From contig CM070910.1 in assembly GCA_036417435.1 (NCBI GenBank), positions 81,142,784 to 81,206,783 of the forward strand: a stretch of DNA of 64,000 nucleotides, given 5' to 3'. Positions 1-64,000 of the stretch are shown here, in pieces. The stretch is from Inia geoffrensis. Taxonomy: Eukaryota > Chordata > Mammalia > Artiodactyla > Iniidae. The notes below the pieces were generated by a model. It saw nothing but the letters and a program-made list of their open reading frames with translations, had not been told where the DNA came from and ran no database searches. A program made the translations under genes and the position numbers. Position 1 is the first letter of the stretch. Every line of letters begins with the position of its first letter.

Positions 1-139
1 ATTTGGAACTCTGCAGGATTGTAAGTTACAGTGCCAAAAGTCTCCTTTTCTCAACTCGCTTTCTTGTGAGCTGACCGCAAACCCGAAGAATTGATTCAGG
101 CCCTAATCTCGTTCCCGTATGGCACGCTAAGCCTTTGGT
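1..139 (+). repeat. Satellite monomer, 3' remnant
   Basis: Last 139 bases of a monomer whose palindrome lies outside the window; identical to 1736-1874. Confidence 0.9.
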
Positions 140-1476
140 GAATTCTTCTTCCTGTAGAGAAATCAGAGTTCAATGTGCCTGTCCAAACACATCGAGTTAG
201 CCGCTCATTGGTTCTCCTTATTCCTGTTAATCTTCCACCGAAATTGCAAAGTGTGCTAAACAAGAGGTCAAAGGCACTGACTCTCCAAGTGGGGAGAACG
301 TTAATATCGCATCTGGAACTGCCAACTCCATTATCACGGGGCGAAAATGGCGATGAGTTTTAGAAATTTTGCCTGATCACTTCGTGGACCATATTCTGGG
401 TTTTCCATGCATATTTTACCTAAAGGATAAATCTCTGAAACGTGGAGATTTGGGAACCGTGGAATTGGAACCATGCACCATTACCTCAAACGGTCTGCAT
501 TCCCTCACCAATAGTATCAGCCCCAAGTGTCCAGTCTTATCTCTCACACAGCTGTGGATGTACAGGTGGTAAATCCAAGATTTCTGGCAAGACCTCAAGG
601 ACTTATTTAAGAATTTCTCTCTATTTCACAGTCCTTGTGTTTTCTTTTTCAAATTTATTTTTATAAGGGGATTTTGCTTATTTACACTGCTGTGTGTACG
701 CCGCTGTACACAAATGATTTTCTTATGGAGACCTATAAATGTATGGGTTTTAAGTTTTTTCATACTCGGTATATTCCTAGGTTTTGAATACGGGGTGTTA
801 AGTCCATTTGGTTGAGCAAGGAGTAGGTCTTGTCTAATATATATTTGGCTTATGGAATGGTATCTGTCCTAATGTCAACCTCTGGTTCTATACAGCCTCC
901 CCACTCTCCTTTCCCCTTAAGAAAGCAAAAGTTTCTTTTGTAAATGTGAGACTCCGTTTTGTTTTGTAATGCAGTTCATGAGTAGCCGTGTTTACATTCC
1001 CGGTATTAGTGATATCTTATGATGTTTCTTTTTCTGTGTGCCTTATTTCACTTAGAATCCTCGTAACTAAATCCACTCATTATGCTGCTACTGGTCTGTG
1101 GCCATTGATTTCATTGTTGAGTGATATTCCATTGTAGGGATGTACCACAACTTCTATATCCATGTTTCTCTTTCTGGGCTATTGAAGTTGTACCATAGTC
1201 AAGGTTCCCGTACACAGAGCAGCCCCAAACTTTGGTGTGGCTGTGTCTTTTTCATTTAAATTTTCCGAATCTATAGCACCATAAGTGGAAGTGCCCTAGG
1301 CTCTCTAGCTTGGTTTTTTCTTTGTTCCAGGAAACACCATCCACTTCTCCAGTGTGGCTGTTGGCAATTTACAACCCGCCCATTAGCATAACAAGGCTGA
1401 CGGTTCTGAATGGCCTGTCCTGCCTAGCTGGATTTTACACTTTTTTCGGACGGCCCTTTTGATTGGTGCGAAGTGA
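1..1476 (+). repeat. First copy of a near-identical single-monomer duplication
   Basis: Matches 1736-3211 at an offset of 1,735 with one difference found (434 t against 2169 c; all other monomers have c). Agreement ends at 1477 (t) against 3212 (g), just before the palindrome. Much closer than typical neighbouring monomers, so this is a recent one-unit exchange or conversion. Confidence 0.85.
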
Positions 1477-1874
1477 TACTTCATTGTAGTGCGGATTTCC
1501 ATTGCAGGCTTGCTTGGTTGGCCAAAAAGGGCGTGTGCGTTTTTTCCTGAATATATTCAGGAAAAAACGCATACGCCCTTTTTGGCCAAGTGCATCACTG
1601 ACGTACTGCTGCCTCTTTTCCTACGATTTCAGAGCAATTCTTATCTACCACCTGATATCTGGTTTCTGCAATTCTGCTTCGCGTTCAAGTCCTCTTCACA
1701 GCCTTCCTTCAATAAATTTTTGGATGATAGGCGTCATTTGGAACTCTGCAGGATTGTAAGTTACAGTGCCAAAAGTCTCCTTTTCTCAACTCGCTTTCTT
1801 GTGAGCTGACCGCAAACCCGAAGAATTGATTCAGGCCCTAATCTCGTTCCCGTATGGCACGCTAAGCCTTTGGT
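140..1874 (+). repeat. Satellite monomer a (1,735 bp)
   Basis: Palindrome at 1518-1589 with one mismatch (left arm GTGTGCG, right arm CGCATAC). Carries the unique t at 434. It has one base fewer than the usual 1,736, in CATACTCGGTATATTCC where others read CTCAGGTATATTCC or CTCAGCTATATTCC. Confidence 0.92.
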
Positions 1875-3211
1875 GAATTCTTCTTCCTGTAGAGAAATCA
1901 GAGTTCAATGTGCCTGTCCAAACACATCGAGTTAGCCGCTCATTGGTTCTCCTTATTCCTGTTAATCTTCCACCGAAATTGCAAAGTGTGCTAAACAAGA
2001 GGTCAAAGGCACTGACTCTCCAAGTGGGGAGAACGTTAATATCGCATCTGGAACTGCCAACTCCATTATCACGGGGCGAAAATGGCGATGAGTTTTAGAA
2101 ATTTTGCCTGATCACTTCGTGGACCATATTCTGGGTTTTCCATGCATATTTTACCTAAAGGATAAATCCCTGAAACGTGGAGATTTGGGAACCGTGGAAT
2201 TGGAACCATGCACCATTACCTCAAACGGTCTGCATTCCCTCACCAATAGTATCAGCCCCAAGTGTCCAGTCTTATCTCTCACACAGCTGTGGATGTACAG
2301 GTGGTAAATCCAAGATTTCTGGCAAGACCTCAAGGACTTATTTAAGAATTTCTCTCTATTTCACAGTCCTTGTGTTTTCTTTTTCAAATTTATTTTTATA
2401 AGGGGATTTTGCTTATTTACACTGCTGTGTGTACGCCGCTGTACACAAATGATTTTCTTATGGAGACCTATAAATGTATGGGTTTTAAGTTTTTTCATAC
2501 TCGGTATATTCCTAGGTTTTGAATACGGGGTGTTAAGTCCATTTGGTTGAGCAAGGAGTAGGTCTTGTCTAATATATATTTGGCTTATGGAATGGTATCT
2601 GTCCTAATGTCAACCTCTGGTTCTATACAGCCTCCCCACTCTCCTTTCCCCTTAAGAAAGCAAAAGTTTCTTTTGTAAATGTGAGACTCCGTTTTGTTTT
2701 GTAATGCAGTTCATGAGTAGCCGTGTTTACATTCCCGGTATTAGTGATATCTTATGATGTTTCTTTTTCTGTGTGCCTTATTTCACTTAGAATCCTCGTA
2801 ACTAAATCCACTCATTATGCTGCTACTGGTCTGTGGCCATTGATTTCATTGTTGAGTGATATTCCATTGTAGGGATGTACCACAACTTCTATATCCATGT
2901 TTCTCTTTCTGGGCTATTGAAGTTGTACCATAGTCAAGGTTCCCGTACACAGAGCAGCCCCAAACTTTGGTGTGGCTGTGTCTTTTTCATTTAAATTTTC
3001 CGAATCTATAGCACCATAAGTGGAAGTGCCCTAGGCTCTCTAGCTTGGTTTTTTCTTTGTTCCAGGAAACACCATCCACTTCTCCAGTGTGGCTGTTGGC
3101 AATTTACAACCCGCCCATTAGCATAACAAGGCTGACGGTTCTGAATGGCCTGTCCTGCCTAGCTGGATTTTACACTTTTTTCGGACGGCCCTTTTGATTG
3201 GTGCGAAGTGA
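1736..3211 (+). repeat. Second copy of the single-monomer duplication
   Basis: Partner of 1-1476. Beyond 3211 it changes to a monomer type with a TATACGCGC right palindrome arm, while the first copy changes at 1477 to the type with a single GTGTGCG mismatch. Confidence 0.85.
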
Positions 3212-3609
3212 GACTTCATTGTAGTGCGGATTTCCATTGCAGGCTTGCTTGGTTGGCCAAAAAGGGCGTATGCGTTTTTTCCTGAATATATTCAGGAAAA
3301 AACGTATACGCGCTTTTTGGCCAAGTGCATCACTGTCGAACTGCTGCCTCTTTTCCTACGCTTTCAGAGCAATTCTTATCTACCACCTGATATCTGGTTT
3401 CTGCAATTCTGCGTCACATTCAAGTCCTCTTCACAGAATTCCTTCAATAAATTTTTTGATGATAGGGGTCATTTGAAACTCTGCAGGATTGTGAGTTACA
3501 GTGACAAAAATCTCCTTTTCTCAACTCGCTTTCTTGTGAGCTGACCGCAAACCTGAAGAATTGCTTCATGCCCTAATCTCGTTCCGGTATGGCACGCTGA
3601 GCCTTTGGT
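1875..3609 (+). repeat. Satellite monomer b (1,735 bp)
   Basis: First third equals m1 of the HOR and the rest resembles m2, so this is a mosaic join at about 2316. Palindrome 3253-3324 has two mismatches. It has an extra EcoRI site at 3436 (CAGAATTCC) not seen in other monomers. Confidence 0.92.
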
Positions 3610-5344
3610 GAATTCTTCTTCCTGTGGGGAAATCAGAGTTCAATGTGCCTGTCCAAACACATCGAGTTAGCCGCCCATTGGTTCTCCTTATTCCTGTTCA
3701 TCTTCCACGGAAATTGCAAACTGTGCCAAACAAGAGGTCAAAGGCACTGACTCTCCAAGTGGGGAGAATGTTAATATCGCATCTGGATTGGCAAACTCCA
3801 TTATCACGGTGCGAAAATGGCGATGAGTTTTAGAAATTTTGCCTGATCACTTCGTGGACCATATTCTGGGTTTTCCATGCATATTTTAGCTGAAGGATAA
3901 ATCCCTGAAACGTGGAGATTTGTGACCCGTGGAAACGGAACCATGCACCATTACCTCAAACGGTCTGCATTCCCTCACCAATAGTATCAGCCCCAAGTGT
4001 CCAGTCTTATCTCTCACACAGCTGTGGATGTAGAGGTGGTAAATCCAAGATTCCTTACAAGCCCTAAAGGACTTATTTAAGAATTTCTCTCTATTTCACA
4101 GTCCTTGTGTTTTCTTTTTCAAATTTATTCTTATAAGGGGATTTTGCTTATTTACACTGCTGTGTGTACGCCGCTGTACACAAATGATTTTCTTATGGAG
4201 ACCTATAAATGTATGGGTTTTAAGTTTATTCATACTCAGGTATATTCCTAGGTTTTGAATACGGGGTGTTAAGTCCATTTGGTTGAGCAAGGAGTAGGTC
4301 TTGTCTAATATATATTTGGCTTATGGAATGGTATCTGTCCTAATGTCAACCTCTGGTTCTATACAGCCTCCCCACTCTCCTTTCCCCTTAAGCAAGCATA
4401 AGTTTCTTTTGTAAATGTGAGACTCCGTTGTGTTTTGTAATGCAGTTCATGAGTAGCCGTGTTTACATTCCCGGTATTAGTGTTATCTTATGATGTTTCT
4501 TTTTCTGTGTGCCTTATTTCACTTAGAATCATCGTAAGTAAATCCACTCATTATGCTGCTACTGGTCTGTGACCGTTGATTTCATTGCTGAGTGATATTC
4601 CATTGTAGGGATGTACCACAACTTCTATATCCATTTTTCTCTTTCTGGGCTATTGAAGTTGTACCATAGTCAAGGTTCCCGTACACAGAGAAGCCCCAAA
4701 CATTGGTGTGGCTGTGTCTTTTCATTTAAATTTTCCGAACCTATAGCACCATAAGTGGAAGTGCCCTAGGCTCTCTAGCTTGTTTTTTTCTTTGTTCCAA
4801 GAAACACCCTCCACTTCTCCCGAGTGGCTGTTGGCAATTTACATCCCGCCCATCAGAATAACAAGGCTGACGGTTCTGAATGGCCTGTCCTGCCTCGCTG
4901 GATTTTACACTTTTTTCGGAGGGCCCTTTTGATTGGTGTTAAGTGATACTTCATTGTAGTGCGGATTTCCATTGCAGGCTTGCTTGGTTGGCCAAAAAGG
5001 GCGTGTGCGTTTTTTCCTGAATATATTCAGGAAAAAACGCATACGCCCTTTTTGGCCAAGTGCATCACTGACGTACTGCTGCCTCTTTTCCTACGATTTC
5101 AGAGCAATTCTTATCTACCACCTGATATCTGGTTTCTGCAATTCTGCTTCGCGTTCAAGTCCTCTTCACAGCCTTCCTTCAATAAATTTTTGGATGATAG
5201 GCGTCATTTGGAACTCTGCAGGATTGTAAGTTACAGTGCCAAAAGTCTCCTTTTCTCAACTCGCTTTCTTGTGAGCTGACCGCAAACCCGAAGAATTGAT
5301 TCAGGCCCTAATCTCGTTCCCGTATGGCACGCTAAGCCTTTGGT
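3610..5344 (+). repeat. Satellite monomer c (1,735 bp), holds the left HOR junction
   Basis: Start resembles m3 (CTGTGGGGAAATC), and the tail from 4380 resembles m9, including the four-T GTCTTTTCATT that makes it one base short. Near-identity with HOR copy 2 begins at 4880. Palindrome 4988-5059 has one mismatch. Confidence 0.92.
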
Positions 5345-5844
5345 GAATTCTTCTTCCTGTAGAGAAATCAGAGTTCAATGTGCCTGTCCAAACACATCGA
5401 GTTAGCCGCTCATTGGTTCTCCTTATTCCTGTTAATCTTCCACCGAAATTGCAAAGTGTGCTAAACAAGAGGTCAAAGGCACTGACTCTCCAAGTGGGGA
5501 GAACGTTAATATCGCATCTGGAACTGCCAACTCCATTATCACGGGGCGAAAATGGCGATGAGTTTTAGAAATTTTGCCTGATCACTTCGTGGACCATATT
5601 CTGGGTTTTCCATGCATATTTTACCTAAAGGATAAATCCCTGAAACGTGGAGATTTGGGAACCGTGGAATTGGAACCATGCACCATTACCTCAAACGGTC
5701 TGCATTCCCTCACCAATAGTATCAGCCCCAAGTGTCCAGTCTTATCTCTCACACAGCTGTGGATGTACAGGTGGTAAATCCAATAATCCTTACAAGCCCT
5801 GAAGGAATTATTTAAGAATTTCTCTCTATTTCACAGTCCTTGTG

Positions 5845-6723
5845 TTTTCTTTTTCAAATTTATTTTTATAAGGGGATTTTGCTTATTTACACTGCTGTGC
5901 GTATGCTGCTGTATACAAATGATTTTCTTATGGAGACCTATAAATGTATAGGTTTTAAGTTTATTCATAGTCAGGTATATTCCTAGGTTTTGAATACGGG
6001 GTGTTGAGTCCATTTGGTTGAACAAGGAGTAGGTCTTGTCTAATATATATTTGGCTTATGGAATGGTATCTGTCCTAATGTCAACCTCTGGTTCTATGCA
6101 GACTCCCCACTCTCCTTTCCCCTTAAGCAAGCATACGTTTCTTTTGTAAATGTGAGTCTCTGTTGTGTTTTCTAATGCAGTTCATGCATAGCCGTGTTTA
6201 CACTCCTGGTATTAGTGATATCTGATGATGTTTCTTTTTCTGTGTGCCTTATTTCACTTAGAATCATCGTAACTAAATCCACTCATTATGCTGCTACTGG
6301 TCTGTTGCCATTGATTTCATTGTTGAGTGATATTCCATTGTAGGGATGTACCACAACTTCTATATCCATTTTTCTCTTTCTGGGCTATTGAAGTTCTACC
6401 ATAGTCAAGGTTCCCGTACACAGAGCAGCCCCAAACTTTGGTGTGGCTGTGTCTTTTTCAATTAAATTTTCCGAATCTATTGCACCAAAACTGGAAGTGA
6501 CCTAGGCTCTCTAGCTTGTTTTTTCCTTTGTTCCTGTTAACACCATCCACTTCTCCAGAGTGGATTTTGGCACTTTACATTCCGCCCATCAGCATAACAA
6601 GGCTGCAGGTTCTCCATGGCCTGTCCTGCCTCTCTGGATTTTACACTTTTTCCGGACGGCCCTTTTGATGGGTGGGAAGTGAGACTTCATTGTAGTGTTG
6701 ATTTCCATTGCAGGCCTTCTTGG
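5845..6723 (-). mobile_element. Antisense LINE-1 3' UTR / 3' end, representative copy (m1)
   Basis: On the minus strand this reads toward an L1 3' end. The plus strand starts with the T-rich complement of the tail (CAAATTTATTTTTATA), then the L1 3' UTR: CTGCTGTATACAAATGATT, TGTGAGTCTCTG, TAGTGATATCTGATGATG, TTCCATTGTAGGGATGTACC and AGAGTGGATTTTGGCACTTT, ending in GTGGGAAGTGAGACTTCATTGTAG. These align in order with the cetartiodactyl L1 3' region as I know it (for example ATTCCATTGTATATATGTACC and GGTGTGAGGTGATACCTCAT). The same segment occurs in every monomer, 881 to 1 bases before each palindrome. It is degenerate and non-coding. Confidence 0.82.
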
Positions 6724-6795
6724 TTGGCCAAAAAGGGCGTATGCGTTTTTTCCTGAATATATTCAGGAAAAAACGCATACGCCCTTTTTGTCCAA
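6724..6795. mobile_element. 72-bp palindromic mariner-type inverted repeat, representative copy (m1)
   Basis: Two 36-base arms meet without a spacer at TGAATATATTCA. Outer ends read TTGGCCAAAAAGGGCG and CGCCCTTTTTGGCCAA, here with one arm mismatch. The termini resemble the TTGGCCAAAAAGTTCG ends of a mariner-derived miniature element that I recall as common in ruminants and relatives. It sits inside the L1 fragment, so it would be a later insertion captured when the satellite formed. No clear TA duplication remains. The mariner assignment is inference; the palindrome is direct. Confidence 0.72.
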
Positions 6796-7110
6796 GTACA
6801 TAACTGTCGAACTGCTGCCTCTTTTCCTCCGCTTTCAGAGCAATTCTTATCTACCACCTGATATCTGGTTTCTGCAATTCTGCGTCGCGTTCAAGTCCTC
6901 TTCACAGCCTTTCTTCAATAAATTTTTGGATGATAGGGGTCATTTGGAACTCTGCAGGATTGTGAGTTACAGTGCCAAAAGTCTCCTTTTCTCAACTCGC
7001 TTTCTTGTCAGCTGACCGCAAACCCGAAGAATTGCTTCAGGCCCTAATCTCGTTCCGGTATGGCACGCTGAGCCTTTGGTGAATTCTTCTTCCTGTTGGG
7101 AAATCAGAGT
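6796..7110 (-). mobile_element. Probable continuation of antisense L1 (ORF2 end), representative copy
   Basis: After the palindrome, the plus strand shows weaker but ordered similarity to the antisense end of L1 ORF2. TTCAAGTCCTCTTCACAG resembles TTTAGGTCTTCTGCCCA. CTCGTTCCGGTATGG with GAGCCTTTGGTG resembles TCTTGTTTATGG with CCTTTGCTGTG. Order and spacing fit an L1 split by the palindrome. Divergence is large and no ORF2 reading frame survives. Confidence 0.5.
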
Positions 7111-8813
7111 TCAATGTGCCTGTCCAAACACATCGAGTTAGCCGCTCATTGGTTCTCATTCCTGTTCATCTTCCACGGAAATTGCAAACTGTGCCAAACA
7201 AGAGGTCAAAGGCACTGACTCTCCAAGTGGGGAGAACGTTAATATCACATCTGGAACGGCAAACTCCATTATCACGGTGCGAAAATGGCGATGAGTTTTA
7301 GAAATTTTGCCTGATCACTTCGTGGACCATATTCTGGGTTTTCCATGCATATTTTTGCTGAAGGATAAATCCCTGAAACGTGGAGATTTGGGACCCGTGG
7401 AAATGGAACCATGCACCATTACCTCAAACGGTCTGCATTCCCTCACCAATAGTATCAGCCCCAAGTGTCCAGTCTTATCTCTCACACAGCTGTGGATGTA
7501 GAGGTGGTAAATCCAAGATTTCTCGCAAGACCTCAAGGACTTATTTAAGAATTTCTCTCTATTTCACAGTCCTTGTGTTTTCTTTTTCAAATTTATTTTT
7601 ATAAGGGGATTTTGCTTATTTACACTGCTGTGTGTACGCCGCTGTACACAAATGATTTTCTTATGGAGACCTATAAATGTATGGGTTTTAAGTTTTTTCA
7701 TACTCAGCTATATTCCTAGGTTTTGAATACGGGGTGTTAAGCCCATTTGGTTGAGCAAGGAGTAGGTCTTGTCTAATATATATTTGGCTTATGGAATGGT
7801 ATCTGTCCTAATGTCAACCTCTGGTTCTATACAGCCTCCCCACTCCCCTTTCCCCTTAAGCAAGCATAAGTTTCTTTTGTAAATGTGAGACTCCGTTTTG
7901 TTTTGTAATGCAGTTCATGAGTAGCCGTGTTTACATTCCCGGTATTAGTGATATCTTATGATGTTTCTTTTTCTGTGTGCCTTATTTCACTTAGAATCCT
8001 CGTAACTAAATCCACTCATTATGCTGCTACTGGTCTGTGGCCATTGATTTCATTGTTGAGTGATATTCCATTGTAGGGATGTACCACAACTTCTATATCC
8101 ATGTTTCTCTTTCTGGGCTATTGAAGTTGTACCATAGTCAAGGTTCCCGTACACAGAACAGCCCCAAACTTTGGTGTGGCTGTGTCTTTTTCTTTTAAAT
8201 TATCCGAATCTATAGCACCATAACTGGAAGTGCCCTAGGCTCTCTAGCTTGGTTTTTTCTTTGTTCCAGGAAACACCATCCACTTCTCCAGTGTGGCTGT
8301 TGGCAATTTACAACCCGCCCATTAGCATAACAAGGCTGACGGTTCTGAATGGCCTGTCCTGCCTCGCTGGATTTTACACTTTTTTCGGACGGCCCTTTTG
8401 ATTGGTGTGAAGTGAGACTTCATTGTAGTGCGGATTTCCATTGCAGGCTTGCTTGGTTGGCCAAAAAGGGCGTATGCGTTTTTTCCTGAATATATTCAGG
8501 AAAAAACGTATACGCGCTTTTTGGCCAAGTGCATCACTGTCGAACTGCTGCCTCTTTTCCTACGCTTTCAGAGCAATTCTTATCTACCATCTGATATCTG
8601 GTTTCTGCAATTCTGCGTCACGTTCAAGTCCTCTTCACAGCCTTCCTTCAATAAATTTTTGGATGATAGGCGTCATTTGGAACTCTGCAGGATTGTGAGT
8701 TACAGTGCCAAAAGTCTCCTTTTCTCAACTCGCTTTCTTGTGAGCTGACCGCAAACCCGAAGAATTGATTCAGGCCCTAATCTCGTTCCCGTATGGCACG
8801 CTGAGCCTTTGGT
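7081..8813 (+). repeat. Satellite monomer m2 (1,733 bp)
   Basis: A 3-bp deletion (GGTTCTCATTCC for GGTTCTCCTTATTCC) near 7157 marks this monomer and is repeated in m2'. Palindrome 8457-8528 has two mismatches (right arm TATACGCGC). Confidence 0.93.
7111..7575. repeat. Unassigned block of the monomer, representative copy (m1/m2)
   Basis: About 465 bases between the probable L1 ORF2 end and the next L1 3' end, from the GTGCCTGTCCAAACACATCG area to TTTAAGAATTTCTCTC. I recognise no L1, SINE, LTR or tRNA-derived motif in it. It has several CpG-containing stretches (ATCACGGTGCGAAAATGGCG, ACTTCGTGGACC). It may be very diverged L1 or an independent sequence captured when the monomer formed. Confidence 0.5.
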
Positions 8814-10549
8814 GAATTCTTCTTCCTGTGGGGAAATCAGAGTTCAATGTGCCTGTCCAAACACATCGAGTTAGCCGCTCATTGGTTCTCCTTATTCCTG
8901 TTAATCTTCCACCGAAATTGCAAAGTGTGCTAAACAAGAGGTCAAAGGCACTGACTCTCCAAGTGGGGAGAACGTTAATATCGCATCTGGAACTGCCAAC
9001 TCCATTATCACGGGGCGAAAATGGCGATGAGTTTTAGAAATTTTGCCTGATCACTTGGTGGACCATATTCTGGGTTTTCCATGCATATTTTACCTAAAGG
9101 ATAAATCCCTGAAACGTGGAGATTTGGGAACCGTGGAATTGGAACCATGCACCATTACCTCAAACGGTCTGCATTCCCTCACCAATAGTATCAGCCCCAA
9201 GTGTCCAGTCTTATCTCTCACACAGCTGTGGATGTACAGGTGGTAAATCCAATATTCCTTACAAGCACTGAAGGACTTATTTAAGAATTTCTCTCTATTT
9301 CACAGTCCTTGTGTTTTCTTTTTCAAATTTATTTTTATAAGGGGATTTTGCTTATTTACACTGCTGTGTGTATGCTGCTGTATACAAATGATTTTCTTAT
9401 GGAGACCTATAAACGTATGGGTTTTAAGTTTATTCATAGTCAGGTATATTCCTAGGTTTTGAATACGGGGTGTTGAGTCCATTTGGTTGAGCAAGGAGTA
9501 GGTCTTGTCTAATATATATTTGGCTTATGGAATGGTATCTGTCCTAATGTCAACCTCTGGTTCTATGCAGACTCCCCACTCTCCTTTCCCCTTAAGCAAG
9601 CATACGTTTCTTTTGTAAATGTGAGTCTCTGTTGTGTTTTCTAATGCAGTTCATGCATAGCCGTGTTTACACTCCTGGTATTAGTGATATCTGATGATGT
9701 TTCTTTTTCTGTGTGCCTTATTTCACTTAGAATCATCGTTACTAAATCCACTCATTATGCTGCTACTGGTCTGTTGCCATTGATTTCATTGTTGAGTGAT
9801 ATTCCATTGTAGGGATGTACCACAACTTCTATATCCATTTTTCTCTTTCTGGGCTATTGAAGTTCTACCATAGTCAAGGTTCCCGTACACAGAGCAGCCC
9901 CAAACTTTGGTGTGGCTGTGTCTTTTTCAATTAAATTTTCCGAATCTATTGCACCAAAATTGGAAGTGACCTAGGCTCTCTAGCTTGTTTTTTTCTTTGT
10001 TCCTGTTAACACCATCCACTTCTCCAGAGTGGATTTTGGCACTTTACATTCCGCCCATCAGCATAACAAGGCTGCAGGTTCTCCATGGCCTGTCCTGCCT
10101 CTCTGGATTTTACACTTTTTCCGGACGGCCCTTTTGATCGGTGGGAAGTGAGACTTCATTGTAGTGTTGATTTCCATTGCAGGCCTTCTTGGTTGGCCAA
10201 AAAGGGCGTATGTGTTTTTTCCTGAATATATTCAGGAAAAAACGCATACGCCCTTTTTGTCCAAGTGCATCACTGTCGAACTGCTGCCTCTTTTCCTCCG
10301 CTTTCAGATCAATTCTTATCTACCACCTGATATCTGGTTTCCGCAATTCTGCGTCACGTTCAAGTCCTCTTCACAGGCATCATTCAATAAATTTTTGGAT
10401 GATAGGCGTCATTTGGAACTCTGCAGGATTGTGAGTTACAGTGCCAAAAATCTCCATTTCTCAACTCGCTTTCTCGTGAGCTGACCGCAAAGCTGAAGAA
10501 TTGCCTCAGGCCCTAATCTCGTTCCGGTATGGCACGCTGAGCCTTTGGT
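8814..10549 (+). repeat. Satellite monomer m3 (1,736 bp)
   Basis: Start class CTGTGGGGAAATC with GTTAATCTTCCACCG. Palindrome 10193-10264 has two mismatches (TATGTG; TTGTCCAA). Pairs with m7. Confidence 0.93.
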
Positions 10550-12285
10550 GAATTCTTCTTCCTGTAGGGAAATCAGAGTTCAATGTGCCCGTCCAAACAC
10601 ATCGAGTTAGCCGCTCATTGGTTCTCCTTATTCCTGTTCATCTCCCACGGAAATTACAAACCGTGCCAAACAAGAGGTCAAAGGCACTGACTCTCCAAGT
10701 GGAGAGAATGTTAATATCGCATGTGGAACGGCAAACTCCAGTATCACGGGGCGAAAATGGCGATGAGTTTTAGAAATTTTGCCTGATCACTTCGTGGACC
10801 ATATTCTGGGCTTTCCATGCATATTTTAGCTGAAGGATAAATCCCTTAAACGTGGAGATATGGGACCCGTGGAATGCGAACCATGCACCATTACCTCAAA
10901 GGGTCTGCATTCCCTCACCAATAGTATCAGCCCCAAGTGTCCAGTCTTATCTCTCCCACAGCTGTGGATGTAGAGGTGGTAAATCCAATATTCCTTACAA
11001 GCCCTGAAGGACTTATTTAAGAATTTCTCTCTATTTCACAGTCCTTGTATTTTCTTTTTCAAATTTATTTTTATAAGGGGATTTTGCTTATTTACACTGC
11101 TGTGTGTACGCCGCTGTACACAAATGATTTTCTTATGGAGACCTATAAATGTATGGGTTTTAAGTTTTTTCATACTCAGCTATATTCCTAGGTTTTGAAT
11201 ACGGGGTGTTAAGTCCATTTGGTTGAGCAAGGAGTAGGTCTTGTCTAATATATATTTGGCTTATGGAATGGTATCTGTCCTAATGTCAACCTCTGGTTCT
11301 ATACAGCCTCCCCACTCCCCTTTCCCCTTAAGCAAGCATAAGTTTCTTTTGTAAATGTGAGACTCCGTTTTGTTTTGTAATGCAGTTCATGAGTAGCCGT
11401 GTTTACATTCCCGGTATTAGTGATATCTTATGATGTTTCTTTTTCTGTGTGCCTTATTTCACTTAGAATCCTCGTAACTAAATCCACTCATTATGCTGCT
11501 ACTGGTCTGTGGCCATTGATTTCATTGTTGAGTGATATTCCATTGTAGGGATGTACCACAACTTCTATATCCAGTTTTCTCTTTCTGGGCTATTGAAGTT
11601 GTACCATAGTCAAGGTTCCCGTACACAGAGCAGCCCCAAACTTTGGTGTGGCTGTGTCTTTTTCATTTAAATTTTCCGAATCTATAGCACCATAAGTGGA
11701 AGTGCCCTAGGCTCTCTAGCGTGGTTTTTTCTTTGTTCCAGAAAAAAACATCCACGTCTCCAGAGTGGCTGTTGGCAATTTACATCCTGCCCATCAGCAT
11801 AACAATGATGACGGTTCTGAATGGCCTGTCCTGCCTCGCTGGATTTTACACTTTTTTCGGACGGCTCTTTTTATCGGTGCAAAGTGAGACTTCATTGTAG
11901 TGCGGATTTCCATTGCAGGCTTGCATGGTTGGCCAAAAAGTGTGTATGTGTTTTTTCCTGAATATATTCAGGAAAAAATGTATACGCGCTTTTTGGCCAA
12001 GTGCATCACTGTCGAACTGCTGCCACTTTTCCTAGGCTTTCAGAGCAATTCTTATCTACCAACTGATATCTGGTTTCTGCAATTCTGCGTCGAGTTCAAG
12101 TCCTCTTCCCAGCCTTCCTTCAATAAATTTTTGGATGATAGGCGTCATTTGGAACTGTGCAGGATTGTGAGTTACAGTGCCAAAAATCTCCTTTTCTCAA
12201 CTCGCTTTCTTGTGAGCTGACCGCAAACCCGAAGAATTGCTTCAGGCCCTAATCTCGTTCCGGTATGGCACGCTGAGCCTTTGGT
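10550..12285 (+). repeat. Satellite monomer m4 (1,736 bp)
   Basis: Most decayed palindrome type: 11929-12000 has five mismatches (left GTGTGTATGTG, right ATGTATACGCGC). Also marked by CCAGAAAAAAACATCCACG. Pairs with m8. Confidence 0.93.
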
Positions 12286-14021
12286 GAATTCTTCTTCCTG
12301 TAGGGAAATCAGAGTTCAATGTGCCTGTCCAAACACATCGAGTTAGCCGCTCATTGGTTCTCCTTATTCCTGTTCATCTTCCACGGAAATTGCAAACTGT
12401 GCCAAACAAGAGGTCAAAGGCAGTGACTCTCCAAGTGGGGAGAACGTTAATATCGCATCTGGAACGGCAAACTCCATTATCACGGGGCGAAAAAGGCGAT
12501 GAGTTTTAGAAATTTTGCCTGATCACTTCGTGGACCACATTCGGGGTTTTCCATGCATATTTTAGCTGAAGGATAAATCCCTGGAACGTGGAGATTTGGG
12601 ACCCGTGGAATTGGAACCATGCACCATTACCTCAAACGGTCTGCATTCCCTCACCAATAGTATCAGCCCCAAGTGTCCAGTCTTATCTCTCACACAGCTG
12701 TGGATGTACAGGTGGTAAATCCAATATTCCTTACAAGCCCTGAAGGACTTATTTAAGAATTTCTCTCTATTTCACAGTCCTTGTGTTTTCTTTTTCAAAT
12801 TTATTTTTATAACGGGATTTTGCTTATTTACACTGCTGTGCGTATGCTGCTGTATACAAATGATTTTCTTATGGAGACCTATAAATGTATGGGTTTTAAG
12901 TTTATTCATAGTCAGGTATATTCCTAGGTTTTGAATACGGGGTGTTGAGTCCATTTGGTTGAACAAGGAGTAGGTCTTGTCTAATATATATTTGGCTTAT
13001 GGAATGGTATCTGTCCTAATGTCAACCTCTGGTTCTATGCAGACTCCCCACTCTCCTTTCCCCTTAAGCAAGCATACGTTTCTTTTGTAAATGTGAGTCT
13101 CTGTTGTGTTTTCTAATGCAGTTCATGCATAGCCGTGTTTACACTCCTGGTATTAGTGATATCTGATGATGTTTCTTTTTCTGTGTGCCTTATTTCACTT
13201 AGAATCATCGTAACTAAATCCACTCATTATGCTGCTACTGGTCTGTTGCCATTGATTTCATTGTTGAGTGATATTCCATTGTAGGGATGTACCACAACTT
13301 CTATATCCATTTTTCTCTTTCTGGGCTATTGAAGTTCTACCATAGTCAAGGTTCCCGTACACAGAGCAGCCCCAAACTTTGGTGTGGCTGTGTCTTTTTC
13401 AATTAAATTTTCCGAATCTATTGCACCAAACCTGGAAGTGACCTAGGCTCTCTAGCTTGTTTTTTCCTTTGTTCCTGTTAACACCATCCACTTCTCCAGA
13501 GTGGATTTTGGCACTTTACATTCCGCCCATCAGCATAACAAGGCTGCAGGTTCTCCATGGCCTGTCCTGCCTCTCTGGATTTTACACTTTTTCCGGACGG
13601 CCCTTTTGATGGGTGGGAAGTGAGACTTCATTGTAGTGTTGATTTCCATTGCAGGCCTTCTTGGTTGGCCAAAAAGGGCGTATGCGTTTTTTCCTGAATA
13701 TATTCAGGAAAAAACGCATATGCCCTTTTTGTCCAAGTACATCACTGTCGAACTGCTGCCTCTTTTCCTCCGCTTTCAGAGCAATTCTTATCTACCACCT
13801 GATATCTGGTTTCTGCAATTCTGCGTCGCGTTCAAGTCCTCTTCACAGCCTTTCTTCAATAAATTTTTGGATGATAGGGGTCATTTGGAACTCTGCAGGA
13901 TTGTGAGTTACAGTGCCAAAAGTCTCCTTTTCTCAACTCGCTTTCTTGTGAGCTGACCGCAAACCCGAAGAATTGCTTCAGGCCCTAATCTCGTTCCGGT
14001 ATGGCACGCTGAGCCTTTGGT
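12286..14021 (+). repeat. Satellite monomer m5 (1,736 bp)
   Basis: Marked by GGCGAAAAAGGCGATG and AGGCAGTGACTC. Palindrome 13665-13736 has two mismatches. Contains the A/B sub-repeat junction near 12604. Confidence 0.93.
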
Positions 14022-15757
14022 GAATTCTTCTTCCTGTTGGGAAATCAGAGTTCAATGTGCCTGTCCAAACACATCGAGTTAGCCGCTCATTGGTTCTCCT
14101 TATTCCTGTTCATCTTCCACGGAAATTGCAAACTGTGCCAAACAAGAGGTCAAAGGCACTGACTCTCCAAGTGGGGAGAACGTTAATATCGCATCTGGAA
14201 CGGCAAACTCCATTATCACGGTGCAAAAATGGCGATGAGTTTTAGAAATTTTGCCTGATCACTTCGTGGACCATATTCTGGGTTTTCCATGCATATTTTT
14301 GCTGAAGGATAAATCCCTGAAACGTGGAGATTTGGGACCCGTGGAAATGGAACCATGCACCATTACCTCAAACGGTCTGCATTCCCTCACCAATAGTATC
14401 AGCCCCAAGTATCCAGTCTTATCTCTCACACAGCTGTGGATGTAGAGGTGGTAAATCCAAGATTTCTCGCAAGACCTCAAGGACTTATTTAAGAATTTCT
14501 CTCTATTTCACAGTCCTTGTGTTTTCTTTTTCAAATTTATTTTTATAAGGGGATTTTGCTTATTTACACTGCTGTGTGTACGCCGCTGTACACAAATGAT
14601 TTTCTTATGGAGACCTATAAATGTATGGGTTTTAAGTTTTTTCATACTCAGCTATATTCCTAGGTTTTGAATACGGGGTGTTAAGCCCATTTGGTTGAGC
14701 AAGGAGTAGCTCTTGTCTAATATATATTTGGCTTATGGAATGGTATCTGTCCTAATGTCAACCTCTGGTTCTATACAGCCTCCCCACTCCCCTTTCCCCT
14801 TAAGCAAGCATAAGTTTCTTTTGTAAATGTGAGACTCCGTTTTGTTTTGTAATGCAGTTCATGAGTAGCCGTGTTTACATTCCCGGTATTAGTGATATCT
14901 TATGATGTTTCTTTTTCTGTGTGCCTTATTTCACTTAGAATCCTCGTAACTAAATCCACTCATTATGCTGCTACTGGTCTGTGGCCATTGATTTCATTGT
15001 TGAGTGATATTCCATTGTAGGGATGTACCACAACTTCTATATCCATGTTTCTCTTTCTGGGCTATTGAAGTTCTACCATAGTCAAGGTTCCCGTACACAG
15101 AGCAGCCCCAAACTTTGGTGTGGCTGTGTCTTTTTCTTTTAAATTTTCCGAATCTATAGCACCATAAGTGGAAGTGCCCTAGGCTCTCTAGCTTGGTTTT
15201 TTCTTTGTTCCAGGAAACACCATCCACTTCTCCAGTGTGGCTGTTGGCAATTTACAACCCGCCCATTAGCATAACAAGGCTGACGGTTCTGAATGGCCTG
15301 TCCTGCCTCGCTGGATTTTACACTTTTTTCGGACGGCCCTTTTGATTGGTGCGAAGTGAGACTTCATTGTAGTGCGGATTTCCATTGCAGGCTTGCTTGG
15401 TTGGCCAAAAAGGGCGTATGCGTTTTTTCCTGAATATATTCAGGAAAAAACGTATACGCGCTTTTTGGCCAAGTGCATCACTGTTGAACTGCTGCCTCTT
15501 TTCCTACGCTTTCAGAGCAATTCTTATCTACCATCTGATATCTGGTTTCTGCAATTCTGCGTCACGTTCAAGTCCTCTTCACAGCCTTCCTTCAATAAAT
15601 TTTTGGATGATAGGCGTCATTTGGAACTCTGCAGGATTGTGAGTTACAGTGCCAAAAGTCTCCTTTTCTCAACTCGCTTTCTTGTGAGCTGACCGCAAAC
15701 CCGAAGAATTGATTCAGGCCCTAATCTCGTTCCCGTATGGCACGCTGAGCCTTTGGT
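14022..15757 (+). repeat. Satellite monomer m6 (1,736 bp)
   Basis: Holds 14225 a, where copy 2 keeps the CpG (45464 g). Palindrome 15401-15472 has two mismatches. Equivalent of m2 in block B but without the 3-bp loss. Confidence 0.93.
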
Positions 15758-17493
15758 GAATTCTTCTTCATGTAGAGAAATCAGAGTTCAATGTGCCTGT
15801 CCAAACACATCGAGTTAGCCGCTCATTGGTTCTCCTTATTCCTGTTAATCTTCCACCGAAATTGCAAAGTGTGCTAAACAAGAGGTCAAAGGCACTGACT
15901 CTCCAAGTGGGGAGAACGTTAATATCGCATCTGGAACTGCCAACTCCATTATCACGGGGCGAAAATGGTGATGAGTTTTAGAAATTTTGCCTGATCACTT
16001 CGTGGACCATATTCTGGGTTTTCCATGCATATTTTACCTAAAGGATAAATCCCTGAAACGTGGACATTTGGGAACCGTGGAATTGGAACCATGCACCATT
16101 ACCTCAAACGGTCTGCATTCCCTCACCAATAGTATCAGCCCCAAGTGTCCAGTCTTATCTCTCACACAGCTGTGGATATACAGGTGGTAAATCCAATATT
16201 CCTTACAAGCACTGAAGGACTTATTTAAGAATTTCTCTCTATTTCACAGTCCTTGTGTTTTCTTTTTCAAATTTATTTTTATAAGGGGATTTTGCTTATT
16301 TACACTGCTGTGTGTATGCTGCTGTATACAAATGATTTTCTTATGGAGACCTATAAACGTATGGGTTTTAAGTTTATTCATAGTCAGGTATATTCCTAGG
16401 TTTTGAATACGGGGTGTTGAGTCCATTTGGTTGAGCAAGGAGTAGGTCTTGTCTAATATATATTTGGCTTATGGAATGGTATCTGTCCTAATGTCAACCT
16501 CTGGTTCTATGCAGACTCCCCACTCTCCTTTCCCCTTAAGCAAGCATACGTTTCTTTTGTAAATGTGAGTCTCTGTTGTGTTTTCTAATGCAGTTCATGC
16601 ATAGCCGTGTTTACACTCCTGGTATTAGTGATATCTGATGATGTTTCTTTTTCTGTGTGCCTTATTTCACTTAGAATCATCGTAACTAAATCCACTCATT
16701 ATGCTGCTACTGGTCTGTTGCCATTGATTTCATTGTTGAGTGATATTCCATTGTAGGGATGTACCACAACTTCTATATCCATTTTTCTCTTTCTGGGCTA
16801 TTGAAGTTCTACCATAGTCAAGGTTCCCGTACACAGAGCAGCCCCAAAATTTGGTGTGGCTGTGTCTTTTTCAATTAAATTTTCCGAATCTATTGCACCA
16901 AAAGTGGAAGTGACCTAGGCTCTCTAGCTTGTTTTTTTCTTTGTTCCTGTTAACACCATCCACTTCTCCAGAGTGGATTTTGGCACTTTACATTCCGCCC
17001 ATCAGCATAACAAGGCTGCAGGTTCTCCATGGCCAGTCCTGCCTCTCTGGATTTTACACTTTTTCCGGACGGCCCTTTTGATCGGTGGGAAGTGAGACTT
17101 CACTGTAGTGTTGATTTCCATTGCAGGCCTTCTTGGTTGGCCAAAAAGGGCGTATGTGTTTTTTCCTGAATATATTCAGGAAAAAACGCATACGCCCTTT
17201 TTGTCCAAGTGCATCACTGTCGAACTGCTGCCTCTTTTCCTCCGCTTTCAGATCAATTCTTATCTACCACCTGATATCTGGTTTCCGCAATTCTGCGTCG
17301 CGTTCAAGTCCTCTTCACAGGCATCATTCAATAAATTTTTGGATGATAGGCGTCATTTGGAACTCTGCAGGATTGTGAGTTACAGTGCCAAAAATCTCCA
17401 TTTCTCAACTCGCTTTCTCGTGAGCTGACCGCAAAGCTGAAGAATTGCCTCAGGCCCTAATCTCGTTCCGGTATGGCACGCTGAGCCTTTGGT
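15758..17493 (+). repeat. Satellite monomer m7 (1,736 bp)
   Basis: Marked by TTCTTCATGTAGAG and GGACATTTGGG. Palindrome 17137-17208 has two mismatches. Confidence 0.93.
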
Positions 17494-19229
17494 GAATTCT
17501 TCTTCCTGTAGGGAAATCAGAGTTCAATGTGCCCGTCCAAACACATCGAGTTAGCCGCTCATTGGTTCTCCTTATTCCTGTTCATCTCCCATGGAAATTA
17601 CAAACCGTGCCAAACAAGAGGTCAAAGGCACTGACTCTCCAAGTGGAGAGAATGTTAATATCGCATCTGGAACGGCAAACTCCAGTATCACGGGGCGAAA
17701 ATGGCGATGAGTTTTAGAAATTTTGCCTGATCACTTCGTGGACCATATTCTGGGCTTTCCATGCATATTTTAGCTGAAGGATAAATCCCTTAAACGTGGA
17801 GATATGGGACCCGTGGAATGCGAACCATGCACCATTACCTCAAAGGGTCTGCATTCCCTCACCAATAGTATCAGCCCCAAGTGTCCAGTCTTATCTCTCC
17901 CACAGCTGTGGATGTAGAGGTGGTAAATCCAATATTCCTTACCAGCCCTGAAGGACTTATTTAAGAATTTCTCTCTATTTCACAGTCCTTGTATTTTCTT
18001 TTTCAAATTTATTTTTATAAGGGGATTTTGCTTATTTACACTGCTGTGTGTACGCCGCTGTACACAAATGATTTTCTTATGGAGACCTATAAATGTATGG
18101 GTTTTAAGTTTTTTCATACACAGGTATATTCCTAGGTTTTGAATACGGGGTGTTAAGTCCATTTGGTTGAGCAAGGAGTAGGTCTTGTCTAATATATATT
18201 TGGCTTATGGAATGGTATCTGTCCTAATGTCAACCTCTGGTTCTATACAGCCTCCCCACTCCCCTTTCCCCTTAAGCAAGCATAAGTTTCTTTTGTAAAT
18301 GTGAGACTCCGTTTTGTTTTGTAATGCAGTTCATGAGTAGCCGTGTTTACATTCCCGGTATTAGTGATATCCTATGATGTTTCTTTTTCTGTGTGCCTTA
18401 TTTCACTTAGAATCCTCGTAACTAAATCCACTCATTATGCTGCTACTGGTCTGTGGCCATTGATTTCATTGTTGAGTGATATTCCATTGTAGGGATGTAC
18501 CACAACTTCTATATCCAGTTTTCTCTTTCTGGGCTATTGAAGTTGTACCATAGTCAAGGTTCCCGTACACAGAGCAGCCCCAAACTTTGGTGTGGCTGTG
18601 TCTTTTTCATTTAAATTTTCCGAATCTATAGCACCATAAGTGGAAGTGCCCTAGGCTCTCTAGCGTGGTTTTTTCTTTGTTCCAGAAAAAAACATCCACT
18701 TCTCCAGAGTGGCTGTTGGCAATTTACATCCTGCCCATCAGCATAACAATGATGACGGTTCTGAATGGCCTGTCCTGCCTCGCTGGATTTTACACTTTTT
18801 TCGGACGGCTCTTTTTATCGGTGCAAAGTGAGACTTCATTGTAGTGCGGATTTCCATTGCAGGCTTGCATGGTTGGCCAAAAAGTGTGTATGCGTTTTTT
18901 CCTGAATATATTCAGGAAAAAATGTATACGCGCTTTTTGGCCAAGTGCATCACTGTCGAACTGCTGCCACTTTTCCTAGGCTTTCAGAGCAATTCTTATC
19001 TACCAACTGATATCTGGTTTCTGCAATTCTGCGTCGAGTTCAAGTGCTCTTCCCAGCCTTCCTTCAATAAATTTTTGGATGATAGGCGTCATTTGGAACT
19101 GTGCAGGATTGTGAGTTACAGTGCCAAAAATCTCCTTTTCTCAACTCGCTTTCTTGTGAGCTGACCGCAAACCCGAAGAATTGCTTCAGGCCCTAATCTC
19201 GTTCCGGTATGGCACGCTGAGCCTTTGGT
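17494..19229 (+). repeat. Satellite monomer m8 (1,736 bp)
   Basis: Marked by CCCATGGAAATTAC and TCATACACAGG. Palindrome 18873-18944 has four mismatches. Contains 19013 t, changed to a in copy 2. Confidence 0.93.
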
Positions 19230-20964
19230 GAATTCTTCTTCCTGTAGGGAAATCAGAGTTCAATGTGCCTGTCCAAACACATCGAGTTAGCCGCTCATTG
19301 GTTCTCCTTATTCCTGTTCATCTTCCACGGAAATTGCAAACTGTGCCAAACAAGAGGTCAAAGGCACTGACTCTCCAAGTGGGGAGAACGTTAATATCGC
19401 ATCTGGAACGGCAAACTCCATTATCACGGGGCGAAAAAGGCGATGAGTTTTAGAAATTTTGCCTGATCACTTCGTGGACCACATTCGGGGTTTTCCATGC
19501 ATATTTTAGCTGAAGGATAAATCCCTGGAACGTGGAGATTTGGGACCCGTGGAATTGGAACCATGCACCATTACCTCAAACGGTCTGCATTCCCTCACCA
19601 ATAGTATCAGCCCCATGTGTCCAGTCTTATCTCTCCAACAGCTGTGGATGTACAGGTGGTAAATCCAAGATTCCTTACATGCCCTGAAGGACTTACTTAA
19701 GAATTTCTCTCTATTTCACAGTCCTTGTGTTTTCTTTTTCAAATTTATTTTTATAAGGGGATTTTGCTTATTTACACTGCTGTGTGTATGCTGCTGTATA
19801 CAAATGATTTTCTTATGGAGACCTATAAATGTATGGGTTTTAAGTTTATTCATAGTCAGGTATATTCCTAGGTTTTGAATACGGGGTGTTGAGTCCATTT
19901 GGTTGAACAAGGAGTAGGTCTTGTCTAATATATATTTGGCTTATGGAATGGTATCTGTCCTAATGTCAACCTCTGGTTCTATGCAGACTCCCCACTGTCC
20001 TTTCCCCTTAAGCAAGCATAAGTTTCTTTTGTAAATGTGAGACTGTGTTGTGTTTTGTAATGCAGTTCATGAGTAGCCGTGTTTACATTCCCGGTATTAG
20101 TGTTATCTTATGATGTTTCTTTTTCTGTGTGCCTTATTTCACTTAGAATCATCGTAACTAAATCCACTCATTATGCTGCTACTGGTCTGTGGCCATTGAT
20201 TTCATTGTTGAGTGATATTCCATTGTAGGGATGTACCACAACTTCTATATCCATTTTTCTCTTTCTGGGCTATTGAAGTTGTACCATAGTCAAGGTTCCT
20301 GTACACAGAGAAGCCCCAAACATTGGTGTGGCTGTGTCTTTTCATTTAAATTTTCCGAATCTATAGCACCATAAGTGGAAGTGCCCTAGGCTCTCTAGCT
20401 TGTTTTTTTCTTTGTTCCAAGAAACACCCTCCACTTCTCCCGAGTGGCGGTTGGCAATTTACATGCCGCCCATCAGCATAACAAGGCTGACAGTTCTGAA
20501 TGGCCTGTCCTGCCTCGCTGGATTTTACACTTTTATCGGACGGCCCTTTTGATTGGTGCGAAGTGATACTTCATTGTAGTGCGGATTTCCATTGCAGGCT
20601 TGCTTGGTTGGCCAAAAAGGGCGTATGCGTTTTTTCCTGAATATATTCAGGAAAAAACGCATACGCCCTTTTTGGCCAAGTGAATCACTGTCGAACTGCT
20701 GCCTCTTTTCCTACGATTTCAGAGCAATTCTTATCTACCACCTGATATCTGGTTTCTGCAATTCTGCGTCGCGTTCAAGTCCTCTTCACAGCCTTCCTTC
20801 AATAAATTTTTGGATGATAGGCGTCATTTGGAACTCTGCAGGATTGTGAGTTACAGTGTCAAAAGTCTCCTTTTCTCAACTCGCTTTCTTGTGAGCTGAC
20901 CGCAAACCCGAAGAATTGATTCAGGCCCTAATCTCGTTCCCGTATGGCACGCTGAGCCTTTGGT
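19230..20964 (+). repeat. Satellite monomer m9 (1,735 bp)
   Basis: One base short at GTCTTTTCATT. Palindrome 20608-20679 is a perfect 72-bp inverted repeat. Contains two sites that differ in copy 2 (20295, 20901). Confidence 0.93.
20608..20679. mobile_element. Perfect 72-bp palindrome (mariner-type), m9
   Basis: All 36 arm positions pair (TTGGCCAAAAAGGGCGTATG and its complement at the outer ends), with centre TGAATATATTCA. Copied intact at 51847-51918. On either strand the transcript could fold into a hairpin with almost no loop. Confidence 0.88.
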
Positions 20965-22700
20965 GAATTCTTCTTCCTGTAGAGAAATCAGAGTTCAATG
21001 TGCCTGTCCAAACACATCGAGTTAGCCGCTGATTGGTTCTCCTTATTCCTGTTAATCTTCCACCGAAATTGCAAAGTGTGCTAAACAAGAGGTCAAAGGC
21101 ACTGACTCTCCAAGTGGGGAGAACCTTAATATCGCATCTGGAACTGCCAACTCCATTATCACGGGGCGAAAATGGCGATGAGTTTTAGAAATTTTGCCTG
21201 ATCACTTCGTGGACCATATTCGGGGTTTTCCATGCATATTTTACCTAAAGGATAAATCCCTGAAACGTGGAGATATGGGACCCGTGGAATGCGAACCATG
21301 CACCATTACCTCAAAGGGTCTGCATTCCCTCACCAATAGTATCAGCCCCAAGTGTCCAGTCTTATCTCTCCCACAGCTGTGGATGTAGAGGTGGTAAATC
21401 CAATATTCCTTACAAGCCCTGAAGGACTTATTTAAGAATTTCTCTCTATTTCACAGTCCTTGTATTTTCTTTTTCAAATTTATTTTTATAAGGGGATTTT
21501 GCTTATTTACACTGCTGTGTGTACGCCGCTGTACACAAATGATTTTCTTATGGAGACCTATAAATGTATGGGTTTTAAGTTTTTTCATACTCAGCTATAT
21601 TCCTAGGTTTTGAATACGGGGTGTTAAGTCCATTTGGTTGAGCAAGGAGTAGGTCTTGTCTAATATATATTTGGCTTATGGAATGGTATCTGTCCTAATG
21701 TCAACCTCTGGTTCTATACAGCCTCCCCACTCCCCTTTCCCCTTAAGCAAGCATAAGTTTCTTTTGTAAATGTGAGACTCCGTTTTGTTTTGTAATGCTG
21801 TTCATGAGTAGCCGTGTTTACATTCCCGGTATTAGTGATATCTTATGATGTTTCTTTTTCTGTGTGCCTTATTTCACTTAGAATCCTCGTAACTAAATCC
21901 ACTCATTATGCTGCTACTGGTCTGTGGCCATTGATTTCATTGTTGAGTGATATTCCATTGTAGGGATGTACCACAACTTCTATATCCAGTTTTCTCTTTC
22001 TGGGCTATTGAAGTTGTACCATAGTCAAGGTTCCCGTACACAGAGCAGCCCCAAACTTTGGTGTGGCTGTGTCTTTTTCATTTAAATTTTCCGAATCTAT
22101 AGCTCCATAAGTGGAAGTGCCCTAGGCTCTCTAGCGTGGTTTTTTCTTTGTTCCAGAAAAAAACATCCACTTCTCCAGAGTGGCTGTTGGCAATTTACAT
22201 CCTGCCCATCAGCATAACAATGATGACGGTTCTGAATGGCCTGTCCTGCCTCGCTGGATTTTACACTTTTTTCGGACGGCTCTTTTTATCGGTGCAAAGT
22301 GAGACTTCATTGTAGTGCGGATGTCCATTGCAGGCTTGCATGGTTGGCCAAAAAGTGTGTATGCGTTTTTTCCTGAATATATTCAGGAAAAAATGTATAC
22401 GCGCTTTTTGGCCAAGTGCATCACTGTCGAACTGCTGCCACTTTTCCTAGGCTTTCAGAGCAATTCTTATCTACCAACTGATATCTGGTTTCTGCAATTC
22501 TGCGTCGAGTTCAAGTCCTCTTCCCAGCCTTCCTTCAATAAATTTTTGGATGATAGGCGTCATTTGGAACTGTGCAGGATTGTGAGTTACAGTGCCAAAA
22601 ATCTCCTTTTCTCAACTCGCTTTCTTGTGAGCTGACCGCAAACCCGAAGAATTGCTTCAGGCCCTAATCTCGTTCCGGTATGGCACGCTGAGCCTTTGGT
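20965..22700 (+). repeat. Satellite monomer m10 (1,736 bp)
   Basis: Holds the C/D dimer junction near 21263. Palindrome 22344-22415 has four mismatches. Marked by GCGGATGTCC before it. Confidence 0.93.
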
Positions 22701-24744
22701 GAATTCTTCTTCCTGTAGGGAAATCAGAGTTCAATGTGCCTGTCCAAACACATCGAGTTAGCCGCTCATTGGTTCTCCTTATTCCTGTTCATCTTCCACG
22801 GAAATTGCAAACTGTGCCAAACAAGAGGTCAAAGGCACTGACTCTCCAAGTGGGGAGAACGTTAATATCGCATCTGGAACGGCAAACTCCATTATCACGG
22901 GGCGAAAAAGGCGATGAGTTTTAGAAATTTTGCCTGATCACTTCGTGGACCACATTCGGGGTTTTCCATGCATATTTTAGCTGAAGGATAAATCCCTGGA
23001 ACGTGGAGATTTGGGACCCGTGGAATTGGAACCATGCACCATTACCTCAAACGGTCTGCATTCCCTCACCAATAGTATCAGCCCCATGTGTCCAGTCTTA
23101 TCTCTCCAACAGCTGTGGATGTACAGGTGGTAAATCCAAGATTCCTTACATGCCCTGAAGGACTTACTTAAGAATTTCTCTCTATTTCACAGTCCTTGTG
23201 TTTTCTTTTTCAAATTTATTTTTATAAGGGGATTTTGCTTATTTACACTGCTGTGTGTATGCTGCTGTATACAAATGATTTTCTTATGGAGACCTATAAA
23301 TGTATGGGTTTTAAGTTTATTCATAGTCAGGTATATTCCTAGGTTTTGAATATGGGGTGTTGAGTCCATTTGGTTGAACAAGGAGTAGGTCTTGTCTAAT
23401 ATATATTTGGCTTATGGAATGGTATCTGTCCTAATGTCAACCTCTGGTTCTATGCAGACTCCCCACTGTCCTTTCCCCTTAAGCAAGCATAAGTTTCTTT
23501 TGTAAATGTGAGACTGTGTTGTGTTTTGTAATGCAGTTCATGAGTAGCCGTGTTTACATTCCCGGTATTAGTGTTATCTTATGATGTTTCTTTTTCTGTG
23601 TGCCTTATTTCACTTAGAATCATCGTAACTAAATCCACTCATTATGCTGCTACTGGTCTGTGGCCATTGATTTCATTGTTGAGTGATATTCCATTGTAGG
23701 GATGTACCACAACTTCTATATCCATTTTTCTCTTTCTGGGCTATTGAAGTTGTACCATAGTCAAGGTTCCTGTACACAGAGAAGCCCCAAACATTGGTGT
23801 GGCTGTGTCTTTTCATTTAAATTTTCCGAATCTATAGCACCATAAGTGGAAGTGCCCTAGGCTCTCTAGCTTGTTTTTTTCTTTGTTCCAAGAAACACCC
23901 TCCACTTCTCCCGAGTGGCGGTTGGCAATTTACATGCCGCCCATCAGCATAACAAGGCTGACAGTTCTGAATGGCCTGTCCTGCCTCGCTGGATTTTACA
24001 CTTTTATCGGACGGCCCTTTTGATTGGTGCGAAGTGATACTTCATTGTAGTGCGGATTTCCATTGCAGGCTTGCTTGGTTGGCCAAAAAGGGCGTATGTG
24101 TTTTTTCCTGAATATATTCAGGAAAAAACGCATACGCCCTTTTTGGCCAAGTGAATCACTGTCGAACTGCTGCCTCTTTTCCTACGATTTCAGAGCAATT
24201 CTTATCTACCACCTGATATCTGGATTCTGCAATTCTGCGTCGCGTTCAAGTCCTCTTCACAGCCTTCCTTCAATAAATTTTTGGATGATAGGCGTCATTT
24301 GGAACTCTGCAGGATTGTGAGTTACAGTGTCAAAAGTCTCCTTTTCTCAACTCGCTTTCTTGTGAGCTGACCGCAAACCCGAAGAATTGATTCAGGCCCT
24401 AATCTCGTTCCCGTATGGCACGCTGAGCCTTTGGTGAATTCTTCTTCCTGTAGAGAAATCAGAGTTCAATGTGCCTGTCCAAACACATCGAGTTAGCCGC
24501 TGATTGGTTCTCCTTATTCCTGTTAATCTTCCACCGAAATTGCAAAGTGTGCTAAACAAGAGGTCAAAGGCACTGACTCTCCAAGTGGGGAGAACCTTAA
24601 TATCGCATCTGGAACTGCCAACTCCATTATCACGGGGCGAAAATGGCGATGAGTTTTAGAAATTTTGCCTGATCACTTCGTGGACCATATTCGGGGTTTT
24701 CCATGCATATTTTACCTAAAGGATAAATCCCTGAAACGTGGAGA
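21263..24744 (+). repeat. Two-monomer sub-repeat, copy D
   Basis: Partner of C. Matching ends at 24745 (GAGATTTGG against GAGATATGG at 21274). One internal difference lies in the palindrome left arm: TATGTG at about 24104 against TATGCG in C. Confidence 0.8.
22701..24435 (+). repeat. Satellite monomer m11 (1,735 bp)
   Basis: Dimer partner of m9. Contains 23353 t (GAATATGGGG), where all compared monomers read GAATACGGGG. Palindrome 24079-24150 has one mismatch. Confidence 0.93.
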
Positions 24745-26170
24745 TTTGGGAACCGTGGAATTGGAACCATGCACCATTACCTCAAACGGTCTGCATTCCC
24801 TCACCAATAGTATCAGCCCCATGTGTCCAGTCTTATCTATCACACAGCTGTGGATATAGAGGTGGTAAATCCAAGATCCCTTACAAGCCCTGAAGGACTT
24901 ATTTAAGAATTTCTCTCTATTTCACAGTCCTTGTATTTTCTTTTTCAAATTTATTTTTATAAGGGAATTTTGCTTATTTACACTGCTGTGTGTATGCTGC
25001 TGTACACAAATCATTTTCTTATGGAGACCTATAAATGTATGGGTTTTAAGTTTATTCATACTCAGGTATATTCCTAGGTTTTGAATACGGGGTTTTGAGT
25101 CCATTTGGTTGAGCAAGGAGTAGGTCTTGTCTAATATATGTTTGGCTTATGGAATGGTATCTGTCCTAATGTCAAACTCTGGTTCCATACAGCCTCACCA
25201 CTCTCCTTTCCCCTTAAGCAAGCATAAGTTTCTTTTGTAAATGTGAGACTCTGTTGTGATTTGTAATGCAGTTCATGCCTAGCCGTGTTTACATTCCCGG
25301 TATTAGTGATATCTTATGATGTTTCTTTTTCTGTTTGCCTTGTTTCACTTAGAATCATCTTAACGAAATCCACTCATTATGCTGCTACTTGTCTGTTGCC
25401 ATTGATTTCATTGTTGAGTGATATTCCATTGTAGGGATGTACCACAGCTTCTATATCCATTTTTCTCTTTCTGGGTTCTTGAAGTTGTACCATAGTCAAG
25501 GTTCCGGTACACAGAGCAGCCCCAAACTTTGGTGTGGCTGTGTCTTTTTCATTTAAATTTTCCGAATCTAAAGCACCATAAGTGGAAGTGCCCAAGGCTC
25601 TCTAGCTTGGTTTTTTCTTTGTTCCAGAAAAAACCATCCACTTCTCCAGAGTGGCTGTTGGCAATTTACATCCTGCCCATCAGCATAACAAGGATGACGG
25701 TTCTGAATGGCCTGTCCTGCCTCGCTGGATTTTACACTTTTTTCGGACGGCCCTTTTGATCGGTGGGAAGTGAGACTTCATTGTAGTGCGGATTCCCATT
25801 GCAGGCTTGCTTGGTTGGCCAAAAGGGCGTATGCGTTTTTTCCTGAATATATTCAGGAAAAAACGCATACGCCCTTTTTGGCCAAGGGCATCACTGTCGA
25901 ACTGCTGCCTCTTTTCCTATGCTTTCAGAGCAATTCTTATCTACCACGTGATATCTGGTTTCTGCAATTCTGCGTCGCGTTTAAGTCCTCTTCACACCCT
26001 TCCTTCAATAAATTTTTGGATGATAGGAGTCATTTGGAACTCTGCAGGATTGTGAGTTACAGTGCCAAAAGTCTCCTTTTCTCAACTCGCTTTCTTGTGA
26101 GCTGACCGCAAACCCGAAGAATTGCTTCAGGCCCTAAACTCGTTCCGGTATGGCACGCTGAGCCTTTGGT
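24436..26170 (+). repeat. Satellite monomer m12 (1,735 bp)
   Basis: Palindrome 25815-25885 is 71 bp because one A is missing from the left arm (GGCCAAAAGGG); this shifts the reading frame across it. Also marked by TGTTTGCCTTGTTTCAC and CATCTTAACGAAATCC, shared with the tail of m18. Confidence 0.93.
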
Positions 26171-27906
26171 GAATTCTTCTTCCTGTAGGGAAATCATCGT
26201 TCAGTGTGCCCGTCCAAACACATCGAGTTAGCCGCTCATTGGTTCTCCTTATTCCTGTTCATCTCCCACGGAAATTACAAACTGTGCCAAACAAGAGGTC
26301 AAAGGCACTGACTCTCCAAGTGGGGAGAATGTTAATATCGCATCTGGAACGGCAAACTCCAGTATCACGGGGCGAAAATGGCGATGAGATTTAGAAATTT
26401 TGCCTGATAACTTCGTGGACCATATTCTGGGTTTTCCATCCATATTTTAGCTGAAGGATAAATCCCTTAAACGTGGAGATTTGGGACCCGTGGATTGGGA
26501 ATCATGCACCATTACGTCAAAGGGTCTGCATTCCCTCACCAATAGTATCAGCCCCAAGTGTCCAGCCTTATCTCTACCACAGCTGTGGATGTAGAGGTGG
26601 TCAATCCAAGATTTCTCACAAGCCCTCAAGGACTTATTTAAGAATTTCTCTCTATTTCACAGTCCTTGTGGTTTCTTTTTCAAATTTATTTTTATAAGGG
26701 CATTTAGCTTATTTACACTGCTGTGTGTATGCTGCTGTACACAAGTGATTTTCCTATGGAGACCTATAAATGTATGGGTTTTAAGTTTCTTCACAGTCAG
26801 GTATATTCCTAGGTTTTGAATACGGGGTGTTGAGTCGATTTGGTTGAGCGAGGAGTAGGTCTTGTCTAATATATATTTGGCTTATGGAATGGTATCTGTC
26901 CTAATGTCCATCTCTGGTTTTATGCAGCCTCCCCACTCTCCTTTGACCTTAAGCAAGCATATGTTTCTTTTGTAAATGTGAGACTGTGTTGTGTTTTGAA
27001 ATGCAGTTCATGCGTAGTCGTGTTTCCATTCCCGGTATTAGTGATATCTTATGATGTTTCTTTTTCTGTGTGACTTATTTCACTTAGAATCATCGTAGCT
27101 AAATCCACTCATTATGCTGTTACTGGTCTGTGGCCATTGATTTCATTGTTGAGTGATATTCCATTGTAGGGATGTACCACAACTTCTATATCCAGTTTTC
27201 TCTTTCTGGGCTATTGAAGTTGTACCATAGTCAAGGTTCCCGTACACAGAGCAGCCCCAAACTTTGGTGTGGCTCTGTCTTTTTCATTTAAATTTTCCGA
27301 ATCTATAGCACCATAAGTGGAAGTGCCCTAGGCTCTCTAGCTTGATTTTTTCTTTATTCCAGGAAACTCCATCCACTTCTCCAGAGTGGCTGTTGGCAAT
27401 TTACATCCCGCCCATCAGCATAACAAGGCTGCCGGTTCTCCATGGCCTGTCCTGCCTCTCTGGATTTTACATTTTTTTCGGAGGGCCCTTTTGATCGGTG
27501 GGAAGTGAGACTTCCTTGTAGTGCGGATTTCCATTGAAGGCTTGCTTGTTTGGCCAAAAAGGGCGTATGCGTTTTTTCCTGAATAAAATCAGGAAAAAAC
27601 GCATACACCCTTTTTGGCCAAGTGCATCACTGTCGAACTGCTGCCTCTTTTCCTACGCTTTCAGAGCAATTCTTATCTACCACCTGATATCTGGTTTCTG
27701 CAATTCTGCGTCGCGTTTAAGTCCTCTTCACAGCCTTCCTTCAATAAATTTTTGGATGAAAGGGGTCATTTGGAACTCTGCAGGATTGTGAGTTACAGTG
27801 CCAAAAATCTCCTTTTCTCAACTCGCTTTCTTGTGAGCTGACCGCAAACCCGAAGAATTGCTTCAGGCCCCAATCTCGTTCCGGTATGGCACGCTGAGCC
27901 TTTGGT
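26171..27906 (+). repeat. Satellite monomer m13 (1,736 bp)
   Basis: Palindrome 27550-27621 has an altered centre (GAATAAAATC) plus one arm mismatch, three in all. Marked by AATCATCGTTCAGTG. Confidence 0.93.
26211..27560 (+). repeat. Sub-repeat within m13, paired with m17
   Basis: Matches 33152-34501 at an offset of 6,941 (four monomers). Shared rare markers include GATGAGATTTAG, CCTGATAACTTCG, TTTCCATCC, TCATGCACCATTACGTC, CCTTTGACC and CTTTATTCC. Edges are approximate. Confidence 0.65.
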
Positions 27907-29642
27907 GAATTCTTCTTCCTGTAGGGAAATAAGAGTTCAATGTGCCCGTCCGAACACATCGAGTGAGCCGCTCATTGGTTATCCTTATTGCTGATCATCT
28001 TCCACAGAAATTGCAAACTGTGCCAAACAAGAGGTCAAAGGCACTGACTCTCCAAGCGGGGAGAATGTTAATATCACATCTGGAACGGCAAACTCCAGTA
28101 TCACGGGGCAAAATTGGCGATGAGTTTTAGAAATTTTGCCTGATCACTTCGTGGACCATATTCTGGGTTTTCCATGCATATTTTAGCTGAAGGATAAATC
28201 CCTTAAACGTGGAGATTTCGGAGACGTGGAATGGGAACCATGCACCATTACCTCAAAGGGTCTGCATTCCCTCACCAATAGTATCAGCCCCAAGTGTCCA
28301 GTCTTATCTCTCCCACAGCTGTGGATGTAGAGGTGGTAAATCCAAGATTCCGCACAAGCCCTGAAGGACTTATTTAAGAATTTCGCTCTATTTCACAGTC
28401 CTTGTGTTTCCTTTTTCAAATTTATTTTTATAAGGGGATTTAGCTTATTTACACTGCTGTGTGTACGCTGCTGTACAAAAATGATTTTCTTATGGAGACC
28501 TATAAATGTATGGGTTTTAAGTTTATTCATAGTCAGGTATATTCCTAGGTTTTGAATACGGGGTGTTGAGTCCATTTGGTTGAGCAAGGAGTAGGTCTTG
28601 TCTAATATATATTTGGCTTATGGAATGGTAACTGTCCTAATGTCAAACTCTGGTTCTATGCAGCCTCCCCACCCTCCTTTCCCCTTAAGCAAGCAGAAGT
28701 TTCTTTTGTAAATGTGGGACTCTGTTGTGTTTTGTAATGCAGTTCATCCGCAGCCGTGTTTACATTCCCGGTATTAGTGATATCTTATGATGTTTCTTTT
28801 TCTGTGTGCCTTATTTCACTTAGAATCATCGTAACTAAATCCACTCATTATGCTGCTACTGGTCTGTTGCCATTGATTTCATTGTTGAGTGATATTCCAT
28901 TGTAGGGATGTACCACAACTTCTATATCCATTTTTCAATTTCTGGGTTATTGAAGTTGTACCATAGTCAAGGTTCCCGTACACAGAGTAGCCCTAAACTT
29001 TGGTGTGGCTTTGTCTTTTTCATTTAAATTTTCCGAATTTAAAGCCCCATAAGTGGAAGTGCCCTAGGCTCTCTAGCTTGGTTTTTTCTTTGTTCCAGGA
29101 AACACCATCCACTTCTCCAGAGTGGCTGTTGGCAATTTACATCCCACCCATCAGCATAACAGGGCTGACGGTTCTGAATGGCCTGTCCTGCCTCTTTGGA
29201 TTTTACACTTTTTTGGGACGGCCCTTTTGATCGGTGGGAAGTGAGACTTCATTGTAGTGCAGATTTCCATTGCAGGCTTGCTTGGTTGGCTAAAAAGAGC
29301 GTATGCGTTTATTCCTGAATATATTCAGGAAATAACGCATACGCCCTTTTTGGCCAAGTGCATCACTGTCAAACTGCTGCCTCTTTTCCTACGCATTCAG
29401 AGCAATTCTTATCAAACACCTGATATCTTGTTTCTGAAATTCTGCGTCGCGTTTAAGTCCTCTTCACAGCCTTCCTTCAATAAATTTTTGGATGATAGGG
29501 GTCATTTGGAACTCTGCAGGATTGTGAGTTACAGTGCCAAATATTTGTTTTTCTCAACTCGCTTTCTTGTGAGCTGACCGCAAACCCGAAGAATTGCTTC
29601 AGGCCCTAATCTCGTTCCGGTATGGCATGCTGAGCCTTTGCT
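27907..29642 (+). repeat. Satellite monomer m14 (1,736 bp)
   Basis: Divergent start (CCGTCCGAACACATCGAGTG). Palindrome 29286-29357 has four mismatches, including TTGGCTAAAAAGAGCG on the left. Confidence 0.93.
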
Positions 29643-31379
29643 GAATTCTTCTTCCTGTCGGGAAATCAGAGTTCAATCTGCCTGTCCAAACGCATCGAGT
29701 TAGCCCCTCATTTGTTCTCCTTATTCCTGTTCATCTCCCACGGAAATTGCAAACTGTGCCAAACAAGAGGTGAAAGGCACTGACTCTCCAAGTGGGGAGA
29801 ATGTTAATATCGCATCTGGAACGGCAAACTCCAGTATCACGGGGCGAAAATGGCGATGAGTTTTAGAAATTCTGCCTGATCACTTCGTGGACCATATTCT
29901 GGGTTTTCCATGCATATTTTAGCTGAAGGATAAATCCCTTAAACGTGGAGATATGGGACCCGTGGAAAGCGAACCATGCACCATTACCTCAAAGGGTCTG
30001 CATTCCCTCACCAATAGTATCAGCCCCAAGTGTCCAGTCTTATCTCTCCCACAGCTGTGGATGTAGAGGTGGTAAATCCAAGATTCATCACAAGCCCTGA
30101 AGGACTTATTTAAGAATTTCTCTCTATTTCACACTCCTTGTATTTTCTTTTTCAAATTTATTTTTATAAGGGGATTTAGCTTATTTACACTGCTGTGTGT
30201 ATGCTGCTGTACACAAATGATTTTCTTATGGAGACCTATAAATGTATGGGTTTTTAGTTTATTCATAGTCAGGTATAATCCTAGGTTTTGAATACGGGGT
30301 GTTGAGTCCATTTGGTTGAGCAAGGAGTAGGTCTTGTCTAACATATATTTGGCTTATGAAATGGTATCTGTCCTAATGTCAACCTCTGGTTCTATGCAAC
30401 CTCCACACTCTCCTTTCCCCTTAAGCAAGCATTAGTTTCTTTTGTAAATGTGAGACTATGTTGTGTTTTGTAATGCAGTTCATGCATAGCCGTGTTTACA
30501 TTCCCGGTATTAGTGATATCTTATGATGTTTCTTTTTCTGTTTGCCTTGTTTCACTTAGAATCATCGTAACTAAATCCACTCATTATGCTGCTACAGGTT
30601 TGTTGCCATTGATTTCATTGTTGAGTGATATTCCATTGTAGGGATGTACCACAACTTCTATATCCATTTTTTCTCTTTCTGGGCTATTGAAGTTGTACCA
30701 TAGTCAAGGTTCCCATAAGCAGAGCAGCCCCAAACTTTGGTGTGGCTCTGTCTTTTTCATTTAAATTTTCCGAATCTATAGCACCATAAGTGGAAGTGCC
30801 CTAGGCTCTCTAGCATGCATTTCTCTTTGTTCCAGGAAACAACAACCACTTCTCCAGAGTGGCTGTTGGCAATTTACATCCCGCCCATCAGCATAACAAG
30901 GCTGACGGTTCTGAATGGCCTGTCCTGCCTCTCTGGATTTTTCACTTTTTTCGGACGGCCCTTTTGATTGGGGGGAAGTGAGACTTCTTTGTAGTGCGGA
31001 TTCCCATTGCAGGCTTGCTTGGTTGGCCAAAAAGGGCGTATGCGTTTTTTCCTGAATATATTCAGGAAAAAACGCATACGCCCTTTTTGGCCAAGTGCAT
31101 CACTGTCGAACTGCTGCCTCTTTTCCTATGCTATCAGAGCAATTCTTATCTACCACCTGATATCTGGTTATTGCAATTCTGCGTCGCGTTCAAGTCCTCT
31201 TCACAGCCTTCCTTCAATAAATTTATGGATGATAGGCGTCATTTGGATCTCTGCAGGATTGTGAGTTACAGTGCCAAAAGTCTCCTTTTCTCAACTCGCT
31301 TTCTTGTGAGCTGACCGCAAACCCGAAGAATTGCTTCAGGCCCTAATCTCGTTCCGGTATGGCACGCTGAGCCTTTGGT
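29643..31379 (+). repeat. Satellite monomer m15 (1,737 bp)
   Basis: Longest monomer, through an extra T near 30668. Palindrome 31023-31094 is a perfect 72-bp inverted repeat. Confidence 0.93.
31023..31094. mobile_element. Perfect 72-bp palindrome (mariner-type), m15
   Basis: Identical to the m9 palindrome although m15 is otherwise a different monomer class. Copied intact at 62262-62333. Perfect arms in two distant classes suggest the ancestral monomer carried the perfect form. Confidence 0.88.
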
Positions 31380-33111
31380 GAATTCTTCTTCCTGTAGGGA
31401 AATCAGAGTTCAATGTGCCTGTCCAAACACATCGAGTTAGCCGCTCATTGGTTCTCCTTATTCCTGTTCATCTTCCACGGAAATTCCAAACTGTGCCAAA
31501 CAAGAGGTCAAAAGCAGTGACTCTCCATGTGGGGAGAACGTTAATATCGCATCTGGAACGGCAAACTCCATTATCATGGGGCGAAAATGGCGATGCGTTT
31601 TAGAAATTGTGCCTGATCACTTCGTGGACCATATTCTGGGTTTTCCATGCATATTTTAGCTGAAGGATAAATCCCTGTAACGTGGAGATTTGGGACCCGT
31701 GGAATGGGAACCATGCACCATTACCTCAAAGGGTCTGCATTCCCTCACCAATAGTACAAGCCCCAAGTGTCCAGTCTCATCTTTCACACAGCTGTGGATG
31801 TAGAGGTGGTAAACCCAAGATTCCTCACAAGCCCTCAAGGACTTATTTAAGAATTTCTCTCTATTTCACAGTCCTTGTGCTTTCTTTTTCAAATTTATTT
31901 TTATAAGGGGATTTAGCTTATTTACACTGCTGTGTGTACGCTGCTGTACACAAATGATTTTCTTATGCAGACCTATAAATGTATGGGTTTTAAGTTTATT
32001 CATAGGTATATTCCTAGGTTTTGAATACGGGGTGTTGAGTCCATTTGGTTGAGCGAGGAGTAGGTCTTGTCTAATATATATTTGGCTTATGGAATGGTAT
32101 CTGTCCTAATGTCAACCTCTGGTTCTATGCAGACTCCCCACTCTCCTTTCCCCTTAAGCAAGCATAAGTTTCTTTTGTAAATGTGAGACTCTGTTGTGTT
32201 TTGTAATGCAGTTCATGCGTAGCCGTGTTTACATTCCCAGTATTAGTGATATCTGATGATGTTTCTTTTTCTGTGTGCCTTATTTCACTTAGAATCCTCG
32301 AAACTAAATCCACTCATTATGCTGCTACTGCTCTGTGGCCATTGATTTCATTGTTGAGTGATATTCCATTGTAGGGATGTACCACAACTTCTATATCCAT
32401 TTTTCACTTTCTGGGATATTGAAGTTGTACCATAGTCAAGGTTTCCGTACACAGAGCAGCCCCAAACATTGGTGTGGCTGTGTCTTTTTCATTGAAATGT
32501 TCCGAATCTATAGCACCATAAGTGGAAGTGCCCTAGGCTCTCTAGCTTGGTTTTCTCTTTGTTCCAGGAAACACCATCCACTTCTCCAGAGTGGCTGTTG
32601 GCAATTTACATCCCGTCCATCAGCATAACAAGGCTGCCGGTTCTCCATGGCCTGTCCTGCCTCTCTGGATTTTACACTTTTTTCGGACTGCCCTTTTGAT
32701 TGGTGGGAAGTGAGACTTCATTGTAGTGCGGATTTCCATTGCAGGCTTGCTTGTTTGGCCAGAAAGGGCGTATGCGTTTTTTCCTGAATATATTCAGGAA
32801 AAAACGCATACGCCCTTTTTGGCCAAGTGCATCACTGTCGAACTGCTGCCTCTTTTCCTACGCTTTCAGAGCAATTCTTATCTACCAACTGATATCTTGT
32901 TTCCGCAATTCTGCGTCGCGTTCAAGTCCTCTTCACAGGCTTCATTCAATAAATTTTTGGATGATAGTCGTCATTTGGAACTCTGCAGGATTGTGAGTTA
33001 CAGTGTTAAAAATCTCCTTTTCTCAACTCGCTTTCTCGTGAGCTGACCGCAAACCCGACAAATTGCCTCAGGCCCTAATCTCGTTCCGGCATGGCACGCT
33101 GAGCCTTTGGT
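31380..33111 (+). repeat. Satellite monomer m16 (1,732 bp)
   Basis: Shortest monomer: TTCATAGGTATATTCC lacks four bases near 32006. Contains 32301 a (copy 2 has t). Palindrome 32755-32826 has one mismatch (CCAGAAAGGG). Confidence 0.93.
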
Positions 33112-34847
33112 GAATTCTTCTTCCTGTAGGGAAATCAGAGTTCAATGTGCCCGTCCAAACACATCGAGTTAGCCGCTCATGGGTTCTCCTTATTCCTGTT
33201 CATCTCCCACGGAAATTACAAACTGTGCCAAACAAGAGGTCAAAGGCACTGACTCTCCAAGTGGGGAGAATGTTAATATCGCATCTGGAACGGCAAACTC
33301 CAGTATCACGGGACGAAAATGGCGATGAGATTTAGAAATTTTGCCTGATAACTTCGTGGACCATATTCTGGGTTTTCCATCCATATTTTAGCTGAAGGAT
33401 AAATCCCTTAAACGTGGAGATTTGGGACCCGTGGATTGGGAATCATGCACCATTACGTCAAAGGGTCTGCATTCCCTCACCAATAGTATCAGCCCCAAGT
33501 GTCCAGCCTTATCTCTACCACAGCTGTGGATGTAGAGGTGGTCAATCCAAGATTTCTCACAAGCCCTCAAGGACTTATTTAAGAATTTCTCTCTATTTCA
33601 CAGTCCTTGTGCTTTCTTTTTCAAATTTATTTTTATAAGGGCATTTAGCTTATTTACACTGCTGTGTGTATGCTGCTGTACACAAGTGATTTTCTTATGG
33701 AGACCTATAAATGTATGGGTTTTAAGTTTCTGCACAGTCAGGTATATTCCTAGGTTTTGAATACGGGGTGTTGAGTCGATTTGGTTGAGCGAGGAGTAGG
33801 TCTTGTCTAATATATATTTGGCTTATGGAATGGTATCTGTCCTAATGTCCATCTCTGGTTTTATGCAGCCTCCCCACTCTCCTTTGACCTTAAGCAAGCA
33901 TAAATTTCTTTTGTAAATGTGAGACTGTGTTGTGTTTTGAAATGCAGTTCATGCGTAGTCGTGTTTCCATTCCCGGCATTAGTGATATCTTATGATGTTT
34001 CTTTTTCTGTGTGACTTATTTCACTTAGAATCATCGTAGCTAAATCCACTCATTATGCTGTTACTGGTCTGTGGCCATTGATTTCATTGTTGAGTGATAT
34101 TCCATTGTAGGGATGTACCACAACTTCTATATCCATTTTTCTCTTTCTGGGCTATTGAAGTTGTACCATAGTCAAGGTTCCCGTACACAGAGCAGCCCCA
34201 AACTTTGGTGTGGCTCTGTCTTTTCCATTTAAATTTTCCGAATCTATAGCACCATAAGTGGAAGTGCCCTAGGCTCTCTAGCTTGATTTTTTCTTTATTC
34301 CAGGAAACTCCATCCACTTTTCCAGAGTGGCTGTTGGCAATTTACATCCCGCCCATCAGCATAACAAGGCTGCCGGTTCTCCATGGCCTGTCCTGCCTCT
34401 CTGGATTTTACATTTTTTTCGGAGGGCCCTTTTGATCGGTGGGAAGTGAGACTTCCTTGCAGTGCGGATTTCCATTGCAGGTTTGCTTGTTTGGCCAAAA
34501 AGGGCGTATGCGTTTTTTACTGAATATATTCAGGAAAAAACGCATACGCCCTTTTTGGCCAAGTGCATCACTGTCGAACTGCTGCCTCTTTTCCTACGAT
34601 TTCAGAGCAATTCTTATCTACCCCCTGATATCTCTTTTCTGCAATTCTGTGTCGTGTTCAAGTCCTCTTCACAGTCTTCCTTCAATAAATTGTTGGATGA
34701 TAGGGGTCATTTGGAACTCCGCAGGATTGTGAGTTACAGTGCCAAAAATCTCCTTTTCTCAACTCGCTTTCTTGTGAGCTGACCGCAAACCCGAATAATT
34801 GCTTCAGGCCCTAATCTCGTTCTGGCATGGCACCCTGAGCCTTTGGT
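33112..34847 (+). repeat. Satellite monomer m17 (1,736 bp)
   Basis: Partner of m13. Palindrome 34491-34562 has one mismatch near the centre (TTACTGAATA). Confidence 0.93.
33152..34501 (+). repeat. Sub-repeat within m17, paired with m13
   Basis: Partner of 26211-27560. Small differences such as TTTTCCATTT at 34220 and TTGCAGTGCG at 34457 separate it from m13. m18 in turn shares the start marker ATCATCGTTCAG with m13, showing that the pattern was shuffled by exchange or conversion. Confidence 0.65.
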
Positions 34848-36583
34848 GAATTCTTCTTCCTGTAGGGAAATCATCGTTCAGTGTGCCCGTCCAAACACAT
34901 CGAGTTAGCCGCTCATTGGTTCTCCTTATTCCTGTTCATCTCCCACGGAAATTACAAACCGTGCCAAACAAGAGGTCAAAGGCACTGACTCTCCAAGTGG
35001 AGAGAATGTTAATATCGCATCTGGAACGGCAAACTCCAGTATCACGGGGCGAAAATGGCGATGAGATTTAGAAATTTTGCCTGACCACTTCGTGGACCAT
35101 ATTCTGGGGTTTCCATCCATATTTTAGCTGAAGGATAAATCCCTTAAACGTGGAGATTTGGGACCCGTGGAATGGGAACCATGCACCATTACCTCAAAGG
35201 GTCTGCATTCCCTCACCAATAGTATCATCACCAAGTGTCCAGTCTTATCTCTCCAACAGCTGTGGATGTAGAGGTGGTAAATCCTAGATTCCTCACAAGC
35301 CCTGAAGGACTTATTTAAAAATTTCTCTCTATTTCACAGTCCTTGTGTTTTCTTTTTCAAATTTATTTTTTTTAGGGGATTTAGCTTATTTACACTGCTG
35401 TGTGTATGCTGCTGTACACAAATGATTTTCTTATGGAGACCTATAAACGTATGGGTTTTAAGTTTATTCATAGTCAGGAATATTCCTAGGTTTTTAATAC
35501 GGGGTGTTGAGTCCATTTGGTTGAGCAAGGAGTAGGTCTTGTCTAATATATATTTGGCTTATGGAATGGTATCTGTCCTAATGTCATCCTCTGGTTCTAT
35601 GCAGCCTCCCCACTCTCCTTTCCCCTTAAGCTAGCATAAGTTTCTTTTGTAAATGTGAGACTCTGTTGTGTTTTGTAATGCAGTTCATGCGTAGCCGTGT
35701 TTACATTCCCGGTATTAGTGATATCTTATGATGTTTCTTTTTCTGTTTGCCTTGTTTCACTCAGAATCATCTTAACGAAATCCACTCATTATGCTGCTAC
35801 TGGTCTGTTGCCATTGATTTCATTGTTGAGTGATATTTCATTGTAGGGATGTACCACAACTTCTATATCCATTTTTCTCTTTCTGGGTTCTTGAAGTTGT
35901 ACCATAGTCAAGGTTCCTGTACACAGAGCAGCCCTAAACTTTGGTGTGGCTGTGTCTTTTTCATTTAAATTTTCCGAATCTAAAGCTCCGTAAGTGGAAG
36001 TGACCTAGGCTCTCTAGCTTGGTTTTTTCTTTGTTCCAGGAAACACCATCCACTTCTCCAGAGTGGCTGTTGGCAATTTACATCCCACGCATCAGCATAA
36101 CAAGGCTGCTGGTTCTCCATGGCCTGTCCTGCCTCGCTGGATTTTACACTTTTTTCGGAGGGCCCTTTTGATTGGTGTTAAGTGATACTTCATTGTAGTG
36201 CGGATTTCCATTGCAGGCTTGCTTGGTTGGCCAAAAAGGGCGTGTGCGTTTTTTCCTGAATATATTCAGGAAAAAACGCATACGCCCTTTTTGGCCAAGT
36301 GCATCACTGACGTACTGCTGCCTCTTTTCCTACGATTTCAGAGCAATTCTTATCTACCACCTGATATCTGGTTTCTGCAATTCTGCTTCGCGTTCAAGTC
36401 CTCTTCACAGCCTTCCTTCAATAAATTTTTGGATGATAGGCGTCATTTGGAACTCTGCAGGATTGTAAGTTACAGTGCCAAAAGTCTCCTTTTCTCAACT
36501 CGCTTTCTTGTGAGCTGACCGCAAACCCGAAGAATTGATTCAGGCCCTAATCTCGTTCCCGTATGGCACGCTAAGCCTTTGGT
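34848..36583 (+). repeat. Satellite monomer m18 (1,736 bp), holds the HOR 1/HOR 2 junction
   Basis: The HOR junction lies at 36118/36119, upstream of palindrome 36227-36298 (one mismatch, same as 4988-5059). Marked by TTTATTTTTTTTAGGGG and AGTATCATCACC. Confidence 0.93.
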
Positions 36584-38319
36584 GAATTCTTCTTCCTGTA
36601 GAGAAATCAGAGTTCAATGTGCCTGTCCAAACACATCGAGTTAGCCGCTCATTGGTTCTCCTTATTCCTGTTAATCTTCCACCGAAATTGCAAAGTGTGC
36701 TAAACAAGAGGTCAAAGGCACTGACTCTCCAAGTGGGGAGAACGTTAATATCGCATCTGGAACTGCCAACTCCATTATCACGGGGCGAAAATGGCGATGA
36801 GTTTTAGAAATTTTGCCTGATCACTTCGTGGACCATATTCTGGGTTTTCCATGCATATTTTACCTAAAGGATAAATCCCTGAAACGTGGAGATTTGGGAA
36901 CCGTGGAATTGGAACCATGCACCATTACCTCAAACGGTCTGCATTCCCTCACCAATAGTATCAGCCCCAAGTGTCCAGTCTTATCTCTCACACAGCTGTG
37001 GATGTACAGGTGGTAAATCCAATAATCCTTACAAGCCCTGAAGGAATTATTTAAGAATTTCTCTCTATTTCACAGTCCTTGTGTTTTCTTTTTCAAATTT
37101 ATTTTTATAAGGGGATTTTGCTTATTTACACTGCTGTGCGTATGCTGCTGTATACAAATGATTTTCTTATGGAGACCTATAAATGTATAGGTTTTAAGTT
37201 TATTCATAGTCAGGTATATTCCTAGGTTTTGAATACGGGGTGTTGAGTCCATTTGGTTGAACAAGGAGTAGGTCTTGTCTAATATATATTTGGCTTATGG
37301 AATGGTATCTGTCCTAATGTCAACCTCTGGTTCTATGCAGACTCCCCACTCTCCTTTCCCCTTAAGCAAGCATACGTTTCTTTTGTAAATGTGAGTCTCT
37401 GTTGTGTTTTCTAATGCAGTTCATGCATAGCCGTGTTTACACTCCTGGTATTAGTGATATCTGATGATGTTTCTTTTTCTGTGTGCCTTATTTCACTTAG
37501 AATCATCGTAACTAAATCCACTCATTATGCTGCTACTGGTCTGTTGCCATTGATTTCATTGTTGAGTGATATTCCATTGTAGGGATGTACCACAACTTCT
37601 ATATCCATTTTTCTCTTTCTGGGCTATTGAAGTTCTACCATAGTCAAGGTTCCCGTACACAGAGCAGCCCCAAACTTTGGTGTGGCTGTGTCTTTTTCAA
37701 TTAAATTTTCCGAATCTATTGCACCAAAACTGGAAGTGACCTAGGCTCTCTAGCTTGTTTTTTCCTTTGTTCCTGTTAACACCATCCACTTCTCCAGAGT
37801 GGATTTTGGCACTTTACATTCCGCCCATCAGCATAACAAGGCTGCAGGTTCTCCATGGCCTGTCCTGCCTCTCTGGATTTTACACTTTTTCCGGACGGCC
37901 CTTTTGATGGGTGGGAAGTGAGACTTCATTGTAGTGTTGATTTCCATTGCAGGCCTTCTTGGTTGGCCAAAAAGGGCGTATGCGTTTTTTCCTGAATATA
38001 TTCAGGAAAAAACGCATACGCCCTTTTTGTCCAAGTACATAACTGTCGAACTGCTGCCTCTTTTCCTCCGCTTTCAGAGCAATTCTTATCTACCACCTGA
38101 TATCTGGTTTCTGCAATTCTGCGTCGCGTTCAAGTCCTCTTCACAGCCTTTCTTCAATAAATTTTTGGATGATAGGGGTCATTTGGAACTCTGCAGGATT
38201 GTGAGTTACAGTGCCAAAAGTCTCCTTTTCTCAACTCGCTTTCTTGTCAGCTGACCGCAAACCCGAAGAATTGCTTCAGGCCCTAATCTCGTTCCGGTAT
38301 GGCACGCTGAGCCTTTGGT
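36584..38319 (+). repeat. Satellite monomer m1' (1,736 bp)
   Basis: Copy of m1 with no difference seen. Palindrome 37963-38034. Confidence 0.93.
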
Positions 38320-40052
38320 GAATTCTTCTTCCTGTTGGGAAATCAGAGTTCAATGTGCCTGTCCAAACACATCGAGTTAGCCGCTCATTGGTTCTCATTC
38401 CTGTTCATCTTCCACGGAAATTGCAAACTGTGCCAAACAAGAGGTCAAAGGCACTGACTCTCCAAGTGGGGAGAACGTTAATATCACATCTGGAACGGCA
38501 AACTCCATTATCACGGTGCGAAAATGGCGATGAGTTTTAGAAATTTTGCCTGATCACTTCGTGGACCATATTCTGGGTTTTCCATGCATATTTTTGCTGA
38601 AGGATAAATCCCTGAAACGTGGAGATTTGGGACCCGTGGAAATGGAACCATGCACCATTACCTCAAACGGTCTGCATTCCCTCACCAATAGTATCAGCCC
38701 CAAGTGTCCAGTCTTATCTCTCACACAGCTGTGGATGTAGAGGTGGTAAATCCAAGATTTCTCGCAAGACCTCAAGGACTTATTTAAGAATTTCTCTCTA
38801 TTTCACAGTCCTTGTGTTTTCTTTTTCAAATTTATTTTTATAAGGGGATTTTGCTTATTTACACTGCTGTGTGTACGCCGCTGTACACAAATGATTTTCT
38901 TATGGAGACCTATAAATGTATGGGTTTTAAGTTTTTTCATACTCAGCTATATTCCTAGGTTTTGAATACGGGGTGTTAAGCCCATTTGGTTGAGCAAGGA
39001 GTAGGTCTTGTCTAATATATATTTGGCTTATGGAATGGTATCTGTCCTAATGTCAACCTCTGGTTCTATACAGCCTCCCCACTCCCCTTTCCCCTTAAGC
39101 AAGCATAAGTTTCTTTTGTAAATGTGAGACTCCGTTTTGTTTTGTAATGCAGTTCATGAGTAGCCGTGTTTACATTCCCGGTATTAGTGATATCTTATGA
39201 TGTTTCTTTTTCTGTGTGCCTTATTTCACTTAGAATCCTCGTAACTAAATCCACTCATTATGCTGCTACTGGTCTGTGGCCATTGATTTCATTGTTGAGT
39301 GATATTCCATTGTAGGGATGTACCACAACTTCTATATCCATGTTTCTCTTTCTGGGCTATTGAAGTTGTACCATAGTCAAGGTTCCCGTACACAGAACAG
39401 CCCCAAACTTTGGTGTGGCTGTGTCTTTTTCTTTTAAATTATCCGAATCTATAGCACCATAACTGGAAGTGCCCTAGGCTCTCTAGCTTGGTTTTTTCTT
39501 TGTTCCAGGAAACACCATCCACTTCTCCAGTGTGGCTGTTGGCAATTTACAACCCGCCCATTAGCATAACAAGGCTGACGGTTCTGAATGGCCTGTCCTG
39601 CCTCGCTGGATTTTACACTTTTTTCGGACGGCCCTTTTGATTGGTGTGAAGTGAGACTTCATTGTAGTGCGGATTTCCATTGCAGGCTTGCTTGGTTGGC
39701 CAAAAAGGGCGTATGCGTTTTTTCCTGAATATATTCAGGAAAAAACGTATACGCGCTTTTTGGCCAAGTGCATCACTGTCGAACTGCTGCCTCTTTTCCT
39801 ACGCTTTCAGAGCAATTCTTATCTACCATCTGATATCTGGTTTCTGCAATTCTGCGTCACGTTCAAGTCCTCTTCACAGCCTTCCTTCAATAAATTTTTG
39901 GATGATAGGCGTCATTTGGAACTCTGCAGGATTGTGAGTTACAGTGCCAAAAGTCTCCTTTTCTCAACTCGCTTTCTTGTGAGCTGACCGCAAACCCGAA
40001 GAATTGATTCAGGCCCTAATCTCGTTCCCGTATGGCACGCTGAGCCTTTGGT
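38320..40052 (+). repeat. Satellite monomer m2' (1,733 bp)
   Basis: Retains the 3-bp deletion near 38396. Palindrome 39696-39767. Confidence 0.93.
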
Positions 40053-41788
40053 GAATTCTTCTTCCTGTGGGGAAATCAGAGTTCAATGTGCCTGTCCAAA
40101 CACATCGAGTTAGCCGCTCATTGGTTCTCCTTATTCCTGTTAATCTTCCACCGAAATTGCAAAGTGTGCTAAACAAGAGGTCAAAGGCACTGACTCTCCA
40201 AGTGGGGAGAACGTTAATATCGCATCTGGAACTGCCAACTCCATTATCACGGGGCGAAAATGGCGATGAGTTTTAGAAATTTTGCCTGATCACTTGGTGG
40301 ACCATATTCTGGGTTTTCCATGCATATTTTACCTAAAGGATAAATCCCTGAAACGTGGAGATTTGGGAACCGTGGAATTGGAACCATGCACCATTACCTC
40401 AAACGGTCTGCATTCCCTCACCAATAGTATCAGCCCCAAGTGTCCAGTCTTATCTCTCACACAGCTGTGGATGTACAGGTGGTAAATCCAATATTCCTTA
40501 CAAGCACTGAAGGACTTATTTAAGAATTTCTCTCTATTTCACAGTCCTTGTGTTTTCTTTTTCAAATTTATTTTTATAAGGGGATTTTGCTTATTTACAC
40601 TGCTGTGTGTATGCTGCTGTATACAAATGATTTTCTTATGGAGACCTATAAACGTATGGGTTTTAAGTTTATTCATAGTCAGGTATATTCCTAGGTTTTG
40701 AATACGGGGTGTTGAGTCCATTTGGTTGAGCAAGGAGTAGGTCTTGTCTAATATATATTTGGCTTATGGAATGGTATCTGTCCTAATGTCAACCTCTGGT
40801 TCTATGCAGACTCCCCACTCTCCTTTCCCCTTAAGCAAGCATACGTTTCTTTTGTAAATGTGAGTCTCTGTTGTGTTTTCTAATGCAGTTCATGCATAGC
40901 CGTGTTTACACTCCTGGTATTAGTGATATCTGATGATGTTTCTTTTTCTGTGTGCCTTATTTCACTTAGAATCATCGTTACTAAATCCACTCATTATGCT
41001 GCTACTGGTCTGTTGCCATTGATTTCATTGTTGAGTGATATTCCATTGTAGGGATGTACCACAACTTCTATATCCATTTTTCTCTTTCTGGGCTATTGAA
41101 GTTCTACCATAGTCAAGGTTCCCGTACACAGAGCAGCCCCAAACTTTGGTGTGGCTGTGTCTTTTTCAATTAAATTTTCCGAATCTATTGCACCAAAATT
41201 GGAAGTGACCTAGGCTCTCTAGCTTGTTTTTTTCTTTGTTCCTGTTAACACCATCCACTTCTCCAGAGTGGATTTTGGCACTTTACATTCCGCCCATCAG
41301 CATAACAAGGCTGCAGGTTCTCCATGGCCTGTCCTGCCTCTCTGGATTTTACACTTTTTCCGGACGGCCCTTTTGATCGGTGGGAAGTGAGACTTCATTG
41401 TAGTGTTGATTTCCATTGCAGGCCTTCTTGGTTGGCCAAAAAGGGCGTATGTGTTTTTTCCTGAATATATTCAGGAAAAAACGCATACGCCCTTTTTGTC
41501 CAAGTGCATCACTGTCGAACTGCTGCCTCTTTTCCTCCGCTTTCAGATCAATTCTTATCTACCACCTGATATCTGGTTTCCGCAATTCTGCGTCACGTTC
41601 AAGTCCTCTTCACAGGCATCATTCAATAAATTTTTGGATGATAGGCGTCATTTGGAACTCTGCAGGATTGTGAGTTACAGTGCCAAAAATCTCCATTTCT
41701 CAACTCGCTTTCTCGTGAGCTGACCGCAAAGCTGAAGAATTGCCTCAGGCCCTAATCTCGTTCCGGTATGGCACGCTGAGCCTTTGGT
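40053..41788 (+). repeat. Satellite monomer m3' (1,736 bp)
   Basis: Copy of m3. Palindrome 41432-41503. Confidence 0.93.
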
Positions 41789-43524
41789 GAATTCTTCTTC
41801 CTGTAGGGAAATCAGAGTTCAATGTGCCCGTCCAAACACATCGAGTTAGCCGCTCATTGGTTCTCCTTATTCCTGTTCATCTCCCACGGAAATTACAAAC
41901 CGTGCCAAACAAGAGGTCAAAGGCACTGACTCTCCAAGTGGAGAGAATGTTAATATCGCATGTGGAACGGCAAACTCCAGTATCACGGGGCGAAAATGGC
42001 GATGAGTTTTAGAAATTTTGCCTGATCACTTCGTGGACCATATTCTGGGCTTTCCATGCATATTTTAGCTGAAGGATAAATCCCTTAAACGTGGAGATAT
42101 GGGACCCGTGGAATGCGAACCATGCACCATTACCTCAAAGGGTCTGCATTCCCTCACCAATAGTATCAGCCCCAAGTGTCCAGTCTTATCTCTCCCACAG
42201 CTGTGGATGTAGAGGTGGTAAATCCAATATTCCTTACAAGCCCTGAAGGACTTATTTAAGAATTTCTCTCTATTTCACAGTCCTTGTATTTTCTTTTTCA
42301 AATTTATTTTTATAAGGGGATTTTGCTTATTTACACTGCTGTGTGTACGCCGCTGTACACAAATGATTTTCTTATGGAGACCTATAAATGTATGGGTTTT
42401 AAGTTTTTTCATACTCAGCTATATTCCTAGGTTTTGAATACGGGGTGTTAAGTCCATTTGGTTGAGCAAGGAGTAGGTCTTGTCTAATATATATTTGGCT
42501 TATGGAATGGTATCTGTCCTAATGTCAACCTCTGGTTCTATACAGCCTCCCCACTCCCCTTTCCCCTTAAGCAAGCATAAGTTTCTTTTGTAAATGTGAG
42601 ACTCCGTTTTGTTTTGTAATGCAGTTCATGAGTAGCCGTGTTTACATTCCCGGTATTAGTGATATCTTATGATGTTTCTTTTTCTGTGTGCCTTATTTCA
42701 CTTAGAATCCTCGTAACTAAATCCACTCATTATGCTGCTACTGGTCTGTGGCCATTGATTTCATTGTTGAGTGATATTCCATTGTAGGGATGTACCACAA
42801 CTTCTATATCCAGTTTTCTCTTTCTGGGCTATTGAAGTTGTACCATAGTCAAGGTTCCCGTACACAGAGCAGCCCCAAACTTTGGTGTGGCTGTGTCTTT
42901 TTCATTTAAATTTTCCGAATCTATAGCACCATAAGTGGAAGTGCCCTAGGCTCTCTAGCGTGGTTTTTTCTTTGTTCCAGAAAAAAACATCCACGTCTCC
43001 AGAGTGGCTGTTGGCAATTTACATCCTGCCCATCAGCATAACAATGATGACGGTTCTGAATGGCCTGTCCTGCCTCGCTGGATTTTACACTTTTTTCGGA
43101 CGGCTCTTTTTATCGGTGCAAAGTGAGACTTCATTGTAGTGCGGATTTCCATTGCAGGCTTGCATGGTTGGCCAAAAAGTGTGTATGTGTTTTTTCCTGA
43201 ATATATTCAGGAAAAAATGTATACGCGCTTTTTGGCCAAGTGCATCACTGTCGAACTGCTGCCACTTTTCCTAGGCTTTCAGAGCAATTCTTATCTACCA
43301 ACTGATATCTGGTTTCTGCAATTCTGCGTCGAGTTCAAGTCCTCTTCCCAGCCTTCCTTCAATAAATTTTTGGATGATAGGCGTCATTTGGAACTGTGCA
43401 GGATTGTGAGTTACAGTGCCAAAAATCTCCTTTTCTCAACTCGCTTTCTTGTGAGCTGACCGCAAACCCGAAGAATTGCTTCAGGCCCTAATCTCGTTCC
43501 GGTATGGCACGCTGAGCCTTTGGT
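41789..43524 (+). repeat. Satellite monomer m4' (1,736 bp)
   Basis: Copy of m4, with the same five-mismatch palindrome at 43168-43239. Confidence 0.93.
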
Positions 43525-45260
43525 GAATTCTTCTTCCTGTAGGGAAATCAGAGTTCAATGTGCCTGTCCAAACACATCGAGTTAGCCGCTCATTGGTTCT
43601 CCTTATTCCTGTTCATCTTCCACGGAAATTGCAAACTGTGCCAAACAAGAGGTCAAAGGCAGTGACTCTCCAAGTGGGGAGAACGTTAATATCGCATCTG
43701 GAACGGCAAACTCCATTATCACGGGGCGAAAAAGGCGATGAGTTTTAGAAATTTTGCCTGATCACTTCGTGGACCACATTCGGGGTTTTCCATGCATATT
43801 TTAGCTGAAGGATAAATCCCTGGAACGTGGAGATTTGGGACCCGTGGAATTGGAACCATGCACCATTACCTCAAACGGTCTGCATTCCCTCACCAATAGT
43901 ATCAGCCCCAAGTGTCCAGTCTTATCTCTCACACAGCTGTGGATGTACAGGTGGTAAATCCAATATTCCTTACAAGCCCTGAAGGACTTATTTAAGAATT
44001 TCTCTCTATTTCACAGTCCTTGTGTTTTCTTTTTCAAATTTATTTTTATAACGGGATTTTGCTTATTTACACTGCTGTGCGTATGCTGCTGTATACAAAT
44101 GATTTTCTTATGGAGACCTATAAATGTATGGGTTTTAAGTTTATTCATAGTCAGGTATATTCCTAGGTTTTGAATACGGGGTGTTGAGTCCATTTGGTTG
44201 AACAAGGAGTAGGTCTTGTCTAATATATATTTGGCTTATGGAATGGTATCTGTCCTAATGTCAACCTCTGGTTCTATGCAGACTCCCCACTCTCCTTTCC
44301 CCTTAAGCAAGCATACGTTTCTTTTGTAAATGTGAGTCTCTGTTGTGTTTTCTAATGCAGTTCATGCATAGCCGTGTTTACACTCCTGGTATTAGTGATA
44401 TCTGATGATGTTTCTTTTTCTGTGTGCCTTATTTCACTTAGAATCATCGTAACTAAATCCACTCATTATGCTGCTACTGGTCTGTTGCCATTGATTTCAT
44501 TGTTGAGTGATATTCCATTGTAGGGATGTACCACAACTTCTATATCCATTTTTCTCTTTCTGGGCTATTGAAGTTCTACCATAGTCAAGGTTCCCGTACA
44601 CAGAGCAGCCCCAAACTTTGGTGTGGCTGTGTCTTTTTCAATTAAATTTTCCGAATCTATTGCACCAAACCTGGAAGTGACCTAGGCTCTCTAGCTTGTT
44701 TTTTCCTTTGTTCCTGTTAACACCATCCACTTCTCCAGAGTGGATTTTGGCACTTTACATTCCGCCCATCAGCATAACAAGGCTGCAGGTTCTCCATGGC
44801 CTGTCCTGCCTCTCTGGATTTTACACTTTTTCCGGACGGCCCTTTTGATGGGTGGGAAGTGAGACTTCATTGTAGTGTTGATTTCCATTGCAGGCCTTCT
44901 TGGTTGGCCAAAAAGGGCGTATGCGTTTTTTCCTGAATATATTCAGGAAAAAACGCATATGCCCTTTTTGTCCAAGTACATCACTGTCGAACTGCTGCCT
45001 CTTTTCCTCCGCTTTCAGAGCAATTCTTATCTACCACCTGATATCTGGTTTCTGCAATTCTGCGTCGCGTTCAAGTCCTCTTCACAGCCTTTCTTCAATA
45101 AATTTTTGGATGATAGGGGTCATTTGGAACTCTGCAGGATTGTGAGTTACAGTGCCAAAAGTCTCCTTTTCTCAACTCGCTTTCTTGTGAGCTGACCGCA
45201 AACCCGAAGAATTGCTTCAGGCCCTAATCTCGTTCCGGTATGGCACGCTGAGCCTTTGGT
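43525..45260 (+). repeat. Satellite monomer m5' (1,736 bp)
   Basis: Copy of m5. Palindrome 44904-44975. Confidence 0.93.
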
Positions 45261-46996
45261 GAATTCTTCTTCCTGTTGGGAAATCAGAGTTCAATGTGCC
45301 TGTCCAAACACATCGAGTTAGCCGCTCATTGGTTCTCCTTATTCCTGTTCATCTTCCACGGAAATTGCAAACTGTGCCAAACAAGAGGTCAAAGGCACTG
45401 ACTCTCCAAGTGGGGAGAACGTTAATATCGCATCTGGAACGGCAAACTCCATTATCACGGTGCGAAAATGGCGATGAGTTTTAGAAATTTTGCCTGATCA
45501 CTTCGTGGACCATATTCTGGGTTTTCCATGCATATTTTTGCTGAAGGATAAATCCCTGAAACGTGGAGATTTGGGACCCGTGGAAATGGAACCATGCACC
45601 ATTACCTCAAACGGTCTGCATTCCCTCACCAATAGTATCAGCCCCAAGTATCCAGTCTTATCTCTCACACAGCTGTGGATGTAGAGGTGGTAAATCCAAG
45701 ATTTCTCGCAAGACCTCAAGGACTTATTTAAGAATTTCTCTCTATTTCACAGTCCTTGTGTTTTCTTTTTCAAATTTATTTTTATAAGGGGATTTTGCTT
45801 ATTTACACTGCTGTGTGTACGCCGCTGTACACAAATGATTTTCTTATGGAGACCTATAAATGTATGGGTTTTAAGTTTTTTCATACTCAGCTATATTCCT
45901 AGGTTTTGAATACGGGGTGTTAAGCCCATTTGGTTGAGCAAGGAGTAGCTCTTGTCTAATATATATTTGGCTTATGGAATGGTATCTGTCCTAATGTCAA
46001 CCTCTGGTTCTATACAGCCTCCCCACTCCCCTTTCCCCTTAAGCAAGCATAAGTTTCTTTTGTAAATGTGAGACTCCGTTTTGTTTTGTAATGCAGTTCA
46101 TGAGTAGCCGTGTTTACATTCCCGGTATTAGTGATATCTTATGATGTTTCTTTTTCTGTGTGCCTTATTTCACTTAGAATCCTCGTAACTAAATCCACTC
46201 ATTATGCTGCTACTGGTCTGTGGCCATTGATTTCATTGTTGAGTGATATTCCATTGTAGGGATGTACCACAACTTCTATATCCATGTTTCTCTTTCTGGG
46301 CTATTGAAGTTCTACCATAGTCAAGGTTCCCGTACACAGAGCAGCCCCAAACTTTGGTGTGGCTGTGTCTTTTTCTTTTAAATTTTCCGAATCTATAGCA
46401 CCATAAGTGGAAGTGCCCTAGGCTCTCTAGCTTGGTTTTTTCTTTGTTCCAGGAAACACCATCCACTTCTCCAGTGTGGCTGTTGGCAATTTACAACCCG
46501 CCCATTAGCATAACAAGGCTGACGGTTCTGAATGGCCTGTCCTGCCTCGCTGGATTTTACACTTTTTTCGGACGGCCCTTTTGATTGGTGCGAAGTGAGA
46601 CTTCATTGTAGTGCGGATTTCCATTGCAGGCTTGCTTGGTTGGCCAAAAAGGGCGTATGCGTTTTTTCCTGAATATATTCAGGAAAAAACGTATACGCGC
46701 TTTTTGGCCAAGTGCATCACTGTTGAACTGCTGCCTCTTTTCCTACGCTTTCAGAGCAATTCTTATCTACCATCTGATATCTGGTTTCTGCAATTCTGCG
46801 TCACGTTCAAGTCCTCTTCACAGCCTTCCTTCAATAAATTTTTGGATGATAGGCGTCATTTGGAACTCTGCAGGATTGTGAGTTACAGTGCCAAAAGTCT
46901 CCTTTTCTCAACTCGCTTTCTTGTGAGCTGACCGCAAACCCGAAGAATTGATTCAGGCCCTAATCTCGTTCCCGTATGGCACGCTGAGCCTTTGGT
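45261..46996 (+). repeat. Satellite monomer m6' (1,736 bp)
   Basis: Keeps g at 45464 (CpG), where m6 has a. Palindrome 46640-46711. Confidence 0.93.
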
Positions 46997-48732
46997 GAAT
47001 TCTTCTTCATGTAGAGAAATCAGAGTTCAATGTGCCTGTCCAAACACATCGAGTTAGCCGCTCATTGGTTCTCCTTATTCCTGTTAATCTTCCACCGAAA
47101 TTGCAAAGTGTGCTAAACAAGAGGTCAAAGGCACTGACTCTCCAAGTGGGGAGAACGTTAATATCGCATCTGGAACTGCCAACTCCATTATCACGGGGCG
47201 AAAATGGTGATGAGTTTTAGAAATTTTGCCTGATCACTTCGTGGACCATATTCTGGGTTTTCCATGCATATTTTACCTAAAGGATAAATCCCTGAAACGT
47301 GGACATTTGGGAACCGTGGAATTGGAACCATGCACCATTACCTCAAACGGTCTGCATTCCCTCACCAATAGTATCAGCCCCAAGTGTCCAGTCTTATCTC
47401 TCACACAGCTGTGGATATACAGGTGGTAAATCCAATATTCCTTACAAGCACTGAAGGACTTATTTAAGAATTTCTCTCTATTTCACAGTCCTTGTGTTTT
47501 CTTTTTCAAATTTATTTTTATAAGGGGATTTTGCTTATTTACACTGCTGTGTGTATGCTGCTGTATACAAATGATTTTCTTATGGAGACCTATAAACGTA
47601 TGGGTTTTAAGTTTATTCATAGTCAGGTATATTCCTAGGTTTTGAATACGGGGTGTTGAGTCCATTTGGTTGAGCAAGGAGTAGGTCTTGTCTAATATAT
47701 ATTTGGCTTATGGAATGGTATCTGTCCTAATGTCAACCTCTGGTTCTATGCAGACTCCCCACTCTCCTTTCCCCTTAAGCAAGCATACGTTTCTTTTGTA
47801 AATGTGAGTCTCTGTTGTGTTTTCTAATGCAGTTCATGCATAGCCGTGTTTACACTCCTGGTATTAGTGATATCTGATGATGTTTCTTTTTCTGTGTGCC
47901 TTATTTCACTTAGAATCATCGTAACTAAATCCACTCATTATGCTGCTACTGGTCTGTTGCCATTGATTTCATTGTTGAGTGATATTCCATTGTAGGGATG
48001 TACCACAACTTCTATATCCATTTTTCTCTTTCTGGGCTATTGAAGTTCTACCATAGTCAAGGTTCCCGTACACAGAGCAGCCCCAAAATTTGGTGTGGCT
48101 GTGTCTTTTTCAATTAAATTTTCCGAATCTATTGCACCAAAAGTGGAAGTGACCTAGGCTCTCTAGCTTGTTTTTTTCTTTGTTCCTGTTAACACCATCC
48201 ACTTCTCCAGAGTGGATTTTGGCACTTTACATTCCGCCCATCAGCATAACAAGGCTGCAGGTTCTCCATGGCCAGTCCTGCCTCTCTGGATTTTACACTT
48301 TTTCCGGACGGCCCTTTTGATCGGTGGGAAGTGAGACTTCACTGTAGTGTTGATTTCCATTGCAGGCCTTCTTGGTTGGCCAAAAAGGGCGTATGTGTTT
48401 TTTCCTGAATATATTCAGGAAAAAACGCATACGCCCTTTTTGTCCAAGTGCATCACTGTCGAACTGCTGCCTCTTTTCCTCCGCTTTCAGATCAATTCTT
48501 ATCTACCACCTGATATCTGGTTTCCGCAATTCTGCGTCGCGTTCAAGTCCTCTTCACAGGCATCATTCAATAAATTTTTGGATGATAGGCGTCATTTGGA
48601 ACTCTGCAGGATTGTGAGTTACAGTGCCAAAAATCTCCATTTCTCAACTCGCTTTCTCGTGAGCTGACCGCAAAGCTGAAGAATTGCCTCAGGCCCTAAT
48701 CTCGTTCCGGTATGGCACGCTGAGCCTTTGGT
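46997..48732 (+). repeat. Satellite monomer m7' (1,736 bp)
   Basis: Copy of m7. Palindrome 48376-48447. Confidence 0.93.
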
Positions 48733-50468
48733 GAATTCTTCTTCCTGTAGGGAAATCAGAGTTCAATGTGCCCGTCCAAACACATCGAGTTAGCCGCTCA
48801 TTGGTTCTCCTTATTCCTGTTCATCTCCCATGGAAATTACAAACCGTGCCAAACAAGAGGTCAAAGGCACTGACTCTCCAAGTGGAGAGAATGTTAATAT
48901 CGCATCTGGAACGGCAAACTCCAGTATCACGGGGCGAAAATGGCGATGAGTTTTAGAAATTTTGCCTGATCACTTCGTGGACCATATTCTGGGCTTTCCA
49001 TGCATATTTTAGCTGAAGGATAAATCCCTTAAACGTGGAGATATGGGACCCGTGGAATGCGAACCATGCACCATTACCTCAAAGGGTCTGCATTCCCTCA
49101 CCAATAGTATCAGCCCCAAGTGTCCAGTCTTATCTCTCCCACAGCTGTGGATGTAGAGGTGGTAAATCCAATATTCCTTACCAGCCCTGAAGGACTTATT
49201 TAAGAATTTCTCTCTATTTCACAGTCCTTGTATTTTCTTTTTCAAATTTATTTTTATAAGGGGATTTTGCTTATTTACACTGCTGTGTGTACGCCGCTGT
49301 ACACAAATGATTTTCTTATGGAGACCTATAAATGTATGGGTTTTAAGTTTTTTCATACACAGGTATATTCCTAGGTTTTGAATACGGGGTGTTAAGTCCA
49401 TTTGGTTGAGCAAGGAGTAGGTCTTGTCTAATATATATTTGGCTTATGGAATGGTATCTGTCCTAATGTCAACCTCTGGTTCTATACAGCCTCCCCACTC
49501 CCCTTTCCCCTTAAGCAAGCATAAGTTTCTTTTGTAAATGTGAGACTCCGTTTTGTTTTGTAATGCAGTTCATGAGTAGCCGTGTTTACATTCCCGGTAT
49601 TAGTGATATCCTATGATGTTTCTTTTTCTGTGTGCCTTATTTCACTTAGAATCCTCGTAACTAAATCCACTCATTATGCTGCTACTGGTCTGTGGCCATT
49701 GATTTCATTGTTGAGTGATATTCCATTGTAGGGATGTACCACAACTTCTATATCCAGTTTTCTCTTTCTGGGCTATTGAAGTTGTACCATAGTCAAGGTT
49801 CCCGTACACAGAGCAGCCCCAAACTTTGGTGTGGCTGTGTCTTTTTCATTTAAATTTTCCGAATCTATAGCACCATAAGTGGAAGTGCCCTAGGCTCTCT
49901 AGCGTGGTTTTTTCTTTGTTCCAGAAAAAAACATCCACTTCTCCAGAGTGGCTGTTGGCAATTTACATCCTGCCCATCAGCATAACAATGATGACGGTTC
50001 TGAATGGCCTGTCCTGCCTCGCTGGATTTTACACTTTTTTCGGACGGCTCTTTTTATCGGTGCAAAGTGAGACTTCATTGTAGTGCGGATTTCCATTGCA
50101 GGCTTGCATGGTTGGCCAAAAAGTGTGTATGCGTTTTTTCCTGAATATATTCAGGAAAAAATGTATACGCGCTTTTTGGCCAAGTGCATCACTGTCGAAC
50201 TGCTGCCACTTTTCCTAGGCTTTCAGAGCAATTCTTATCTACCAACTGATAACTGGTTTCTGCAATTCTGCGTCGAGTTCAAGTGCTCTTCCCAGCCTTC
50301 CTTCAATAAATTTTTGGATGATAGGCGTCATTTGGAACTGTGCAGGATTGTGAGTTACAGTGCCAAAAATCTCCTTTTCTCAACTCGCTTTCTTGTGAGC
50401 TGACCGCAAACCCGAAGAATTGCTTCAGGCCCTAATCTCGTTCCGGTATGGCACGCTGAGCCTTTGGT
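48733..50468 (+). repeat. Satellite monomer m8' (1,736 bp)
   Basis: Has a at 50252 (GATAACTGG), a change private to this copy among the monomers compared. Palindrome 50112-50183. Confidence 0.93.
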
Positions 50469-52203
50469 GAATTCTTCTTCCTGTAGGGAAATCAGAGTTC
50501 AATGTGCCTGTCCAAACACATCGAGTTAGCCGCTCATTGGTTCTCCTTATTCCTGTTCATCTTCCACGGAAATTGCAAACTGTGCCAAACAAGAGGTCAA
50601 AGGCACTGACTCTCCAAGTGGGGAGAACGTTAATATCGCATCTGGAACGGCAAACTCCATTATCACGGGGCGAAAAAGGCGATGAGTTTTAGAAATTTTG
50701 CCTGATCACTTCGTGGACCACATTCGGGGTTTTCCATGCATATTTTAGCTGAAGGATAAATCCCTGGAACGTGGAGATTTGGGACCCGTGGAATTGGAAC
50801 CATGCACCATTACCTCAAACGGTCTGCATTCCCTCACCAATAGTATCAGCCCCATGTGTCCAGTCTTATCTCTCCAACAGCTGTGGATGTACAGGTGGTA
50901 AATCCAAGATTCCTTACATGCCCTGAAGGACTTACTTAAGAATTTCTCTCTATTTCACAGTCCTTGTGTTTTCTTTTTCAAATTTATTTTTATAAGGGGA
51001 TTTTGCTTATTTACACTGCTGTGTGTATGCTGCTGTATACAAATGATTTTCTTATGGAGACCTATAAATGTATGGGTTTTAAGTTTATTCATAGTCAGGT
51101 ATATTCCTAGGTTTTGAATACGGGGTGTTGAGTCCATTTGGTTGAACAAGGAGTAGGTCTTGTCTAATATATATTTGGCTTATGGAATGGTATCTGTCCT
51201 AATGTCAACCTCTGGTTCTATGCAGACTCCCCACTGTCCTTTCCCCTTAAGCAAGCATAAGTTTCTTTTGTAAATGTGAGACTGTGTTGTGTTTTGTAAT
51301 GCAGTTCATGAGTAGCCGTGTTTACATTCCCGGTATTAGTGTTATCTTATGATGTTTCTTTTTCTGTGTGCCTTATTTCACTTAGAATCATCGTAACTAA
51401 ATCCACTCATTATGCTGCTACTGGTCTGTGGCCATTGATTTCATTGTTGAGTGATATTCCATTGTAGGGATGTACCACAACTTCTATATCCATTTTTCTC
51501 TTTCTGGGCTATTGAAGTTGTACCATAGTCAAGCTTCCTGTACACAGAGAAGCCCCAAACATTGGTGTGGCTGTGTCTTTTCATTTAAATTTTCCGAATC
51601 TATAGCACCATAAGTGGAAGTGCCCTAGGCTCTCTAGCTTGTTTTTTTCTTTGTTCCAAGAAACACCCTCCACTTCTCCCGAGTGGCGGTTGGCAATTTA
51701 CATGCCGCCCATCAGCATAACAAGGCTGACAGTTCTGAATGGCCTGTCCTGCCTCGCTGGATTTTACACTTTTATCGGACGGCCCTTTTGATTGGTGCGA
51801 AGTGATACTTCATTGTAGTGCGGATTTCCATTGCAGGCTTGCTTGGTTGGCCAAAAAGGGCGTATGCGTTTTTTCCTGAATATATTCAGGAAAAAACGCA
51901 TACGCCCTTTTTGGCCAAGTGAATCACTGTCGAACTGCTGCCTCTTTTCCTACGATTTCAGAGCAATTCTTATCTACCACCTGATATCTGGTTTCTGCAA
52001 TTCTGCGTCGCGTTCAAGTCCTCTTCACAGCCTTCCTTCAATAAATTTTTGGATGATAGGCGTCATTTGGAACTCTGCAGGATTGTGAGTTACAGTGTCA
52101 AAAGTCTCCTTTTCTCAACTCGCTTTCTTGTGAGCTGACTGCAAACCCGAAGAATTGATTCAGGCCCTAATCTCGTTCCCGTATGGCACGCTGAGCCTTT
52201 GGT
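50469..52203 (+). repeat. Satellite monomer m9' (1,735 bp)
   Basis: Private changes at 51534 (c) and 52140 (t, loss of a CpG in GACCGC). Palindrome 51847-51918 is perfect. Confidence 0.93.
51847..51918. mobile_element. Perfect 72-bp palindrome, m9'
   Basis: HOR copy 2 counterpart of 20608-20679, with all arm positions paired. Confidence 0.88.
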
Positions 52204-53939
52204 GAATTCTTCTTCCTGTAGAGAAATCAGAGTTCAATGTGCCTGTCCAAACACATCGAGTTAGCCGCTGATTGGTTCTCCTTATTCCTGTTAATCTTCC
52301 ACCGAAATTGCAAAGTGTGCTAAACAAGAGGTCAAAGGCACTGACTCTCCAAGTGGGGAGAACCTTAATATCGCATCTGGAACTGCCAACTCCATTATCA
52401 CGGGGCGAAAATGGCGATGAGTTTTAGAAATTTTGCCTGATCACTTCGTGGACCATATTCGGGGTTTTCCATGCATATTTTACCTAAAGGATAAATCCCT
52501 GAAACGTGGAGATATGGGACCCGTGGAATGCGAACCATGCACCATTACCTCAAAGGGTCTGCATTCCCTCACCAATAGTATCAGCCCCAAGTGTCCAGTC
52601 TTATCTCTCCCACAGCTGTGGATGTAGAGGTGGTAAATCCAATATTCCTTACAAGCCCTGAAGGACTTATTTAAGAATTTCTCTCTATTTCACAGTCCTT
52701 GTATTTTCTTTTTCAAATTTATTTTTATAAGGGGATTTTGCTTATTTACACTGCTGTGTGTACGCCGCTGTACACAAATGATTTTCTTATGGAGACCTAT
52801 AAATGTATGGGTTTTAAGTTTTTTCATACTCAGCTATATTCCTAGGTTTTGAATACGGGGTGTTAAGTCCATTTGGTTGAGCAAGGAGTAGGTCTTGTCT
52901 AATATATATTTGGCTTATGGAATGGTATCTGTCCTAATGTCAACCTCTGGTTCTATACAGCCTCCCCACTCCCCTTTCCCCTTAAGCAAGCATAAGTTTC
53001 TTTTGTAAATGTGAGACTCCGTTTTGTTTTGTAATGCTGTTCATGAGTAGCCGTGTTTACATTCCCGGTATTAGTGATATCTTATGATGTTTCTTTTTCT
53101 GTGTGCCTTATTTCACTTAGAATCCTCGTAACTAAATCCACTCATTATGCTGCTACTGGTCTGTGGCCATTGATTTCATTGTTGAGTGATATTCCATTGT
53201 AGGGATGTACCACAACTTCTATATCCAGTTTTCTCTTTCTGGGCTATTGAAGTTGTACCATAGTCAAGGTTCCCGTACACAGAGCAGCCCCAAACTTTGG
53301 TGTGGCTGTGTCTTTTTCATTTAAATTTTCCGAATCTATAGCTCCATAAGTGGAAGTGCCCTAGGCTCTCTAGCGTGGTTTTTTCTTTGTTCCAGAAAAA
53401 AACATCCACTTCTCCAGAGTGGCTGTTGGCAATTTACATCCTGCCCATCAGCATAACAATGATGACGGTTCTGAATGGCCTGTCCTGCCTCGCTGGATTT
53501 TACACTTTTTTCGGACGGCTCTTTTTATCGGTGCAAAGTGAGACTTCATTGTAGTGCGGATGTCCATTGCAGGCTTGCATGGTTGGCCAAAAAGTGTGTA
53601 TGCGTTTTTTCCTGAATATATTCAGGAAAAAATGTATACGCGCTTTTTGGCCAAGTGCATCACTGTCGAACTGCTGCCACTTTTCCTAGGCTTTCAGAGC
53701 AATTCTTATCTACCAACTGATATCTGGTTTCTGCAATTCTGCGTCGAGTTCAAGTCCTCTTCCCAGCCTTCCTTCAATAAATTTTTGGATGATAGGCGTC
53801 ATTTGGAACTGTGCAGGATTGTGAGTTACAGTGCCAAAAATCTCCTTTTCTCAACTCGCTTTCTTGTGAGCTGACCGCAAACCCGAAGAATTGCTTCAGG
53901 CCCTAATCTCGTTCCGGTATGGCACGCTGAGCCTTTGGT
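52204..53939 (+). repeat. Satellite monomer m10' (1,736 bp)
   Basis: Copy of m10. Palindrome 53583-53654. Confidence 0.93.
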
Positions 53940-55674
53940 GAATTCTTCTTCCTGTAGGGAAATCAGAGTTCAATGTGCCTGTCCAAACACATCGAGTTAG
54001 CCGCTCATTGGTTCTCCTTATTCCTGTTCATCTTCCACGGAAATTGCAAACTGTGCCAAACAAGAGGTCAAAGGCACTGACTCTCCAAGTGGGGAGAACG
54101 TTAATATCGCATCTGGAACGGCAAACTCCATTATCACGGGGCGAAAAAGGCGATGAGTTTTAGAAATTTTGCCTGATCACTTCGTGGACCACATTCGGGG
54201 TTTTCCATGCATATTTTAGCTGAAGGATAAATCCCTGGAACGTGGAGATTTGGGACCCGTGGAATTGGAACCATGCACCATTACCTCAAACGGTCTGCAT
54301 TCCCTCACCAATAGTATCAGCCCCATGTGTCCAGTCTTATCTCTCCAACAGCTGTGGATGTACAGGTGGTAAATCCAAGATTCCTTACATGCCCTGAAGG
54401 ACTTACTTAAGAATTTCTCTCTATTTCACAGTCCTTGTGTTTTCTTTTTCAAATTTATTTTTATAAGGGGATTTTGCTTATTTACACTGCTGTGTGTATG
54501 CTGCTGTATACAAATGATTTTCTTATGGAGACCTATAAATGTATGGGTTTTAAGTTTATTCATAGTCAGGTATATTCCTAGGTTTTGAATACGGGGTGTT
54601 GAGTCCATTTGGTTGAACAAGGAGTAGGTCTTGTCTAATATATATTTGGCTTATGGAATGGTATCTGTCCTAATGTCAACCTCTGGTTCTATGCAGACTC
54701 CCCACTGTCCTTTCCCCTTAAGCAAGCATAAGTTTCTTTTGTAAATGTGAGACTGTGTTGTGTTTTGTAATGCAGTTCATGAGTAGCCGTGTTTACATTC
54801 CCGGTATTAGTGTTATCTTATGATGTTTCTTTTTCTGTGTGCCTTATTTCACTTAGAATCATCGTAACTAAATCCACTCATTATGCTGCTACTGGTCTGT
54901 GGCCATTGATTTCATTGTTGAGTGATATTCCATTGTAGGGATGTACCACAACTTCTATATCCATTTTTCTCTTTCTGGGCTATTGAAGTTGTACCATAGT
55001 CAAGGTTCCTGTACACAGAGAAGCCCCAAACATTGGTGTGGCTGTGTCTTTTCATTTAAATTTTCCGAATCTATAGCACCATAAGTGGAAGTGCCCTAGG
55101 CTCTCTAGCTTGTTTTTTTCTTTGTTCCAAGAAACACCCTCCACTTCTCCCGAGTGGCGGTTGGCAATTTACATGCCGCCCATCAGCATAACAAGGCTGA
55201 CAGTTCTGAATGGCCTGTCCTGCCTCGCTGGATTTTACACTTTTATCGGACGGCCCTTTTGATTGGTGCGAAGTGATACTTCATTGTAGTGCGGATTTCC
55301 ATTGCAGGCTTGCTTGGTTGGCCAAAAAGGGCGTATGTGTTTTTTCCTGAATATATTCAGGAAAAAACGCATACGCCCTTTTTGGCCAAGTGAATCACTG
55401 TCGAACTGCTGCCTCTTTTCCTACGATTTCAGAGCAATTCTTATCTACCACCTGATATCTGGATTCTGCAATTCTGCGTCGCGTTCAAGTCCTCTTCACA
55501 GCCTTCCTTCAATAAATTTTTGGATGATAGGCGTCATTTGGAACTCTGCAGGATTGTGAGTTACAGTGTCAAAAGTCTCCTTTTCTCAACTCGCTTTCTT
55601 GTGAGCTGACCGCAAACCCGAAGAATTGATTCAGGCCCTAATCTCGTTCCCGTATGGCACGCTGAGCCTTTGGT
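53940..55674 (+). repeat. Satellite monomer m11' (1,735 bp)
   Basis: Keeps the ancestral CpG at 54592, where m11 has t. Palindrome 55318-55389. Confidence 0.93.
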
Positions 55675-57409
55675 GAATTCTTCTTCCTGTAGAGAAATCA
55701 GAGTTCAATGTGCCTGTCCAAACACATCGAGTTAGCCGCTGATTGGTTCTCCTTATTCCTGTTAATCTTCCACCGAAATTGCAAAGTGTGCTAAACAAGA
55801 GGTCAAAGGCACTGACTCTCCAAGTGGGGAGAACCTTAATATCGCATCTGGAACTGCCAACTCCATTATCACGGGGCGAAAATGGCGATGAGTTTTAGAA
55901 ATTTTGCCTGATCACTTCGTGGACCATATTCGGGGTTTTCCATGCATATTTTACCTAAAGGATAAATCCCTGAAACGTGGAGATTTGGGAACCGTGGAAT
56001 TGGAACCATGCACCATTACCTCAAACGGTCTGCATTCCCTCACCAATAGTATCAGCCCCATGTGTCCAGTCTTATCTATCACACAGCTGTGGATATAGAG
56101 GTGGTAAATCCAAGATCCCTTACAAGCCCTGAAGGACTTATTTAAGAATTTCTCTCTATTTCACAGTCCTTGTATTTTCTTTTTCAAATTTATTTTTATA
56201 AGGGAATTTTGCTTATTTACACTGCTGTGTGTATGCTGCTGTACACAAATCATTTTCTTATGGAGACCTATAAATGTATGGGTTTTAAGTTTATTCATAC
56301 TCAGGTATATTCCTAGGTTTTGAATACGGGGTTTTGAGTCCATTTGGTTGAGCAAGGAGTAGGTCTTGTCTAATATATGTTTGGCTTATGGAATGGTATC
56401 TGTCCTAATGTCAAACTCTGGTTCCATACAGCCTCACCACTCTCCTTTCCCCTTAAGCAAGCATAAGTTTCTTTTGTAAATGTGAGACTCTGTTGTGATT
56501 TGTAATGCAGTTCATGCCTAGCCGTGTTTACATTCCCGGTATTAGTGATATCTTATGATGTTTCTTTTTCTGTTTGCCTTGTTTCACTTAGAATCATCTT
56601 AACGAAATCCACTCATTATGCTGCTACTTGTCTGTTGCCATTGATTTCATTGTTGAGTGATATTCCATTGTAGGGATGTACCACAGCTTCTATATCCATT
56701 TTTCTCTTTCTGGGTTCTTGAAGTTGTACCATAGTCAAGGTTCCGGTACACAGAGCAGCCCCAAACTTTGGTGTGGCTGTGTCTTTTTCATTTAAATTTT
56801 CCGAATCTAAAGCACCATAAGTGGAAGTGCCCAAGGCTCTCTAGCTTGGTTTTTTCTTTGTTCCAGAAAAAACCATCCACTTCTCCAGAGTGGCTGTTGG
56901 CAATTTACATCCTGCCCATCAGCATAACAAGGATGACGGTTCTGAATGGCCTGTCCTGCCTCGCTGGATTTTACACTTTTTTCGGACGGCCCTTTTGATC
57001 GGTGGGAAGTGAGACTTCATTGTAGTGCGGATTCCCATTGCAGGCTTGCTTGGTTGGCCAAAAGGGCGTATGCGTTTTTTCCTGAATATATTCAGGAAAA
57101 AACGCATACGCCCTTTTTGGCCAAGGGCATCACTGTCGAACTGCTGCCTCTTTTCCTATGCTTTCAGAGCAATTCTTATCTACCACGTGATATCTGGTTT
57201 CTGCAATTCTGCGTCGCGTTTAAGTCCTCTTCACACCCTTCCTTCAATAAATTTTTGGATGATAGGAGTCATTTGGAACTCTGCAGGATTGTGAGTTACA
57301 GTGCCAAAAGTCTCCTTTTCTCAACTCGCTTTCTTGTGAGCTGACCGCAAACCCGAAGAATTGCTTCAGGCCCTAAACTCGTTCCGGTATGGCACGCTGA
57401 GCCTTTGGT
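55675..57409 (+). repeat. Satellite monomer m12' (1,735 bp)
   Basis: Shares the missing A in the palindrome left arm (57054-57124). Confidence 0.93.
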
Positions 57410-59145
57410 GAATTCTTCTTCCTGTAGGGAAATCATCGTTCAGTGTGCCCGTCCAAACACATCGAGTTAGCCGCTCATTGGTTCTCCTTATTCCTGTTCA
57501 TCTCCCACGGAAATTACAAACTGTGCCAAACAAGAGGTCAAAGGCACTGACTCTCCAAGTGGGGAGAATGTTAATATCGCATCTGGAACGGCAAACTCCA
57601 GTATCACGGGGCGAAAATGGCGATGAGATTTAGAAATTTTGCCTGATAACTTCGTGGACCATATTCTGGGTTTTCCATCCATATTTTAGCTGAAGGATAA
57701 ATCCCTTAAACGTGGAGATTTGGGACCCGTGGATTGGGAATCATGCACCATTACGTCAAAGGGTCTGCATTCCCTCACCAATAGTATCAGCCCCAAGTGT
57801 CCAGCCTTATCTCTACCACAGCTGTGGATGTAGAGGTGGTCAATCCAAGATTTCTCACAAGCCCTCAAGGACTTATTTAAGAATTTCTCTCTATTTCACA
57901 GTCCTTGTGGTTTCTTTTTCAAATTTATTTTTATAAGGGCATTTAGCTTATTTACACTGCTGTGTGTATGCTGCTGTACACAAGTGATTTTCCTATGGAG
58001 ACCTATAAATGTATGGGTTTTAAGTTTCTTCACAGTCAGGTATATTCCTAGGTTTTGAATACGGGGTGTTGAGTCGATTTGGTTGAGCGAGGAGTAGGTC
58101 TTGTCTAATATATATTTGGCTTATGGAATGGTATCTGTCCTAATGTCCATCTCTGGTTTTATGCAGCCTCCCCACTCTCCTTTGACCTTAAGCAAGCATA
58201 TGTTTCTTTTGTAAATGTGAGACTGTGTTGTGTTTTGAAATGCAGTTCATGCGTAGTCGTGTTTCCATTCCCGGTATTAGTGATATCTTATGATGTTTCT
58301 TTTTCTGTGTGACTTATTTCACTTAGAATCATCGTAGCTAAATCCACTCATTATGCTGTTACTGGTCTGTGGCCATTGATTTCATTGTTGAGTGATATTC
58401 CATTGTAGGGATGTACCACAACTTCTATATCCAGTTTTCTCTTTCTGGGCTATTGAAGTTGTACCATAGTCAAGGTTCCCGTACACAGAGCAGCCCCAAA
58501 CTTTGGTGTGGCTCTGTCTTTTTCATTTAAATTTTCCGAATCTATAGCACCATAAGTGGAAGTGCCCTAGGCTCTCTAGCTTGATTTTTTCTTTATTCCA
58601 GGAAACTCCATCCACTTCTCCAGAGTGGCTGTTGGCAATTTACATCCCGCCCATCAGCATAACAAGGCTGCCGGTTCTCCATGGCCTGTCCTGCCTCTCT
58701 GGATTTTACATTTTTTTCGGAGGGCCCTTTTGATCGGTGGGAAGTGAGACTTCCTTGTAGTGCGGATTTCCATTGAAGGCTTGCTTGTTTGGCCAAAAAG
58801 GGCGTATGCGTTTTTTCCTGAATAAAATCAGGAAAAAACGCATACACCCTTTTTGGCCAAGTGCATCACTGTCGAACTGCTGCCTCTTTTCCTACGCTTT
58901 CAGAGCAATTCTTATCTACCACCTGATATCTGGTTTCTGCAATTCTGCGTCGCGTTTAAGTCCTCTTCACAGCCTTCCTTCAATAAATTTTTGGATGAAA
59001 GGGGTCATTTGGAACTCTGCAGGATTGTGAGTTACAGTGCCAAAAATCTCCTTTTCTCAACTCGCTTTCTTGTGAGCTGACCGCAAACCCGAAGAATTGC
59101 TTCAGGCCCCAATCTCGTTCCGGTATGGCACGCTGAGCCTTTGGT
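57410..59145 (+). repeat. Satellite monomer m13' (1,736 bp)
   Basis: Same altered palindrome centre as m13 (58789-58860). Confidence 0.93.
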
Positions 59146-60881
59146 GAATTCTTCTTCCTGTAGGGAAATAAGAGTTCAATGTGCCCGTCCGAACACATCG
59201 AGTGAGCCGCTCATTGGTTATCCTTATTGCTGATCATCTTCCACAGAAATTGCAAACTGTGCCAAACAAGAGGTCAAAGGCACTGACTCTCCAAGCGGGG
59301 AGAATGTTAATATCACATCTGGAACGGCAAACTCCAGTATCACGGGGCAAAATTGGCGATGAGTTTTAGAAATTTTGCCTGATCACTTCGTGGACCATAT
59401 TCTGGGTTTTCCATGCATATTTTAGCTGAAGGATAAATCCCTTAAACGTGGAGATTTCGGAGACGTGGAATGGGAACCATGCACCATTACCTCAAAGGGT
59501 CTGCATTCCCTCACCAATAGTATCAGCCCCAAGTGTCCAGTCTTATCTCTCCCACAGCTGTGGATGTAGAGGTGGTAAATCCAAGATTCCGCACAAGCCC
59601 TGAAGGACTTATTTAAGAATTTCGCTCTATTTCACAGTCCTTGTGTTTCCTTTTTCAAATTTATTTTTATAAGGGGATTTAGCTTATTTACACTGCTGTG
59701 TGTACGCTGCTGTACAAAAATGATTTTCTTATGGAGACCTATAAATGTATGGGTTTTAAGTTTATTCATAGTCAGGTATATTCCTAGGTTTTGAATACGG
59801 GGTGTTGAGTCCATTTGGTTGAGCAAGGAGTAGGTCTTGTCTAATATATATTTGGCTTATGGAATGGTAACTGTCCTAATGTCAAACTCTGGTTCTATGC
59901 AGCCTCCCCACCCTCCTTTCCCCTTAAGCAAGCAGAAGTTTCTTTTGTAAATGTGGGACTCTGTTGTGTTTTGTAATGCAGTTCATCCGCAGCCGTGTTT
60001 ACATTCCCGGTATTAGTGATATCTTATGATGTTTCTTTTTCTGTGTGCCTTATTTCACTTAGAATCATCGTAACTAAATCCACTCATTATGCTGCTACTG
60101 GTCTGTTGCCATTGATTTCATTGTTGAGTGATATTCCATTGTAGGGATGTACCACAACTTCTATATCCATTTTTCAATTTCTGGGTTATTGAAGTTGTAC
60201 CATAGTCAAGGTTCCCGTACACAGAGTAGCCCTAAACTTTGGTGTGGCTTTGTCTTTTTCATTTAAATTTTCCGAATTTAAAGCCCCATAAGTGGAAGTG
60301 CCCTAGGCTCTCTAGCTTGGTTTTTTCTTTGTTCCAGGAAACACCATCCACTTCTCCAGAGTGGCTGTTGGCAATTTACATCCCACCCATCAGCATAACA
60401 GGGCTGACGGTTCTGAATGGCCTGTCCTGCCTCTTTGGATTTTACACTTTTTTGGGACGGCCCTTTTGATCGGTGGGAAGTGAGACTTCATTGTAGTGCA
60501 GATTTCCATTGCAGGCTTGCTTGGTTGGCTAAAAAGAGCGTATGCGTTTATTCCTGAATATATTCAGGAAATAACGCATACGCCCTTTTTGGCCAAGTGC
60601 ATCACTGTCAAACTGCTGCCTCTTTTCCTACGCATTCAGAGCAATTCTTATCAAACACCTGATATCTTGTTTCTGAAATTCTGCGTCGCGTTTAAGTCCT
60701 CTTCACAGCCTTCCTTCAATAAATTTTTGGATGATAGGGGTCATTTGGAACTCTGCAGGATTGTGAGTTACAGTGCCAAATATTTGTTTTTCTCAACTCG
60801 CTTTCTTGTGAGCTGACCGCAAACCCGAAGAATTGCTTCAGGCCCTAATCTCGTTCCGGTATGGCATGCTGAGCCTTTGCT
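59146..60881 (+). repeat. Satellite monomer m14' (1,736 bp)
   Basis: Copy of m14. Palindrome 60525-60596. Confidence 0.93.
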
Positions 60882-62618
60882 GAATTCTTCTTCCTGTCGG
60901 GAAATCAGAGTTCAATCTGCCTGTCCAAACGCATCGAGTTAGCCCCTCATTTGTTCTCCTTATTCCTGTTCATCTCCCACGGAAATTGCAAACTGTGCCA
61001 AACAAGAGGTGAAAGGCACTGACTCTCCAAGTGGGGAGAATGTTAATATCGCATCTGGAACGGCAAACTCCAGTATCACGGGGCGAAAATGGCGATGAGT
61101 TTTAGAAATTCTGCCTGATCACTTCGTGGACCATATTCTGGGTTTTCCATGCATATTTTAGCTGAAGGATAAATCCCTTAAACGTGGAGATATGGGACCC
61201 GTGGAAAGCGAACCATGCACCATTACCTCAAAGGGTCTGCATTCCCTCACCAATAGTATCAGCCCCAAGTGTCCAGTCTTATCTCTCCCACAGCTGTGGA
61301 TGTAGAGGTGGTAAATCCAAGATTCATCACAAGCCCTGAAGGACTTATTTAAGAATTTCTCTCTATTTCACACTCCTTGTATTTTCTTTTTCAAATTTAT
61401 TTTTATAAGGGGATTTAGCTTATTTACACTGCTGTGTGTATGCTGCTGTACACAAATGATTTTCTTATGGAGACCTATAAATGTATGGGTTTTTAGTTTA
61501 TTCATAGTCAGGTATAATCCTAGGTTTTGAATACGGGGTGTTGAGTCCATTTGGTTGAGCAAGGAGTAGGTCTTGTCTAACATATATTTGGCTTATGAAA
61601 TGGTATCTGTCCTAATGTCAACCTCTGGTTCTATGCAACCTCCACACTCTCCTTTCCCCTTAAGCAAGCATTAGTTTCTTTTGTAAATGTGAGACTATGT
61701 TGTGTTTTGTAATGCAGTTCATGCATAGCCGTGTTTACATTCCCGGTATTAGTGATATCTTATGATGTTTCTTTTTCTGTTTGCCTTGTTTCACTTAGAA
61801 TCATCGTAACTAAATCCACTCATTATGCTGCTACAGGTTTGTTGCCATTGATTTCATTGTTGAGTGATATTCCATTGTAGGGATGTACCACAACTTCTAT
61901 ATCCATTTTTTCTCTTTCTGGGCTATTGAAGTTGTACCATAGTCAAGGTTCCCATAAGCAGAGCAGCCCCAAACTTTGGTGTGGCTCTGTCTTTTTCATT
62001 TAAATTTTCCGAATCTATAGCACCATAAGTGGAAGTGCCCTAGGCTCTCTAGCATGCATTTCTCTTTGTTCCAGGAAACAACAACCACTTCTCCAGAGTG
62101 GCTGTTGGCAATTTACATCCCGCCCATCAGCATAACAAGGCTGACGGTTCTGAATGGCCTGTCCTGCCTCTCTGGATTTTTCACTTTTTTCGGACGGCCC
62201 TTTTGATTGGGGGGAAGTGAGACTTCTTTGTAGTGCGGATTCCCATTGCAGGCTTGCTTGGTTGGCCAAAAAGGGCGTATGCGTTTTTTCCTGAATATAT
62301 TCAGGAAAAAACGCATACGCCCTTTTTGGCCAAGTGCATCACTGTCGAACTGCTGCCTCTTTTCCTATGCTATCAGAGCAATTCTTATCTACCACCTGAT
62401 ATCTGGTTATTGCAATTCTGCGTCGCGTTCAAGTCCTCTTCACAGCCTTCCTTCAATAAATTTATGGATGATAGGCGTCATTTGGATCTCTGCAGGATTG
62501 TGAGTTACAGTGCCAAAAGTCTCCTTTTCTCAACTCGCTTTCTTGTGAGCTGACCGCAAACCCGAAGAATTGCTTCAGGCCCTAATCTCGTTCCGGTATG
62601 GCACGCTGAGCCTTTGGT
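60882..62618 (+). repeat. Satellite monomer m15' (1,737 bp)
   Basis: Keeps the extra T. Palindrome 62262-62333 is perfect. Confidence 0.93.
62262..62333. mobile_element. Perfect 72-bp palindrome, m15'
   Basis: HOR copy 2 counterpart of 31023-31094, with all arm positions paired. Confidence 0.88.
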
Positions 62619-64000
62619 GAATTCTTCTTCCTGTAGGGAAATCAGAGTTCAATGTGCCTGTCCAAACACATCGAGTTAGCCGCTCATTGGTTCTCCTTAT
62701 TCCTGTTCATCTTCCACGGAAATTCCAAACTGTGCCAAACAAGAGGTCAAAAGCAGTGACTCTCCATGTGGGGAGAACGTTAATATCGCATCTGGAACGG
62801 CAAACTCCATTATCATGGGGCGAAAATGGCGATGCGTTTTAGAAATTGTGCCTGATCACTTCGTGGACCATATTCTGGGTTTTCCATGCATATTTTAGCT
62901 GAAGGATAAATCCCTGTAACGTGGAGATTTGGGACCCGTGGAATGGGAACCATGCACCATTACCTCAAAGGGTCTGCATTCCCTCACCAATAGTACAAGC
63001 CCCAAGTGTCCAGTCTCATCTTTCACACAGCTGTGGATGTAGAGGTGGTAAACCCAAGATTCCTCACAAGCCCTCAAGGACTTATTTAAGAATTTCTCTC
63101 TATTTCACAGTCCTTGTGCTTTCTTTTTCAAATTTATTTTTATAAGGGGATTTAGCTTATTTACACTGCTGTGTGTACGCTGCTGTACACAAATGATTTT
63201 CTTATGCAGACCTATAAATGTATGGGTTTTAAGTTTATTCATAGGTATATTCCTAGGTTTTGAATACGGGGTGTTGAGTCCATTTGGTTGAGCGAGGAGT
63301 AGGTCTTGTCTAATATATATTTGGCTTATGGAATGGTATCTGTCCTAATGTCAACCTCTGGTTCTATGCAGACTCCCCACTCTCCTTTCCCCTTAAGCAA
63401 GCATAAGTTTCTTTTGTAAATGTGAGACTCTGTTGTGTTTTGTAATGCAGTTCATGCGTAGCCGTGTTTACATTCCCAGTATTAGTGATATCTGATGATG
63501 TTTCTTTTTCTGTGTGCCTTATTTCACTTAGAATCCTCGTAACTAAATCCACTCATTATGCTGCTACTGCTCTGTGGCCATTGATTTCATTGTTGAGTGA
63601 TATTCCATTGTAGGGATGTACCACAACTTCTATATCCATTTTTCACTTTCTGGGATATTGAAGTTGTACCATAGTCAAGGTTTCCGTACACAGAGCAGCC
63701 CCAAACATTGGTGTGGCTGTGTCTTTTTCATTGAAATGTTCCGAATCTATAGCACCATAAGTGGAAGTGCCCTAGGCTCTCTAGCTTGGTTTTCTCTTTG
63801 TTCCAGGAAACACCATCCACTTCTCCAGAGTGGCTGTTGGCAATTTACATCCCGTCCATCAGCATAACAAGGCTGCCGGTTCTCCATGGCCTGTCCTGCC
63901 TCTCTGGATTTTACACTTTTTTCGGACTGCCCTTTTGATTGGTGGGAAGTGAGACTTCATTGTAGTGCGGATTTCCATTGCAGGCTTGCTTGTTTGGCCA
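62619..64000 (+). repeat. Satellite monomer m16', truncated by window end
   Basis: First 1,382 bases of m16', with the 4-bp loss near 63245 and t at 63540. The window stops at 64000, seven bases into the palindrome that begins at 63994. Confidence 0.93.

Follow-up and report, generated by a model that had tools for sequence, protein, structure and literature searches.

How did a run of 18 satellite monomers come to be present almost twice, nearly unchanged, within 64 kb of the Inia geoffrensis genome? The question was approached through the window, the whole 64,000-nucleotide stretch of DNA that was analysed, by establishing the extent of the repeat, the form of its junction, the nature of the differences between its copies and its relation to other duplications nearby.

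Extent and period of the 31,239-bp repeat

The whole window is a satellite array with a G+C content of about 42% (41.1–43.8% in 2-kb steps). When cut at a conserved anchor it yielded 36 complete monomers of 1,731–1,740 bp each and one cut final monomer. The commonest offset between shared 16-mers is 31,239 (27,792 16-mers), and the second is 1,736 (16,038). The larger offset equals 18 monomers of 1,731–1,740 bp arranged head to tail, in agreement with the original prediction of an 18-monomer period, and the repeat thus has the whole-monomer period of a higher-order repeat (HOR). The features that define it are listed below in window coordinates; features here and in later lists have no strand unless one is given.

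4880..36118: copy 1 of the 18-monomer unit, complete (offset comparison and monomer cut)
36119..64000: copy 2, first 27,882 bases, 89.3% (offset comparison)
67357, beyond the window: end of copy 2, were the period to hold (by arithmetic)
1..4879: left flank, comprising monomers m1, m2 and most of m3; same satellite, not the 31-kb unit (identity at offset 31,239 lost)
34709..36441: hybrid monomer m21 across the junction of copies 1 and 2 (comparison with m3)

An ungapped comparison of 4880–32761 with 36119–64000 at offset 31,239 gave 6 mismatches in 27,882 positions and 0 indels, and alignment of the two segments exactly reproduced the six substitutions at the positions listed in the original prediction. 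The two copies therefore diverge by 0.022%. Monomers within the 31-kb unit, by comparison, differ by 5.45% on average (153 pairs, range 0.17–7.73%; 4 pairs below 1%), so that monomers differ clearly more than units, as in a higher-order repeat, and the extreme youth claimed for the duplication is borne out. Because offset 31,239 dominates the shared 16-mers and monomers differ by 5.45% versus 0.022% for the copies, a chance origin of the repeat is not an issue.

The term "higher-order repeat", which had been applied to the block, holds in part. Diverged monomers, near-identical copies and a whole-monomer period are all present, whereas the many-copy array that the term also implies is not seen: the window holds 1.89 copies (one complete and 89% of a second) together with about 4.9 kb of flank. 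A further 31.2-kb period in the left flank, which had been suggested as something to look for, is not there, and 1–4879 belongs to no additional copy.

The junction monomer and the six differences between copies

Monomers m1, m2 and m3 differ from m19, m20 and m21 at 97, 124 and 92 alignment columns, respectively. All 92 of the columns that separate m3 from m21 (∼6.5%) lie left of column 1415. Position 4880 is a sharp edge of the 31-kb repeat, because the two sides to its left are different monomers. The same switch is seen within m21, which differs from m3 left of 36119 and, from 36119 onward, is identical to m3 starting at 4880 (monomer column 1415). Mismatches to m3 persist up to the base immediately before the switch, and the junction is in register. 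Since the ancestral m21 to the right of 36119 is unseen, the crossover point can be delimited from just one side.

With the repeat stopping at 4880 and no more than 1.89 copies in view, one tandem duplication is enough to account for everything visible. We therefore propose, with a probability of about 0.78, that one recent unequal crossover, or an equivalent sister-chromatid repair, between monomers 18 places apart duplicated the 31,239-bp run. It is possible, although less likely, that the 31-kb unit continues to the right of 64000 as a true multi-copy HOR array, of which 4880 marks just the edge. In favor of this, the repeat begins abruptly on the left, copy 2 has not ended by 64000, and human HOR arrays grow through young amplifications, for example on chromosome 12 (PMC11062924; this and the other sources given by PMC number are cited from the parts of them that were available). 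Against this, nothing past 1.89 copies is present in the window, and one duplication suffices.

The six differences, as copy 1/copy 2, are as follows (offset comparison).

14225/45464: A/G
19013/50252: T/A
20295/51534: G/C
20901/52140: C/T
23353/54592: T/C
32301/63540: A/T

At each site a derived state is found in one copy, and the other agrees with the remaining monomers. Three derived states are in copy 1 (14225, 23353 and 32301) and three in copy 2 (50252, 51534 and 52140), and this three-and-three split is the pattern given by independent mutation after duplication. The derived state is confined to one row of the monomer alignment at five of the six sites; at the sixth, 14225, the derived A is shared with m17 and with m35, the second copy of m17. 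Gene conversion was considered as the source of the differences and rejected for those five, the derived state being unique to one row; at 14225 recurrence is as likely as conversion, because the change to A is a CpG transition. CpG transitions make up three of the six differences, compared with 4.6% of bases in CpG (P = 0.0018 in a post hoc test). This excess fits germline change in methylated DNA rather than random read error; alleles on two haplotypes would look alike in this respect.

The last point bears on the alternative that the assembly is at fault, one 31-kb locus, or its two haplotypes, having been written twice in tandem. Just two copies are present at 99.98% identity, six differences in 27.9 kb are plausible as an allelic distance, and CpG changes of this kind would be expected between alleles too. 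As the ancestral m21 is unseen on its right side, there is room for a mis-join within the shared run. In the blue whale genome, moreover, long tandem arrays of duplications are described as still requiring special methods to resolve (PMC10919930, in the part available). The differences themselves speak against such an artefact: the largest gap between them is 9,345 bp, short enough for accurate long reads to tell the copies apart, and each copy carries three derived changes. In addition, the monomer at the junction is a hybrid that keeps register and mismatches m3 as far as the switch, and older 4- and 2-monomer duplications (see below) show the same process earlier in the array. We consider an assembly duplication improbable.

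The divergence between the copies, 2.15e-4 per site (95% range 0.8–4.7e-4), gives an age by arithmetic if whale rates are assumed. At a mysticete rate of 5.14e-10 per year (PMC10919930) the duplication would be about 209,000 years old, and at a humpback rate of 1.54e-9 per year (PMC6657726) about 70,000 years old, with a Poisson range of about two- to threefold in either direction. The 31-kb duplication is thus probably of the order of 100,000 years old (about 70–210 thousand at the published whale rates).

Nested duplications and the proposed mechanism

Further near-identical segments are present in the array.

5662..12671: 4-monomer duplication, arm 1 (partner 12603–19615); 44 of 7,041 columns differ, 0.62%
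17792..21274: 2-monomer duplication, arm 1 (partner 21263–24745); 11 of 3,498 columns differ, 0.31%
26241..27518: near-identical segment of m16, older (partner in m20, 33182–34459); 10 of 1,279 columns differ, 0.78%
1..1476: m1, young single-monomer duplication with m2 in the left flank (partner 1736–3211); 1 of 1,478 columns differs
1471..2313: 843-bp tract, exact match to 4941–5783; divergent flanks on both sides

The nested 4- and 2-monomer duplications, which the original prediction does not mention, sit in a background of monomers that have diverged by 5–6%, and they are older than the 31-kb event. The 4-monomer tract starts at monomer column 460 and ends at column 528, an overlap of 69 columns, and the 2-monomer tract starts at column 441 and ends at column 452, an overlap of 12 columns. 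Because starts and ends nearly coincide within the monomer, both tracts match the footprint expected of unequal exchange. The periods of the three best-defined events are all whole numbers of monomers: 18, 4 and 2. The scan returned the 4-monomer tract in three pieces, with breaks at columns 220–222 of m5 and 155–161 of m6. Differences within the 2-monomer tract are unevenly spread, with 8 in about 1,290 columns versus 3 in about 2,184 (hand count; Fisher P = 0.024), so the tract is not the product of one clean event and was probably altered by one or more further exchanges or conversions. An alternating 2-monomer pattern across m4–m11 was also observed and is older than the 4- and 2-monomer duplications.

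The proposed mechanism would work as follows. Monomers that are typically 92–97% identical over 1.7 kb would offer long homology in shifted registers, and crossover or repair between shifted monomers would add or remove whole numbers of monomers. A misalignment by 18 places would leave a whole-monomer period, a hybrid junction monomer and no further scar, and the latest round would leave the largest near-perfect block. The nested 4-mer and 2-mer suggest that the process is recursive, recurring with varying step sizes.

Exchange is not the sole process in the array, because the 843-bp tract, whose sequence diverges on both flanks, resembles conversion. Its presence is in keeping with another route to the 31-kb block, in which the 31 kb would have been copied onto itself by break-induced replication or by synthesis after strand invasion, with no reciprocal crossover. 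Break-induced replication has been proposed for human centromeric arrays (PMC11034957, in the part available). It would leave the same in-register junction as a crossover, and the window cannot distinguish the two. We regard this route as somewhat unlikely and favor an exchange that was probably reciprocal.

Monomer content and relation to known satellites

A LINE-1 origin had been predicted for the satellite. Protein-level searches of m1, in which stops were translated as X and window coordinates were obtained by arithmetic, agree with this origin, as two collinear pieces of LINE-1 ORF2 were matched in the one monomer.

998..1201, minus strand: LINE-1 ORF2 C-terminal remnant, residues 1206–1274 (phmmer to 8sxt_A, E = 6.5e-4)
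1353..1502, minus strand: LINE-1 ORF2 remnant, residues 1103–1152 (phmmer to 9k6g_A, E = 0.0016)
1518..1589: 72-bp imperfect palindrome, 15 bases from the L1 remnant; 36 matches in the window, once per monomer

The remnant is decayed, and the 1353–1502 piece lies upstream of the 998–1201 piece on the minus strand. Other monomers are expected to carry it too, because they are similar to m1 (93–99% identical). The search with the 998–1201 piece also returned two unrelated proteins (E = 1.3 and 1.7). In 21 monomers the palindrome has arms of 36–40 bases with 3–6 mismatches, and it may resemble mariner-type terminal repeats. The palindrome was considered as a break site and rejected: only 2 of 32 ends of near-identical segments (both at column 1542) fall within its columns, 1517–1600. 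These ends, which are not independent, are spread over 19 distinct 15-bp bins along the monomer, and no hotspot is proposed.

Additional screens were negative within their scope. Rfam families at gathering score were absent from 1–37000, Tandem Repeats Finder reported no repeat up to the longest period it covers (500), no Pfam family was found in three translated frames of 800–1300, and frames P0003 and P0004 had no match in a PDB protein search. A single 20-base pattern, matched exactly against genome_contigs and viral_contigs, found no relative, nor did blastn of 1–3500 against phages and plasmids.

Arnason, Widegren and co-workers are said to have described a common cetacean satellite, Kapitonov, Holmquist and Jurka reportedly treated its L1 origin in 1998, and a 1,579-bp killer whale repeat is named in the title of a cited paper. 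The monomer here differs in being 1,731–1,740 bp long. The likeness lies in the LINE-1 3′ part, which the monomer of the common cetacean satellite resembles or from which it is derived in the available parts of three sources (PMC9659126, PMC6947457, PMC8909793); here, ORF2 residues within 1103–1274 were matched, and the protein matches in m1 thus place the origin of part of the monomer at the LINE-1 3′ end. On these sequence grounds the array is probably the common cetacean satellite, presumably in heterochromatin.

As in primate alpha satellite HORs, diverged neighboring monomers are copied as a block, and the copies are far more alike than most monomers. The scale differs. Human alpha satellite units consist of 2–34 monomers of about 170 bp (PMC5615363, in the part available) and are therefore shorter than 6 kb, whereas 18 monomers here span 31.2 kb, with 1.89 copies visible. 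The HORs of human chromosomes 11 and 12, according to the available part of PMC11062924, were amplified 80–153 and 13–23 thousand years ago, a youth comparable to that estimated for the 31-kb duplication; they have spread over more than 1 Mb, whereas one extra copy is visible here.

A different kind of explanation would be that the 31-kb unit is under selection, for example as the unit of a kinetochore-forming centromere. Near-perfect blocks of very recent origin are typical of active human centromeres, a general parallel that lends the idea no direct support. No exact core of the CENP-B box was found on either strand of the 64 kb, so the window does not count among sequences carrying the box; one site within two mismatches is present in the first 1,735 bases. 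The missing core argues against selection of this kind, which we consider very improbable. A bolder reading is that the working repeat of a whale centromere or heterochromatin block is a 31-kb, 18-monomer HOR, built from a dead LINE-1 tail and amplified from 2-mers through 4-mers to the 18-mer. We think this unlikely. If true, such a unit would exceed the longest human alpha satellite unit more than fivefold in bases, and neither short, nucleosome-sized monomers nor CENP-B boxes would be needed for higher-order repeats.

Among the open-access papers listed, none gave an account of multi-monomer units of the cetacean satellite, and the original remark that such a repeat seems undescribed is thus not contradicted within that scope. 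The block is a young, well-resolved example of multi-monomer satellite duplication by an ordinary mechanism, in a satellite that is itself long known. Arrays with 1.7-kb monomers may escape centromere callers that are tuned to short ones; the candidate monomers of the telomere-to-telomere finless porpoise assembly, for comparison, are 99–201 bp long (PMC11403816, in the part available). The window is a readable record of satellite turnover, with in-register nested duplications at divergences of 0.02%, 0.3% and 0.6% within 64 kb, and the satellite that records this turnover is likely one that cetaceans have in common. With monomers this long, junctions can be placed closely, to within the overlaps of 12 and 69 columns seen for the two nested events, so that the size and rate of unequal exchange could be measured in long-read whale assemblies.

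Identical tract and alternating monomers

1471-2313 and 4941-5783: identical tract, 843 bp, partners two monomers apart
5203-19090: older alternating pattern, period two monomers, in m4-m11 (m, satellite monomer)

Both flanks of the 843-bp tract are diverged, and the partner at 4941 begins ~60 bases inside the 31-kb unit of 18 monomers. The tract is a conversion-like patch. Within the alternating pattern, many alleles are common to m4, m6, m8 and m10 and absent from m5, m7, m9 and m11; a converse set is confined to the latter four among these eight monomers.

Substitution at 14225

The copy-1 state of this site (in m9) recurs in m17 (27767-29506) and in m35, the second copy of m17. This sharing may come from a recurrent CpG transition or, alternatively, from a very small conversion event.

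Palindrome in the monomers

1518-1589 and 35 further sites: imperfect palindrome, 72 bp, one per monomer

Each complete monomer carries this palindrome. A gap of 15 bases separates it from the LINE-1 (L1) remnant, on the remnant's upstream side, and it presumably resembles mariner-type terminal repeats.
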